The notes beneath the pieces are model-generated. The model was not told where the DNA came from. It saw nothing but the letters and a program-made list of their open reading frames with translations, and did not search any database. Of a DNA stretch of 64,000 nt, positions 1 through 64,000 are shown piece by piece. Within the stretch, counting starts at the first letter, position 1; each line of letters starts with the position of its first letter. Made by a program: the position numbers and the translations under genes. The stretch covers positions 62,001-126,000 of the forward strand of contig KZ836106.1 of NCBI GenBank assembly GCA_003265685.1. The letters run 5' to 3'. The DNA comes from Piscinibacter caeni (lineage in GTDB: Bacteria; Pseudomonadota; Gammaproteobacteria; Burkholderiales; Burkholderiaceae_C).

Positions 1-348
1 ACCGGCGTCAGCGCGATGGAACTCGAGCATTACCCCGGCATGACCGAGAAGGCCATCGAGGCGATGATCGACGAGGCGTTCCGGCGCTTCGACATCCGCG
101 CCGCGCGGGTGATCCACCGGGTCGGGCCGCTCAAGCCGCTCGACCAGATCGTGCTCGTGGCCGTGACCTCGGCGCACCGCGGCGCGGCCTTCCAGGCCTG
201 CGAGTTCCTGATGGACTATCTGAAGACCCAGGCACCGTTCTGGAAGAAGGAGACCACGCCCGAAGGCGCGCGCTGGGTCGACGCCCGCGTGGCCGACGAC
301 GCGGCGCTGGCGCGCTGGGGCATCGAGGCGGGCAACGCGGCGCCATGA
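1..348 (+). CDS. moaE: Molybdopterin synthase catalytic (large) subunit MoaE, 5' end missing
   Basis: MoaE, with MoaD, puts two sulfurs into precursor Z (cPMP) to make molybdopterin in the cytoplasm. The frame is open from base 1, so the true start lies outside the window. About 115 of the usual roughly 150 residues are visible. Family landmarks are LEHYPGM near the visible start, the VIHRVG strand, and the C-terminal PFWKKET segment, whose lysines belong to the active site. The stop overlaps the crcB start by four bases (ATGA), so the two are probably translated together. The ATG at 16 is an internal methionine, not a start. Confidence 0.93.
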   Translation, partial: TGVSAMELEHYPGMTEKAIEAMIDEAFRRFDIRAARVIHRVGPLKPLDQIVLVAVTSAHRGAAFQACEFLMDYLKTQAPFWKKETTPEGARWVDARVADDAALARWGIEAGNAAP

Positions 349-734
349 ACTCGGCCGCGCTCGGCTTGCAGCTGGCCGCGGTGGCGGCCGGCTCGGCCGT
401 CGGTGCGCTGGCCCGCTGGGGCGCCGGGCTGTGGCTGAACGCCCGCTGGGCCGGCTTCCCGCTCGGCACGCTGGCCGTGAACGCCGTCGGCGGCCTGCTG
501 ATCGGCATGGCGCTGGCCTGGTTCGAGCGCAGCCCGAACGAACTGCTGCGGCTGCTGCTGGTCACCGGCTTCCTGGGCGGGCTGACCACCTTCTCGTCGT
601 TCTCCGCCGAGTCGCTGCTGATGTTGCAGCGCGGCCAGTTCGGCCTGGCCGCAGGGCACACGCTGGCCCATGTGCTGGGCGCGCTGGCTTGTGCGGCGCT
701 GGGTTTCGTGGCGGTCGACCGGCTGCTCGGTTGA
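345..734 (+). CDS. crcB: Fluoride-specific ion channel CrcB/Fluc
   Basis: A 129-residue inner-membrane protein that exports fluoride as a dual-topology dimer. Four hydrophobic segments span most of its length. Fluc signatures are visible: an arginine after the first helix (GALARW), GTLAVNAVGG around residues 40-50, and GFLGGLTTFSSFS around residues 75-88, which carries the pore phenylalanines and Na+-site residues. It starts inside the moaE stop codon. No fluoride riboswitch could be recognised, and there is no room for one because the gene is inside an operon. Confidence 0.93.
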   Translation: MNSAALGLQLAAVAAGSAVGALARWGAGLWLNARWAGFPLGTLAVNAVGGLLIGMALAWFERSPNELLRLLLVTGFLGGLTTFSSFSAESLLMLQRGQFGLAAGHTLAHVLGALACAALGFVAVDRLLG

Positions 735-761
735 TCTGAATCACACGCGGCCACGTTCCGG

Positions 762-790
762 CTTGAAATGCCGGCCAGGCCGCCTCAAAT
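762..790 (+). promoter_or_regulatory. Sigma-32 (heat-shock) promoter of clpB
   Basis: A perfect -35 element CTTGAA (762-767) is followed after 15 bases by CCTCAAAT (783-790). This matches 6 of the 7 fixed positions or close of the sigma-32 -10 consensus CCCCATnT, with the third and sixth bases deviating. It ends 22 bases before the clpB ATG. The same CTTGAA element occurs before grpE and dnaK in this window, which supports the call. Confidence 0.72.
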
Positions 791-812
791 CCGACGCAAT
801 CGGAGGTTATCC

Positions 813-3404
<2,592 letters not shown>

Positions 3405-3428
3405 GCACCCGCGGCGGCCGGCGGCGGT

Positions 3429-4760
3429 TCAGGCCGCCGGTTCGTCGAACAGCGCGTCCATACGCTGGACCTGCAGCCGCGCCAGCGTCAGGTTGGCGTG
3501 GCTCTTGTCCAGCACGGCGTGCAGCGCCAGGCCCGGGTGTTTGGGCACGGCGCGCAGCAGCAGGTGGTGCGCTCCGAGCGTGATCGCCGCGTCGGGCAGG
3601 GCATGGCCCAGGCCGAGCTGCCGGCAGGCGGCGCTGATCGAGGCGAGCAGCTCGGTGCCGGCGGCCGCCAGGTCGGCCGGGCCCGGGCTCGCACCGGCGT
3701 GCGCCACCGGCCGGCCGCTCGACAGCTCGAGCACGCAGACGCTCACCATGCCGGTCAGTTCGCTCAGCTGGTGCACGTAGCGGTCCAGCAGGCCCGAGGC
3801 GGTGGCACGCGCCTGCGCCTGCGCCTTGGTGGTGGGCACTTCCGGCATCGGCCGCATCTCCAGCGGCATCGGCATGGTCGGCGCCATGGCCCGCTCGGTC
3901 ATCGGCGGCGGGGCGCCGCGCACCGGCATGACCGGCTCTTCCGAGATGCGCGGGAAGCGGCTGCCCGCCGCGGGTGCGGCCGCGGCCCGGGCCGGCGCCG
4001 GCGACTGCTCGCGGATGCGCGCCCAGGTGCCGTTGATGAAACTCCAGGCGTCGGCCGGGCGCGTCACCAGCGGGGTGGTACGCACCTCGACCCGGGTGTC
4101 ACGGCCCAGCTCGGCGCCCTGGCTGGACACCGCCGCGGCGCCGGCCAGCGGCAGCAGCAGCAGGTGGCGGTTGTGCCAGGTGCCGCCCAGCATGTCGTCG
4201 CGCAGCGGCTTGAAGGCGGCCTCGAGCGCATGCGTGGGCAGGTCGCCGACCATCACCACGCCGAGGCGGCTGAAGGCGAGCAGCGTGCGCGCCAGGCCGT
4301 GGCGCGCCACCGTGTCGGCATCCGCCTCGGTCGAGTACATGCGCAGCGCCGAGCCGTCGGCGGTGGGCAGCTCGACGTATTCCAGCGTTGCCAGCGGCGT
4401 GCCGTAGCCCTGGCGGCGGATGAACAGCTTCTGCACCGAGCGCTTGCTTGCCGCGGCAATGCCGGCCAGCAGCTTGCGCGACGAGGTCGTGCCGATGTCG
4501 TGCACCGCGATGAACTCGGGGTTCAGGTGCTCGAACTGCTGCTGCAGCGCCTCCGGCGGCGCGCAGGAGACGAACAGCTCGCGCTCGTTGTTGCCGACCT
4601 GGCGGCCGATGTCACGCTGCCCGAGGGACTCGAGTTCCTCCGGGCGCATGATCTGCGTGGCCAGCGCGGTCTGTGCCCGCGTGGCCTGCCAGGCTTCCGG
4701 CGTGTCCGGGCTGCCGGCGTCGCTGCCGATCCACGGGCTGCCGGGGGGGCTGCTGCTCAT
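3429..4760 (-). CDS. Unknown protein with C-terminal roadblock/LC7-like region
   Basis: 443 residues, not recognised with confidence. The N-terminal half is soluble and mixed alpha/beta. Residues about 240-310 form a low-complexity Pro/Ala/Met linker. The last 130 residues (from [12 protein letters not shown]) alternate short helices and strands like roadblock/LC7 domains, which are small GTPase regulators and polarity scaffolds. No signal peptide or membrane segment is visible. The start at 4760 is preceded by GGAGAC. The frame is open far upstream, but that stretch is low-quality Arg/Pro/Ala sequence. It converges with clpB and diverges from nadB. The domain call is inference from pattern only. 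Confidence 0.7.
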
Positions 4761-4904
4761 CGTGGTCTCCGTCTCCAAACCTGCGCCCGACCCAGTGTAA
4801 GCGGCCGGCGCGCCGCCGATCGTCGCCGGCACGCTGCATTTGGCGTGCATTTCCCCGTTTCGGACCCGGCGCCACGGCCACCCGGCCCCGCCATGGTGCG
4901 TCGA

Positions 4905-4910
4905 TAGAAT
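4905..4910 (+). promoter_or_regulatory. Possible sigma-70 -10 box of nadB
   Basis: TAGAAT lies 26 bases before the nadB ATG in an otherwise GC-rich 176-base divergent intergenic region. No convincing -35 element is visible 16-18 bases upstream, so this is a weak call. Confidence 0.3.
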
Positions 4911-4936
4911 GGCCTGTTTCGCCGACCGATCCAGCC

Positions 4937-6571
4937 ATGAACCGACCTGCCGACACCTCCTCCGAGCCCGTGGTGATCGTCGGCGCCGGGCTGGCCGGGC
5001 TGACCGTCGCGCTGCACCTGGCGAAGACCCTGCCGGTGGTGGTGCTGGCCAAGCGCCAGCTCGACGAGGGCGCGACGGCCTGGGCGCAGGGCGGCATCGT
5101 CGGCGTGCTGGGCAGCGACGACAGCATCGAATCGCACGTGCGCGACACCCAGGAGGCCGGCGCCGGGCTGGTGGACGAGGACACCGCGCGCTACATCGCG
5201 CGCCACAGCGCCGAGGCGGTGGCCTGGCTGGTGGAGCGCGGCGTGCCGTTCTCGGCCGACCCGGAAGGCCCGCTCGGCCTGCACCTGACACGCGAGGGCG
5301 GCCATGCGGTGCGCCGCATCGCGCACGCGGCGGACGCCACCGGCAAGGCGATCCACGACGTGCTGCTCGCCGAGGTGAGGCGGCACCCGAACATCACGCT
5401 GCGCGAGCGCTGGATGGCGCTGGACCTGATCACCTCGCGCCACCTGCGGCGCGAGGAGTCGCCGCGCTGCTACGGCATCTACGCGCTGGACATCGACCGC
5501 CAGCGCGTCGAGACGCTGCCGGCGCGCGCCGTGGTGCTGGCCACCGGCGGCGCCGGCAAGGTGTACCGCTACACGACCAACCCGGACACCTCCACCGGCG
5601 ACGGCATCGCGATGGCCTGGCGCGCCGGCTGCCGGGTGGCGAACATGGAGTTCGTGCAGTTCCACCCGACCTGCCTGTACCACCCGCAGGAGCGCAACTT
5701 CCTGATCACCGAGGCGCTGCGCGGCGAGGGCGGGCAGCTCAAGCTGCCGGACGGAACGCGCTTCATGCCGAACCACGACGCGCGTGGCGAGCTCGCGCCG
5801 CGCGACATCGTGGCCCGGGCGATCGACTTCGAGATGAAGAAGCACGGCCTGGACTACGTGCTGCTGGACGCGACCCACCTCGGCGCCGCGTTCCTGAAGG
5901 AGCATTTCCCGACCATCCACTCGCGCTGCCTGCAGCTCGGCATCGACATCACGAGCCAGCCGATCCCGGTGGTGCCGGCGGCGCACTACACCTGCGGCGG
6001 CGTGGTCACCGACCTGAGCGGGCGCAGCGACGTGCCCGGCCTGTACGCCGTCGGCGAGACCACCTACACCGGACTGCATGGCGCCAACCGGCTGGCCAGC
6101 AACTCGCTGTTGGAGTGCGTGGTGCTCGGGCGCAGCTGCGCCGACGACATCCTGGCGCGGCCGCCGGCCGACGATCCGCTGCTGCCGCCCTGGGACGAGA
6201 GCCAGGTCGAGAACGCCGACGAGCAGGTCGTCATCGCGCACAACTGGGACGAGCTGCGCCTGCTGATGTGGAACTACGTCGGCATCGTGCGCACCACCAA
6301 GCGGCTGGAGCGGGCGCTGCACCGCATCAAGCTGCTGAAGACCGAGATCGACGACTACTACGCCAACTTCCGCGTCAACCGCGACCTGCTCGAGCTGCGC
6401 AACCTGGTCGACTGCGCCGAGCTGATCGTGCGCTCGGCGCTGATGCGCCAGGAAAGCCGCGGCCTGCACTACAGCCGCGACTTCCCGAACACGCTGCCGG
6501 TGAGCTTTCCCACCGTGCTGGTGCGGCGCGCCCGCAGCCGCAAGGACAAGGTCTACGGCCTTTCCGGGTAA
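4937..6571 (+). CDS. nadB: L-aspartate oxidase
   Basis: 544 residues, close to the 540 of E. coli NadB. It oxidises L-aspartate to iminoaspartate, which NadA uses for quinolinate in de novo NAD synthesis. The N-terminal FAD fold has [11 protein letters not shown] (about 12-22). The substrate region has TREGGHA, the FAD/active-site helix GGAGKVY, the HPT motif in [11 protein letters not shown], and the C-terminal [13 protein letters not shown], all typical of the succinate dehydrogenase/NadB flavoprotein family. The nadA and nadC partners are not adjacent. The start at 4937 is the first Met before the FAD motif. The longer upstream frame is non-coding in composition. Confidence 0.97.
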
Positions 6572-6589
6572 GCCGCGGCTGAACCGGGG

Positions 6590-6673
6590 TATACTCGCGG
6601 GCTTTTCCTGCCACACCTGCGAATAGACGCTGCGGGGTGGCTTCCAAACCCCTTGGAAACCCGAAGGAGATCC
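6590..6673 (+). promoter_or_regulatory. Promoter and leader of the rpsF operon
   Basis: An extended -10 box, GGGG followed by TATACT (6590-6595), precedes the ribosomal operon without a clear -35. The leader contains a perfect hairpin, TTCCAA (6642-6647) and TTGGAA (6653-6658) with a five-base ACCCC loop. A CCG triplet (6661-6663) and the Shine-Dalgarno AAGGAG follow immediately. The S6:S18 complex is known to repress rpsF by binding a leader hairpin next to a CCG bulge, so this may be that site. The pairing on the outer side is not obvious. Confidence 0.45.
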
Positions 6674-7036
6674 ATGCGTCACTACGAAATCGTCATGCTG
6701 ATCCATCCGGATCAGAGCGAGCAGGTTCCGGCCATGCTGGAGCGCTACAAGGGCATCGTCACCGCCGGCGGCGGCAAGGTGCACCGGGTGGAGGACTGGG
6801 GCCGGCGCCAGCTGGCCTACATGATCCAGAAGCTCGCCAAGGCGCACTACCTGTGCATCAACATCGAGTGCGGCAAGGCCGTCCTCGACGAGCTGGAAAC
6901 CGCCTTCCGCTTCAACGACGCGGTGCTGCGCCACCTGACCGTCGTGAAGGCGCAGGCCGAGACCACGCCCTCGGTGATGATGAAGATGGTCGAGAAGGAA
7001 GAGGCCCGCAAGGCGCCGCAGGAGTCGGCGGCCTGA
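6674..7036 (+). CDS. rpsF: Ribosomal protein bS6
   Basis: 120 residues of the small-subunit platform protein S6, which binds 16S rRNA together with S18. It begins [17 protein letters not shown] and contains [11 protein letters not shown], both S6 hallmarks. The C-terminal tail is short and charged. AAGGAG lies seven bases before the ATG. It is the first gene of rpsF-priB-rpsR-rplI. Its TGA overlaps the apparent CTG start of priB. Confidence 0.97.
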
Positions 7037-7317
7037 ACCGGCTGCTGCTGACGGCCACGCTGGTCGAACGCGCCGCACTGCGCTACACCCCCGCCGGACT
7101 GCCCGCCCTGGATCTCGTGCTCCGGCACGAATCCGAAGTGACGCAGGACGGCCAGCCTCGCAAGGTGTCTCTCGACATCAAGGCGCGGGCGATCGGGATG
7201 GAGATCACGCAGCGGCTCGCCGGCCTGGACCTCGGAAGCGAACACGGCTTCGCCGGCTTCCTCGGTTCGCAGCGCAACGGCCGCGGCATCGTCTTCCACG
7301 TCATCGAACTCGATTGA
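7033..7317 (+). CDS. priB: Primosomal replication protein N (PriB), apparent CTG start
   Basis: 94 residues forming one OB-fold single-strand DNA-binding domain used in PriA-dependent replication restart. The sequence is PriB-like throughout: [23 protein letters not shown] at the start, and [19 protein letters not shown] near the end. The only plausible start in frame is CTG at 7033-7035, overlapping the rpsF stop (CTGA). AGGAG at 7020-7024 sits eight bases upstream, ideal spacing. The upstream frame has no ATG, GTG or TTG nearby and reads as non-coding. Position between rpsF and rpsR is the conserved beta/gamma-proteobacterial arrangement. Confidence 0.9.
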
Positions 7318-7341
7318 ACTGATTTCTGAAAGAGGTACACC

Positions 7342-7632
7342 ATGCCCCCGCCCCGTGGTAAAGGCCGTTTCGGCAAGGATCGCAAGCCCAAGCGCAACCA
7401 GCAGTCGCTGCTCTTCCGCCGCAAGCGGTTCTGCCGCTTCACCGTCACTGGCGTGAAGGAGATCGACTACAAGGACATCGACACCTTGCGCGATTTCATC
7501 AGCGAGAACGGCAAGATCACGCCTGCCCGCCTGACCGGCACGCGCGCGTTCTTCCAGCGCCAGCTGACCAACTGCATCAAGCGCGCGCGTTTCCTGGCCC
7601 TGCTGCCGTACAGCGACCAGCACAAGGTCTAA
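7342..7632 (+). CDS. rpsR: Ribosomal protein bS18
   Basis: 96 residues. S18 pairs with S6 on the 30S platform. The basic N-terminus, RKRFCRFT, the [18 protein letters not shown] core and [17 protein letters not shown] are diagnostic. AGAGG precedes the ATG at 7342. It is 24 bases from priB and 12 bases before rplI, in one operon. Confidence 0.98.
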
Positions 7633-7644
7633 GGAGCCGACACC

Positions 7645-8097
7645 ATGCAAGTGATCCTGCTCGAGAAGGTGCACAACCTCGGCAACCTCGGCGACGTCGT
7701 CAAGGTCAAGGACGGTTATGCCCGCAACTTCCTGATCCCGACCAAGGCGGCGCGCCGCGCCACCGAGGCCGCGATCAAGGAATTCGAAGCCAAGCGCGCC
7801 GAACTGGAGAAGTCCGCCGCCGACAAGCTCGCCGCCGCGCAGGCGCTGGGCGAGAAGCTCAACGGCCGCACCGTGCACATCACGCAGAAGGCCGGCGTGG
7901 ACGGCCGCCTGTTCGGCTCGGTGACCAACTTCGACATCGCCGAGGCGCTGAACCGCATCGACTTCAAGGTGCAGAAGTCGCAGATCCGCCTGCCCAACGG
8001 CCCGCTGAAGCATGTTGGCGAGCACACGGTCGGCGTGGTGCCGCACAGCGACGTGGCCGTCGAGGTCAAGGTGGTCGTGGTCGGAGAGACCGACTGA
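7645..8097 (+). CDS. rplI: Ribosomal protein bL9
   Basis: 150 residues, the usual length. The N-terminal rRNA-binding domain starts [29 protein letters not shown] in E. coli-like fashion. A long charged linker helix (about 45-75) leads to the C-terminal domain containing [14 protein letters not shown] precedes the ATG. It is the last gene of the rpsF operon and is followed by a strong hairpin terminator. Confidence 0.98.
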
Positions 8098-8121
8098 GGC
8101 CGTCGACCGCGACGCGCGAAC

Positions 8122-8150
8122 GGGGCCGGCCATGCCGGCCCCTTCTCTTT
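8122..8150 (+). terminator. Rho-independent terminator of the rpsF-rplI operon
   Basis: A perfect nine-base-pair stem, GGGGCCGGC (8122-8130) and GCCGGCCCC (8134-8142), has a CAT loop and is followed by TTCTCTTT. It lies 25 bases after rplI and before dnaB. Confidence 0.85.
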
Positions 8151-8236
8151 GGGGGCGCCGGTTTTCAACAGCTGACCCCCGAATTTCCACAGGCTTGCGC
8201 ACAGGCGATCCGGTTCGTGCGCCCTATGATCTCGTG

Positions 8237-9658
8237 ATGTCCGCAGTGTTCTCCTCCAGCGCGTCGAACGACGTGCGGACCGACGACGACGTCGCCCGCC
8301 TGCGCATCCCGCCCCACTCGATCGAGGCCGAGCAGAGCGTGCTCGGCGGCCTGCTGATCGACAACAGCGCCTGGGACCGCGCGGGCGACCTGCTCACCGA
8401 GAGCGACTTCTACCGCTACGAGCACCGGCTGATCTACCAGGCGATCGGCGGCCTGGTCAATGCCACCCGGCCGGCCGACGTGATCACCGTCTACGAGCAG
8501 CTGCAGAGCCTGGGCAAGGCCGAGGAGTGCGGCGGGCTCACCTACCTGAACGCGCTCGCGCAGAGCGTGCCGAGCGCGGCCAACCTGCGCCGCTACGCGG
8601 AGATCGTGCGCGAGCGCGCGGTGCTGCGCAAGCTCGTCGCCACCGCCGACGAGATCGCCACCAACGCCTTCAATCCGCAGGGTCGCGCCGTCTCGGAGAT
8701 CCTCGACGAGGCCGAGGGCAAGATCTTCCGCATCGGCGAGGAGGGCTCACGCTCGAAGCAGGGCTTCCAGAGCATGGACCAGCTGGTCGTGCAGCTGATC
8801 GACCGCGTCAACGAGCTGCACGAGAACGGTGCGGAGGAAGTGACCGGCGTGCGCACCGGCTTCTACGACCTCGATCGCATGACCGCCGGCCTGCAGCCGG
8901 GCGACCTGATCATCCTCGCGGCGCGCCCGTCGATGGGCAAGACCGCGTTCGCGCTGAACATCGGCGAGCACGTGGCCGTCAACGAGGGCCTGCCGGTGGT
9001 GGTGTTCTCGATGGAAATGGGCGCGGCGCAGCTGGCACTGCGCATGGTGGGCTCGCTCGGCCGCATCGACCAGCAGCACCTGCGCACCGGCGCGCTGCGC
9101 GACGACGAATGGAGCCGGCTGTCGGAGGCGGTCGAGAAGCTCGGCAAGGTCAGCCTCTACATCGACGAGAGCCCGGCCCTGACGCCCAGCGAGGTGCGCG
9201 CCCGGGCGCGCCGCCAGGCGCGGCAATGCGGCCAGCTCGGCCTGATCATCGTCGACTACCTGCAGCTGATGAGCGGCAGCGGCGGCACCAGCGACGAGAA
9301 CCGCGCCACCGTGATCGGCGAGATCTCGCGCGGGCTCAAGTCGCTGGCCAAGGAGCTGAAGTGCCCGGTGATCGCGCTCTCGCAGCTCAACCGCAGCGTC
9401 GAGACCCGCACCGACAAGCGCCCGATGATGAGCGACCTGCGCGAGTCCGGCGCCATCGAGCAGGACGCGGACGTCATCATGTTCATCTACCGCGACGAGT
9501 ACTACACCAAGGAAGCCTGCAAGGAGCCGGGCGTCGCGGAGATCATCATCGGCAAGCAGCGCAACGGGCCGACCGGCACCTGCAAGCTGACCTTCCTGAA
9601 GCCGCTGACCAAGTTCGACAACCTGGCCCCGGGCAGCGTCGGCAGCGACGACTACTGA
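8237..9658 (+). CDS. dnaB: Replicative DNA helicase DnaB
   Basis: 473 residues, against 471 in E. coli. Hexameric 5'-3' helicase of the replication fork. The N-terminal primase-interaction domain (about 25-130) begins with the typical RIPPHSIEAEQSVLGGLL. The RecA-like C-terminal domain has Walker A ARPSMGKT (Lys235), the DYLQLM Walker B strand near 345, and SQLNRSVE followed by DLRESGAIEQDADV. No intein is present. The start at 8237 is chosen because upstream codons read through the terminator region. Confidence 0.98.
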   Translation: MSAVFSSSASNDVRTDDDVARLRIPPHSIEAEQSVLGGLLIDNSAWDRAGDLLTESDFYRYEHRLIYQAIGGLVNATRPADVITVYEQLQSLGKAEECGGLTYLNALAQSVPSAANLRRYAEIVRERAVLRKLVATADEIATNAFNPQGRAVSEILDEAEGKIFRIGEEGSRSKQGFQSMDQLVVQLIDRVNELHENGAEEVTGVRTGFYDLDRMTAGLQPGDLIILAARPSMGKTAFALNIGEHVAVNEGLPVVVFSMEMGAAQLALRMVGSLGRIDQQHLRTGALRDDEWSRLSEAVEKLGKVSLYIDESPALTPSEVRARARRQARQCGQLGLIIVDYLQLMSGSGGTSDENRATVIGEISRGLKSLAKELKCPVIALSQLNRSVETRTDKRPMMSDLRESGAIEQDADVIMFIYRDEYYTKEACKEPGVAEIIIGKQRNGPTGTCKLTFLKPLTKFDNLAPGSVGSDDY

Positions 9659-9667
9659 TCCACTTCG

Positions 9668-10621
9668 CTACGCGCGGCGCAGCCGCGTGGCGAGCCGGTC
9701 GGGCGCGTCCTGCGCCCCGTGGCGCGCGAGCTGCGAATGGGCCGCTGCGCGGAACTCCGACGGCGTGCGCCCGGTGTGCTTGCGGAAGAAGCGACCGAAG
9801 TAGGCCTCGTCGGCAAAGCCCAGCCAGCCGGCGATCTGCTTGATCGTCAGCGCCGAGTAGACGAGTTCCCGTTCGGCCTCGTGCACGGTGCGCGCGTTGA
9901 CGACATCCAGCGCCGAGACCCCCAGCAGCGCGCGGCACAGGCGCGAGAGCTGGCCGGCGCTGACGCCGAGTGCCTGCGCGTACTGCTCGACCGACCAGCG
10001 CGCGCGGAAGTTCGCATCCACCAGCGCGCGGAAGCGCTCCACCTGCGCCGAGCGGCGCGTGCGGCCCGCATCGGCCGCGTCGCCCTCGGCCGCCCGCATC
10101 GCCGCGATGCGCGCGATCTGCACGAACACCGCCATCAGCAGCGCTGCGCCGGCGCCGGCGCCGCCGCCATGCTGGATGTGCGATTCGCGCCGGATCGCCT
10201 CGAACAGCGGCAGCAGCGCCTCGGCCTGGCGCGGCGCGCCCGAGGCGTCGATCACCGCGGCGCGGCGGATCACCGGCAGCAGTTCCGGTGCCCCCACGGC
10301 GGCGAGCGACTCGAGCGGCCGCTGCGCCGCCGTCACCACCGGCCCGTCGATCTCGGGCCGGAAGCGGAAGCCATGCACATGCTGCGCCGGCACGACGATC
10401 AGGGCGGGCGCGTCGGCCTGCCACTGCCGGCCGTCGACGAACACCTCGCCGCCGCCGACGGTGACGTAGAGCACCTGCACCAGGCCCTCGTGCACGTGCG
10501 GCGCGATGTCGTAGTGGTACAGCGACGAGCGTTCGTGGATCTGCTCGATGTGCACCCGCTCGAGCCAGCCGGAGCCGGCTTCGTCACCGTAGAGCGCGTA
10601 GTTCGGGATGGTCGTCGGCAT
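9668..10621 (-). CDS. AraC-family regulator with HpaA-like cupin N-terminus
   Basis: 317 residues. The N-terminus IPNYALYGDE and the cupin-like stretch VHEGLVQVLYVTVGGGEV are typical of HpaA/PobR-type AraC regulators that sense aromatic carboxylates such as 4-hydroxyphenylacetate or 4-hydroxybenzoate. The C-terminal 100 residues hold two helix-turn-helix motifs, WSVEQYAQALGVSAGQLSRL and LTIKQIAGWLGFADEAYFGRFF. It diverges from the SDR-flavoprotein operon at 10737 and probably activates it. The effector is unknown. The stop lies 10 bases from the dnaB stop, convergent. Confidence 0.88.
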   Translation of the reverse strand: MPTTIPNYALYGDEAGSGWLERVHIEQIHERSSLYHYDIAPHVHEGLVQVLYVTVGGGEVFVDGRQWQADAPALIVVPAQHVHGFRFRPEIDGPVVTAAQRPLESLAAVGAPELLPVIRRAAVIDASGAPRQAEALLPLFEAIRRESHIQHGGGAGAGAALLMAVFVQIARIAAMRAAEGDAADAGRTRRSAQVERFRALVDANFRARWSVEQYAQALGVSAGQLSRLCRALLGVSALDVVNARTVHEAERELVYSALTIKQIAGWLGFADEAYFGRFFRKHTGRTPSEFRAAAHSQLARHGAQDAPDRLATRLRRA

Positions 10622-10642
10622 GCGGGTTTCCCCTCGAAGCCA

Positions 10643-10676
10643 TGCACGAATTGTCCGGGCCCGTGCACTGTTTGTC
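10643..10676. promoter_or_regulatory. Candidate AraC-type operator region between regulator and SDR operon
   Basis: Two TTGTC direct repeats (10651-10655 and 10672-10676) lie 21 bases apart, two helical turns, as for AraC-family half-sites. Overlapping them is an inverted repeat TGCACG (10643-10648) and CGTGCA (10662-10667). The region is the 115-base gap between divergent genes. Function is inferred from position and spacing. Confidence 0.4.
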
Positions 10677-10736
10677 GATTGGCCCGGCGGGCCGGGTTTC
10701 CTACGATGCCGCACAAGATCACCGAGGAGACAAGAC

Positions 10737-11639
10737 GTGCCGCGCACACCCCCCGCCCCACCGGGCCAGCCCGAATCGTCGGGTGCCCTTGACGCCCATT
10801 GGCTGGGCCTGGCCGGCCGCGTCTGCGTGGTGAGCGGTGCGGCCAGCGGCATCGGCCGTGCCGTCGCCGAAGCCCTCGCGGACGCCGGTGCCGCCGTGGC
10901 GCTGCTGGACCAGAACGAGGTCGCGTTGCAGGCCGTGGCCGACACCCTGCGGGCGCGCGCTGCCGCGGTGTGCGCCGTGGCCTGCGACATCAGCGACGAG
11001 GCGGCCGTGCACGCCGCCGCCGCGCGGGTGCGCGCCGAGCTCGGGCCGGTGCAGGGCCTGGTCAACAACGCGGGGCTGCTGCGCGCCGGCGCGCTCGACG
11101 AGGTCCCGCTCGAGGCCTGGAACCGCGTGCTCGCGGTCAACCTCACCGGCCACCTGCTGTGCAGCCGCGCCTTCGGGCGCGACATGCTGGCGCGCGGGCA
11201 GGGCAGCATCGTGCACATCGCCTCGGTCGCCGCACTGCACCCGCAGACGCGCAGCGGCGCCTACAGCGCGAGCAAGGCCGGCGTGCTGTTGATGAGCAAG
11301 CAGCTGGCCGCCGAGTGGGGCCCGCGCGGCGTACGCAGCAATGCGGTCTGCCCCGGGATGATCCGCACTCCGCTGTCGGCCCGCTTCTACGAGGAGCCCG
11401 GCTTCGAGGCCCGGCGTGCCGCGGTGACGGCGAGCCGGCGTGTCGGCGAACCGCGGGACATCGCCGAGCCGGTGCTGTTCCTGCTCAGCGCGCGCGCCGG
11501 GTATGTCAACGGCACCGAGCTGGTGGTCGACGGCGGGCTCGACTGCATGCTGATGGACATGGTGCCGCGGCCCGGCTTCAACGACCCGGCGGCCGCGGCC
11601 GCCCCCGACACGAAGGAGCGCGACCATGCGCAGGCATGA
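10737..11639 (+). CDS. Short-chain dehydrogenase/reductase (SDR)
   Basis: 300 residues; a classical NAD(P)-dependent SDR. The glycine motif GAASGIGRA is near residue 35, NNAG near 107, the catalytic Ser in HIASVAA, and the YSASK motif near 180. The GTG start at 10737 has GAGGAG eight bases upstream. The N-terminal 25 residues before the Rossmann strand are an extra Pro-rich tail. The end overlaps the flavoprotein gene at 11626 by 14 bases, so they are co-translated. It likely oxidises a ring hydroxyl to a ketone, the step before a KstD-like dehydrogenation. The substrate is unknown. Confidence 0.88.
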   Translation: MPRTPPAPPGQPESSGALDAHWLGLAGRVCVVSGAASGIGRAVAEALADAGAAVALLDQNEVALQAVADTLRARAAAVCAVACDISDEAAVHAAAARVRAELGPVQGLVNNAGLLRAGALDEVPLEAWNRVLAVNLTGHLLCSRAFGRDMLARGQGSIVHIASVAALHPQTRSGAYSASKAGVLLMSKQLAAEWGPRGVRSNAVCPGMIRTPLSARFYEEPGFEARRAAVTASRRVGEPRDIAEPVLFLLSARAGYVNGTELVVDGGLDCMLMDMVPRPGFNDPAAAAAPDTKERDHAQA

Positions 11640-13359
11640 CTGTGACGTGCTGGTGATCGGCTCCGGCGCCGGCGGCCTCTCGACCGCGGTGACCGCGGGC
11701 CGGCACGGCCTGGACGTGCTGGTGGTCGAGAAGGAGCCGGTGTTTGGCGGCACGACCGCGTTCTCCGGCGGCGTGCTCTGGATCCCCGGCAACAGCGCCT
11801 GCCCGGCGGCGAAGAGCGACACCCGAGCCGCGGCGCGCGAGTACCTGCAGCGCGAGACCGGTGCCTTCTTCGATGCACCGGCGGTGGATGCCTTCCTCGA
11901 GTTCGCGCCGCAGGCGGTGGCCTGGTTCGAGCGCGAGACGCAGGTCAGGTTCGTGCCGACGCTGTACCCGGACTACCACCCGACGGTGCGCGGCGGCGTC
12001 GACGTCGGCCGCTCGATCCTCGCCGCGCCCTACGACATCCGCGGCCTCGGCGAAGACATGGCCCGGCTGCGGCCCCCGCTCGCGACGATCACCTTCGTCG
12101 GCATGATGTTCAACTCGTCGAACGCCGACCTGAAGCACTTCTTCCGCGCGACCAAGTCCTTGAACTCGGCGGTCTACGTCGCCAAGCGCCTGGCCAAGCA
12201 CCTGGTCGAGATGCTGCGCTACGGCCGCGGCGTCAACGTCACCAGCGGCAATGCGCTGGCGGCGCGGCTGGCCGCCTCGGCGCGTGATGCCGGCGTACCG
12301 ATCTGGACCGGTACCCCGGCCAAGCGCCTGATCGTCGAGCGCGGCGTGGTGTGCGGCGCCGTGGTCGAGCGCGAGGGCGCCACCATCGAGCTGCGCGCCC
12401 GGCGCGGCGTGGTGCTGGCCTGCGGCGGCTTCCCGCACGATGCCGGGCGCATCGCGCAGGCGTACCCGCACCTGCGCAGCGGTGGCGAGCACCTCTCGCC
12501 GGTGCCCGCGGGCAACACGGGCGACGGCATCACGCTGGCCGAGCAGGCCGGCGCCCGGCTCGAGATCCGCTACCCATCCACCTCGGCCTGGATGCCGGTG
12601 TCGAAGGTGCCGTATGCCGACGGCACGCACGGAGTGTTCCCGCACCTGCTGGACCGCTACAAGCCCGGGATCATCGGCGTCACGCGCCGGGGGCAGCGCT
12701 TCTGCAACGAGTCGGAGTCGTACCACGATGTCGGCGCCGCGATGATCCGGGCCTGCGCCGGCGAGCCCGAGACGGCGATGTGGCTGGTGTGCGACCAGGT
12801 CGCGCTGGCCAAGTACGGGCTCGGCTTCGTGAAGCCGGCGCCGATGCCGATCGGCCGCTTCCTGAAGAACGGCTACCTGAAGCGCGGCGCAAGCCTGGCC
12901 GAACTGGCCCAGCAGTGCGGCATCGACGCCGCGGCGCTCGAGTGCACCGTGCGCGAGTACAACGAAGGCGCGGCGCGCGGCGAGGACACCCAGTTCGGCC
13001 GCGGCCGTACCAGCTTCAACCGCTACCTCGCCGACCCCGAGAACCGGCCGAATCCCTGCGTGGCGCCTCTCGCGAAAGGCCCGTTCTACGCCGTCAAGGT
13101 GCTGATGGGCGACCTGGGCACCTTCGACGGCCTGCGCACCGACGTGCTGGGGCGCGTGCTTGCCCCGCACGGCGCGCCGATCGACGGCCTGTACGCCGTC
13201 GGCAACGACCGCGCCAGCCTGATGGGCGGCAACTACCCCGGCGCAGGCATCACGCTCGGGCCGAACCTGACGTTCGGCTACGTGACCGGGCTGCACCTGG
13301 CCGGCGCCGAAGCGGTTCGGCACCTGGACCGGCCCGAAACGGCGACGCTGGCGGCCTGA
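11626..13359 (+). CDS. FAD-dependent dehydrogenase, 3-ketosteroid-delta1-dehydrogenase/fumarate reductase-like
   Basis: 577 residues. The N-terminal dinucleotide fold has VLVIGSGAGGLSTA (about 8-21) and EKEPVFGGTTAFSGG. The C-terminal FAD motif is YAVGNDRASLMGGNYPGAGITLGP. This pattern is shared by 3-oxosteroid 1-dehydrogenases and flavocytochrome-c-like reductases. It is one of three paralogues in the window (others at 19092 and 26868). Such enzymes insert or remove a C=C bond next to a carbonyl. It is translationally coupled to the upstream SDR. No signal peptide or heme motif is visible, so it is cytoplasmic. A steroid substrate is not established. Confidence 0.87.
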   Translation: MRRHDCDVLVIGSGAGGLSTAVTAGRHGLDVLVVEKEPVFGGTTAFSGGVLWIPGNSACPAAKSDTRAAAREYLQRETGAFFDAPAVDAFLEFAPQAVAWFERETQVRFVPTLYPDYHPTVRGGVDVGRSILAAPYDIRGLGEDMARLRPPLATITFVGMMFNSSNADLKHFFRATKSLNSAVYVAKRLAKHLVEMLRYGRGVNVTSGNALAARLAASARDAGVPIWTGTPAKRLIVERGVVCGAVVEREGATIELRARRGVVLACGGFPHDAGRIAQAYPHLRSGGEHLSPVPAGNTGDGITLAEQAGARLEIRYPSTSAWMPVSKVPYADGTHGVFPHLLDRYKPGIIGVTRRGQRFCNESESYHDVGAAMIRACAGEPETAMWLVCDQVALAKYGLGFVKPAPMPIGRFLKNGYLKRGASLAELAQQCGIDAAALECTVREYNEGAARGEDTQFGRGRTSFNRYLADPENRPNPCVAPLAKGPFYAVKVLMGDLGTFDGLRTDVLGRVLAPHGAPIDGLYAVGNDRASLMGGNYPGAGITLGPNLTFGYVTGLHLAGAEAVRHLDRPETATLAA

Positions 13360-13405
13360 TCGGCCGATCGCACGAGCAGCGACACGCATCGATCCGCCAA
13401 TAAAG

Positions 13406-13438
13406 TGGAATCTAATTCCAGTATGGATGTATATTCCG
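13406..13438. promoter_or_regulatory. Tandem IclR-type operators before the NIPSNAP-SDR-Liv operon
   Basis: A perfect palindrome TGGAATCTAATTCCA (13406-13420) is followed, 18 bases start to start, by a degenerate copy TGGATGTATATTCCG (13424-13438) that matches the 12 arm positions at nine. The sites cover a plausible -10 TATATT (13430-13435), suggesting repression. The same motif pair with the same spacing is at 30502-30534. IclR-family regulators are known to bind TGGAA-type palindromes, and one is encoded at 28631-29425. Confidence 0.7.
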
Positions 13439-13451
13439 AAGTGAGGTGTTC

Positions 13452-13799
13452 ATGACCCGCTCCCCGGCCCCCCTGCCGCTTGTCGACCACCGGATCTACA
13501 CGATCCGCCTGCGCAAGATGGGCGAATTCATCGAGGTGTTCGACCGCCTCGCGATGCCCATCCTGCTGGAGACGCTCGGCACGCCCGTCGGCTTCTGGAC
13601 CAGCCAGGTCGGCCCGCTGAACCAGTTCGTGCACTGCTGGGCCTACGGGAGCCTGGCCGACTACGAGCGCCGCTGCGAGGCGCGCGACCGGCATCCCGGT
13701 TTCCCCGCCTACCTGGCCGCGAGCGAACACCTGATCGCCGCGCAGGAGACACGCCTGATCCGGCGCGTCGAGATGAAGAGCCTGGGAGGCCGGCTGTGA
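13452..13799 (+). CDS. NIPSNAP-family protein
   Basis: 115 residues with a single NIPSNAP (dimeric alpha/beta-barrel) domain: DHRIYTIRLRKMGEFIEVFD at the start, and FVHCWAYGSLADYERR in the middle. Bacterial NIPSNAP proteins often sit in catabolic operons, but their reaction is mostly unknown. GAGG five bases before ATG 13452 favours this start over the GTG at 13446. It is the first gene behind the IclR-type operators, and its stop overlaps the next gene's GTG. A two-domain relative is at 31362. Confidence 0.85.
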   Translation: MTRSPAPLPLVDHRIYTIRLRKMGEFIEVFDRLAMPILLETLGTPVGFWTSQVGPLNQFVHCWAYGSLADYERRCEARDRHPGFPAYLAASEHLIAAQETRLIRRVEMKSLGGRL

Positions 13800-14587
13800 G
13801 CCGTGTTGTCGTGGTGACCGGCGCGGCCGATGGCATCGGCTGGGCCACCGCGCAGCGTTTCGCCCGCGATGCCGGTACCCGCGTCGTGCTCGCCGATCTG
13901 CGCGAACCGCAGGCGCGCGAACGCGCCGCTCAACTCGGCGCCGGCCACCTCGGCCTGGCCTGCGACGTGTCGCGCGAGGACAGCGTGATGGCGCTGGTGC
14001 GCGACGTGCTCGAGCGCTGCGGCCGCATCGACGTGCTGGTCAACAACGCCGGCATCGGCGATCAGTCCTGCGCCACGCTGGCGCAAGGCGTCGATGGGTT
14101 CGACCGCGTGCTCGGCGTGCACCTGCGCGGCAGCTTCCTGATGAGCCGCGAATGTGCCCGCACGATGCTCGAGCAGGGCGGCGGCGCGATCGTCAACATC
14201 GCCTCGATCGCCGCCTCGCACGGCATCCCCGGGCGCAACGCCTACGGCGCGGCCAAGGCCGGTATCGCCGCGATGACGCGCTCGATGGCCTGCGAGTGGG
14301 CGGCGCGCGGCGTGCGCGTCAACGCGGTCGCCCCGGGTTACGTGCGCACCGCGCTGGTCGAGAAGCTCGAGCGCGAAGGTGCGTTGAACGTGCAGGCGAT
14401 CCACGCGCGCACGCCGATGGCGCGCATGGGCTCGCCCGACGAGATCGCCGAGGTTGTCGCCTTCCTGGCCTCGCCGGCAGCCTCGTTCGTCACCGGAGCG
14501 GTGTTCGCGGTGGACGGCGGCTGGATCGCCTTCGGCGCCGCCATCCCCGCCGTTGCGCCGATCGTTGCCACAAGGGAGCCCGCATGA
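13796..14587 (+). CDS. Short-chain dehydrogenase/reductase (SDR)
   Basis: 263 residues. Classical SDR motifs are present: VTGAADGIGWA near residue 8, NNAG near 83, Ser in NIASIAA, and YGAAK near 150. The GTG start (13796) overlaps the NIPSNAP stop and has GGGAGG seven bases upstream. The end overlaps the permease start by four bases. It is probably an NAD(P)-dependent alcohol dehydrogenase acting on the imported compound. The C-terminal 20 residues after the usual DGGW end are an unusual hydrophobic extension. Confidence 0.88.
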   Translation: MSRVVVVTGAADGIGWATAQRFARDAGTRVVLADLREPQARERAAQLGAGHLGLACDVSREDSVMALVRDVLERCGRIDVLVNNAGIGDQSCATLAQGVDGFDRVLGVHLRGSFLMSRECARTMLEQGGGAIVNIASIAASHGIPGRNAYGAAKAGIAAMTRSMACEWAARGVRVNAVAPGYVRTALVEKLEREGALNVQAIHARTPMARMGSPDEIAEVVAFLASPAASFVTGAVFAVDGGWIAFGAAIPAVAPIVATREPA

Positions 14588-15432
14588 CCATCCATCTCTT
14601 CAACGGTCTGGTCTATGGCGCGCTGCTGATCGTGATGTGCTCCGGCCTGGCGCTCATCTACGGCCTGCGCCGCGTCGTCAACTTCGCGCACGGCTCGCTC
14701 TACATGCTGGGCGCCTACCTCGGCTACTCGATCGCGCTGCAAAGCAACTTCTGGGTCGCGCTGCTCGCCGCGCCGGCGCTGATGGCGCTGCTGGGCGTCG
14801 CGATCGACCGCTGGGGCTTCCGCCTGCTGCAGGACCGCGACCCGCTGGTCGTGGTGCTGGTCACCTTCGGCGGCCTGCTGGTCATCGAGGACCTGGTGCA
14901 GTCGGTCTGGGGCAAGAGCAACCTGTCGGTGGCGACGCCGGCGGAACTCGCCTTCTCGGTCGAGTTTCTCGGCGCCTCGCTGCCGGCCTACCGCATCGGC
15001 GTGATCGTCGTCGGCGCGGCGGTCGCGCTCGGGCTGACATTGTGGCTGCGCCACTCGAAGGTCGGCCTGTTCGTGCGCGCCGCCTCGACCGACCCGACCA
15101 CGACCGCGATGCAGGGAGTCAACACCGATGCCCTGTCGGCGATGGTGGTCGGCCTGGGCACGGCACTGGCCGGTCTGGCGGGCGTGGTGGCCGCACCGTT
15201 TCTCTCGCTGTCACCGTCGATGAGCAGCGACGTGATCATCGATTCCTTCGTCGTGGTCGTGATCGGCGGGCTCGGCAGCCTGGCCGGCGCCTTCGCGGCC
15301 GCGCTGCTGCTCGGCCTGGTGCAGGCACTCGGCGCGGTGTGGCTGCCCGACACCTCGGTGCTGCTGCCCTTCCTGATCATGGCGGCGGTGCTGCTGTTCA
15401 AACCCGCCGGCCTGGCCGGCAGCCGCACCTGA
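14584..15432 (+). CDS. Branched-chain-type ABC transporter permease (LivH family)
   Basis: 282 residues with about eight hydrophobic segments. It has the LivH signature regions LALIYGLRRVVNFAHGSLYMLGAY near the N-terminus and GLGSLAGAFAAALLLGL near the C-terminus. HAAT-family permeases of this type also carry aromatic and dicarboxylic acids, so the substrate need not be an amino acid. It overlaps the SDR stop (ATGA) and is followed by the LivM partner. Confidence 0.93.
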   Translation: MTIHLFNGLVYGALLIVMCSGLALIYGLRRVVNFAHGSLYMLGAYLGYSIALQSNFWVALLAAPALMALLGVAIDRWGFRLLQDRDPLVVVLVTFGGLLVIEDLVQSVWGKSNLSVATPAELAFSVEFLGASLPAYRIGVIVVGAAVALGLTLWLRHSKVGLFVRAASTDPTTTAMQGVNTDALSAMVVGLGTALAGLAGVVAAPFLSLSPSMSSDVIIDSFVVVVIGGLGSLAGAFAAALLLGLVQALGAVWLPDTSVLLPFLIMAAVLLFKPAGLAGSRT

Positions 15433-15447
15433 ACGGGGAGCGCGACG

Positions 15448-16452
15448 ATGCACACCTTCCGCAAGCTCTCGCTGTCCGCCGGGGCGATCGCGCTCGGTGC
15501 CGCGGCCGCCACGGCCATCGGCTCCGCCGCGCTGCTGTCGCTGCTGACGCAGGCCACCATCTACGCCGTGTTCGCGCTCGGCCTCGGGCTGCTGCTGCGC
15601 CAGAACGGCATGGTGTCCTTCGGCCATGCGCTGTACTTCGGCGCGGCCGGCTACATCGTGTCCATCCTGATCACCACGGGCCTCGTCAGTGCCGAGCTGG
15701 CGATCCTCGCGGCCCTCGCCGGTCTGACGCTCGGTGCCTTCCTGATCGGCCTGGTGATCGTGCGGGTGCCCGGCGTGGCCTTCAGCATGCTCACGCTCGC
15801 GGTCGGCCAGATGGCCTTCCTGAGCGCCTCGCGCTCGCGCGGCCTGACCGGCGGCGCCGACGGCATGACGATCGACTTCCCGACGACGCTCTTCGGGCTG
15901 AGCACCGCGGCGCTGCTCAAACCCGCCAGCCTGCTGATGCTGAGCTGGACGGTGCTGGTGCTCGCGCTGCTCGGCGTGTCGCTGCTGCTGGCCACGCGCT
16001 TCGGTGCCGTCACCGAGGCGGTGCGTGACAACGAGGAGCGGGCCCGTTTCATCGGCTTGCGCACCTTGCTGCCGCGTGCCGCGCTGTACGCGCTGTCGGC
16101 CGGCATCACCGCGCTGGCCGGCGTGCTCGCGGCGCTGAATACCGGCTTCGTGTCGCCCGAGAGCCTGCACTGGAGCCTCTCGGGCGTCGCCTTGATGATG
16201 GTCGTGGTCGGCGGCACGAAGAAGCTGTGGGGCCCGGCGCTCGGCGCGGCCGTGTACTTCTTCGCCAAGGACGTGCTTGGCGAACACTCGCAGCACTGGA
16301 TGGCGGTCTTCGGCATCGCCCTGATCGTCGTGATCGTGTTTGCGCCCGAAGGCCTGTCGGGCCTGCTCGGCCGGTTCTGGCTGCGCCGCCCGCGCCTGCC
16401 GCAGACGGCACCCACCACGCATGCCGCGCACGGCGAAGGGAGGACGGCATGA
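15448..16452 (+). CDS. Branched-chain-type ABC transporter permease (LivM family)
   Basis: 334 residues, about nine hydrophobic helices. LivM features are FGHALYFGAAGYI near residue 60, LTGGADGM near 130, and the EAVRDNEERARFIG coupling helix around 190-205, followed by AGVLAALNTGFVSPE. GGGGAG precedes the ATG by seven bases. The C-terminal tail is basic and Pro-rich. It overlaps the ATPase gene by four bases. Confidence 0.93.
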   Translation: MHTFRKLSLSAGAIALGAAAATAIGSAALLSLLTQATIYAVFALGLGLLLRQNGMVSFGHALYFGAAGYIVSILITTGLVSAELAILAALAGLTLGAFLIGLVIVRVPGVAFSMLTLAVGQMAFLSASRSRGLTGGADGMTIDFPTTLFGLSTAALLKPASLLMLSWTVLVLALLGVSLLLATRFGAVTEAVRDNEERARFIGLRTLLPRAALYALSAGITALAGVLAALNTGFVSPESLHWSLSGVALMMVVVGGTKKLWGPALGAAVYFFAKDVLGEHSQHWMAVFGIALIVVIVFAPEGLSGLLGRFWLRRPRLPQTAPTTHAAHGEGRTA

Positions 16453-17168
16453 CCGACCATGTGCTCGAGACCGAGGACGTCGCGATCCACTACGGCGGCG
16501 TCAAGGCGGTCGACGGGGTCGCGCTGACGCTGGCACGCGGCCAGATCCGCGGCCTGATCGGCCCGAACGGCGCCGGCAAGACCACCGTGATCAACGCCAT
16601 CACCGGGCGCTCGAAGCTGACGCGCGGCCGGGTGCGCCTGAACGGCGAGGACGTCTCCGCGCTCGGCGTCGTCGAGCGGCGCCAGCGCGGCCTGTCGCGC
16701 TCGTTCCAGCGCACCAGCATCTTCGGCCAGATGGGGGTGAGGAAGCAGGTCGAGCTGGCCTCCTATCAGAGTGGCGCCGAGAACCCGGGCGAGGATGCCG
16801 ACGAGGTGCTGCACGAGCTCGCGCTCGACCGCCTGGCCGCGGTGACCGCCGCCGACCTCGGCTACGGCGAGCAGCGGCGGCTCGACCTGGCGCTCGCGCT
16901 GGTCGGCCGCCCCAGCGTGCTGCTGCTCGACGAGCCGATGGCCGGGCTCTCGGTGCAGGAGTCGAACGAGCTCGCGCGGCACCTGCAGGCGCTGACCACG
17001 CGCCGCCAGGTCTCGGTGCTGCTGGTGGAGCACGACATGGACGTGGTGTTCGGCATCTCGGACGCCATCACCTGCTTCGAGCTGGGACGCGTGATCGCGT
17101 CCGGCTCGCCCGCCGAGGTGCGCGCGAACCCGCGCGTGCGCGAGGCCTATCTCGGGAGCGCCGCATGA
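16449..17168 (+). CDS. Branched-chain-type ABC transporter ATP-binding protein (LivG family)
   Basis: 239 residues. Walker A GPNGAGKTT near residue 38 and Walker B LLLDEPMAGL near 160 are intact. The ABC signature is degenerate, GYGEQRRLDLA instead of the usual LSGGQ/LSYGEQ, but the GEQRR core is normal for LivG. The domain drives import through the LivHM pair. It overlaps both neighbours by four bases. Confidence 0.92.
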   Translation: MTDHVLETEDVAIHYGGVKAVDGVALTLARGQIRGLIGPNGAGKTTVINAITGRSKLTRGRVRLNGEDVSALGVVERRQRGLSRSFQRTSIFGQMGVRKQVELASYQSGAENPGEDADEVLHELALDRLAAVTAADLGYGEQRRLDLALALVGRPSVLLLDEPMAGLSVQESNELARHLQALTTRRQVSVLLVEHDMDVVFGISDAITCFELGRVIASGSPAEVRANPRVREAYLGSAA

Positions 17169-17863
17169 AGACCCTGCTTGCACTCGAGGGCGTGAACGCC
17201 TTCTACGGTGCCGCGCACATCCTGCACGGCCTCTCGCTGCACGTGTCCGAAGGCGAGAAGGTCGCGCTGATCGGCCGCAACGGCGTCGGCAAGACCACGG
17301 TGGTCAACACCATCCTCGGCCTCGCGTCACTGAAGGGCGGGCACGTGAAGATCGCCGACCGGCTGCTGCCGCGCCCGCGCAGCTACATGGCGGCGCAGCG
17401 CGGCGTGGCGGTGGTGCCGCAGGGCCGCTGCATCGTCGCCAACCTGACGGTCGAGGAGAACCTGCTGCTCGGCGCGGCCACCGGCCGCAAGGGCCACTGG
17501 ACCGTGCCGCGTGTCTACGAGCTGTTCCCGATCCTGCGCGAGCGTGCCCACACGCCCGGCACCGCGCTCTCGGGCGGCCAGCAGCAGATGCTCGCGGTTG
17601 GCCGCGCGCTGATGGCCAACCCGGCCCTGATCCTGCTCGACGAGCCGACCGAGGGCCTCGCGCCGATCATCGTCGACCAGCTCGGCGTGATCTTCAACCA
17701 GGTGGCCGCGCAGGGCACGGCGCTGCTGCTGATCGAACAGAACATGACGCTCGTGGCCCGCGTGGCCGAGCGTTATTGCGCGATGGCCAAGGGGGCCGTC
17801 GTTGCCGAAGGCCGGGTCGACGACACCGGCCTCGATGGACTGCACCGCCACGTGATGGTGTGA
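17165..17863 (+). CDS. Branched-chain-type ABC transporter ATP-binding protein (LivF family)
   Basis: 232 residues. Walker A GRNGVGKTT near residue 38, the LivF-typical VVPQGRCIVANLTVEENLLLGA around 80-105, signature LSGGQQQMLAVGRALM, and Walker B LILLDEPTEGLAP. It is the second ATPase of the Liv-type importer and overlaps LivG by four bases. Confidence 0.93.
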   Translation: MKTLLALEGVNAFYGAAHILHGLSLHVSEGEKVALIGRNGVGKTTVVNTILGLASLKGGHVKIADRLLPRPRSYMAAQRGVAVVPQGRCIVANLTVEENLLLGAATGRKGHWTVPRVYELFPILRERAHTPGTALSGGQQQMLAVGRALMANPALILLDEPTEGLAPIIVDQLGVIFNQVAAQGTALLLIEQNMTLVARVAERYCAMAKGAVVAEGRVDDTGLDGLHRHVMV

Positions 17864-17883
17864 ACCTTCCCCAGGAGACAGAC

Positions 17884-19086
17884 ATGACCCCGTTCGACTT
17901 CACGCGCCGCGCGCTAGCCGCCGCGGCACTCGTTTCGGCGCTGCCGCTGGCCGCGCTCGCCCAGGCCAGGGACCCGGTCCGCATCGGCCTGGTCAGCTCC
18001 AAGTCCGGCGTCTTTGCGCAGCAGGGCGAGGAGGTGATCCGCGCGGTGCAGTTCGCGGTGGAGGAGGCCAACGCCCGCGGCGGCGTCGACGGCCGCAAGG
18101 TCGAGGTGCAGGTGGCCGACGACGAAGGCACGCCCGACGCCGGCCGCAAGGCGGCCGAGAAGCTGGCGCGCGACGGCTTCAACCTGCTGATCGGCGCGAT
18201 CCCGTCGTCGATCTCGCTGGCGCTCGGTCCCAACCTCGAGCGCTGGGACGCGGCCTACTTCGTCGTCGCGAGCAAGAGCGACAAGATCACCGGCGACTCG
18301 TGCAAGCCGCGCATGTTCCGCACCAACCACAGCGACGCGATGGACATCGCGATGATCGGCGAGTGGGCCAAGGGCTTCAAGGAGAAGAGCTACGCCACGC
18401 TGGCAGCCGACTACGTCTGGGGCCGCGATTCGGCGGAGAGCTTCGCCCGCGCCGTCAAGGCGCAGGGCAAGGAAGTCAAGCTGCAGCTCTACCCCGCGAT
18501 GGGCACCAAGGACTTCTCGCCCTTCATCGCGCAGCTGAAGGAGGCCAATGTCGAGGCGGTGTGGGTGGCCGAGACCGGCCGGGACGCGATCGCCTTCGTC
18601 AAGCAGGCGCAGGAGTTCGGCCTGCTGCCGAAGGTCAAGATCATCGGCCACTCGCTGCTGCAGAACTTCATGATCGAGGCCACCGGCAAGTCGCTCGACG
18701 GCACCCCCGGCAACCTCACCTACTCGCCGGATCTGGACAACCCGCGCAACAAGGCCTTCGTCGCCGCGTGGCGGGCGAAGTTCAACCGCCTGCCGACCGA
18801 CAACGAGGGCCTGGCCTACAACGGCACGCAGGTGATCTTCGACGGCGTCAGGCTCGCCAGGAGCAGCAAGCCGGGCGACGTCGCCAAGGCGCTGCCCGGC
18901 CAGACGCTGGACACGATCTACGGCAGCGCGCAGCTGCGCGCGGCGGACAACCAGCTCGTCATCCCGAACCTGGTCGGCCGCGCCAAGGTGGTGGACGGCG
19001 CGCTGCGCCCGGTGGTCGAGCAGCAGTTTCCGCCCGCGCTGATGCCGCCGGCCTCGCCGGCGTGCAAGCTGGCCGCGGCGGGCTGA
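17884..19086 (+). CDS. ABC transporter substrate-binding protein (LivJ/K-type fold)
   Basis: 400 residues. An N-terminal signal peptide ends near AALAQA (about residues 22-28). The mature part is a type-I periplasmic-binding fold starting DPVRIGLVSSKSGVFAQQGEE and containing VADDEGTPDAGRKAAEKL and the second-lobe strand TLAADYVWGRDSAESFARAVK. It captures the ligand for the LivHMGF-like importer. CAGGAGA precedes the ATG. The ligand cannot be read from the sequence. Catabolic neighbours suggest a carboxylated alicyclic or aromatic compound. Confidence 0.93.
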   Translation: MTPFDFTRRALAAAALVSALPLAALAQARDPVRIGLVSSKSGVFAQQGEEVIRAVQFAVEEANARGGVDGRKVEVQVADDEGTPDAGRKAAEKLARDGFNLLIGAIPSSISLALGPNLERWDAAYFVVASKSDKITGDSCKPRMFRTNHSDAMDIAMIGEWAKGFKEKSYATLAADYVWGRDSAESFARAVKAQGKEVKLQLYPAMGTKDFSPFIAQLKEANVEAVWVAETGRDAIAFVKQAQEFGLLPKVKIIGHSLLQNFMIEATGKSLDGTPGNLTYSPDLDNPRNKAFVAAWRAKFNRLPTDNEGLAYNGTQVIFDGVRLARSSKPGDVAKALPGQTLDTIYGSAQLRAADNQLVIPNLVGRAKVVDGALRPVVEQQFPPALMPPASPACKLAAAG

Positions 19087-19091
19087 GGGGC

Positions 19092-20939
19092 ATGACGATG
19101 GACATGCCGGCCAAGCTGGCGTCGCTGGCGGATGGCGCCGAAGTCGATGTCGTCGTGCTCGGGGCCGGCGGGGCCGGCCTGTCGGCGGCGGTCTACGCGG
19201 CCATCGCGGGCGCGCGTGTGGTGCTGGTCGAATCGACCGAATACGTCGGCGGCACGACCGCCTGGTCGGCCGGTACGACCTGGGTGCCGGGCACCGCGCT
19301 CGGCGCGACCGTCAACCCGCAGGACACGCTGGCTGCGGCAGAGCGCTTTCTCGATGCGGCCGTCGGCGCGCGCTCGGATCCGGCGCTGCGTGCGGCACTG
19401 CTGAAGAACGGACCGAAGGCCGTCGAGGTGATGCAGGCGAACTCGCAGCTGCGCTACCGCGCGCGGCCCTTCCACCCGGACTACCTCTCCGAGCTCGAAG
19501 GCTCGACCACCTGCGGCCGGGCGCTCGAGCCGCTGCCTTTCGACGGGCGGCTGCTCGGTGAGCAGCTCGCGCTGGTGCGCCCGCCGATCCCCGAGTTCAC
19601 GGTGCTCGGCGGCATGATGGTCGACCGCGACGACATCGGCCACCTGCTCAAGGCGTGGCGTTCGTGGACCTCGTTCGCCTACTCGGCGCGCATCGTCGCG
19701 CGCCACCTGCTGGACCGCCTGCGCCACGGCCGCGGCACCCGCCTGCTGATGGGCAACGCGCTGGTCGGCCGGCTGCTGCTGAGCCTGAAGGAGCGTGGCG
19801 TGACGCTGCTGATGCAGACGCGCGCGACGCAGCTGCACCGCGATGCCGCCGGCGTCTCGCGCATCACCCTCCGGCAAGGCGACACGGTGCGCACGCTGAG
19901 CGTGCGCGGCGGCGTGGTGCTGGCCAGCGGCGGCTTCAACCGCCACCCGCAGCGCCGCGCGGCGCTGCTGCCCGGCATCGCCGGCGCCTGGTGCCCGGGG
20001 GCGCCCGGCCACACCGGCCAGGCGCACGATCTGGCCGAACAGGTCGGCGCCACGTACGGGGAGGGGGCGCTGAGCCCTTGTTTCTGGGCCCCGGTGTCCT
20101 TGCGCAAGCGCCCCGACGGCTCGACGGCGGTGTTCCCGCATTTCGTGTTCGACCGCGCCAAGCCGCACATGGTGACGGTCGACCAGCGCGGCGACCGCTT
20201 CCTCAACGAATCGACCTCGTACCACCTGTTCGGCATCGGCATGCAGCAGGCGAACGCGACGACCCCCAGCATCCCGGCCTGCCTGATCACCGATGCGCAG
20301 GGCATGCGCAAGTACGGTCTCGGCATGGTGCGACCCAGGGGCATGGGCCTGGCTGCCGCGCAGGCGGACGGCTACGTCACCAGCGCGGCAAGCCTCGACG
20401 AGCTGGCCCGCAAGCTCGGCCTGCCGCCCGAGCGGCTGAAGCGCTCAGTCGAACGCCTGAACGCCGCGGCGCAGACCGGCATCGACCCCGACTTCGGACG
20501 CGGCAGCACGCTCTACCAGCGTGCCAACGGCGATGCGGCTTGGCACGGCCCGAACCCGAGCCTCGGGCCGATCGCGCAGGCGCCGTTCCACGCCGTCAAG
20601 CTCTACCCGGGCGACATCGGCGCGGCCACGGGCTTGCGCACCGATGCCTCGGCGCGGGTGCTCGATGCGCAAGGCGCGGTGATCCCGGGCCTCTATGCGG
20701 TCGGCAACGACATGCACTCGGCGATGGGCGGCACCTACCCGGCGCCCGGCATCACGATCGGGCCGGGGCTGGTGTTTGCGTACCTGGCGGCCGGCCACGC
20801 GCTGGCCAGGGCGACCACGGGCGACGCCGGGGGGGAACTCACCGCACCGGCACAGCGGCGGGCGCCACGCGCCACGCCGGCGCACGCGAGCGGCGCGGCC
20901 ATGGCGGGATCTCGAAGCGGGGCAGTTCCTGCAGCTTGA
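19092..20939 (+). CDS. FAD-dependent dehydrogenase, KstD-like, with C-terminal extension
   Basis: 615 residues. FAD motif VVVLGAGGAGLSAAVYA near residue 18, STEYVGGTTAWSAGT near 50, and C-terminal YAVGNDMHSAMGGTYPAPGITIGPGL. It is the second of three paralogues and the last gene of the NIPSNAP-SDR-Liv operon, six bases after the binding protein. After the usual family end (AGHALAR) the frame runs on for about 40 Ala/Arg/Gly-rich residues and overlaps the convergent gene at 20839 by 101 bases. The extension may be real or may mark loss of an original stop. The likely role is desaturation of a ring ketone. Confidence 0.86.
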   Translation: MTMDMPAKLASLADGAEVDVVVLGAGGAGLSAAVYAAIAGARVVLVESTEYVGGTTAWSAGTTWVPGTALGATVNPQDTLAAAERFLDAAVGARSDPALRAALLKNGPKAVEVMQANSQLRYRARPFHPDYLSELEGSTTCGRALEPLPFDGRLLGEQLALVRPPIPEFTVLGGMMVDRDDIGHLLKAWRSWTSFAYSARIVARHLLDRLRHGRGTRLLMGNALVGRLLLSLKERGVTLLMQTRATQLHRDAAGVSRITLRQGDTVRTLSVRGGVVLASGGFNRHPQRRAALLPGIAGAWCPGAPGHTGQAHDLAEQVGATYGEGALSPCFWAPVSLRKRPDGSTAVFPHFVFDRAKPHMVTVDQRGDRFLNESTSYHLFGIGMQQANATTPSIPACLITDAQGMRKYGLGMVRPRGMGLAAAQADGYVTSAASLDELARKLGLPPERLKRSVERLNAAAQTGIDPDFGRGSTLYQRANGDAAWHGPNPSLGPIAQAPFHAVKLYPGDIGAATGLRTDASARVLDAQGAVIPGLYAVGNDMHSAMGGTYPAPGITIGPGLVFAYLAAGHALARATTGDAGGELTAPAQRRAPRATPAHASGAAMAGSRSGAVPAA

Positions 20940-21807
20940 AGCTCAGCGCCAGCACCGCGATCGGCACGTAGTGCAGCGCCATCCACAGACCGGAGTTCGA
21001 CGGGTCGGTGAGATAGGGCAGCGCGAGTGCGCCGCCCACCATGCCCAGCGCGGTGAGCGAAGGGATGCCGCGCCGCAGCACCACGCCCCAGCGGGCCCAG
21101 CGGTGCCGGTCGTGGAACGCCGCCGGCGGCTCGGCCAGCACCTGCACCAGGTGCGCGCCGGCCCGCTCGAGCGCGGCCTCCGCGGTGCGGCTGCGCCGCA
21201 GTACCGCGCCGCGCAGGCGCAGCTTGCTCTTCCAGCCCGTGTCGGTGGCCACGAGGCGCGCCCAGTCCCAGCCGAGCACGGCGAGCAGGTCCTCGGGCAG
21301 CTCGAGCGCCTGGTCGCCGGCCGGCGCCAGGCTCAGGTCGGCGGCCACGCTGCGCTGGCGCGGCAGCGCGATCACCAGCGTCAGCGTCAGGCCGTCGACA
21401 CACAGCTGCGCCTCGGTCAGCGCGAGGGCCGATGCCTCGCCGCCGTGCGGCAGCGCGTCGTAGCTGCGCACGACGCGGTAGCCGCCTCCGGCGCTGAAAT
21501 GCCGTGCCGGCGCCACCGCGTCGATGCGTTCCAGCAGCGCCGCCGGCTCGGCGCCGCTCGCCTGCAGGCGGGCCGCCGGCCCGTCGGCGGGCGCGAGGGT
21601 GCGGCGCAGCACGAAGTCGCCCGCGCCACGGGCCTCGAGTTCGAGCGTCTCGCGCAGCACGCCCATGTCCGTCGCCCGCTCGCGGGGCCGGAAGGCGATG
21701 CGCCGCGCGACGCGGTCGGTCGCGCCGAGATCGACGTGCCGGCCCTGGCGCACGAAGGGCTCGACCAGGCGGACGATCTCGTGGTGGGTGAGCGGTGGCG
21801 CGGCCAT
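20839..21807 (-). CDS. Unknown protein with two C-terminal membrane helices, third gene of MoxR-VWA trio
   Basis: 322 residues, not recognised. Residues 1-235 look soluble and mixed alpha/beta, with several strands in VDGLTLTLVIALP. Two hydrophobic helices, about 246-266 and 272-290, form a hairpin anchor, followed by a short Pro/Arg-rich tail. The ATG at 21807 is 17 bases downstream of the VWA gene's stop. Position after a MoxR ATPase and VWA protein suggests it is the membrane partner of that system. The 3' end overlaps the convergent flavoprotein gene by 101 bases. Confidence 0.72.
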   Translation of the reverse strand: MAAPPLTHHEIVRLVEPFVRQGRHVDLGATDRVARRIAFRPRERATDMGVLRETLELEARGAGDFVLRRTLAPADGPAARLQASGAEPAALLERIDAVAPARHFSAGGGYRVVRSYDALPHGGEASALALTEAQLCVDGLTLTLVIALPRQRSVAADLSLAPAGDQALELPEDLLAVLGWDWARLVATDTGWKSKLRLRGAVLRRSRTAEAALERAGAHLVQVLAEPPAAFHDRHRWARWGVVLRRGIPSLTALGMVGGALALPYLTDPSNSGLWMALHYVPIAVLALSFKLQELPRFEIPPWPRRSRAPAWRVAPAAVPVR

Positions 21808-21824
21808 CGGGCGGGGCGGGTGAG

Positions 21825-23108
21825 TCAGTGCAGTGCCAGCAGCCGGCCGAAGGGCGGCACGGCGTGCCGGAAGGCCTCGGGCACGGCCCAGATCACCGGG
21901 CAGCGCGGGCGCAGGCGGGCCGGGCCCTGCAGGTCGGTCAGCACGACGGTGATGTCGGGGCGGTGCCGCTGCGCCTCCTCGAGCAGCGGCGTGAAGTCGG
22001 TGCCGCCGCCGCCGCGGAAGCTGATCTCCTGCAGCCCGCTGCGGCCGGGCTCGAAGGATTCGACATGCCGCACGCGCTCGTCGCCGACGACCAGCACCAG
22101 CCCGGCCTCGAGCCGGCGCGTGATCGACTCGATCTCGCCGGCGAAGCGGGCCAGCAGCGCCGCGTCGATGGAGCCGGAGACATCGACCACCACCGCGAGC
22201 CGCGGCACGCGGGTGGAGGCGGTGGTGCCCGGCTCCCAGGGCAGGCGCCGGCCCGCGCGGGTGCGGCCCTGGTTGGCCAGCCAGGAGCGCGCCGGGCGCG
22301 ACCACGACAGCCCCGGCCGCTGCGCCAGGCCATGGGCGAGCTGCGCGCGCAGCGCCTGCTCCCAGGGCGTGCGCGGGCGCGGCAGATCGGCCAGCAGCGT
22401 GCGCAGCAGCGAGTGGGCGCCGTCGCCCACATGGGCGCGCTGCAGCCGTTCGGCCCACTCGCGTGCGGCAGCGGCCTCGTCCTCGGGCGCGCCGCGGGTG
22501 TCCGCGCTGGGCACCAGGTCGGCGCTTTCCTCGCGCGCCAGGGCCCGCACCTGCGCCGCACGCGGACCGTCGCGGCGCTGGCGCGTGGAGGTCGTGGCGC
22601 CGGCGCGGTCGTCGATCGCGCGGTACAGGCGCTCGACGTCCCATTCCAGCAGCGCCGCCTCGACATCCTGCGGCAGGCCGAGCACGCCGGTGAGCAGCCG
22701 GTCGAGCTGCACCGCGTCGCGCGGCAGCTGCAGCCAGGCGAGGTGCGCCAGCGCGCTGTTGACGATCGCATCGGCGCAGACGTTGAAGAGTTGCAGGTCG
22801 GCGTCGCCCGTGCGCTGCTGCAGCGCCAGGTAGCGCTGCGCGTGGCGCAGGGCGATGTGCAGCACCTCGTGCGCCACCAGCGCGGCCTGGCGCGGCAAGG
22901 GCAGCTGCTCGAAGGCGGGTGCGTAGAAGACCGTGTGGCCGTCGGTCGCTACCGGCGGCACAACCGCCGCGGCATCCACGGGGGCATGCGCCTGCAGGTC
23001 GCGGTGGTGCACCCACAACGCGAGGCCGCCGCTCGAGGGCGCGTGCTCGACCAGGCGCTGCACCGCGCGCGTGCCGCGGTGGCTGTGCAGCGCGCGTTCC
23101 TCAGCCAT
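21825..23108 (-). CDS. VWA-like protein with N-terminal putative zinc metallopeptidase domain
   Basis: 427 residues in the DUF2201-type architecture. The N-terminal half carries HEVLH (His80, Glu81, His84), the zincin zinc-binding motif. The C-terminal part is a von Willebrand A-like domain with the MIDAS triad DVSGS (Asp309, Ser311, Ser313) and GGTDF (Thr370). Such proteins pair with MoxR AAA+ ATPases in chaperone-like maturation of metal-dependent or membrane complexes. The start at 23108 overlaps the MoxR stop by eight bases. Protease activity is an inference from the motif. Confidence 0.87.
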   Translation of the reverse strand: MAEERALHSHRGTRAVQRLVEHAPSSGGLALWVHHRDLQAHAPVDAAAVVPPVATDGHTVFYAPAFEQLPLPRQAALVAHEVLHIALRHAQRYLALQQRTGDADLQLFNVCADAIVNSALAHLAWLQLPRDAVQLDRLLTGVLGLPQDVEAALLEWDVERLYRAIDDRAGATTSTRQRRDGPRAAQVRALAREESADLVPSADTRGAPEDEAAAAREWAERLQRAHVGDGAHSLLRTLLADLPRPRTPWEQALRAQLAHGLAQRPGLSWSRPARSWLANQGRTRAGRRLPWEPGTTASTRVPRLAVVVDVSGSIDAALLARFAGEIESITRRLEAGLVLVVGDERVRHVESFEPGRSGLQEISFRGGGGTDFTPLLEEAQRHRPDITVVLTDLQGPARLRPRCPVIWAVPEAFRHAVPPFGRLLALH

Positions 23109-24210
23109 CGAGGCCTTCCGAGCGCCGGCGCTCGGCGTAGCGGCGATACGCCGGGCTGTCGAACAGCGCCGCCTCGAGGCCGCGCCCGAGTGCACGCTGC
23201 ATCAGCAGTTCCATCGCGAGCGTCTGCGCCTCGCGGATCGGCAGGGGCGTGGTGCCGCGCATGTCGGGCCACTGCTCGATGATCTCGAGCGCGCGCAGCA
23301 GTACCGCGTCGTCGCCGGTCGCCGCGATCAGGCCGTAGAGCATGCCGTACAGGCCGTCGAGCGTTCGCGGCAGCAGCGCCGCCGTCTCGGCGCCGGGGCG
23401 CGCGGCGAGCAGGCGCAGCACGTCGACGCCGGCCTGGATCTCGCGCAGCACGCCGAAGAACTCCGCCGCGTTGGCCGCGCCGATGCGGCCCTGCACGAAC
23501 AGGCGCTGCGCGCGCTCGGACAGGCCCGACTTCAGCACGTTCGAGATGTCTTCCCAGCCGCGTGGGCTGGCGCCGACGAGGTGGTCGTTGGCCAGCTGGC
23601 TCGCCGTGTCGTCGAGCCGGTCGGGGCGCACCTTCAGGTAGGCCAGCACCGCCGGCGCGAAGCCCTGCGCGAGCGCATGCTCGAGGAAGGCGTCGATGGC
23701 GGTCTGCACGTTGAAGTGGAACATGCGGTCGGCCAGCGCCGTGCCCATGTCGTGCGAGACCGCGCCGTGGAAGCTGGCGTTGCCGGCGGCGATCACCTGC
23801 CAGCCGTCGGGCAGGCGGTAATGGCCGACGCGCCGGTCGAGGATCAGCGAGTAGGCCGAGATCTGCAGGCGCTGGTCGGCGGCGGTGAGCTCGTCGAGGA
23901 ACAGGATGCCTTCGCCCTGGTCCGCCGCGGGCAGGAACTCCGGCGGGAACCAGACCGTCTGGCCGCGCACCTCGTCGGCGTAGATGGCGCCGCGGATGTC
24001 CACCGGCTCGATCGTCGTCAGCCGCAGGTCCACGAGCGGCACGCCGAAGTGGCGCGCCACCTGCAGCACGACCGAGGACTTGCCGACGCCGCGGGTGCCC
24101 CACAGCATCGTCGCGCGCCGGCGCAGCACCGGGTCGGCGTACTGCTCGATCAAGGCGGCCTTGGCCGCCGCGATCGAGACCGGCGGGATGTTCATCGGGT
24201 CGGCGGGCAT
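23101..24210 (-). CDS. MoxR-family AAA+ ATPase
   Basis: About 369 residues. Walker A GTRGVGKSS (Lys44 from the chosen start), Walker B ILFLDEL (Asp106, Glu107), sensor-1 VIAAGN, and the MoxR-like DMGTALADRMFHF segment. MoxR ATPases remodel partner proteins held by VWA domain proteins. Starts at 24219, 24210 and 24195 are all possible; none has a good Shine-Dalgarno. The VWA gene overlaps its 3' end. Expression may be linked to the GlxA-type regulator 31 bases upstream. Confidence 0.88.
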   Translation of the reverse strand: MPADPMNIPPVSIAAAKAALIEQYADPVLRRRATMLWGTRGVGKSSVVLQVARHFGVPLVDLRLTTIEPVDIRGAIYADEVRGQTVWFPPEFLPAADQGEGILFLDELTAADQRLQISAYSLILDRRVGHYRLPDGWQVIAAGNASFHGAVSHDMGTALADRMFHFNVQTAIDAFLEHALAQGFAPAVLAYLKVRPDRLDDTASQLANDHLVGASPRGWEDISNVLKSGLSERAQRLFVQGRIGAANAAEFFGVLREIQAGVDVLRLLAARPGAETAALLPRTLDGLYGMLYGLIAATGDDAVLLRALEIIEQWPDMRGTTPLPIREAQTLAMELLMQRALGRGLEAALFDSPAYRRYAERRRSEGLDG

Positions 24211-24241
24211 GGCAGGCATTCTGCCCAAGCCCGGCGCGGCC

Positions 24242-25276
24242 CTACATCGGCGGCTGTGCCGAGCGGTCCGGCAGCTCGCCGCTCGGCACCGCGATCGGGC
24301 CAAAGCGGCGCCGGTAGTCGGCCGGCGTGACGCCGCACAGGCGCTTGAACACCTGGCGGAAATGCGCCGCGTCGTCGTAGCCGACCTGCGCGGCAATCGT
24401 CTGGATCGCCTGCGTGCCGCCTTCCAGCAGCTCGCGCGCCGCGGCGATGCGCAGGTGCTGGAGGTAGGCACCCGGCAGCTGCCCGGTGGCGGCCTTGAAG
24501 CGCCGCACCAGGTTGCGCGGGCTCATGCCGACCTGCTGCGCCAGCGCATCCAGCGTCATGCCCTCGCGCTGCTTGCGCTGCAGGATCTCCTCGACCGCCC
24601 GGATGCGTTCGTCGGCATGCGGGCGCGACAGCGGGACGGTGGCGTAGCTTGCCTGGCTGGTGCGCGGCATGGCGACCAGCAGCGCGCGGGCCGCCTCCAG
24701 CGCCACCGTGCGGCCGCAGAACTTCTCGACCAGGTACAGGCTCAGGTCGATGGACGAGTACATGCCCCCGCCGCAGTAGAGGCCGTGGTCCTCGGTGACG
24801 AACTTCTCGGGCTGCCAGCGCACCGACGGGAATCGCTGCTGCAGCAGCGTCGCGACGGCCCAGTGCGTGGTGGCGCGCCGGCCGTCCAGCAGTCCGGCCG
24901 CGGCCAGGTAGGCCACGCCGGAGCAGACCCCCGCGATCTGCGCTCCGCCGCGGCGCACCTGGCGCAGCCAGTCGATCAGCGCCGGGTCGTAGGCCGAGGT
25001 CTCCAGCAGGGCCGGGCTGGGCGCGCCGACGACGACGAGATCCGTGCGCGTGATGGCGCCGATGCGGCACTGCGGCGACAAGGACACGCCGTAGGTGCAG
25101 GGCACGGCCAGGCCGTCGATCGACGCGGTGCGCACGCAAAAGCGCGGCTGCGGTGGCGTGCCCTGCAGGCCGTTCCAGAGCCGGCCGGCGGCGTGGAAGA
25201 CCTCGATCGGGCCGAGCGAGGTCGAGACCCAGCCGCCGGGCAGCAGCACCACCGTGACGTCGATCGGCGTCTTCAC
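24242..25276 (-). CDS. GlxA-type transcriptional regulator (DJ-1/PfpI domain plus AraC HTH)
   Basis: 344 residues. The N-terminal DJ-1/PfpI-like domain (about 5-180) includes VVLLPGGW and the nucleophile-elbow position GVCSGVAYLAAAGLLDGRRATTHW, with a Cys in place. The C-terminal AraC/XylS domain has LDALAQQVGMSPRNLVRRF and IQTIAAQVGYDDAAHFRQVF. GTG at 25276 overlaps the VOC stop (GTGA) and is preferred over the upstream GTG at 25297. Members of this family often control catabolic or stress operons. The target here may be the MoxR-VWA trio or its own operon. Confidence 0.87.
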   Translation of the reverse strand: MKTPIDVTVVLLPGGWVSTSLGPIEVFHAAGRLWNGLQGTPPQPRFCVRTASIDGLAVPCTYGVSLSPQCRIGAITRTDLVVVGAPSPALLETSAYDPALIDWLRQVRRGGAQIAGVCSGVAYLAAAGLLDGRRATTHWAVATLLQQRFPSVRWQPEKFVTEDHGLYCGGGMYSSIDLSLYLVEKFCGRTVALEAARALLVAMPRTSQASYATVPLSRPHADERIRAVEEILQRKQREGMTLDALAQQVGMSPRNLVRRFKAATGQLPGAYLQHLRIAAARELLEGGTQAIQTIAAQVGYDDAAHFRQVFKRLCGVTPADYRRRFGPIAVPSGELPDRSAQPPM

Positions 25277-25650
25277 GGGCGCGTCGCACCCTGCCACAGG
25301 CCCAGCAGTGCACCCACGCCGTCGTTCACGAGGGCGATGCGGGCCACCCCGTCGATCTCGAAGGGCTGCACGACCACCGCGCCGCCGGCGGCGACGACGC
25401 GGCGGGCCGCGGCGTCGGCGTCCGCCACCGCGACGTAGGGTGTCCAGTGCGAGGGCACGCCGGCGCGCAACTGGCGCACCGGCAGCTGGTACAGCGAGCC
25501 GACGTCGGCCTCCCCGCTGCGCAGCCGGGTGAAGACGCCGCCATGCGCCTGCTGCTCGTGGGCGCTCCAGCCGAACGCGTCGGCATAGAAGCGCCGCGCC
25601 GCCGCGGCGTCGCGCGCCGCGAGGTCGAGCCAGCAGAAGCCGCCGCTCAT
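25273..25650 (-). CDS. VOC-family protein (glyoxalase/bleomycin-resistance fold)
   Basis: 125 residues of two beta-alpha-beta-beta-beta modules: FCWLDLAARDAAAARRFYADAFGW at the start, and WTPYVAVADADAAARRVVAAGG in the second half. The start overlaps the preceding DUF4242 stop, and the stop overlaps the regulator start, so the three genes form a tightly coupled set. Metal-binding residues are not clearly conserved, so a specific activity cannot be given. Confidence 0.85.
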   Translation of the reverse strand: MSGGFCWLDLAARDAAAARRFYADAFGWSAHEQQAHGGVFTRLRSGEADVGSLYQLPVRQLRAGVPSHWTPYVAVADADAAARRVVAAGGAVVVQPFEIDGVARIALVNDGVGALLGLWQGATRP

Positions 25651-25922
25651 CACACCGCCGTCATCGGATCGATGATGCTGCGCACCTCGGTCACCTTGCT
25701 GGCCGGGAAGCCGCTGATGCGCGCATGTTCCTGCACCGCGGCCTCGTCCTCGGCCAGGTAGATGCAGAAGGTCTTGTCCGCCACGACGAAGGATTGCACC
25801 CATTGCGCCTTGCCGTGCAGGCGCGCCAGCGCGTCGTTCGAGGTGGCGGCGGCGCCGCGCAGCTGCCCGGCATCGAGTTGTCCGACGCCGGGGATGTCGC
25901 GTTCGATCACGTAGCGTTTCAT
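25650..25922 (-). CDS. DUF4242 (SCO4226-like) small protein
   Basis: 90 residues starting MKRYVIERDIPGVGQL and containing KTFCIYLAEDEAAVQEHA, typical of the DUF4242 ferredoxin-like family, in which one Streptomyces member binds nickel. GGAG precedes the ATG by about nine bases. It is the first gene of DUF4242-VOC-GlxA. The 124-base gap upstream (25923-26046) probably carries the promoter, but no clear -35/-10 pair or operator was found there. Confidence 0.82.
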   Translation of the reverse strand: MKRYVIERDIPGVGQLDAGQLRGAAATSNDALARLHGKAQWVQSFVVADKTFCIYLAEDEAAVQEHARISGFPASKVTEVRSIIDPMTAV

Positions 25923-26046
25923 GAGATGGGCTCCGACAGGAGCATGGTTGGAGGAGCCGCCACTCTGCGCGCCTGCACCGCCTTCCGATAGATGGCAGCC
26001 CAGACATTGTGCAGGGGGGATCCGGCCAAAAGGGGCCTGGCACGGC

Positions 26047-26865
26047 TCAGACGATCGCGCCTTCCAGAACCCGCCGCGCGGCGGAGACCGCGAGCCGGGC
26101 CCAGGCCTCGTAGCCCATCGCCGGCGCACGCGAGTCGCTCGGGATCTCGATGCTGACCGGCAGGTCGGCCGGCAGGCGCTCGAACAGCGCGCGCAGTGGG
26201 ATGCCGCCTTCGCCGGGCAGGCCGCGCTCGCAGCGGGCGTCGAAGATCAGTCCCTCGGTGGTGGCCGGCCCGGGCACCGCGCCGTCGCAGATCTGCGCGT
26301 AGTGCAGGCGCGTGCGCGGGATCGCCGAGACGTCGTCCAGGCTGCTGCCGCTGCGCGACCAGTGCAGCGCGTCGACCAGCACGCCGCCGTTGGGCTGGGC
26401 CGCGGCCTCGGCGATGCGCAGCGCCGTCGCGCAGTCGCGCACGGCGGTCCAGGGCATGAACTCGAGGTCGGCGCTGAGGCCGCAGGGGGCGGCGGCCTCG
26501 CACAGCGCGGCGAAGCGTGCGGTCAGGCGGGCCTCGTCGGGGTCGTCGCCGGCGACGAGGATGTGCTTCGCGCCGAGTTCGGCGCCGGTGGCGAGGAAGG
26601 CAGCGCAGGCACCCGGGTCGAAGTCCGCACCGATGCGCAGCACCTCGAGGTCGAGCACCCGCACGCCGGTGTCGCGGATCGCGGCCAGCGTCTCGCGGCG
26701 CAGCGGCGCGTCGTCCATCAGCGGGTAGTGCGTGCCGCCGGGCGAGGCCGGCAGCAGGCGGATGCCGGCGGCGGCACAGCCGCTGGCGGCGGCCAGGCGG
26801 ACCATCTGGGGGGGCGCGTAGGGCAGGGCGGTGAGCTGGGCCAGTGAGTAGGGGCGGGTCGTCAT
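26047..26865 (-). CDS. Sugar-phosphate isomerase/epimerase-like TIM-barrel enzyme
   Basis: 272 residues of the AP-endonuclease-2/xylose-isomerase-like TIM barrel. Strand ends carry candidate metal or catalytic acids: VLDLEVLRIG, LSADLEFMPW, LVDALHWSRSG, and VSIEIPS. The family includes IolE/IolI-like dehydratases, hydroxypyruvate isomerases and 3-dehydroshikimate dehydratases. It lies two bases after the flavoprotein gene in the Gfo/Idh-IclR-FAD operon. A ring-acting isomerase or dehydratase role in the same pathway is inferred. Confidence 0.85.
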   Translation of the reverse strand: MTTRPYSLAQLTALPYAPPQMVRLAAASGCAAAGIRLLPASPGGTHYPLMDDAPLRRETLAAIRDTGVRVLDLEVLRIGADFDPGACAAFLATGAELGAKHILVAGDDPDEARLTARFAALCEAAAPCGLSADLEFMPWTAVRDCATALRIAEAAAQPNGGVLVDALHWSRSGSSLDDVSAIPRTRLHYAQICDGAVPGPATTEGLIFDARCERGLPGEGGIPLRALFERLPADLPVSIEIPSDSRAPAMGYEAWARLAVSAARRVLEGAIV

Positions 26866-26867
26866 GG

Positions 26868-28622
26868 TCAATGGGTTTCGAGGGTGGGTTCGGTCTGTGC
26901 GGCGGCGGGCATCGGCAGCGGGCGGCCGGCCGCGTGGTGCGCCAGCAGCCAGGCGAAGGTGAGGGCCGGTCCGAGCGTGATGCCGCCACTCGGGTAGTGG
27001 CCGCCCATCACGCTGGCCATGTCGTTGCCGGCGGCATAGAGGCCGGGGATGGCGGCGCCGGCCGCGTCGAGCGCCTGCGCGTGCTGATTCACCGCGAGGC
27101 CGGCGAAGGTGCCGAGGCTGCCGGGCACGATGCGCACGGCGTAGAAGGGGCCGCGCTCGAGCGGCGCCACGCATGGGTTGGGGCCGTGGTGCTCGGCGTC
27201 GCCCTGCATGCGGTCGTAGGGCGTGCCGCCGCGGTCGAAGGCGGGGTCGGTCCCGGCGCGCGCGGCCTCGTTGTAGGCACGGAGCGTGCGCACGAGGCCG
27301 TCCGCATCGATGCCGCAGGCCTGCGCCAGCTCGCGTGGCGTGCGGCCGCGCTTCAGGTAGCCGTCGGCCAGGCGGCGGCGATGCGGGAAGGGCCAGGGGC
27401 GCACCGCGCCGAGGCCGTAGCGGCGGATGAAACGCGCGTCGCACAGCAGCCAGGCCTCGACCGGCCGGTCCGGATGCGCGCGGCACTTCGCGAACAGCGC
27501 GCGCATGAACGAGTGGTAGTTGCCGGCCTCGTCGACGAAGCGCTCGCCGCGTGCATCCACCGCGATGAGCCCGGGCTTGCCGCGCTCGACCAGGTGCGGG
27601 AAGTTGAGCATGCCACCCGCGTGCGGCACCCGCGAGACCGGCGCCCAGGCGCCGGCATCGGCGAGCCCGGTGCCCCATCGTGCGCCGCTGGCCTCGCCCA
27701 GCCGCAGCCCGTCGCCGGTGTTGCCTGCGGGCGCGGCCGAGTGGTGCTCGTGCCCCGTCGGCGCATGCGGGAACAGGGCCGCCAGCCGCGCCGGATCGTG
27801 CGGGAAGCCGCCGCAGGCGAGCACGACGCCGCGGCGGGCGGCAATGCTGCGCTCGCCGCCAGGGCTTGCGACCACCGCGCCGAGCACCCGGCCCGATTCG
27901 CAGCGCAGCGAGCGCGCCGCGTGCGAGGCCAGCAGCGTCACGCCGCGTTCCCGGGCCGCGCACAGCAGCGCCGCGACCATCGCGTTGCCGCCCAGGCGCA
28001 GCCGGCCGTGGCCGAGCGTCGCGCGTTCCCAGAGATGGCGCACGATGCGCCGGCCGACGTACCAGGCCGAATCGAGCGCCCGGTTGGCGCGCAGGAAATG
28101 CCGCAGGTCACCGCCGATGCTCATGCCGAGGAAGGACATCAGCGGGTGCGGCGGCTTGAGCAGCGGCAGCAGCGGCCCGAGCCGCGCCGCGTCGAAGGGT
28201 GCGGCGCAGACCGAGCGCCCGCCGCTGCGCGCACCCGGCGCGTGGCCGTGGAAGTCGGGGACCGCGTTGCCGTCGACGAAGCCGAGCGTGCCGTGCTCGA
28301 GGTGCCACTGCAGCATCGCCGGCGCATGGGCGAGGAAGGCCTCGATGCGGGGCTCGTCGAACTGCGCGCCGATCACGTGGTGGAGGTAGCGGCGCACCTC
28401 GTCGAGCGGCTCGACGATGCCGGCGCGCACCGCCAGCGGGTTGCGCGGCACCCACATCCAGCCGCCCGACCAGGCGGTGGTGCCGCCGAACTGCGCCTCC
28501 TTCTCGACCACCACGACGCGCAGGCCGAGTTGGGCGGCCACCACGGCCGTGCCGAGGCCGCCGGCGCCGGAGCCGACGACGAGCAGGTCGCAATCGGCGG
28601 GAAGGGTGCCCGTCTCGGCCAT
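26868..28622 (-). CDS. FAD-dependent dehydrogenase, KstD-like (third paralogue)
   Basis: 584 residues. FAD motif LLVVGSGAGGLGTAVVA near residue 14, EKEAQFGGTTAWSGGWMWVP near 42, and C-terminal YAAGNDMASVMGGHYPSGGITLGP. Like the copy at 11626 it has the GGFPHDPARLAALFPHA region and the NTGDG stretch, so those two are closer to each other than to the 19092 copy. It ends eight bases before the upstream IclR gene's stop in the same operon. Cytoplasmic, no heme motif. The substrate is unknown. Confidence 0.87.
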   Translation of the reverse strand: MAETGTLPADCDLLVVGSGAGGLGTAVVAAQLGLRVVVVEKEAQFGGTTAWSGGWMWVPRNPLAVRAGIVEPLDEVRRYLHHVIGAQFDEPRIEAFLAHAPAMLQWHLEHGTLGFVDGNAVPDFHGHAPGARSGGRSVCAAPFDAARLGPLLPLLKPPHPLMSFLGMSIGGDLRHFLRANRALDSAWYVGRRIVRHLWERATLGHGRLRLGGNAMVAALLCAARERGVTLLASHAARSLRCESGRVLGAVVASPGGERSIAARRGVVLACGGFPHDPARLAALFPHAPTGHEHHSAAPAGNTGDGLRLGEASGARWGTGLADAGAWAPVSRVPHAGGMLNFPHLVERGKPGLIAVDARGERFVDEAGNYHSFMRALFAKCRAHPDRPVEAWLLCDARFIRRYGLGAVRPWPFPHRRRLADGYLKRGRTPRELAQACGIDADGLVRTLRAYNEAARAGTDPAFDRGGTPYDRMQGDAEHHGPNPCVAPLERGPFYAVRIVPGSLGTFAGLAVNQHAQALDAAGAAIPGLYAAGNDMASVMGGHYPSGGITLGPALTFAWLLAHHAAGRPLPMPAAAQTEPTLETH

Positions 28623-28630
28623 CGACGTGG

Positions 28631-29425
28631 CTAGCCGGCGCGTGCGTACGCGCGGTCGAACAGCGGCGAGGCCGCGCTCGCGTTGGCGATGTCGGCGGCG
28701 GCGGCCTTCAGGTCGGGCACCAGCGACAGCATCTTCTGCTCCGTCAGGCGCACCGAGGGCCCGGAGATCGCCAGCACACCGACCGCCCCCCGGCCCGCCG
28801 GCTGCAGCGTGGTGGCGATGGCTGACAGGCCTTGTGCATAGGTCTCGACGGTGATCGCGTAGCCCTGCTTGCGCGCCTGCCGGATGGCCTTCAGCACGGC
28901 CTGCATCGAGCCGGGCGCGTTCGGGCCGTAGGCCGCCGGCTTGGCCAGGCCCTGCCTAGAGACCAGTGCGATCGCGTCGTCCTCGGGCAGTGTGGCGAGC
29001 CAGGCGTGGCCGGACGAGGTGCAGGAGAGCTGCACGTCCAGGCCCATGTCGGGGTCGTAGCGCAGGCCGCTGCGCGCGCCCTGCGACAGCGCGACCCAGG
29101 TGATGTGGTCGACGTCGACCACGCCGAGCCGGCACAGCTCGCCGCTGCTCTCGGCGAGGCGGTCGAGGATGGGCTGCGAGAGATCGACGACGCCGGAGTG
29201 CTTGAGGTAGTTCAGCCCGAGCGAGACCAGCTTGGTGGTCAGCACGTAGTCGCCGCGCTCGCGCGTCTGGCGCACGTAGCCCTGGGCCGCCAGGTCGGAG
29301 AGCAGCCGGTGCATGGCGCTGCGCGGGATGTCGAGGTCGTCGGCCAGGGTCGCCAGCGAGACGCCGCGCACGTCGGCCGCAAGCCGCTCGAGGATCGCCA
29401 GGGTTCGCTCCATCACGCCGGACAT
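28631..29425 (-). CDS. IclR-family transcriptional regulator
   Basis: 264 residues. The N-terminal winged helix-turn-helix (about 1-60) contains SLATLADDLDIPRSAMHRLLSDL. The C-terminal effector domain has the IclR signature region with GSMQAVLKAIRQARKQGYAIT near residue 170 and GAVGVLAISGPSVRL near 220. It sits inside the operon it likely controls (after Gfo/Idh, before the flavoprotein). The TGGAAT-ATTCCA palindromes at 13406-13438 and 30502-30534 are its best candidate operators, implying autoregulation. Confidence 0.92.
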   Translation of the reverse strand: MSGVMERTLAILERLAADVRGVSLATLADDLDIPRSAMHRLLSDLAAQGYVRQTRERGDYVLTTKLVSLGLNYLKHSGVVDLSQPILDRLAESSGELCRLGVVDVDHITWVALSQGARSGLRYDPDMGLDVQLSCTSSGHAWLATLPEDDAIALVSRQGLAKPAAYGPNAPGSMQAVLKAIRQARKQGYAITVETYAQGLSAIATTLQPAGRGAVGVLAISGPSVRLTEQKMLSLVPDLKAAAADIANASAASPLFDRAYARAG

Positions 29426-29444
29426 GCGCAGCCTCCGTGGGGTA

Positions 29445-30491
29445 TCAGGATGCGGCCAAGCTTACCGGCGCCCGGGTGCGCGCCGCCTCGAGCACCGCCA
29501 ACGTGGCCTGCAGCGTGCGCAGCCCGTCGCGGCCGCTGCACCGCGGCGCCTCGGTGCCCTCGGCCACCGCGCGCAGGTGGCGCAGCTGCTCGAGGTACGG
29601 GTCGGCGCGGTGCACGATGGTGCGCTCCTGCGTCAGCTCCTCGTGCCAGCCGCGCCGATCGCGGTAGCGGTAGACGTTCAGGCGCGGAAGGGTCAGCGAG
29701 GCTTCGGTGCCGCTGAAGAAGTGCGAGTCGATGTCCTGCGGCGGGTAGTGCGCGGCCTCGCCGGCGGCCAGGTCCCAGTTCCACGGCGCCACCGCGGCGT
29801 CGGTGACACCCATCGTGCCGAGCGCGCCGTTGGCGAAGCGCAGCGCGATCGCGGCCGTGTCCTCGACCGCGAAGCCGCGCTGCGCGTTCGACGCGATCGC
29901 CTGCACCTCGACGATCTCGCCGACGAGGAAGCGCAGCATGTCGATGTCGTGGATCAGGTTGATCAGCACCGGCCCGCCACCCGGCTGGCGGCGCCAGGCC
30001 ACGTCGAAGTACGGGTCGGGCTTGAGCCACACCGCCATCGCATGCACGCTGACCGGCCGGCCGAGCAGGCCGCCGTCGATCAGCTGCCGGGCGCGCTGCA
30101 TCGTCGGGCTGTGACGGCGCTGGTGGCCGACGAGCAGCGGCACGCCGGCCGCCTCGGCCGCGGCGCACAGGCGCTCGCCTTCGGCCACGCTGTCGGTGAC
30201 CGGCTTCTCGACCAGCACCGGGATGCGCCGCTCGATGCAGGCGAGCGCCGCGTCCGCATGCGCCTGGTTGGGCGTGGCCACGATCGCCGCACGCACCGGC
30301 ACCGCCTCGAGCAGCGCGCGTGCGTCGGCGAAGTGCGGCACGCCGAGGCGCGCGCCGAGCTCGGCGGCGGCCGGGCCGGGGTCGCAGACGGCGGCGACCC
30401 GCAGGTCCTGGCCGCGCAGGGCGTGCTCGGCGTGCGCGCGGCCGATCTGGCCGGCGCCGATCAGCGCGATCGGCAAGGGGCTGGTGTTCAT
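29445..30491 (-). CDS. Gfo/Idh/MocA-family NAD(P)-dependent oxidoreductase
   Basis: 348 residues. Rossmann motif ALIGAGQIGRAHA near residue 9, the family hallmark EKPVTDS around 95-101, and the DIDMLRFLVGEI helix with candidate catalytic residues. Members oxidise or reduce cyclic polyols and sugars, for example myo-inositol dehydrogenase. ATG 30491 is preferred to an upstream TTG at 30509, because that codon lies within the operator. It is the first gene of the minus-strand operon and diverges from the AroE-like gene. Confidence 0.9.
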   Translation of the reverse strand: MNTSPLPIALIGAGQIGRAHAEHALRGQDLRVAAVCDPGPAAAELGARLGVPHFADARALLEAVPVRAAIVATPNQAHADAALACIERRIPVLVEKPVTDSVAEGERLCAAAEAAGVPLLVGHQRRHSPTMQRARQLIDGGLLGRPVSVHAMAVWLKPDPYFDVAWRRQPGGGPVLINLIHDIDMLRFLVGEIVEVQAIASNAQRGFAVEDTAAIALRFANGALGTMGVTDAAVAPWNWDLAAGEAAHYPPQDIDSHFFSGTEASLTLPRLNVYRYRDRRGWHEELTQERTIVHRADPYLEQLRHLRAVAEGTEAPRCSGRDGLRTLQATLAVLEAARTRAPVSLAAS

Positions 30492-30501
30492 GGTCCAATT
30501 A

Positions 30502-30534
30502 TGAAACAAACTTCGATAACGGAATAGTATTCCA
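30502..30534. promoter_or_regulatory. Tandem IclR-type operators in the divergent Gfo/Idh - AroE-like promoter
   Basis: CGGAATAGTATTCCA (30520-30534) matches the site at 13406 in 11 of 12 arm positions. A weaker copy, TGAAACAAACTTCGA (30502-30516, eight of 12), lies exactly 18 bases away, the same spacing as at 13406/13424. The pair fills the 76-base gap between divergent starts (30491 and 30568) and could control both directions. The local AT-richness stands out against the surrounding sequence. Confidence 0.68.
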
Positions 30535-30567
30535 TTTATTGCGTCAAGGTGCTAAGCTGCGGCCACC

Positions 30568-33379
<2,812 letters not shown>

Positions 33380-33412
33380 GCCGGGGCGCACCCGCCCGGC
33401 GCGCTCGACGAC

Positions 33413-34375
33413 TCAGTCGACGCTCGCCGCGGGTCTCTCGCCGCGCAGGGCCTGGAGCAGGTTGCTGGTCGCGAGCACGGCCATGGCGTGGCGCGTCTCG
33501 TGCGTGGCCGAACCGATGTGCGGCAGTGCCGTGACCTGCCGGTGGCCGCGCAGCGCCGAGTCCAGCGGCAGCGGCTCGGTGCCGAAGACGTCGAGCCCGG
33601 CGGCGCGCAGGTGGCCTGCGTCGAGCGCCGCGAGCAGGTCGTCCTCGTTCACGATCGCGCCGCGCGAGCCGTTCACGAAGATCGCGCCGGCCTTCATGGC
33701 CGCGAAGCGACTGGCATCCATCAGCCCGCGTGTCTCTTCCGTGAGCGGCAGGGTCGACACGACGATGTCGGCCGCGCCGAGCACCGTCTCGAGCGCGGCG
33801 TGTCGGGCCCGCCCGGCGAGCTCGGGCAGGTCGACCGGAAACGGGTTGTGGTAGAGCACCGGCATGCCGAAGCCGAGCGCCGCGCGCCGGGCCACGGCCT
33901 GGCCGATGCGTCCGAAGCCGAGGATGCCGAGTGTCTTGCCGTGCACGTCCCAGCCGAACAGCGACTCGTCGATGTTGCGCGTCCAGCGGCCCTCGCGCAC
34001 GTGCAGGGCGAGTTCGACGAGGCGGCGGCTGGTCGCCATGACCAGCGCGAAGATCGTGTCGGCGGTGGTCTCGGTCAGCACGCCCGGGGTGTTGCACAGG
34101 AGGATGCCGCGCTGCTTCAGCGCCGCGAGCTCGTAGTTGTCCACGCCCACGGAGATGCTCGAGATCACCTCGAGCCGCGGCGCCCGGGTGAGCACCGCGT
34201 CGTCGATGCGGAAGCTCGAGCCGATCAGCCCCTGCGCCGCCGGCAGCGCGGCGAAGAAGGCGTCGCGCTGCGCCGGCACGCGCGGGTTGGCGACCGTCGT
34301 CTCGTGGTCCGCCTGGATTCGCGCCAGCTGGTCGTCGGGCAGCTCGCGGAAGACGAGCACGTTCTTGCGGGTCAT
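33413..34375 (-). CDS. kguD: 2-Ketogluconate-6-phosphate reductase-like D-2-hydroxyacid dehydrogenase
   Basis: 320 residues of the D-isomer-specific 2-hydroxyacid dehydrogenase family (GhrB/KguD/TkrA group). NAD(P) motif GFGRIGQAV near residue 153, catalytic Arg in NGSRGAIV, Glu in DVFGTEP, and His in PHIGSATHETR. Downstream of kguE-kguK, the expected reaction is reduction of 2-keto-6-phosphogluconate to 6-phosphogluconate. A plain 2-ketogluconate or glyoxylate reductase is the alternative. It overlaps kguK by four bases and is the last gene of the operon. Confidence 0.82.
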   Translation of the reverse strand: MTRKNVLVFRELPDDQLARIQADHETTVANPRVPAQRDAFFAALPAAQGLIGSSFRIDDAVLTRAPRLEVISSISVGVDNYELAALKQRGILLCNTPGVLTETTADTIFALVMATSRRLVELALHVREGRWTRNIDESLFGWDVHGKTLGILGFGRIGQAVARRAALGFGMPVLYHNPFPVDLPELAGRARHAALETVLGAADIVVSTLPLTEETRGLMDASRFAAMKAGAIFVNGSRGAIVNEDDLLAALDAGHLRAAGLDVFGTEPLPLDSALRGHRQVTALPHIGSATHETRHAMAVLATSNLLQALRGERPAASVD

Positions 34376-35310
34376 GGTCCGGATTCCTCGAGTTGCGCCC
34401 GCGTCGGCAGGCCTTCGGTATCGCCGAGCACCTGCACGGCACGCGCGCCGATCCAGGCGCCGCGCCGCACGGCGTCGGTGACGCTGCGGCCTTCGAGCAG
34501 CGCGCTGATCACGCCGACCGCGAAGCCGTCGCCGGCTCCGACCGTGTCGACCACCTGCGCCACCGGAAATCCCGCGATGCGCCCGCTGCCGGCCTCGCCG
34601 TCGACGTAGGCCCCCTCGGGCCCGAGCTTGACGACGACGAGCTTGGCGCCGCGTTTGCGATAGAAGCGCGCGATGCCTTCGGGCGTGTCCGCGCCGGTCA
34701 GGAAGCGGCCTTCCTCGATGCCCGGCAGCACCCAGTCGGCCTGGGCCGCGAGTTCGTTGATCACCTCGCGCATGCGCTCGGGCGAGGGCCACAGCGTGGG
34801 CCGCAGATTGGGATCGAAGGAAATCGTCCGGCCGGCCTCGCGCATCGCCGCCAGCGCGCGCCGCGTCGTGGCGAGGCAGTTGTCCGACAGCGCGGCGAAC
34901 ACGCCGGTGGCGTGCAGATGGCGCGCCGAGGTGAGCCAGGGCAGGTCGATCTGCCCGGGTTCGAACCGGCTCGCCGCGGAACCCCGGCGGTGGTACTCGA
35001 CCGCCGGGTCGCCACCGCCGGCCACACGGCCCTTGAACTGGAAGCCGGTGCGCTGGGTCGGGTCGCAGACCACGTGCGAGCAGTCGATGCCCTCGCGCTG
35101 CATCGTGCCGAGCAGGTAACGCGCCATCGAGTCGGTGCCGAGCCGGCTGACCCAGCCGACCGCGAGCCCGAGCCGCGCCAGGCCGATGGCCACGTTGGTC
35201 TCGGCGCCGGCAGTGCGCTTGACGAAGGACTGGGCGTCCTCGAGTGGCCCGGGCCGGTCGGCGACGAGCATCAGCATCGCCTCGCCGAAGGTGACGACGT
35301 CCAGGCTCAT
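34372..35310 (-). CDS. kguK: PfkB-family sugar kinase, likely 2-ketogluconokinase
   Basis: 312 residues. The N-terminal GEAMLMLVADRPGPLEDA and GAETNVAIGLARLG match ketogluconate/ketodeoxygluconate kinases. The anion hole and catalytic base are in DTVGAGDGFAVGVISAL near residue 255. KdgK and KguK cannot be told apart by motif. The order kguE-kguK-kguD and the PtxS operators favour phosphorylation of 2-ketogluconate. It overlaps both neighbours by four bases. Confidence 0.83.
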   Translation of the reverse strand: MSLDVVTFGEAMLMLVADRPGPLEDAQSFVKRTAGAETNVAIGLARLGLAVGWVSRLGTDSMARYLLGTMQREGIDCSHVVCDPTQRTGFQFKGRVAGGGDPAVEYHRRGSAASRFEPGQIDLPWLTSARHLHATGVFAALSDNCLATTRRALAAMREAGRTISFDPNLRPTLWPSPERMREVINELAAQADWVLPGIEEGRFLTGADTPEGIARFYRKRGAKLVVVKLGPEGAYVDGEAGSGRIAGFPVAQVVDTVGAGDGFAVGVISALLEGRSVTDAVRRGAWIGARAVQVLGDTEGLPTRAQLEESGP

Positions 35311-36068
35311 TCCCGGCTCCCGGCGAGGGCGCGCAGCCGCTCGATCTCGCACCGCGTCACCGCCAACAGATCGTCTCCGGCGAGCGGGTACTCGATCGCC
35401 CAGGGCAGCCCCGCCGGCATGCCGCGCAGCACCGTGCGCCACGGCGCGGCCGATTCGGCCAGCGGCACCGCGACCCAGCGCTGTGGCTGGCGCTGCACGC
35501 CCTTGCAGTGCACGTAGGCCACGCGGGGCGCCAGTGCGGCGGCCGCCTGCAGCGGGCATTCGCCCGTCCAGTGCCAGTTGCCCATGTCGAAGGTCATGGC
35601 CAGCGGCAGCCCGAGGGCCTGCGCCGTGTCGAAGAAGCGCCGCAGCGCGCCGAGCGCTCCGGCGCCGGCGGTCTGGTCGTTTTCGATCAGCAGTTCGACG
35701 CCCGTGTCCGCGAGCCGCTCGCGCAGCGTGGTCATCGAGTGCGCGCACGCGGGTGTCCAGCCGCCGATCGACATCTTCAGGCGCGTGGCGCCGAGCCGGG
35801 CCGCGGCGCGCACGCCGCGGTCGAGCGCGCCGTGGTCCGGCACGCCGGCCTCGGTCCACAGGCCCTCGGGGCTGGAGTAGACCCGTTGCAGCGGTCCGGC
35901 CGCATCGGCGATCGCCGACAGCTCGGCGTCGCCGTCGACGAGCAGCTCGCCGCGCACCTCGACGCCATCGGCGCCGGCCTGCGCGGCCAGGCGCGTGAAC
36001 CAGAGCTGCCCGTGGCGCCGCACCTCGGCGGCGCCGAACGAGGACAGCGAGATCAGGATGCTGCTCAT
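35307..36068 (-). CDS. kguE: KguE-like TIM-barrel epimerase/isomerase
   Basis: 253 residues of the xylose-isomerase-like TIM-barrel family. SLSSFGAAEVRRHGQ at the N-terminus and GVEVRGELL resemble KguE of pseudomonads, whose exact reaction is not settled. Candidate metal ligands are Glu in LLIENDQT, Asp in TFDMGNWHW, His in YVHCKGV, and Glu in AIEYPL. It lies one base after the ABC ATPase gene and overlaps kguK by four bases. Confidence 0.78.
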   Translation of the reverse strand: MSSILISLSSFGAAEVRRHGQLWFTRLAAQAGADGVEVRGELLVDGDAELSAIADAAGPLQRVYSSPEGLWTEAGVPDHGALDRGVRAAARLGATRLKMSIGGWTPACAHSMTTLRERLADTGVELLIENDQTAGAGALGALRRFFDTAQALGLPLAMTFDMGNWHWTGECPLQAAAALAPRVAYVHCKGVQRQPQRWVAVPLAESAAPWRTVLRGMPAGLPWAIEYPLAGDDLLAVTRCEIERLRALAGSRE

Positions 36069-36069
36069 G

Positions 36070-36843
36070 TCAGGCCGGCACCGGCTGGCCGTGGTGCGAC
36101 GTGAGGATCTGGCCCAGGAAGGCCTGCAGCTTCGGGTGCTCGGGCTTCGAGAAGAACTGTTGCGGCGGCCCCTGCTCGAGGATGCGGCCGTCGGCCATGA
36201 AGATCACCCGGTCGGCGACGCTGCGCGCGAAGCCCATCTCGTGGGTGACGCACAGCATCGTCATGCCGTCGTCGGCCAGCGAGATCATCGTGTCGAGCAC
36301 CTCCTTGACCATCTCGGGGTCGAGCGCCGAGGTCGGCTCGTCGAACAGCATGATCTTCGGGCTCATGCACAGCGCGCGGGCGATCGCGACACGCTGCTGC
36401 TGGCCGCCGGAGAGCTGGCTCGGGTACTTGTTCGCCTGGTCGGGGATGCGCACCCGCTGGAGGTACTTCATCGCCGTCGCCTCGGCCTCGGCCTGGCTCG
36501 CACCGCGCGTGGTCATCGGGGCGAGCGTGCAGTTCTGCAGCACCGTCAGGTGCGGGAACAGGTTGAACTGCTGGAACACCATGCCCACCTCGCGCCGCAC
36601 CAGGTCGACGTTCTTGCGGTGGTGGCCGGTGAGCTCGATGCCGTCGACGAGGATGCGGCCCTTCTGCACCTTCTCGAGGTGGTTGATGCAGCGGATCAGC
36701 GTCGACTTGCCCGAGCCCGAGGGCCCGCAGATGACGATGCGCTCGCCCTGGCGCACGTCGAGGTCGACGTCGGTCAGGACCTGGAAGTGGCCGTACCACT
36801 TGTTGACCTTCTCGATGCGGATGATGGGATCGTCGGTGTTCAT
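36070..36843 (-). CDS. Polar-amino-acid-type ABC transporter ATP-binding protein
   Basis: 257 residues, closest in pattern to GlnQ/HisP. Walker [10 protein letters not shown] near residue 40, [21 protein letters not shown] (Q-loop region), signature [15 protein letters not shown], Walker [16 protein letters not shown]. It powers the two permeases at 37692 and 38357. Its position directly before kguE ties this amino-acid-type importer to sugar-acid catabolism. Confidence 0.93.
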
Positions 36844-36874
36844 CGTGGTGTCCGGTGCAAGGTGGCGGGCGGGT

Positions 36875-37657
36875 TCAGTTGGCGGCCGGCAGCGCCGGCA
36901 GGTCCGACTGCAGCCACTTCTTGTAGAGCTTGCCGAGCTCGCCGTTGGCGGTGTTCTTGGCCACGAAGGCGTCGACCGTCTTCAGCAGGTCGGCCTGGCC
37001 CTGGCGCATTGCCACGGCCATGAACTGCTGCTTGAGCACCAGCTTGTTCTCGTACGCGTCGCCGGCGCGCCTGGCGATCTGCGCGGCCACGGTCGTCGAG
37101 CAGCCGATCGCGTCGACCTGGCCCGACAGCAGCGCCTGCATCGCCGAGGCGTCGTCGTCGAAGCGGCGGATCTCGGTGCCTTCGGGCGCGATGGCGGTCA
37201 GCGCGGTGTCCTGCGTGCTGGCGCGGGCCACGGCGACGCGCACGCCCTTCAGGTCGGCCGGCGCCTTGATGGCCTTGGCCTTGGCGCCGTAGAGCACGAT
37301 GGTCGCCGCCGAGTAGGGGCGCGAGAACTGCACCTGCTTGGCCCGCTCGGGCGTGACCGCGAGTGAGGCGACCAGCACGTCGACCTTGTTGGTCAGCAGG
37401 AACGGGATGCGGTTCGGGCCGGTCACCGGCACGAGGTTGAGCTTGACGCCCAGGTCCTTGGCCAGCAGCCTGGCGACGTCGGCGTCGTAGCCGTCGGGGT
37501 TGTTGGACGCGTCGACCGTGCCGTAGGGCGGGAAGTCGACCAGCATGCCGACCGTGATCGATCCCTTCTTCCTGATCTCGTCGGCGGACTGGGCCGACGC
37601 GAACAGGGGAACGAGCGCGAGGGCGAGGGCGGCGGCGGCGAATTGGCGGCGGTTCAT
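36875..37657 (-). CDS. ABC transporter substrate-binding protein (type II, SBP_bac_3 family)
   Basis: 260 residues. A signal peptide (basic MNRR, hydrophobic core, cleavage near FASAQSA) is followed by a GlnH/HisJ-like fold: [39 protein letters not shown] in two pieces, then [24 protein letters not shown]. The family normally binds amino acids, opines or amino sugars. Here the operon suggests 2-ketogluconate or a related sugar acid. Confidence 0.92.
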
Positions 37658-37691
37658 GGACGGGTCTCCTGGGGGGTGCGGAAGTGAGGGG

Positions 37692-38345
37692 TCAGCGCGC
37701 CAACACGGCAGCGCGGCGTTTCTCGATGCGGCCGGCCCACAGCGAGAGCGGCCAGCACAGCGCGAAATAGATCGCCCCGACGACGCTGAAGACGATCAGC
37801 GGCTGGAAGGTGGCGTTGTTGATGATCTGCCCGGCGCGGGTGATCTCGGTGAAGCCGATGATCGCGGCCAGCGAGGTGCCCTTGATCACCTGCACCATGT
37901 AGCCGACGGTCGGCGGCAGCGCGATCTTCCAGGCCTGCGGCAGCACGACGTGGCGCATGCGTGCGGCGTAGTGCAGGCCGAGCGCCTCGGCCGCCTCCCA
38001 CTGACCGCGCGGGATGGCCTGGATCGAGCCGCGCCAGATCTCGCCCAGGAAGGCGCTGGTGTTCAGGATCAGCGCGACGCCGGCGGCGACCCAGGGGCTG
38101 ATCTCCAGGCCGAGCACCGGCGCGCCGAAGAACACCAGGAACAGCTGCATCAGCAGTGGCGTGCCCTGGAACACCTGGATGAAGGCGGTGGCCAGGCGCC
38201 GCGCGACCGCGTTCTCGGCGGTGCGGGCCAGCGCCACCGCGAGCCCGCCGAGCGCGCCGCCGACGAAGGCGATCAGCGACAGCAGCACCGTCCACTGGGC
38301 GGCCTGCAGGATGAACCAGAAGTCTTGGATGCCGAAGGTTCGCAT
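37692..38345 (-). CDS. Polar-amino-acid-type ABC transporter permease
   Basis: 217 residues with about five hydrophobic helices. The EAA coupling loop reads EAAEALGLHYAARMRHVVLPQA, typical of HisM/GlnP permeases, and FQGTPLLMQLF near residue 60 is the family's N-terminal motif. It pairs with the permease at 38357. Confidence 0.92.
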   Translation of the reverse strand: MRTFGIQDFWFILQAAQWTVLLSLIAFVGGALGGLAVALARTAENAVARRLATAFIQVFQGTPLLMQLFLVFFGAPVLGLEISPWVAAGVALILNTSAFLGEIWRGSIQAIPRGQWEAAEALGLHYAARMRHVVLPQAWKIALPPTVGYMVQVIKGTSLAAIIGFTEITRAGQIINNATFQPLIVFSVVGAIYFALCWPLSLWAGRIEKRRAAVLAR

Positions 38346-38356
38346 GGGGGCCTCGC

Positions 38357-39028
38357 TCAGCGGCGATCGGGGTAGGACAGCGCGCGGCGCTGTATCAGGC
38401 GGAACAGCGCCGAGAAGGCGAGCGCCAGCGCCAGGTAGATGGCGGTGACGACGATGTAGATCTCGAAGCTGCGGAAGGTCTGCGACTGCAGGTTGGCGGC
38501 CACCGAGGTCAGGTCGTCGGCCGAGATCACCGACACCACTGCGGAGCTCAGCATCAGCAGGATGAACTGGCTGGTCAGCGCCGGGAAGATCGCGCGCAGC
38601 GCCGGCTTCAGGATGATCAGCCGGAAGATCTGGTGCGCCTTCAGGTTCAGCGCCATCCCCGCCTCGATCTGGCCCTTCGGGATCGATTCGATGCCGGCAC
38701 GGATGATCTCGGTGGCATAGGCACCGAGGTTGACGACCATTGCCGTCAGCGCCGCGGTGTAGGGCGACCAGCGCAGCCCGATCGCCGGCAGCGCGAAGAA
38801 GAAGAAGAACAGCTGGACCAGGAAGGGCGTGTTGCGGATCAGCTCGATGTAGGCCTGCACGACCCAGCGCAGCGGCTTCGGTCCGGCGGTCTTGGCCCAG
38901 GCGCAGGCGATTGCCACCAGCAGGCCGAGCAGCGTGGCCAGCAGCGACAGCTGCACCGTGATCCACGTGCCCTTGAGCAGCAGCGGCCAGGCGGCCACCA
39001 CGTCGGCAAATTGGAAGCTGTAGTTCAC
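38357..39028 (-). CDS. Polar-amino-acid-type ABC transporter permease
   Basis: 223 residues, about five helices. RNTPFLVQLFFFFFALPAIGL near residue 65 and the coupling loop EAGMALNLKAHQIFRLIILKPALR are present. It is the first gene of the seven-gene operon running to kguD, directly downstream of the two PtxS-type operators. Confidence 0.92.
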   Translation of the reverse strand: MNYSFQFADVVAAWPLLLKGTWITVQLSLLATLLGLLVAIACAWAKTAGPKPLRWVVQAYIELIRNTPFLVQLFFFFFALPAIGLRWSPYTAALTAMVVNLGAYATEIIRAGIESIPKGQIEAGMALNLKAHQIFRLIILKPALRAIFPALTSQFILLMLSSAVVSVISADDLTSVAANLQSQTFRSFEIYIVVTAIYLALALAFSALFRLIQRRALSYPDRR

Positions 39029-39044
39029 GGGGAGCCCTTTCGAC

Positions 39045-39078
39045 TGAAACCGGTTTCTAGTCTAGGAAACCGGTTTCA
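39045..39078. promoter_or_regulatory. Two PtxS-type operators before the ABC-kgu operon
   Basis: GAAACCGGTTTC occurs twice as a perfect 12-base palindrome (39046-39057 and 39066-39077), 20 bases apart. Flanking bases give TGAAACCGGTTTCT and GGAAACCGGTTTCA. The published PtxS site in Pseudomonas is TGAAACCGGTTTCA. They lie 17-49 bases before the first permease start (39028), so a bound repressor would block the promoter. The spacing of about two turns suggests cooperative binding. Confidence 0.87.
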
Positions 39079-39121
39079 GATAGCGATCAGGACAAACCCT
39101 AGGTTGCGCAGGAAAGCGGGG

Positions 39122-40180
39122 TCAGGCGCGTGTGCCGGGCACGCGCGAGGAGGCGCGCGGCACGAGGCGCCCGGCCAGCAGGATCTGGCGCGGCGGCAGG
39201 TCGCGGCCCTGTAGCCGCTCGAGCAGGCAGCTCGTGGCCACGCGCCCGATGTCGTCGGTCGGCTGCTCGATGGTGCTCAGGCCGGCGCCGACGAGCGGGG
39301 CCCAGTCGGTCTCGTCGAAGCCGACGAAGCCGAGTTCGCTGCCGAACTGCCAGCCCAGGCGCGCCACCGCCGCCGCCACGCGCAGCGTGACCGGCGCGTT
39401 GCTCGACAGCACCGCGGCCGGTCGCGCGCCGGCGCGTCGCTTCAGCTCGCGCAGGGCCTGGTCGAGCGCCGCGTCGTCGCCGTCGGCGAGCTCGATGACC
39501 CGCCCCGCCGAGCTGTCGTCGCGGCCGGCGAGGCAGGCGCGGAAGGCACTCTCGCGTTCGATCCGCGAACTGACGCCGCTGACTGGCTCGGTCACGTACA
39601 GCAGCTCGCGATAGCCGTTGCCCAGGAGGTGTCCGACGGCCTGGCGCACCGCGTCCGCGTTGTCGAGCGAGACGAAGTCGGCCAGCATGCCCGGGTGCCG
39701 GCGATCGACCAGCACCGCCGGCTTGCCGTGCCGTGCCACCTCGCCGGCGGCACTTGGGTCGGCCCCGAGCGTGTTGAGGATGAAGCCCTCGACCTGGTAC
39801 GCGGCCAGCGCCTCGATGCCTTCGCGCTCGCGCGCGCTGGCGTTGCCGAGGTTGAACAGCATCACCAGGTAGCCGGCCTGCTGCGCGGCCTTCTCGGCGC
39901 CGCGCAGCACCGCCACCGAGAACGGGTTGGCAATGTCGGCCACCACGAGCCCGATGAGACGCGAGCGCCCCCGCTTGAGCGCCTGCGCCATCGGGCTCGG
40001 GACATAACCCAGCGCGGCGACGGCTTTCTCCACCTTGCTCGCGATCTCGGGCGTGAGCAGGGTGTCGCGGTGGTTGAGGAAGCGCGAGACGGTCGCCTTG
40101 GAAACGCCGGCGGCCCGGGCGACGTCGGCGATCGTTGCGCGGCCTTCGGGCTTGGCGGCGGGCGGGAGTCCGGCATTCAT
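39122..40180 (-). CDS. ptxS: LacI-family repressor, PtxS-like
   Basis: 352 residues. The N-terminal HTH starts ATIADVARAAGVSKATVSRFLN, and the hinge helix region is YVPSPMAQALKRGRS. The effector domain (LIGLVVADIANPFSV onward) is a periplasmic-binding-like fold. PtxS represses kgu and gad genes in pseudomonads and releases DNA on binding 2-ketogluconate. Here the gene lies directly upstream of a kgu-containing operon with PtxS-type operators, and a third site overlaps its own promoter. Assignment rests on operator match and neighbours. Confidence 0.85.
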   Translation of the reverse strand: MNAGLPPAAKPEGRATIADVARAAGVSKATVSRFLNHRDTLLTPEIASKVEKAVAALGYVPSPMAQALKRGRSRLIGLVVADIANPFSVAVLRGAEKAAQQAGYLVMLFNLGNASAREREGIEALAAYQVEGFILNTLGADPSAAGEVARHGKPAVLVDRRHPGMLADFVSLDNADAVRQAVGHLLGNGYRELLYVTEPVSGVSSRIERESAFRACLAGRDDSSAGRVIELADGDDAALDQALRELKRRAGARPAAVLSSNAPVTLRVAAAVARLGWQFGSELGFVGFDETDWAPLVGAGLSTIEQPTDDIGRVATSCLLERLQGRDLPPRQILLAGRLVPRASSRVPGTRA

Positions 40181-40191
40181 GGCAGCAGATC

Positions 40192-40205
40192 TGAAACCAG
40201 TTTCA
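40192..40205. promoter_or_regulatory. Third PtxS-type operator, upstream of ptxS
   Basis: TGAAACCAGTTTCA (40192-40205) differs from the published PtxS consensus at one central base. It ends 12 bases before the ptxS start codon on the minus strand, which implies negative autoregulation by blocking the start of transcription or elongation. Confidence 0.82.
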
Positions 40206-40287
40206 AGCCCGAATCCTACGCCGAACCGGGTGTTGGTCAAGGCGGCCACCTCGACCACGGCGATCTGCAGCCGGGCGAGGCCGCGGC

Positions 40288-41331
<1,044 letters not shown>

Positions 41332-41344
41332 CGCCGCTCCCCGA

Positions 41345-43165
41345 TCAATGTCCCGCCGTCAGCTCGGCCGCGCCGCGCCGGCCGAGCCGGCTCTCGCCGG
41401 CGAGCTTCTGCACCACGAGCAGCACGCTGCCCATGAAGACGATCAGCACCGTCGAGTAGGCGATCGCGAGCGGGTATTCGCCCGCCTCGACGCGGTTGAC
41501 GATGTAGACCGTCGCCAGGTTGTACTTCGCGGTGGCCAGGAAGATCACCGCGCTGACCGCCGTCATCGCATGCGTGAAGCTGAACAGCAGCGTCGCGACG
41601 ATGGCCGGCCGCAGCAGCGGCAGCAGCACCTGGCGCAGCGTGCGCCAGGTGCCGGCGCGCAGCGTGGCCGAGGCCTCGTCGAGCGAACGGTCCACCTGCG
41701 CGAGCGCCGCGATGCCGGCACGCACGCCCACCGGCATGTTGCGGAACACGAAGCACAGCACCAGGATGCCGAAGCCGCCGGTCAGCTCCAGCGGCGGGAC
41801 GTTGAACGCGACGATGTAGGCCACGCCGATCACCGTGCCCGGCACCGCGAAGGCCACGAGCGTCAGGAACTCGAACGCGCGCCGCCCGGCGAAGCGCTGG
41901 CGCGCCACGACGTAGGCCGCGAGCAGCCCGACGATCGCCGTCAGCGGCGCGGCCACCGCGGCGACCTCCACCGTCGTGAAGAAGCTGGGCCAGGCCGAGC
42001 CGGTGAGGGCGGGCGCGCCGTCGCGCCACTCGAGGCCGAAGCCGGCGCCGAAGTGTGCCAGCGAGAGCGTCATGTCGCCGCGGCCGATGTCGCGCACGAA
42101 GCCGCCGGCCGCGATCACCGCGTAGCAGGCCAGCGTGAACACGATCCAGGCCGCGCCGAGCCCGATGCAGCCGCGCCGCAGCCCGGCCGGCAGCGGCGCG
42201 TGCAGCCCGCCGTCGCCCTTCCCGCCGACGCTGACGTAGCTCGCCCGCCCGAGCCAGCGCTGCTGCAGCGCAAAGCCGACCAGCGTGAAGGCGAGCAGCA
42301 CGGTGGCCAGTGCCGCGGCACGCGCCGGGTCGTTCTGCGCGCCGGCGATCGCGAAGAAGATGCGCGTGGACAGCACCTCGTAGTTGCCGGCCAGCACGAT
42401 CGGATTCGCGAAGTCCGCCAGGCTCTCGACGAAGCCGAGCAGGAAGGCGTTGGCCAGCGCCGGCCGCAGCAACGGCCAGGTGACCGTGCGGAACACCCGC
42501 GCCGGCGCGGCGCGCAGCGTCTGCGCGGCCTCCTCGAGCGTCGGGCTGAGCGCGGCCAGCGCGCCGTGCAGGATCATGAACGCGAGCGGCGTGAAGCTCA
42601 GCAATTGCGCCAGCAGCACGCCCGGCAGGCCGTAGATCCAGCGCGAGCGCGGGATGTCGAAGAGCGCCGACAGCCAGCCGGTGACGAGCCCGGTGCGGCC
42701 GAACAGCACGACCAGCGCGAGCGCGATCACGAACGGCGGCGTGACGATCGGCAGCACCGACATCAGCCGCACCCAGCCGGCCGGCCTGGCGCCGCCGCGC
42801 AGCGCGGCCAGCGCGAGCACGAGGCCGAGCGCGGTCGAGCCGAGCCCGGCCAGCACGGCCAGCGTCAGCGAATGGATCGCCACGCCGCAGCGCGGCCCGC
42901 CGGCGACGCAGGCCAGGCTCCAGATCTCCGGCGCGGCCAGGCGCGCGAAGGCCAGCGCCGGCGCGAAGCCGCCCTGTTCGTCGTGCAGCGCCGCCAGCAG
43001 CGCGCGGCCGACCGGGTAGAAGACGAACAGCAGCAGCAGCGTCGCGATGGTCGTGACGATCGCGGCCACGACGCGGTCGCCGCCGAAGCGGCCGCTGCGC
43101 GCCAGCGCGAGCCCGAACCCGGCGGCCGCGAGCACCACGGCCGCGAGCGTCAGCCAGGCGGTCAC
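41345..43165 (-). CDS. afuB: AfuB/FbpB-like ABC transporter permease, fused double domain
   Basis: 606 residues with about 12 hydrophobic helices in two homologous halves. The first coupling loop is EEAAQTLRAAPARVFRTVTWPLLRP (about 215-240), and the second is DEASATLRAGTWRTLRQVLLPLLRP (about 495-520). Such fused permeases occur in ferric, thiamine, phosphonate and hexose-phosphate importers. It lies between the ATPase and binding-protein genes, with 10-13 base gaps. Confidence 0.9.
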   Translation of the reverse strand: MTAWLTLAAVVLAAAGFGLALARSGRFGGDRVVAAIVTTIATLLLLFVFYPVGRALLAALHDEQGGFAPALAFARLAAPEIWSLACVAGGPRCGVAIHSLTLAVLAGLGSTALGLVLALAALRGGARPAGWVRLMSVLPIVTPPFVIALALVVLFGRTGLVTGWLSALFDIPRSRWIYGLPGVLLAQLLSFTPLAFMILHGALAALSPTLEEAAQTLRAAPARVFRTVTWPLLRPALANAFLLGFVESLADFANPIVLAGNYEVLSTRIFFAIAGAQNDPARAAALATVLLAFTLVGFALQQRWLGRASYVSVGGKGDGGLHAPLPAGLRRGCIGLGAAWIVFTLACYAVIAAGGFVRDIGRGDMTLSLAHFGAGFGLEWRDGAPALTGSAWPSFFTTVEVAAVAAPLTAIVGLLAAYVVARQRFAGRRAFEFLTLVAFAVPGTVIGVAYIVAFNVPPLELTGGFGILVLCFVFRNMPVGVRAGIAALAQVDRSLDEASATLRAGTWRTLRQVLLPLLRPAIVATLLFSFTHAMTAVSAVIFLATAKYNLATVYIVNRVEAGEYPLAIAYSTVLIVFMGSVLLVVQKLAGESRLGRRGAAELTAGH

Positions 43166-43175
43166 GCCGGCCGGC

Positions 43176-44192
43176 TCACTTCGGCAGGTTGGAGACCTCG
43201 GCGTCCCAGCGGCCGAGCAGCCGCTTGCGCTCGGCCGAGGAGCCGTACTTCGCGAAGTCGTAGTTGATCAGCTTCAGCTCGCTCAGCCGGGGCGCCTGCG
43301 GCGGGATCGGCGCGGCCTTGTTCGACGGCACCTGGTAGCTCACCTTGTTCGCGGCGCCGACGCTCTGGCCTTCGACCGAGAGCGCCCAGTCGTACCACTT
43401 CTTGGCGTTCTCCATGTTCTTGGCGCCCTTCACGAGGCTCATGCTGCCGATCTCGTAGCCGGTGCCTTCGCAGGGCGACACCACCTTCACCGGCGCGCCG
43501 GCCAGCGCCTGGATCAGCGCGTCGTGCTGGAAGGTGATGCCGGCCAGCGTCTCGCCGGTGGCCACCGCGCGTGCCGGCGCGGCGCCGGACTTGGTGTACT
43601 GGTTGACGTTGCGGTGCAGCGCCTTCAGGTAGTCGAAGGCCTTGTCCTCGCCCATCAGCTGCACCAGCGTCGCGAGCATGGTGTACGAGGTGCCGGAGGA
43701 GTTCGGGTTGGCGACCTGCACCTCGTCCTTGAAGGCGGGCTTGATCAGGTCGGCCCAGCACTTGGGCTCGGGCAGCTTGCGCTTCTTCAGCTCGGCCTCG
43801 TTGACGCTGTAGCCGAGCGCGCCGGCGTAGATGCCGACGGTGCGGTACTTCGATTGTTCCGCCTGGCGCACCGCCCAGTCCTGCAATTCCGCGAGGCGCG
43901 GCGACTTGTAGGCCTCGGTCAGGCCTTCCTCGGCGGCCTGCATGTGCGGATCGCCCGTGCCGCCCCACCAGATGTCGGCGCGCGGGTTGGCGGCCTCGGC
44001 CTTGAGCTGCGCGTACACCTCGCCGGCGCTCTTGCGCGTCATCGCCACCTTGATGCCGGTGGCCTTCTCGAAGGCGGCCACCATCGGGCGGCACCATTCC
44101 TCCTGCACGCCGCAGTAGACCACCAGCTCGCCCTGCGCGCGGGCGGCGAACGCGGTGGCCGCCAACGCGGCGGCGATCAGTGGCTTGAACAT
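43176..44192 (-). CDS. afuA: AfuA-like periplasmic binding protein, likely for sugar phosphates
   Basis: 338 residues with a signal peptide ending near FAARAQ (about 20). The mature protein starts GELVVYCGVQEEWC and has ADIWWGGTGDPHMQ, NVNQYTKSGAAPARAVATGE, SPCEGTGYEIGS and LKLINYDFAKYG. From memory these segments match AfuA of Actinobacillus, a hexose-phosphate binder once annotated as ferric-binding. The paired tyrosines of true ferric-binding FbpA are not seen. The phosphatase-family gene upstream fits a sugar-phosphate ligand. Confidence 0.82.
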   Translation of the reverse strand: MFKPLIAAALAATAFAARAQGELVVYCGVQEEWCRPMVAAFEKATGIKVAMTRKSAGEVYAQLKAEAANPRADIWWGGTGDPHMQAAEEGLTEAYKSPRLAELQDWAVRQAEQSKYRTVGIYAGALGYSVNEAELKKRKLPEPKCWADLIKPAFKDEVQVANPNSSGTSYTMLATLVQLMGEDKAFDYLKALHRNVNQYTKSGAAPARAVATGETLAGITFQHDALIQALAGAPVKVVSPCEGTGYEIGSMSLVKGAKNMENAKKWYDWALSVEGQSVGAANKVSYQVPSNKAAPIPPQAPRLSELKLINYDFAKYGSSAERKRLLGRWDAEVSNLPK

Positions 44193-44218
44193 GCGTGTCT
44201 CCGGGTTGTCGTCGATCG

Positions 44219-45013
44219 TCAGCCGAGGCGGGTGAGGGCGGCGAGCTCGTCGTAGAGCGCTGCGTTGCCCGCCAGCAGCGGATTGCCGGCGGCGAGTCCG
44301 TCGCCGGCGAAGAAGTCGTTCGTGCGGCCGCCGGCTTCGCGCACCAGCAGCAGCCCGGCCGCGCAGTCCCACGAGTTGATGTGCAGCTCCGCGTAGCCCT
44401 CGAGCCGGCCGGCCGCCACGTCCACCAGCCCGAGCGCGCCGCTGCCCGAGCGCCGCACTTGCGCGCCGGCGTCCATCACGCGCGTCACCATCGCCAGCCA
44501 GTCGCGCGCCGGGCGGCGCGTCGACCAGCCGCATTCGATCGCGGCCGCGTCCATCCGGTCCACCGGGCTGACCGCCAGTCGTTGCGCTCCGAGCCAGGCG
44601 CCGCCGCCCGCGCGTGCGGCGTACAGCCGATCGTGGCAGGGATCGTGGATCACGCCGAGGCAGGGCCGGCCGTCCTCCACGCAGGCGATCGAGACGCAGT
44701 AGCGGTCGATGCCGCGCGCGTAGTTGGCCGTGCCGTCGATCGGGTCGACCACCCAGACGCGGCCTGCGCCGGCCAGGCTGCCGCCGCTGACACCTTCCTC
44801 CTCGCCGAGGAAGGCATCGCCGGGGTAGGCCTGCGCGATCGCCGCGCGGATCAGGCGCTCGACCTTCGGGTCCATCTCGGTGAGCACGTCGTGCCGGCCC
44901 TTCAGCGAGCTGGCCGCGGTGCCGAAGCCGCCGTGCGCGAGCTCGCCGGCACGGCGGGCCAAGCGGGCGACGAAGTCGAGCCGGTCGTCGAGCGAGGTCG
45001 TCATGCGGGCCAT
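44219..45013 (-). CDS. Inositol monophosphatase-family phosphatase
   Basis: 264 residues. Metal-site motifs are GEEEG near residue 71, WVVDPIDGTANYARG near 87, and the C-terminal SWDCAAGLLLVREAGG near 222, all needed for Mg2+-dependent phosphomonoester hydrolysis. The family includes inositol, fructose-bisphosphate, histidinol-phosphate and 3',5'-PAP phosphatases. It is the first gene of the AfuABC-like operon, 26 bases before afuA, so hydrolysis of imported sugar phosphate is plausible. The start may be 45013 or 45004; neither has a good Shine-Dalgarno. Confidence 0.88.
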   Translation of the reverse strand: MARMTTSLDDRLDFVARLARRAGELAHGGFGTAASSLKGRHDVLTEMDPKVERLIRAAIAQAYPGDAFLGEEEGVSGGSLAGAGRVWVVDPIDGTANYARGIDRYCVSIACVEDGRPCLGVIHDPCHDRLYAARAGGGAWLGAQRLAVSPVDRMDAAAIECGWSTRRPARDWLAMVTRVMDAGAQVRRSGSGALGLVDVAAGRLEGYAELHINSWDCAAGLLLVREAGGRTNDFFAGDGLAAGNPLLAGNAALYDELAALTRLG

Positions 45014-45033
45014 GCTAGCCGAGCCCTGAAAGA

Positions 45034-45049
45034 CTGTATATATTTACAG
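45034..45049. promoter_or_regulatory. LexA (SOS) box
   Basis: CTGTATATATTTACAG matches the proteobacterial SOS consensus CTGT-N8-ACAG exactly, with the AT-rich alternating centre typical of strong boxes. It lies between the divergent phosphatase (45013) and radical-SAM (45051) starts, one base before the latter's ATG. It is among the most AT-rich stretches of the window. Confidence 0.87.
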
Positions 45050-45050
45050 T

Positions 45051-46157
45051 ATGCGCCACCGCCGCCACATCGAGCTGATCCCGGCCGAGTCGATCAAGGG
45101 CCGCGGCGCGGCCGGGCGCATCGAGCACCGCTTCAGCGCCGCCACCCACGTGCCGGAGGACGACGGCTGGGGCCTGCTCGACCAGCAGGCGAGCGAAGAG
45201 CACCTGCCGCCGCGCACCCAGGTGATCGAGGAGCGGGTCAAGAGCATCGTCGCGAGCAACGACTCGCCCGACATCTCGTTCGACTTCTCCATCAACCCCT
45301 ACCGCGGCTGCGAGCATGGCTGCGTCTACTGCTATGCGCGCCCGACGCACAGCTACCTGAACCTCTCGCCCGGGCTCGATTTCGAGACGCGCATCGTCGC
45401 CAAGGTCAATGCCGCCGAACGGCTGCAGGAGACCTTCGGCAAACGCGGCTACCGGCCTGCGCTGATCAACATCGGCGCGGCCACCGATGCCTACCAGCCG
45501 GTCGAGCGCGAGCTGCGCATCACGCGCTCGGTCCTCCAGGTGATGCACGACTGGCAGCACCCGTTCTCGGTGGTCACCAAGTCCGCCGGCGTCGAGCGCG
45601 ATCTCGACCTGATCGCACCGATGGCCGCGCAGCGCCTGGCCGCGGTGTACGTGTCGGTCACCTCGCTCGATGGCGGGCTGGCGCGCATCCTCGAGCCGCG
45701 CGCCGCCGCGCCGCACCGCCGGCTGCGCACGATCGAGACGCTGGCCCGGGCCGGCGTGCCGGTGGGCGTGAGCGTCTCGCCGATGATCCCCTTCATCAAC
45801 GAGCCAGAGCTCGAGCGCATCCTCGAGGCCGCGGCGGCGGCCGGCGCCAGCTCGGCCTTCATGGTGGTGCTGCGCCTGCCCTGGGAGGTGAACCCGATCT
45901 TCCAGGACTGGCTGCAGCGCCACTACCCGCAGCGTGCCGAGCGCGTGATGGCGCGTGTGCGCGAGATGCGCGGCGGGCGCGACTACGACGCCGGTTTCGC
46001 GCAGCGCATGACGGGCGAGGGTGTCTGGGCGCAGCTGCTGCAGCAGCGCTTCCGCAAGGCCGTGGCGCGGCTCGGGCTCGACCGCGAGCGCGAGGCGCTC
46101 GACGTCACGCGCTTCCGCCCGCCGCCGGGGTCGGCGCCGCAGCGCGAGCTGTTCTGA
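45051..46157 (+). CDS. PA0069-type radical SAM protein (COG1533, SplB/photolyase-like)
   Basis: 368 residues. The radical-SAM cluster motif is in YRGCEHGCVYCYARPTH (CxxxCxxC, about residues 84-100). The N-terminal KGRGA and DISFDFSINPYRG stretches are typical of the PA0069/COG1533 group, related to spore photoproduct lyase but without an established reaction. The ATG follows the LexA box by one base, leaving no room for a Shine-Dalgarno, so the mRNA may be leaderless. SOS control suggests a DNA-damage role. No other start precedes the conserved KGRGA motif. Confidence 0.88.
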   Translation: MRHRRHIELIPAESIKGRGAAGRIEHRFSAATHVPEDDGWGLLDQQASEEHLPPRTQVIEERVKSIVASNDSPDISFDFSINPYRGCEHGCVYCYARPTHSYLNLSPGLDFETRIVAKVNAAERLQETFGKRGYRPALINIGAATDAYQPVERELRITRSVLQVMHDWQHPFSVVTKSAGVERDLDLIAPMAAQRLAAVYVSVTSLDGGLARILEPRAAAPHRRLRTIETLARAGVPVGVSVSPMIPFINEPELERILEAAAAAGASSAFMVVLRLPWEVNPIFQDWLQRHYPQRAERVMARVREMRGGRDYDAGFAQRMTGEGVWAQLLQQRFRKAVARLGLDREREALDVTRFRPPPGSAPQRELF

Positions 46158-47789
46158 TCAGCTGCGCAGCGCCAGGCCGCCGGCCGCCCGGCCCGCGCCG
46201 GCGCCCAGGGCGACCTGCATGCCCTTGCTGCAATAGCGCTGGCGCAGGTCGCCGATCATCTCGCCCAGGTCGCTGCTGGTGGCGATTCGCCCGGCATGCC
46301 GCTGCAGCACCAGCCCGGCCATGTCGATCAGCTTGGCGTTCAAGGTCTCCCGGCCGCGCACCATCAGCGCCTTGACCGCGGCCTCGGGCGAGCCCGACAC
46401 GCTGTGCGTCATCGCCTGCTCGGCCATGCCGGTGATGCCCTGGTGCGTCTGGCGCACCACCGCCTCGAGCGACGCGTCGGGCTGCACGGCCAGGCAGAGC
46501 ATGTCCGTGGCGGCGCGCGAGACGCAGAAGCGCAGTGCCACCTTGGCCACCCAGTCCTCGCGGTCCGGCAGCTCGATCTCGGTGGACGACAACCGGGCCA
46601 CGGCGGCCAGCAGGTTGCTCGCGGCCTCGAAGTCGAAGTCCTCGGCGCGGATCTCGCCGGCCAGCTCGCGTGCCGCGCCCAGCGCATCGGCCACATGGCG
46701 CTGCAGCAGCGCCTTGAACACGTCGGCGGTGCGCAGGAAGCGCCGCAGCCGCGCGCTGTCGGGGCGGCGCTCGACGGCCAGCGCGAGGTTGGCGTGCGTG
46801 CGCATGAAGGCCCGGTGGTCGCGCTGGTCGAACTGCAGCAGTGCCAGCAGCACCAGCGACTCGCAGTCGAACATCTTCGAGCTGATGCCCACGCGCACGG
46901 CGCGCTCCAGGCTGTCGATGGCCTCGGCCCGCTGCCCGGCGTAGAAGGCGAGCATGCCCTGCTTCTGCAGCCGGGTGACGCTGCCCGGGGTGAGCCGGCT
47001 GGCATTGCGATAGGTGTCCAGCGCGGCCTCGACCTCGCCGCGCTCGAGCTGGGCGCGGCCCATCACGTCGTAGGCGTCCGCGTAGCTGGGTTGCTCCGAG
47101 ATCAGGCTCTCCAGCGTGCGGCAGGCACGATGCGTCTGGCCGGATTCCAGCTCGACGCGCGCGATGCCGAGCTTGGCCCAGGGCAGGGCGCGGGTGTCCT
47201 GCACCGCCTCGTAGAGCGTGCGGGCGGCCGCATGGTCGCCCTCGCGCAGCAGCAGCTCGGCGCCGATGCGCGCCGCGTACAGCCAGTACTCGCCGCGCTG
47301 CTCGAAGCGCGCCCGGCACAGCTGCGCCGCGGCGGCGAACTCGCCGGCCTCGATGGCGGCGAAGATCTCCCCCAGCACCTTCTTGCGGTGGCGTGCCTGC
47401 AGCAGCCGCTGCTCCAGCGCGGTGGCGGTGTGCGGCTTGAGCAGGTAGCTGTCGAGCGCCGCCTCGGCAGCCTCGGCGACGCGCGCGTACGAGGCCTCGC
47501 CGGTGACCATCACGAACACCGTCGAGTAGGGCAGCAGCTGGGCGCGGCGCAGGTCGTCGAGCAGGTCCTGGCCCGACATCGCGGCGTGGTCGAAGTGGTA
47601 GTCGCACAGCACCACGTCGAAGCTGCGGTGCTCGAGCTGGCGGCGCGCGTCGGCCACCTTGCCGGTCTGCGCCACCTCGCCCACGCCCATGTCGCGCAGC
47701 ATCGCGGCGAGGATGCTGCGCGAGGTCGGGTTCGGGTCGACGATCAGCGCGCGGCAGTCGCCGATGTCGGGGTAGAGCAGTCGGGCCAT
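46158..47789 (-). CDS. Response regulator with TPR-like output region
   Basis: 543 residues. The N-terminal receiver domain (about 10-135) has ALIVDPNPTSRSIL, phospho-acceptor Asp in VVLCDYHFD, and the conserved Lys in YLLKPHTA. The rest is helical with TPR-like repeats, clearest at YADAYDVMGRAQLERGEVEAALDTYRNASRL and AGQRAEAIDSLERAV. No DNA-binding or catalytic domain is seen, so output is probably by protein contact. No cognate kinase is adjacent. The stop touches the convergent radical-SAM stop. Confidence 0.86.
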   Translation of the reverse strand: MARLLYPDIGDCRALIVDPNPTSRSILAAMLRDMGVGEVAQTGKVADARRQLEHRSFDVVLCDYHFDHAAMSGQDLLDDLRRAQLLPYSTVFVMVTGEASYARVAEAAEAALDSYLLKPHTATALEQRLLQARHRKKVLGEIFAAIEAGEFAAAAQLCRARFEQRGEYWLYAARIGAELLLREGDHAAARTLYEAVQDTRALPWAKLGIARVELESGQTHRACRTLESLISEQPSYADAYDVMGRAQLERGEVEAALDTYRNASRLTPGSVTRLQKQGMLAFYAGQRAEAIDSLERAVRVGISSKMFDCESLVLLALLQFDQRDHRAFMRTHANLALAVERRPDSARLRRFLRTADVFKALLQRHVADALGAARELAGEIRAEDFDFEAASNLLAAVARLSSTEIELPDREDWVAKVALRFCVSRAATDMLCLAVQPDASLEAVVRQTHQGITGMAEQAMTHSVSGSPEAAVKALMVRGRETLNAKLIDMAGLVLQRHAGRIATSSDLGEMIGDLRQRYCSKGMQVALGAGAGRAAGGLALRS

Positions 47790-47836
47790 CGAGGCGGGGC
47801 AGGGTGCCAGTGCCTCGATATCGGCGCCCGGCGCGC

Positions 47837-48997
47837 TTACTTGAACAGGTCGCGCACCCGGTCGGTCCAGCTCTTGGCGTTGGGCGAGTGCTTCTCGCCG
47901 CCCTTGCGGAAGGACTCGTCCAGCTCCTTCAGCAGCTTGCGCTGGTGCTCCGTCAGCTTGATCGGCGTCTCCACCTGCACGTGGCAGTACAGGTCGCCCG
48001 GGTAGCTGGAGCGCACGCCCTTGATGCCCTTGCCGCGCAGGCGGAAGGTCTTGCCGTGCTGGGTGCCCTCGGGCAGATCGATCTCGGCCTTGCCGCTGAG
48101 CGTGGGCACCTCGATGCTGCCGCCCAGCGCCGCGGTCGTCAGGCCCACCGGCACGGTGCAGTGCAGGTCGTCGCCGTCGCGCTCGAAGATGTCGTGCTGC
48201 CGGATGCGGATCTCGATGTAGAGATCGCCCGGCGGGCCGCCGTTGGTGCCCGGCTCGCCGTTGCCGACCGAGCGGATGCGCATGCCCTCGCCGATGCCGG
48301 CCGGGATCTTCACCTCCAGCGTCTTGTGGCGCTTGATCTTGCCCTGGCCGCTGCAGGTGGTGCAGGGCTCGGGGATGATCTTGCCGCTGCCGTGGCAATG
48401 CGGGCAGGTCTGCTGGATGCTGAAGAAGCCCTGGCGCATGTGCACCGTGCCGGCGCCGCCGCAGGTGCTGCAGGTCTTCGGGCTGGTGCCCGGCTTGGCC
48501 CCGCTGCCGTGGCAGGTGTCGCAGGTGTCCCAGCTCGGGATGCGGATCTGCGTCTCCTTGCCGGCGGCGGCCTCCTCGAGCGTGATCTCCATCGCGTAGC
48601 TCAGGTCGCTGCCGCGGAAGACCTGCTGGCCGCCCGCGCCGCGCCGCCCGCCCCCCTGGCCGCCGCCGAAGATGTCGCCGAAGATGTCGCCGAAGGCCTC
48701 GGCGAAGCCGCCGAAGCCGTCCGCGCCCGGGCCGCCGGGGCGGAAGCCGCCGCCGGCCATGCTCGGGTCGACCCCGGCGTGGCCGTACTGGTCGTAGGCC
48801 GCGCGCTTCTGCGCGTCGGAGAGCATCTCGTAGGCCTCCTTGGCCTCCTTGAACTTCTCTTCCGCCTTCTTCGCGTCGTCACCCTGGTTGCGGTCCGGGT
48901 GGTACTTCATGGCCAGCTTGCGGTAGGCCTTCTTGATGTCGTCCTCGCTGGCGTTCTTGGCCACGCCGAGGACGTCGTAGTAGTCGCGCTTTGCCAT
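47837..48997 (-). CDS. dnaJ: Chaperone DnaJ (Hsp40)
   Basis: 386 residues. J domain with the HPD motif in KYHPDRN near residue 34, a Gly/Phe-rich linker (about 75-125), and four zinc-binding CxxCxGxG repeats ([32 protein letters not shown]; about 155-225). A C-terminal substrate-binding domain follows. It stimulates DnaK ATPase and delivers substrates. It is the last gene of grpE-dnaK-dnaJ, 115 bases after dnaK. Confidence 0.98.
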
Positions 48998-49082
48998 GGA
49001 AACTCTCAGTGCAACTCAACGCAGAACGCCGCGTCGATGCGCAGGCGGAGCCTGGCGCTTCGAACGCGGCGAGAGTGAACGG

Positions 49083-49103
49083 CAGCCGGCCCGGGGCCGG
49101 CTG
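49083..49103 (-). terminator. Intergenic hairpin between dnaK and dnaJ
   Basis: CAGCCGGC and GCCGGCTG form an eight-base-pair stem with a five-base loop, 10 bases after the dnaK stop. No T-run follows on the minus strand, so it is more likely an attenuator or mRNA-stability element than a full terminator. It would keep DnaJ below DnaK levels. Confidence 0.5.
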
Positions 49104-49112
49104 TCCGGCTCA

Positions 49113-51056
<1,944 letters not shown>

Positions 51057-51092
51057 GGGGAGTTCTCCTGGGACTGAATCTGGTTGTCTTCG

Positions 51093-51120
51093 AGTTGTGG
51101 ATAACCGCGCCGATTTCAAG
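51093..51120 (-). promoter_or_regulatory. Sigma-32 promoter of dnaK
   Basis: Read on the minus strand: CTTGAA (51120-51115), 14 bases, then CCACAACT (51100-51093), which keeps most fixed positions of the -10 consensus CCCCATnT. It ends 36 bases before the dnaK ATG in the 85-base gap after grpE. Confidence 0.65.
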
Positions 51121-51141
51121 GTGAACGGCGCTGTGGACGGC

Positions 51142-51702
51142 TCACTTCGGCGCGGCCACCGTCACGAGTGCCGGGCGCAGCACGCGCTCGGCGATCAGGT
51201 AGCCCTTCTGCAGGACCATCACCACGGTGTTGGGCTCCTGCTCGGCCGGCACCATGCTGATGGCCTGGTGCTGGTGCGGGTCGAACCGGCTGCCGGGCGC
51301 CGGGTTCAGCTCGACTACCTTGTTGCGCTCGAGCGCCGAGGCCAGCTGGCGCAGCGTCGCGTGAACGCCCTCGAGCAGCTGCTCGTTGGTGGCGTTCTGG
51401 ATCGCGATGGCCGCCTCCAGGCTGTCCTTCACCGGCACCATGCTCTCGGCGAAGCTCTCGACGGAGTACTTGCGTGCCTTGGCGATCTCCTCCTCGGCGC
51501 GGCGGCGCACGTTCTCGGTCTCGGCCTTGGCGCGCAGGAAGGCGTCGTTCAGTTCGCGGTGCCTGGCCTCCAGCTCGGCCAAGCGGGCCGCCGGCGTATC
51601 GGGGGCCGCAGCGGCGGTTTCCGGTGCGGCAGCAGCCGGGGTGTTCTCGGGGGCGGCGCTGGCCGCCGGCAGGTCGGTCGCGGGGTTCTCGTTGGGCGTC
51701 AT
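51142..51702 (-). CDS. grpE: Nucleotide exchange factor GrpE
   Basis: 186 residues. An Ala/Pro-rich disordered N-terminus (about 1-38) precedes a long coiled coil with the [21 protein letters not shown] pattern, and the C-terminal beta-wing domain with [16 protein letters not shown] and [20 protein letters not shown]. It speeds ADP release from DnaK. It is the first gene of grpE-dnaK-dnaJ, behind a sigma-32 promoter. Confidence 0.97.
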
Positions 51703-51734
51703 GACACGGTGCGAAACAAGTTCAGCCGGGCACC

Positions 51735-51760
51735 TTGGGGTGCTTCTCCCCGGTTTCAAG
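51735..51760 (-). promoter_or_regulatory. Sigma-32 promoter of grpE
   Basis: Read on the minus strand: CTTGAA (51760-51755), 14 bases, CCCCAA (51740-51735), an almost perfect sigma-32 promoter. It ends 33 bases before the grpE ATG, in the 81-base divergent gap with the hydrolase gene. No CIRCE element was seen. Confidence 0.85.
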
Positions 51761-51783
51761 AGGGCTTTCGAAAATAATCGCCC

Positions 51784-52773
51784 ATGCGGCGCCGCCACGT
51801 GCTGACCCTGGCCGCGGCCACCGGCCTGTCGGGGCTGGCGCGCCCGGCCGCGGCCTTCGTCGACGAGACCTGGGCCGATCCGGCCCGCCCCGGCCGCGCC
51901 CTGCCGCTGCGCCTGCGCTGGCCGGCCGGCGAGGGCCCCTGCGCCGCGGTGATCCACTCGCACGGCCTGGGCGGCAACCGGGCCGGCGGCGCGGCCTGGG
52001 GCGAGGCCTGGCAGGCGGCCGGCTTCGCGGTGATCCACCTGCAGCACCCGGGCAGCGACACCGAGACGCTGCGCGAGGACGGCGTGCTCGGCCTGCGCCG
52101 GGCGGCCGGGCTGAAGGCCTATCTGCAGCGCGTGGGCGATGCGCAGTTCGTGCTGGACGAACTGCTGCGCCGGCGCGCCGTTGGCGGCCCGTGGGCGCGC
52201 CTGCGGCCCGAGGCGATCGGCTTCTCCGGCCATTCCTTCGGCGCGCGGCTGACCCAGGTGCTGGCCGGCGAGCGCCCGCCGCGGGCGCCGGCGCAGGCCC
52301 TGGAGCGCCTGGCCGAGCCGCGCCTGCGGGCCTTCATCGCCTTCAGCCCGGGCTTCGCCGAGCGCGAGGGCCTCGACGATGCCGTGCTGCAGCGCCGCTT
52401 CGGCGCGATCACGCGGCCCTTCCTGTGCGTCACCGGCACGCGCGACGACGCGATGATCATCGGCGACGCCAGCAACGCCACCCGGCGTGCCGTCTACCGC
52501 GGCCTGCCGCCGGGCCGGCGCGCCCAGCTGGTGCTCGACGGGGCCGACCACATGACCTTCGGCGGCGGCTCGGGCGTGGCCGAACGCCCCGGCGGTGCCC
52601 GGCTGCTGCGCCGCGCACCCGGCGCGGCCGAGCGCGAACCCGAACACCAGCGCGTGGTGGCGGCCGTGACGACGGACTGGTGGCGCTGGACCCTGCTCGG
52701 CGACGGCGCCGCGCGCGAGCGGCTCGACCGGCCCGCCGGGCTGGCGCCCGCGGACCTCTGGCAGATCGGCTGA
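51784..52773 (+). CDS. Secreted alpha/beta hydrolase (dienelactone/PAF-acetylhydrolase-like)
   Basis: 329 residues with a twin-basic signal peptide (MRRRHVL, hydrophobic core, PAAA at about 22-25). The oxyanion region is in [13 protein letters not shown], the nucleophile elbow is GFSGHSFGA (Ser near 150), the Asp is probably in [10 protein letters not shown], and the His in GADHMTFGG. It probably acts on an ester or lactone in the periplasm. It diverges from grpE and converges with hslR. Confidence 0.85.
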
Positions 52774-52788
52774 GCGCCGGCAGTCGGC

Positions 52789-53241
52789 TCAGCGCCCGCG
52801 CCGCGGCGACTCGGCCGAGGCGCTCCAGCGCTCCCACTCGGCCAGCTTGCGGCGGTCGCGCTTGGTCGGCCGACCCTGCTCGATGGCCAGCGCGGGCTCG
52901 GCGGCCAGGCGCTGCTGCTCGGCCAGCCGGCTGCGCAGCGCCAGGCTCTCGGCCGTCTCCTCGTAGAGGGTCTGCGCCACCGGCGCGGGCCCGCGCACGC
53001 TGGCGAGCCGGCGCACGACCACCGTGCGCGGCACCTGGCCCTGGCGCAGCGCCACCGTGTCGCCCTCGTGCAGCTCGCGCGAGGCCTTGGCGGCCTGGCC
53101 GTTGACCTGCACCCGGCCCTTGGCGGCTTCCTCGGCCGCCAGGCTGCGGGTCTTGTAGAAGCGCGCGGCCCAGAGCCACTTGTCCAGCCGCACCCGGCCG
53201 TCGCCGCCGGCGTCGCCCTCGTCCACGTGCACGTCCTTCAC
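52789..53241 (-). CDS. hslR: Hsp15-type S4-domain RNA-binding protein
   Basis: 150 residues. An S4 fold begins RLDKWLWAARFYKTRSLAAEEAAKGRVQVNG (about 17-47), followed by a basic C-terminal helix region. E. coli Hsp15 (133 residues) binds stalled 50S subunits carrying peptidyl-tRNA after heat shock. GTG at 53241 overlaps the tctE stop (GTGA). It is separated from grpE here by a convergent hydrolase gene. Confidence 0.9.
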   Translation of the reverse strand: MKDVHVDEGDAGGDGRVRLDKWLWAARFYKTRSLAAEEAAKGRVQVNGQAAKASRELHEGDTVALRQGQVPRTVVVRRLASVRGPAPVAQTLYEETAESLALRSRLAEQQRLAAEPALAIEQGRPTKRDRRKLAEWERWSASAESPRRGR

Positions 53242-54629
53242 GGGGCGGGATTCTGCGCCAGCGGCAGCCGCACCACCGCGGCCAGCCCGCCGCCCTCGCG
53301 GTTGACGAGGGCGATGCTGCCGCCGAGCGTGCGCACGATCTCGTGGCAGATCGCCAGGCCGAGCCCGGTGCCGCCGCCGCTGCCGGCCGCGAAGGGCTGG
53401 AACAGGCGCGCCTGCTGCTCGGCCGACAGGCCGGGGCCGCGGTCCTCCACGCGCAGTTCGGCCGTGCCGTCGCGGGCCGCCAGCCGCAGGGTCAGCGGGC
53501 TGCCCGGCGGCGCGTGGCGGATCGCGTTGTGCAGCAGGTTGCGCGTCAGCTCGCGCAGGGCCCAGTCGTGGCTGCGGATCGACGCCGGTGCCGTCTCGAT
53601 CTCGAACTCCAGCGCGGCCTGGGCGATCAGCGCGCCCAGGTCGAGCGCGACGCTGCGCGCGGCCACCGCCCAGTCGCTGACCGGTGCGTCGCCCTGCTGG
53701 CGCATCTGCTCGACCTTGGCCAGCGCGAGCATCTGGTTGGCCAGCTCGGTGGCGCGCTCCACGGTGTGTGCCACCTCGGCCAGCGCCTGGGCCGGCTCGA
53801 CATCGCCGCGGCGTGCCGACTGCAGCTGCGCCTTCAAGACCGCCAGCGGCGTGCGCAGCTGGTGCGCGGTGTCGCGCACGAAGCGCTTCTGGTGCTCGAG
53901 CAGCTGCGCCAGCCGGCCCATCACGTGGTTGGTCGCGTCCAGCAGCGGCTGCAGCTCGCGCGGCGCGCTGCCGGCCTCGATCGGCGAGAGGTCGTCCTCG
54001 GCGCGTTCGCGCAGCTGCGCGCTGAGCGCACGCACCGGGCGGGTGGCGAACTGCACGACCAGCAGCACCACCGCCGTCAGCACCGCCAGCAGCGCGGCCT
54101 GGCGCCACAGCGTGTCGAGCAGGATCTGGCGCGCCAGGGTCTGGCGCAGCTCGAGTGTCTCGGCCACCTGCACGGTGGCCATGCCGCGGCCCTCGGGGCC
54201 GGCCACCGGCTGCAGCAGCACCGCCATGCGCACCGGCTCGCCGCGGTAGCGCGCGTCGTAGAAGTCCACCAGCGCGGCGTACGGGCCCTTGTCCGGGATG
54301 CGGCCTTGCCAGGCCGGCAGGTCCTCGAAGCCCGAGACCATCTCGCCGCGGAAGCCGGTGACGCGGTAGTAGAGCCGGCTGCGGTTGTCGGCCTCGAAGG
54401 CCTCCAGCGCGGAGTAGGGCACGTTGGCCTGCAGCTCGGCGGCGTCGCCGCGGCCGACCACCGCGAGCTGCTCGCCGATCGACTTGGCGCTGGCCAGCAG
54501 CGTGCGGTCGTAGGCCGTGTCGGCGGCGCGCAGTGCCTGGCGGTACAGGCTCGCGGTGTTGATCGCCACCAGCAGCAGCACCGGCACCAGGATGCCGATC
54601 AGCAGCTGGCTTCTCAACGAGAGCCGCAA
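53238..54629 (-). CDS. tctE: Sensor histidine kinase, TctE-like
   Basis: 463 residues. Membrane helices at about 8-28 and 175-195 flank a periplasmic domain. Then come HAMP-like sequence, HisKA with His in RDTAHQLRTPLAVL near 250, and HATPase with N-box LLHNAIRHA and G-box GTGLGLAICHEIV. The start codon is TTG at 54629, two bases after the tctD stop, with GAGG upstream; no ATG is available nearby. It pairs with TctD to sense tricarboxylates or a related Bug ligand. Confidence 0.9.
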   Translation of the reverse strand: MRLSLRSQLLIGILVPVLLLVAINTASLYRQALRAADTAYDRTLLASAKSIGEQLAVVGRGDAAELQANVPYSALEAFEADNRSRLYYRVTGFRGEMVSGFEDLPAWQGRIPDKGPYAALVDFYDARYRGEPVRMAVLLQPVAGPEGRGMATVQVAETLELRQTLARQILLDTLWRQAALLAVLTAVVLLVVQFATRPVRALSAQLRERAEDDLSPIEAGSAPRELQPLLDATNHVMGRLAQLLEHQKRFVRDTAHQLRTPLAVLKAQLQSARRGDVEPAQALAEVAHTVERATELANQMLALAKVEQMRQQGDAPVSDWAVAARSVALDLGALIAQAALEFEIETAPASIRSHDWALRELTRNLLHNAIRHAPPGSPLTLRLAARDGTAELRVEDRGPGLSAEQQARLFQPFAAGSGGGTGLGLAICHEIVRTLGGSIALVNREGGGLAAVVRLPLAQNPAP

Positions 54630-54630
54630 T

Positions 54631-55302
54631 TCAAGCCTCGGCCTTGAGCAGGTAGCCCAGCCCGCGCAGCGTCACCAGCTGCACCCCGGTAGCCGCGAGC
54701 TTCTTGCGCAGCCGGTAGGCCACCACCTCGATGGCGTCGGCCTGCACGTCCTCGCCCGGGAACACCGCCTCGACCAGCTGCTCCTTGGCCACCGCGCGGC
54801 CGCCGCGCGCGAGCAGGGCCCGCAGCAGCGCGCCTTCGCGCGGGGCCAGCTCGAGCGGCGCGCCGCGGCAGTAGACCGCACCGCTGGCGGTGTCGCAGCG
54901 CAGGCCGGCGAACTCGGTGTGATCTGGCTCGGTGGCCTCGGCGCCGGCACGGCGCGCCAGCGCCCGCACGCGGGCCTCCAGCTCGTCGAGGTCGAAGGGC
55001 TTGGGCAGGTAGTCGTCGGCGCCGGTGTTCAGGCCGAGGATGCGGTCGCCCACCGTGCCGCGCGCGGTGAGGATCAGCACCGGCGTGCGCAGGCCCTCGG
55101 CGCGCGCCTGGCTGAGCACCTGCAGGCCGTCCAGGCCGGGCAGGCTCAGGTCGAGCACGATCACGTCGGGCAGGCTGGCGCGCCAGCGGTCGAGTGCGCG
55201 GGCGCCGTCGGCGCACAGCAGCACCTGGATGCCGCGGCGCTCGAACGAACGCTGCAGGGTGGTCTGCATCGCCGGGTTGTCCTCGATCAGCAGCAGCTTC
55301 AT
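54631..55302 (-). CDS. tctD: OmpR-family response regulator, TctD-like
   Basis: 223 residues. Receiver domain with Asp pair in LLIEDNPAM, phospho-Asp near 51 in VIVLDLSLPG, and Lys in DDYLPKPFDL. The winged helix from about 130 includes LAPREGALLRALLARGGR and VVAYRLRKKL. It diverges from tctCBA and likely activates it. An 11-base tandem repeat in the intergenic region is a candidate binding site. Confidence 0.92.
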   Translation of the reverse strand: MKLLLIEDNPAMQTTLQRSFERRGIQVLLCADGARALDRWRASLPDVIVLDLSLPGLDGLQVLSQARAEGLRTPVLILTARGTVGDRILGLNTGADDYLPKPFDLDELEARVRALARRAGAEATEPDHTEFAGLRCDTASGAVYCRGAPLELAPREGALLRALLARGGRAVAKEQLVEAVFPGEDVQADAIEVVAYRLRKKLAATGVQLVTLRGLGYLLKAEA

Positions 55303-55368
55303 CGGCGGGGCGAGTCTCGGTCATCCGCGCGCCCGGTCCGCCGCCGTGCACCCCGTGCTTTCCCTAGG

Positions 55369-55391
55369 CCGACGGACAGCCGACTGACAGC
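55369..55391. promoter_or_regulatory. Candidate TctD-binding tandem repeat before tctC
   Basis: CCGACGGACAG (55369-55379) and CCGACTGACAG (55380-55390) repeat head to tail with an 11-base period and one mismatch. A one-helical-turn direct repeat is the usual site of OmpR-family regulators. A possible -10, TAGAAC (55392-55397), follows immediately, so activation from this position would overlap the -35. Confidence 0.55.
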
Positions 55392-55437
55392 TAGAACCTC
55401 GACCATCCGTATCGACAAGCCACAAGGAGACCACCTC

Positions 55438-56397
55438 ATGCGTCGCGACACCTTCCTGCGCAGCCTTGCCGCCCTTGCCGCCACCGGCGCCCTGCCGCTC
55501 GCGGCCCGCGCGGCCGGCGAGAACCTGAAGATGATGATCCCCGCCAACCCCGGCGGCGGCTGGGACACCACCGGCCGCGCGCTCGGCAAGGCGCTGCAGG
55601 AGGCGGGTGCGGCCACCGTGCAGTACGAGAACAAGGGCGGCGCGGCCGGCGCGATCGGGCTGGCGCAGTTCGCCAACGGCAGCAAGAACGACCCGAACGC
55701 GCTGTTGATGATGGGCGCGGTGATGGTCGGCGGCATCATCACCGGCAAGCCGCCGGTGAGCCTCTCGCAGGTGACGCCGCTGGCCCGGCTGATCAGCGAG
55801 TACCAGGTGTTCGTGCTGCCGGCCGAGTCGCCGCTCAAGTCGATGAAGGACGTGGTCGAGCAGCTCAAGAAGGACCCGGCCAGCGTCAAGTGGGGCGGCG
55901 GCTCGCGCGGCTCGACCGAGCACATCGCCGCGGCGATGATCGCGCGCGAGGTCGGCGTCGACGCGGCCAAGATCAACTACGTCGCCTTCCGCGGCGGCGG
56001 CGAGGCGGTTGCCGCGATCCTGGGCGGCAACGTGACGGTGGGCGGCAGCGGCTACACCGAGTTCGGCGAGTACATCGCGACGAAGAAGATGCGCGCGATC
56101 GCGGTGACCTCGCCGACCCGCATCAAGGGCGTCGACGCGCCGACGCTCAAGGAACTGGGCATGAACATCGAGATCGGCAACTGGCGCGGCGTCTACGGCG
56201 CGGCCGGCATCACGCCCGAGCAGCGCAAGGCCCTGACCGACATGATCACCAAGGCCACCAAGACCAAGGCCTGGGCCGAGGCGGTCGAGAAGAACGGCTG
56301 GACCCCCGCCTTCATGGCCGGCGCCGACTTCGAGAAGTTCGTCGACAACGAGTTCGCGAGCCTGCGGGCCGTGATGGCGAAGTCCGGGATGATCTGA
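55438..56397 (+). CDS. tctC: Tripartite tricarboxylate transporter binding protein TctC (Bug family)
   Basis: 319 residues. Signal peptide with RR-containing start MRRDTFLRSL and cleavage near PLAARA (about 24). The mature protein has MMIPANPGGGWDTTGRALG, the Bug-family ligand loop, and KWGGGSRGSTEHIAAAMIA. It binds a carboxylate for the TctAB permease. AAGGAGA lies before ATG 55438. The ligand is probably citrate-like but not provable from sequence. Confidence 0.94.
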   Translation: MRRDTFLRSLAALAATGALPLAARAAGENLKMMIPANPGGGWDTTGRALGKALQEAGAATVQYENKGGAAGAIGLAQFANGSKNDPNALLMMGAVMVGGIITGKPPVSLSQVTPLARLISEYQVFVLPAESPLKSMKDVVEQLKKDPASVKWGGGSRGSTEHIAAAMIAREVGVDAAKINYVAFRGGGEAVAAILGGNVTVGGSGYTEFGEYIATKKMRAIAVTSPTRIKGVDAPTLKELGMNIEIGNWRGVYGAAGITPEQRKALTDMITKATKTKAWAEAVEKNGWTPAFMAGADFEKFVDNEFASLRAVMAKSGMI

Positions 56398-56430
56398 TGA
56401 GCACGCCGGGCCGCCCCAAGTGCGAATGCT

Positions 56431-56458
56431 CCCGCTCGGCGGGACCGGCCGCAGGCCG
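56431..56458 (+). repeat. Two tandem small hairpins between tctC and tctB
   Basis: CCCGC-TCG-GCGGG (56431-56443) and CGGCC-GCA-GGCCG (56446-56458) are two perfect five-base-pair stems with three-base loops, in the only sizeable gap of the operon (73 bases). Intercistronic hairpins after a binding-protein gene are a known way to protect the 5' message and raise binding protein over membrane subunits. Confidence 0.5.
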
Positions 56459-56470
56459 TAGGGTGCCGTC

Positions 56471-56965
56471 ATGAACGCCCGGCACGCCGCGGTGGCGGCA
56501 GGAACACTGCTGATCGCCGCGGTGATCGTCGGCGGGGCCACCCTAATCCCGGGCGAGGCCGGCTACGGCGGCGTCGGGCCGAACTTTCTGCCCTGGGTGG
56601 TCGGCCTGGCGCTGCTCGGCTGTGGTGCCGGGCTCGCCTGGCAGGCCGCCCGCGGCGGCTTCCGCGACATGGAGGAGGGCGACGACGGCGAGCCCGGCCA
56701 CTGGGCCGGCTTCGCCTGGGTGTCGGCCGGCATCCTGTTGAACGCGGCGCTGATCACCCGGATCGGCTTCGTGCTGAGTTGCGCGCTGTGCTTCGTGCTC
56801 GCGGTGCGCGGCTTCAAGTCGTCCGAGGGCCGGCTCGACTTCTCGCCGCGCAGCTGGATCGTCGACCTGGCCGTCGGTGCCGCCATCGCTGCCCCGGTGT
56901 ACTGGATGTTCGGCAAGCTCCTGGCGATCAACCTGCCGGGCCTCACCTCGACGGGCTGGATCTGA
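56471..56965 (+). CDS. tctB: Tripartite tricarboxylate transporter small membrane subunit TctB
   Basis: 164 residues with four hydrophobic helices (about 8-26, 38-58, 83-120 as a pair, 135-155) and a short acidic loop in the middle. Sequence conservation in TctB is low; position between tctC and tctA identifies it. The stop overlaps the tctA start by one base (TGATG). Confidence 0.9.
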
Positions 56966-58455
56966 TGGACATCCTGAACAACCTGCTGCAGGGTTTCATC
57001 ACGGCCGGCACGCCGATCAACCTGCTGTGGGCGCTGCTCGGCTGCACCATCGGCACCGCGGTCGGCGTGCTGCCGGGCATCGGCCCGGCCACCGCGGTGG
57101 CGATGCTGCTGCCGATCACGATGAAGGTCGACCCGACGGCGTCGATGATCTTCTTCGCCGGCATCTACTACGGTGCGATGTACGGCGGCTCGACCACCTC
57201 GATCCTGCTCAACACGCCGGGCGAGGCGGGCTCGATGGTCACCGCGATGGAAGGCAACCTGATGGCCAAGCACGGCCGCGCCGGCGCGGCGCTGGCCACC
57301 GCGGCGATCGGCTCCTTCGTGGCCGGCACGATCGCCACGGTCATCGTCACGCTGTTCGCGCCCTTCATCGCCAAGCACGCGGTCAAGCTCGGGCCGCCCG
57401 AGTACTTCCTGCTGATGCTGCTGGCCTTCTGCACCGTCAGTGCGGTGCTGGGCAAGAGCACGCTGCGCGGACTGACCTCGCTCTTCATCGGCCTGGCGAT
57501 GGGCCTGGTCGGGCTGGACCAGATCTCCGGCCAGGCGCGCTACACCGCCGGCGTGCCCGAGCTGCTCGACGGCCTCGAGGTGGTGCTGATCGCGGTCGGC
57601 CTGTTCGCGGTCTCGGAGGCGCTCTACGTGGTGCTGTACGAGGGCCGCAGCGACGAGTCGCAGAACAAGCTCACCAAGGTGCACATGACCGGCGCGGAAT
57701 GGCGCCGCTCGTGGCCGGCCTGGCTGCGCGCCACCGTGATCGGCACGCCCTTCGGCTGCATCCCGGCCGGCGGCAGCGAGATCCCGACCTTCCTCAGCTA
57801 CGCCACCGAGAAGAAGCTCAGCAAGCACAAGGAGGAGTTCGGCACCACCGGCGCGATCGAGGGCGTGGCCGGGCCGGAGGCGGCCAACAACGCCGCGATC
57901 ACCGCGACGCTGATCCCGCTGCTGACGCTCGGCATCCCGACGTCCAACACCACGGCCATCCTGCTCGGCGCGTTCCAGAACTACGGCATCAACCCGGGGC
58001 CGCAGCTGTTCGACACCAACGGCGCGCTGGTCTGGGCGCTGATCGCCTCGCTCTACATCGGCAACGTGATGCTGCTGGTGCTGAACCTGCCGCTGGTGGG
58101 CCTCTGGGTCAAGCTGCTGAAGATCCCCAAGGCGCCGCTGTACGCCGGCATCCTGATCTTCGCCACGGTGGGCGTGTACGGCATGCGCCAGTCGGCCTTC
58201 GACCTGGTGCTGCTGTACGTGATCGGTGTGCTCGGCCTGGTGATGCGGCGCTTCGACTTCCCGGCCGCCCCGGTGGTGGTGGGCATGATCCTCGGGCCGC
58301 TGGCCGAGGCGCAGCTGCGCAACGCGGTGGCCATCGGCGAGGGCAGCTTCGCGGTCTTCGTGCAGCGCCCGGGCTCGATCCTGCTGCTCGCGGTGATCGT
58401 CGCGGTGCTGGTGCTGCCGCGCCTGATCCGCATGCGGCGCCGGCACCGCTACTGA
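56965..58455 (+). CDS. tctA: Tripartite tricarboxylate transporter large membrane subunit TctA
   Basis: 496 residues, about 12 helices. The TctA signatures are [25 protein letters not shown] near residue 28, [25 protein letters not shown] near 60, and the repeated-half motif [13 protein letters not shown] and [17 protein letters not shown] around 310-340. It carries sodium- or proton-driven uptake of the ligand delivered by TctC. It ends converging with hemH, one base apart. Confidence 0.96.
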
Positions 58456-58456
58456 G

Positions 58457-59545
58457 TCAGTCGGCGGCGCCGGCCGCCAGCGCGCGTTCGCGCTGCGCGG
58501 CAAGCGCCTCGGACGGCGGCGGCTCGACCGGCCAGCCCTGCAGGTGGCGGATCGCGATCGCCGCCAGCGCGGCGATCCAGGCCGGCTCATCGTTCAGGCA
58601 GGGGATGTAGTGGTAGGCCTGCCCGCCGGCGCCGAGGAAGGCCTCGCGCACCTCCTGGTCGATCTCCTCCAGCGTCTCCAGGCAGTCGGCGGTGAAGCCG
58701 GGGCACATCACGTCGACGCGCTGCACGCCGGACTTCGCCAGCTCGACCAGCGTCGGCTCGGTGTAGGGCTGCAGCCACTCGGCCTTGCCGAAGCGGCTCT
58801 GGAAGGTGACGAGCAGCTGCGCCGGGTCGAGTCCGAGGCGCTCGCGCAGCAGCCGCGCAGTCACGAGGCATTCGCAGTGGTAGGGGTCGCCCAGCAGCAG
58901 CGTGCGCTTGGGCACGCCGTGGAAGCTCAGCACCAGGCGCTCGCCGCGGCCCTCGCGCTGCCAGTGCGCCTCGACGCGCCGCGCCAGCGCGTCGATGTAG
59001 AGCGGGTCGTCGTGGTAGCGGTTCACGACGCGCAGTTCGGGCAGGTGGCGCACCTGGCGCAGCCAGTCGGCCACCGCGTCGAGCGCGCTGGCGGTGGTCG
59101 AGCCGGCGTACTGCGGGTACAGCGGCAGCACCAGCAGGCGCGTGGCGCCTTCGGCCTTCAGCGCGTCGAGCTGGCTGGCGATCGAGGGGTTGCCGTAGCG
59201 CATCGCGTGGCGCACCAGCACCGGGTGGCCGCGTTCGCCGAGATAACCGCGCAGCAGCACGGCCTGCTTCTGCGTCCAGACGGCCAGCGGCGAGCCGGCC
59301 TCGGTCCAGATGCTGGCGTACTTCCTGGCCGAGCGCGCCGGGCGCACGCGCAGGATGATGCCGTGCAGGATCGGCCACCAGGCCCAGCGCGGGATCTCGA
59401 CGACCCGCGGGTCGCTCAGGAACTGCGCCAGGTAGCGGCGCAGCGCGGCCGGCGTCGGCGCGTCGGGCGTGCCGAGGTTGACCAGCAGCACGCCGGTGCG
59501 CCCGGCGCTGCCGTGCCGGTACGGGGGTTCGGGAGCGAAGGTCAT
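58457..59545 (-). CDS. hemH: Ferrochelatase
   Basis: 362 residues. Inserts Fe2+ into protoporphyrin IX, the last step of protoheme synthesis, at the inner membrane. [31 protein letters not shown] in pieces near the start, [16 protein letters not shown] near 130, catalytic His in LSFHGVP near 200, and [15 protein letters not shown] near 255 are diagnostic. The ATG at 59545 overlaps the upstream kinase stop by four bases. The same open frame runs on into the kinase gene, but only by chance. Confidence 0.97.
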
Positions 59546-62500
59546 GGGGTGGGAGTGTCGGCCAGGCGGCGCCGCAGCGCCTCGAGTTCGGCCGCGACCA
59601 CGCCGAGCTCGATCGGCTTGGTCCAGTAGCCGTCGAAACCGGCCTCGCGCGCACGCGCCAGGTCCTCGGGCATCGCATCGGCCGAGCACATGTAGGCCGG
59701 CGCGCCGGCCAGCTCGGCGCGCTCGCGCAGGCGGCGCAGCACCTCGTGGCCGCTCATGTCGGGCAGGTGGGCGTCGACCACCAGCACCTCGGGCGTCCAG
59801 TCGCGCACCAGTTCGAGCGCCTCGGCACCGTCCTCTGCGACGCGCAGCTCGCAGCTGCCGAGCACGCGCATCGCCTCCTCGAACAGCAGCGCGTTGATGC
59901 GGTTGTCCTCGACGTAGAGCAGGCGCAGCGGGCGTGCCGCCACGGGCGGGCCGGGCGGTGGCGCGGGTGGCGTGGCCGGAGACGGGCGCTCGGGCGGCTG
60001 TGCCTCCGGCAGCTCGATGCGCGCGAGCGTGCCGGCCTCGGGCACGCTGGACAGCGTCAGGCTGCCGCCCATCTGCTCGGTCAGGCCGCGCGCGATCACC
60101 AGGCCGAGGCCGGTGCCTTCGATGCCCGAGGTCTCGTGGCCGAGCCGCTCGAAGGGCTGGAACAGCCGCGCCAGCTGGCCGTTGGACAGGCCGACGCCGG
60201 TGTCCTCGACGCCGATCACGCAGCGCCCCGGCGCGCCCTCGAGCAGCGTGACGCAGACCCAGCCGCCGGGCCGGTTGTACTTCACCGCGTTGGAGATCAC
60301 GTTGACCAGCACCTGGCGCAGCCCGTGCGCGTCGGCGGCCAGCCAGCGGCCCGGGCCCACGCGGCTGTCGAGCGCCACGCGGCGCTGCTGGGCGATCGGG
60401 CGCACCAGCTCGAGCGTGTCCTGCACCAGCGGCGCCAGCTCGACCGGCTCGACGTTCAGCGGGACGCGCCCGTCCTCGACGCGCTGCAGGTCCAGCACCT
60501 CGTTGACCAGCGCCAGCAGGTGCTCGCTGGCCCGCAGCACGTGGCCGGCGTACTCGGCCACCTTGCCCGGCGGGCTGTCGGGCTGCAGGCGCAGCAACTG
60601 GCTGAAGCCGATCACGGCGTTCAGCGGCGTGCGGATCTCGTGGCTCATGCGCGAGAGGAACTCGCTCTTCGCGCGGCTGGCCAACTCGGCCGCCTGCTTG
60701 TCCAGCAGGGCCTGCTCGGCCGCCTTGAGCAGCGAGATGTCGGTGTGCGTGCCGACCACGCGGCGCGGCCGGCCGTCGGCATGGCGCTCGACGATCTTGC
60801 CGCGGTCCAGCACCCAGATCCAGCGCCCGTCGCGGTGCCGCAGGCGGTGCTCGGTGCGGTACTGCGCCAGCGTGCCGGCGCGGTAGCCCTCGATCGCCTG
60901 CCGCACCCGGGCGACGTCGTCGGGGTGGATGCGGTCCAGCCACTCGTTCAGCGACGTGCCGAGCTCGTGTTCCGCGTAGCCCAGCATCTCCTTCCAGCGC
61001 GGCGAGAAGTAGGCGCTGCGGCTGTCCTCGTCGTAGTCCCACACGCCGTCGCCGGCGCCGTCGAGCGCGAACTTCCAGCGCGCCTCGGCGGCCGCCAGCG
61101 CCCGCTCGGCGGCGCGCTGGTCGGTGATGTCGCGGAAGGTGACCAGGCAGGACGCCGGCAGACTGCTGGTCGAGACCTGCAGGGCCAGCACGCTGACCAG
61201 CATCAGGCGCTCGTAGCCATCGCGCCCGCGCAGCAGGTAGGGCTCGTCGCGCACGGCGCGCCGGTTCACGAGCACCTGGCGCACCGGGTGCTCGGCCGGC
61301 GTGATGGGCTCGCCGTCCTCGTGGTGCAGGCTGAAGCCATGGTGGCGCAGCCCATGCCCGACCAGCTCGGCCGCCGCCACGCCCAGCATCTCGCAGGCCG
61401 ACGGGTTGCTGGCGATGATGGTGCCGTTCGGGCCGATCACGAGCAGGCCGTCGCTGATGGTCGCGGCCACCGAGCGGTACAGGTCCTCGCTGATGCGCAG
61501 CCGCTCGGCGGCGCGCACACGCTCGCTGACGTCTTGCAGCACGCCGATGTACTGCACGGTGTGGCCGGCGGCGTCGACGATCGGCGCCACGTGCAGCTCG
61601 TTGTAGAAGGGCGTGCCGTCGCGCCGGCGGTTGCGCAGGAGCACGGTGCAGGCCTCGCCTTTGCGCAGCGCCGCGCGCAGGGTCTGCAGGCCGGTCTGGT
61701 CCGCCTCGTCGCCTTGCAGGAAGCGGCAGTTGTGGCCCAGCACCTCGTCGCGCGGGTAGCCGGTCATGCGCTCGAAGGCCGGGTTGACGTAGACCACCGG
61801 CAGGTCCGGCTGCGTCGCGTCCGCCACGACGATCGGCAGCGCGGCGTCCGCCTCGACGGCGCGCTTCATCAGCACCATGTCGCGCTCGAGCCGGCGGATC
61901 TCGGAGATGTCGCGCGTCAGGAACAGCAGCTGGTCCTCGGGCATCGGCACCACGCGCGCCTCGAAGGTGCGGCGCACGCCGTCCATGGTGACGAGTTCGT
62001 ACTCGACGCGCTGCAGTTCGCCGGTCTCGCGCGTGCGCAGCAGCGCCGCACGGTTGAGCTCGGCCAGGCAGGGCTCCAGCGTGGCGCCGAACGGGCGCCC
62101 GCGCAGGGTCTCGAACGGGGCAACCAGCCAGGGGTGGGCGTCGTCGCTGCAGTACAGGTAACGGTCCTCGGCGTCGACCACGATCCACAGGTCCGGCACG
62201 GCGCGCAGCACGGCCTCCAGGCGGGCCTGGCTGGCCCGCAGCGCGCGCTCGGCGGCGCGCCGCTCGGTGACGTTCAGCGACAGGTGGACGATGCTGCCGT
62301 CGGGCAGCAGCTGGTCGCTGACGATCACGTCCTGGTCCACGAAGCGCAGCTCGTGCGGCGTCGCCGCGGGCGAGGCGAGCGAGAGGCGCCAGCGCACGAA
62401 CGCCTCCTCGCGGCCGGCAGCCTCGGGGTAGGCGCCCTGGCGGACCATCGCGCGCAGCAGTTCTTCCCAGGTGTTGCGGTCGACGTCGCCGAAGCGCCCG

Positions 62501-63369
62501 ATCTGGTCGCGCCAGGCCTGGTTGCAGACCAGCACGCGGCCGTCGGGCCCGCTGATCATCACCCCCGCGCGCACCGCATCGACGGCCTGCAGCAGCAGCT
62601 CCTGCGCGCGCTGCGAGGCGGCGCGCTCGGCCACCTCGCGCGTGATGTTGCGTGCCGCGCCCCGGTAGCCGGCGAAGCGGCCGGCCGCGTCGAAATGCGG
62701 TTGGCCGCTGATGGACAGCAGCATCGGGCCATGCGCCGAGTCGCGCAGCGCAACTGCGTCGCGGAACGGCTTGAGTTCGGCGCGCTCGGCGCGGAAACGG
62801 TCCCAGGCGACCCGCAGTTCGCCCGGCGGGGGGAAGTTGATCTCGAGGTTGTGGCGGCCGATCTCGCGGCTGGCAGGCCAGCCGGTGTGCGCCTCGACGC
62901 TGTCGGACACCCAGGTCAGCACGCCGTTCGCGTCGGTCTCCCAGAACCAGTCGCTGCCGGCGGCGCTCGCCGTGCGCATGCGCTCGACGAGCAGGGCCTG
63001 GCGCTGCCCGAGCAGCCGGGCCTCGAGCAGCGCGGCAGCGGCCTGGGCCAGCTCGCGCAGGAGCGCCGACCGGCCGGCGTCGGCCGCCGCCGTGCCGGCG
63101 ATGCCGAGCACGGCGAACGGCAGGCCTTGCAGCACGATGGTCTCGCGGACTGCCAGCTCAGCCGGCACGGGCAGGCGGTCGTCGGCGCGGACCACCCAGG
63201 CGTCTTCAGGCCCGCCGACCACGATGACGGCCTGCGCCGCCCCGGTGCCCGCGGCGGCGGCGCGCGCCAGCGCGGCCAGCGCCGTGGCCAGCGTCGCGTC
63301 GGGGAGGCGGAGTTCGCGCTGCAGCGCCCGCCGCAACTCCTCCGGCCCGGGCGCGGTCGCGGCGCTCAT
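59542..63369 (-). CDS. Multi-PAS hybrid histidine kinase with a LOV domain
   Basis: 1275 residues, no membrane helix. N-terminal GAF-like region (about 20-120). PAS domains at about 130-245, 255-370 and 380-495. LOV domain 505-620 with GHNCRFLQG (flavin-binding Cys548) and Asn580/Asn590, but Leu611 where LOV domains usually have the switching Gln. Two more PAS domains at 625-750 and 755-880. HisKA His910 in [12 protein letters not shown], HATPase with ISNAVKYN and [11 protein letters not shown], a Pro-rich linker, and receiver 1145-1270 with Asp1199. It starts inside the stop of the cyclase-FHA gene, so they are co-translated. Confidence 0.92.
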
Positions 63370-64000
63370 GGCCGGCGATGCAGGTCCTGCGGCTGGGTGT
63401 CGGCGAACTTCATGACCTCGAAGCGGACGCTCGGGCTCTGGTCGTCCACCGGCGGCGTCCCCAGGCCGATGACGCCGCTGCCGTGCAAGGTGCAGGTGCC
63501 GCGCCGCAGGCTGATCACTTCGGGGTCGTGGTCGAAGCGCACATAGGTGCCGTTGTAGCTCAGGTCCGTCAGCTGGAAGGTGCCGCCGTGCCAATCGACC
63601 CGTGCATGAAGTCGCGACACCCGCGTGTCGTCGATGCAGTAGGTGGCCTGCGGGCTGCGCCCGAGCACGATCGGCAGACTGGCACCGCTGTAGATGCGGT
63701 TGACGTCCAGCCACACCAGCCGGATGCCCTCGGGTTCGGCGGCAGGCGCGATGTCGCCGAAGGCGGTGGCCGCCGGATCGAAGCCCTGCCGGCGCGCCTC
63801 CAGCAGGTGCACGTGCACCGGCTCGACACGCCCGCGCAGCTGCATCTTGTCCAGACTGCGGAAGCGCGCGCGCTGTTCCTCGTCCAGGCCGGCCAGCACG
63901 TTGGCGGTCAGCAGCGTCTCGTTGTCGCCGGCATGGTCGAGCAGCCGGGCGGCCACGTTGACGGCGTCGCCGAACACGTCGCCGCCCATCTCGACCACCT
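63366..64000 (-). CDS. Class III adenylate/guanylate cyclase with C-terminal FHA domain, N-terminus missing
   Basis: The last 210 residues are visible; the gene continues past the window end. The start shows the end of a class III cyclase homology domain, GDVFGDAVNVAARLLDHAG, with the Asn and Arg that stabilise the transition state. An FHA phosphothreonine-binding domain follows (about 95-190): VLGRSP, VSRLHARVDW, and DLSYNGTYVRF. FHA domains read Ser/Thr kinase phosphorylation. The ATGA overlap with the LOV kinase suggests joint action. The methionine at 63998 is internal. Confidence 0.88.
   Translation of the reverse strand, partial: VVEMGGDVFGDAVNVAARLLDHAGDNETLLTANVLAGLDEEQRARFRSLDKMQLRGRVEPVHVHLLEARRQGFDPAATAFGDIAPAAEPEGIRLVWLDVNRIYSGASLPIVLGRSPQATYCIDDTRVSRLHARVDWHGGTFQLTDLSYNGTYVRFDHDPEVISLRRGTCTLHGSGVIGLGTPPVDDQSPSVRFEVMKFADTQPQDLHRRP

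Follow-up and report, generated by a model that had tools for sequence, protein, structure and literature searches.

Two gene groups lying about 17,000 bases apart in a 64,000-nucleotide stretch of Piscinibacter caeni DNA (the window) carry the same 33-base pad in front of them, which raises the question of whether one IclR-family regulator encoded in one of these groups could control both.

Two tandem palindromes and the genes behind them

A preliminary description of the window had reported a palindrome at each of two promoters, each with a degenerate second copy exactly 18 bases away, and we found both pairs at the positions given there. Operator 1 (13406..13438, no strand assigned) lies upstream of the NIPSNAP-SDR-Liv-SBP-FAD operon and consists of a strong palindrome, TGGAATCTAATTCCA (13406-13420), and a weak copy 18 bases downstream, TGGATGTATATTCCG (13424-13438; 9 of 12 arm positions). 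Operator 2 (30502..30534, likewise unstranded) is located within the divergent gfo-iclR/aroE-like intergenic region, with the strong palindrome CGGAATAGTATTCCA at 30520-30534 and the weak copy TGAAACAAACTTCGA 18 bases upstream at 30502-30516 (8 of 12). The two strong copies are identical at 11 of their 12 arm positions. When each operator is read toward its downstream gene (NIPSNAP and Gfo/Idh, respectively) the strong palindrome is the one farther from the gene and the weak one the nearer, with CAATAAA ahead of both operators.

The palindrome centres are 18 nt apart at both operators. Tandem palindromes with 18-22 nt between centres have been described for 94 orthologous groups of the IclR family and attributed to the binding of a tetramer (Suvorova and Gelfand 2021, PMC8222616); our spacing stands at the low end of that range, in which 19-21 nt predominates. 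The 15-bp unit fits the group 2 consensus of the same study (TGRAACAN1-2TGTTYCA) in length and in its GAA-N5-TTC core. The E. coli IclR operator, given in Table 1 of PMC8222616 as TGGAAATNATTTCCA, has the same 15-bp palindrome frame, bounded by TGGAA and TTCCA, but the E. coli gene set differs from that of the window, whose IclR protein scores 115.9 bits against the E. coli-type equivalog NF008601 (cut-off 380). The inner boxes, in their strong form ATTCCA-N3-TGGAAT, read ATTCC-N5-GGAAT and are thus like the C. glutamicum GenR operator listed in that table (ATTCC-N7(5)-GGAAT). Unlike in GenR, two outer boxes flank the inner pair, giving four boxes in total, and no gentisate pathway enzyme was recognised.

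The proposed binder of both operators is an IclR-family regulator of 264 aa (28631..29425, minus strand) with two domains above their curated cut-offs, PF09339 (50.3 bits against 22; E 2e-13) and PF01614 (88.1 bits against 24; E 6.4e-25), and with relatives that adjoin the operator in other genomes. Its gene is the second in a minus-strand operon that starts with a Gfo/Idh/MocA-type oxidoreductase (29445..30491; PF01408, E 1.2e-25; start chosen by eye) and continues with FADc, a KstD/ChcC2-like FAD_binding_2 flavoprotein (26868..28622; PF00890, E 7.1e-96), and a xylose-isomerase-like TIM-barrel protein (26047..26865; start chosen by position; PF01261, E 3.8e-12 in a longer ORF). Divergently, on the plus strand, lie the AroE-like protein of the shikimate dehydrogenase family (30568..31365; PF08501, E 5.2e-19; best PDB match 4k28, E 4.9e-42) and NIPSNAP domain protein b (31677..31973; PF07978, E 1.4e-29; start codon not fixed). 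The distal operon, also on the plus strand, encodes NIPSNAP protein a (13452..13799; PF07978, E 2.9e-22), an SDR dehydrogenase (13796..14587; PF13561, E 7.9e-70), LivH-type (14584..15432) and LivM-type (15448..16452; PF02653, E 4.9e-25) permeases, LivG-type (16449..17168; PF00005, E 2.4e-27, and PF12399) and LivF-type (17165..17863; PF00005, E 6.9e-28) ATPases, a substrate-binding protein (SBP; 17884..19086; PF13458, E 2.2e-73) and, last, the FAD_binding_2 flavoprotein FADb (19098..20939; PF00890, E 1.5e-76; 852.4 bits against NF009477, above its cut-off of 758). LivH was named by position and conservation; tblastn gave 68-87% identity in six loci (L034, L048, L053, L065, L068 and L070) and 29-38% in unrelated Liv sets (L041, L057 and L072).

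Rarity and conservation of the operator

Within the 6.87-Mb genome the exact pattern YGGAAT-N3-ATTCCR occurs only as the two window palindromes; exact YGGAATNNNATTCCR is found at these two places and the reversed control pattern at none. If 3 mismatches are tolerated, the tandem pattern has three places in the genome (control, 0), namely the two window operators, with 2 and 3 mismatches, and one on contig C45 (position 7835), which was left uncounted as an operator because it falls within what is probably a coding sequence, and all 5 of the 5 other genus members searched have this stretch as well. One-mismatch palindromes on contigs C47 and C104 were also rejected, being inside ORFs and having no tandem match. 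At up to 2 mismatches there are 27 palindromes in the genome versus 4 for the reversed control, an excess that may include sites of other IclRs. When up to 3 mismatches are allowed, the window holds no more matches to the 15-bp pattern (23) than shuffles do (25.1), so a single weak copy proves nothing. The pair was judged with a matrix built from the operator sites of 38 relatives, window excluded. This out-of-sample matrix ranks the 30502 site first in the window (36.4 bits) and the 13406 site second (34.8 bits), whereas the best match not overlapping the operators reaches 2.4 bits, the reversed window 0.55 and the maximum of 30 simulated order-3 Markov windows 13.3. On genome rarity and out-of-sample scores, a chance match was rejected for the operator pair.

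In relatives the operator is a 33-bp four-box sequence, TKGAAT-N3-ATTCMA-N3-TKGAAT-N3-ATTCMA, located upstream of the related iclR gene in 38 of 45 loci. The preliminary description had named loss of the palindromes where the coding genes are kept as the finding that would speak against a common regulon, and the test was run without refuting it. By leave-one-out scoring at a 24-bit threshold, the operator is present in 35 of the 36 loci in which iclR is accompanied by one or more cluster genes (≥48% identity), the single miss scoring 23.8 bits; 4 of the 9 loci without cluster genes carry it, and among 45 reversed controls one attains the threshold. A search of 399 family genomes, own genome included, for the tandem site with at most one mismatch, a set outside which the window operators themselves fall with their 2 and 3 mismatches, returned 25 genomes. 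In 22 of these the site adjoins a relative of the window IclR (22/83 versus 3/316 family genomes; Fisher p about 1e-13, uncorrected for kinship among the genomes). The other three all count as misses: in G300 and G231 no relative was detected at E ≤1e-3 in the 10-kb stretches searched, and in G082 the site is within several overlapping ORFs. Operator and cluster occur together in 18 or more genera of the family, not counting that of the window. The helix-turn-helix comparison could not mark operator-bearing IclRs; its segment PRSxxHRLL, although retained in most loci with the site, does not discriminate, since it is also found in the site-less L049, L060, L075 and L078.

These counts (35/36 loci; 22/25 genomes) give comparative support to the earlier proposal that three transcription units form one regulon under the IclR at 28631-29425. 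It is very probable that this protein recognises the same operator before both gene groups, and since relatives keep the operator with the same genes, the two groups are probably turned on and off as one. The sites might instead be bound by another IclR-family protein while the neighbouring one binds elsewhere, and indeed the genome encodes ten IclR_C proteins, one of which has a 2-mismatch palindrome (C5:56452) about 400 bases before its IclR_C domain. Another IclR group also has a similar site, at L092 (position 8092, genome G194; 49.5 bits). This site, the second in G194 and 15.5 kb from iclR, was left out as support for a further regulon target because it lies beside LysR and acyl-CoA dehydrogenase genes and a different IclR gene follows 3 kb away. 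Against a different binder stand the 22 of 25 genomes above as well as the genome's other AroE-Liv-IclR cluster (contig C112), which has no site above 12 bits, and we regard this explanation as improbable.

Displaced genes and the sign of regulation

Operators also stand before cluster genes that lie away from iclR or have a promoter of their own. In Leptothrix one precedes a separately promoted FADb (47.4 bits), in Sphaerotilus one precedes FADb on a contig other than that of iclR (43.9 bits), and in Xenophilus AroE-LivHMGF and TIM, again on another contig, have an operator of 53.9 bits. Ideonella carries one of 24.8 bits before AroE and FADc, at a distance of about 10 kb from iclR, and none was found at iclR itself. 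No site was found at the displaced blocks of L040 (G118; SDR-FADa-NIPSNAP-SDR-FADb), L094 (G336) and L053, the last in a stretch that ends about 50 bases beyond NIPSNAP. The place of the second operator varies, being before NIPSNAP in the window and before FADb in Leptothrix, and where FADa and NIPSNAP are neighbours in the other loci compared, the stretch between them yielded no site. This lack of a conserved place would suit a 13406 operator that merely resembles the working one at 30502-30534 by chance. Such a coincidence is very improbable given the 34.8 bits of this site against the 2.4 and 13.3 bits of the backgrounds, its standing as one of only two exact palindromes in the genome, and the second operators of Leptothrix, Sphaerotilus and Xenophilus.

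Each of the three units (gfo-iclR, aroE and the NIPSNAP operon) has an operator upstream of it, for which relatives offer parallels, and from the one before gfo-iclR we infer autoregulation of iclR. Operator 1 ends 13 nt before the NIPSNAP a ATG, and operator 2 ends 10 nt before the gfo ATG and 33 nt before the aroE-like ATG, distances that fit repression. Most relatives have inner boxes that also serve as the -35 elements of the two divergent promoters: a -10-like hexamer (4/6 or better) is found on the aroE side at N17 in 27 of 38 relatives (shuffled flanks, mean 2.5, maximum 8) and on the iclR side at N16-18 in 29 of 38 (mean 6.1, maximum 13). If true, this overlap would explain why relatives have TTGAAT as inner and TGGAAT as outer boxes. 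A search of the window revealed no sigma-70-like promoter at either operator and no sign of the -35 coupling.

Taken together the data point, with a probability of roughly three in four, to the IclR protein as a local autoregulated repressor. Its dimers would bind the two tandem palindromes of each 33-bp operator, most likely jointly as a tetramer, at 13406-13438 (NIPSNAP-SDR-LivHMGF-SBP-FAD) and 30502-30534 (gfo-iclR-FAD-TIM and aroE-NIPSNAP). A tetrameric repressor of this family, TtgV, reportedly binds its operator cooperatively; it is said to regulate efflux and to have an operator sequence different from ours. With 13, 10 and 33 nt between the operators and the three start codons, bound IclR would mask core promoter elements or the start of transcription and keep all three units silent until a pathway ligand released it. 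The same regulon could be run by an activator, or by a protein that activates with ligand and represses without. Activators and dual regulators are among the IclR-family members described in PMC8222616, and PcaR/PcaU/PobR (TIGR02431) is the closest curated family by score, at 122.6 bits far under its cut-off of 284.75. We consider activation unlikely since 10 and 13 nt to the start codons of gfo and NIPSNAP are too close for an upstream activator site, and the boxes overlap -35 elements in relatives.

Possible substrate and wider reading

The enzyme set suggests an alicyclic or hydroaromatic carboxylic acid as substrate or ligand, given its KstD/ChcC-like flavoproteins, ChcB2-like SDR, AroE-like protein, Liv importer and a TIM-barrel protein with a weak match to QuiC (18.1 bits of 1200). 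The SDR scores 220.5 bits against ChcB2 (NCBIfam NF053701; cut-off 350), and FADa, FADb and FADc score 553.7, 415.8 and 457.8 bits against ChcC2 (NF053677; cut-off 900) and 295.3, 284.3 and 292.8 bits against ChcC1 (cut-off 1000). As the ChcB2 and ChcC2 scores are below the curated cut-offs, we take the likeness as a lead to the chemistry only. A literature search on this gene cluster returned no paper that we recognised from titles or the beginnings of abstracts.

We tentatively propose, at slightly less than even odds, that the cluster represents an undescribed catabolic system for such acids. Its operator would act as a compact logic element of four alternating boxes: the inner two (TTGAAT) would at the same time be the -35 hexamers, set back to back, of two divergent promoters, and a single bound tetramer could shut both. 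The cluster may have broken up in different lineages, with new operator copies arising before the displaced genes.

The tandem-site IclR switch is known, and what is new, and in our view well supported, is this example of regulator, operator and gene set. A widespread gene set that lacks an assigned function, comprising KstD-like flavoproteins, NIPSNAP proteins, AroE-like and Gfo/Idh enzymes and a Liv importer, gains a testable assignment of regulator, operator and regulon, and searches with the operator can bring up further member genes in other genomes.

Two putative tandem operators in the window

The two palindromes of the preliminary description were all as stated in position, arm matches and tandem copies 18 bases away when checked against the window sequence. 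Operator 1 (13406-13438) lies between the FADa flavoprotein gene (11626-13359, plus strand), which would fall outside its control, and NIPSNAP-SDR-LivHMGF-SBP-FADb, a plus-strand series whose genes overlap or follow each other closely. Operator 2 (30502-30534) separates gfo-iclR-FADc-TIM on the minus strand (intergenic gaps of 19, 8 and 2 bp) from aroE-like-NIPSNAP on the plus strand. The distance from operator edge to ATG is 13 nt for NIPSNAP, 10 nt for gfo (ATG at 30491) and 33 nt for the aroE-like gene. A minus-strand block between both operons (21828-25297), encoding a DUF2201/VWA-like protein, an AAA ATPase and an AraC-type regulator with a DJ-1/PfpI domain, is apparently unrelated to them.

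With up to 3 mismatches the 15-bp pattern gave 23 matches in the window versus 25.1 in shuffles, and because such matches are no commoner than in shuffles the weak copies are no evidence by themselves. Across the 6.87-Mb genome, exact matches are confined to these two places (control 0), and allowing up to 3 mismatches in the tandem pattern gives three places in all, two being the window operators (control 0). The weak copy of operator 2, TCGAAGTTTGTTTCA, is mostly common to that of Piscinibacter defluvii, TCGAAGTATGTTCCA, and the shared bases argue that it is not mere decay. Low-score hits of the operator matrix scan included a doubled TGAAACCGGTTTC-type palindrome (39045-39077) and a TGAAACCAGTTTCA palindrome (40192-40205), which we take to be LacI-like; both are near minus-strand genes that look transporter-like by their first residues.

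Conservation and assignment of the operator

Matches to the IclR protein (gene at 28631-29425, minus strand) at E ≤1e-40 were found in 83 of 399 family genomes, its own counted. Stretches were fetched around the 40 best matches outside the window and added to eight named loci (P. defluvii, Ideonella livida, Sphaerotilus mobilis, Leptothrix discophora, Xenophilus sp. and Rubrivivax, Burkholderiales and Aquincola MAGs); dropping P. defluvii (L031, L039) and a duplicate (L037, same place as L040) left 45 loci. A motif search upstream of orthologous clusters had been suggested as a check, and the operator was present at 38 of the 45, as a 33-mer that agrees with the consensus at 19 or more of 24 positions and lies within 1.7 kb upstream of iclR; the reversed consensus never exceeded 16 at the same loci. 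No such 33-mer was found in that range at L032, L049, L060, L075, L076, L077 and L078. The consensus was picked after some loci had been seen, and we therefore added matrix and leave-one-out checks. A matrix built from the 38 relatives' sites, window and P. defluvii left out, ranked both window sites first and second and gave the P. defluvii site 37.8 bits. Leave-one-out scoring, in which sites at least 80% identical were dropped, reached 24 bits at 35 of 36 loci with cluster genes versus 4 of 9 without, and reversed controls did so at 1 of 45 (24.1 bits).

The tandem pattern with at most one mismatch was detected in 25 of 399 family genomes (reversed pattern: 2 genomes, one match each), which exclude the window's genome because its own sites have 2 and 3 mismatches. 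In 22 of these the site is beside a relative of this IclR, with one (G194) carrying an additional site next to another IclR, and in three (G082, G231, G300) it is not. The window's genome encodes ten IclR_C proteins and, on contig C112 (L119), a second AroE-like, Liv-transporter and IclR cluster (AroE 42% identical) where the matrix found no site above 12 bits. The HTH segment PRSxxHRLL is present in most site-bearing loci and is uninformative for site assignment, since four site-less loci keep it. One 49.5-bit site of this type (L092:8092-8124) has LysR and acyl-CoA dehydrogenase genes as neighbours, and a different IclR gene lies 3 kb further along; more than one IclR group may therefore use closely similar operators.

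Operator placement in rearranged clusters

In two genera (L048; L065, L068, L070) LivHMGF-SBP, mostly with SDR, follows in line past AroE-FADb, and a single divergent operator could be enough for all genes. Where the gene block is split, a second operator is present in some genomes. Leptothrix, nearly in the window's gene order, has an extra operator before FADb (47.4 bits); Sphaerotilus carries FADb with its own operator on a separate contig (43.9 bits); and Xenophilus has one, on another contig (53.9 bits), shared by AroE-LivHMGF-SBP and TIM. In Ideonella an operator of 24.8 bits has AroE on one side and FADc on the other, about 10 kb away from iclR; none was found at iclR itself. Three displaced blocks gave no site: the separate SDR-FADa-NIPSNAP-SDR-FADb block of G118 (L040), FADa-NIPSNAP-SDR in G336 (L094), and the Liv genes of L053, where the stretch stops about 50 bases past NIPSNAP. 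The window's arrangement, an operator between adjacent FADa and NIPSNAP, was not seen among the other loci examined.

P. defluvii (L031/L039) keeps gfo-iclR and the operator beside argG, with cluster enzymes absent nearby. Its IclR is 93% identical to the window's; its genome gave no NIPSNAP-a match at 1e-20 and an AroE relative only at 41%, elsewhere. This IclR may be a remnant whose sole local target is gfo.

Proposed mode of action and predicted regulon

The relatives' boxes are unequal, with outer boxes mostly TGGAAT, inner boxes mostly TTGAAT and A-tracts outside. We took the inner boxes as -35 hexamers and scored -10-like hexamers (at least 4 of 6 matches) against 1000 shuffled flanks. 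On the aroE side 27 of 38 loci had one at exactly N17 (shuffled mean 2.5, maximum 8) and on the iclR side 29 of 38 at N16-18 (mean 6.1, maximum 13), counts that overstate the independent evidence because the idea came from the same, related loci. At 5 of 6 matches they were 11/38 and 8/38, respectively. In most relatives the operator thus seems to double as a back-to-back -35 pair, and a protein bound there should block both promoters; an IclR that activates the same regulon instead is accordingly unlikely. The window's inner boxes deviate from TTGAAT. Its operators yielded no promoter call, and we infer repression there from their nearness to the start codons. We put the probability that an autoregulated local repressor acts through both operators, as a tetramer silencing three transcription units, at about 0.75, a value that takes account of the displaced blocks in which no site was found and of an HTH comparison that did not discriminate.

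All three flavoproteins (FADa, FADb, FADc) match models for 3-ketosteroid dehydrogenase and 4-oxocyclohexene-carboxylate dehydrogenase, SDR matches a ChcB2 model and the TIM barrel weakly matches QuiC; among the best 25 matches per protein, cut-offs were passed only by general families (NF009477 for FADb, NF004789 for FADc, NF005559 for SDR). The AroE-like protein retains VTVPHK and CDG and has QVKSP where shikimate dehydrogenases read HSKSP. The regulon substrate may be an alicyclic or hydroaromatic acid.

PMC8222616 describes 94 orthologous groups with tandem IclR sites, centres 18-22 nt apart, and states that regulators of the IclR family as a rule act on their own gene and on one or two operons next to it. 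By sequence, the present case agrees with that account in tandem spacing and in its predicted local scope. Tandem sites and local regulons are thus already known for the family, of which the present operators and their predicted regulon would be a new example.
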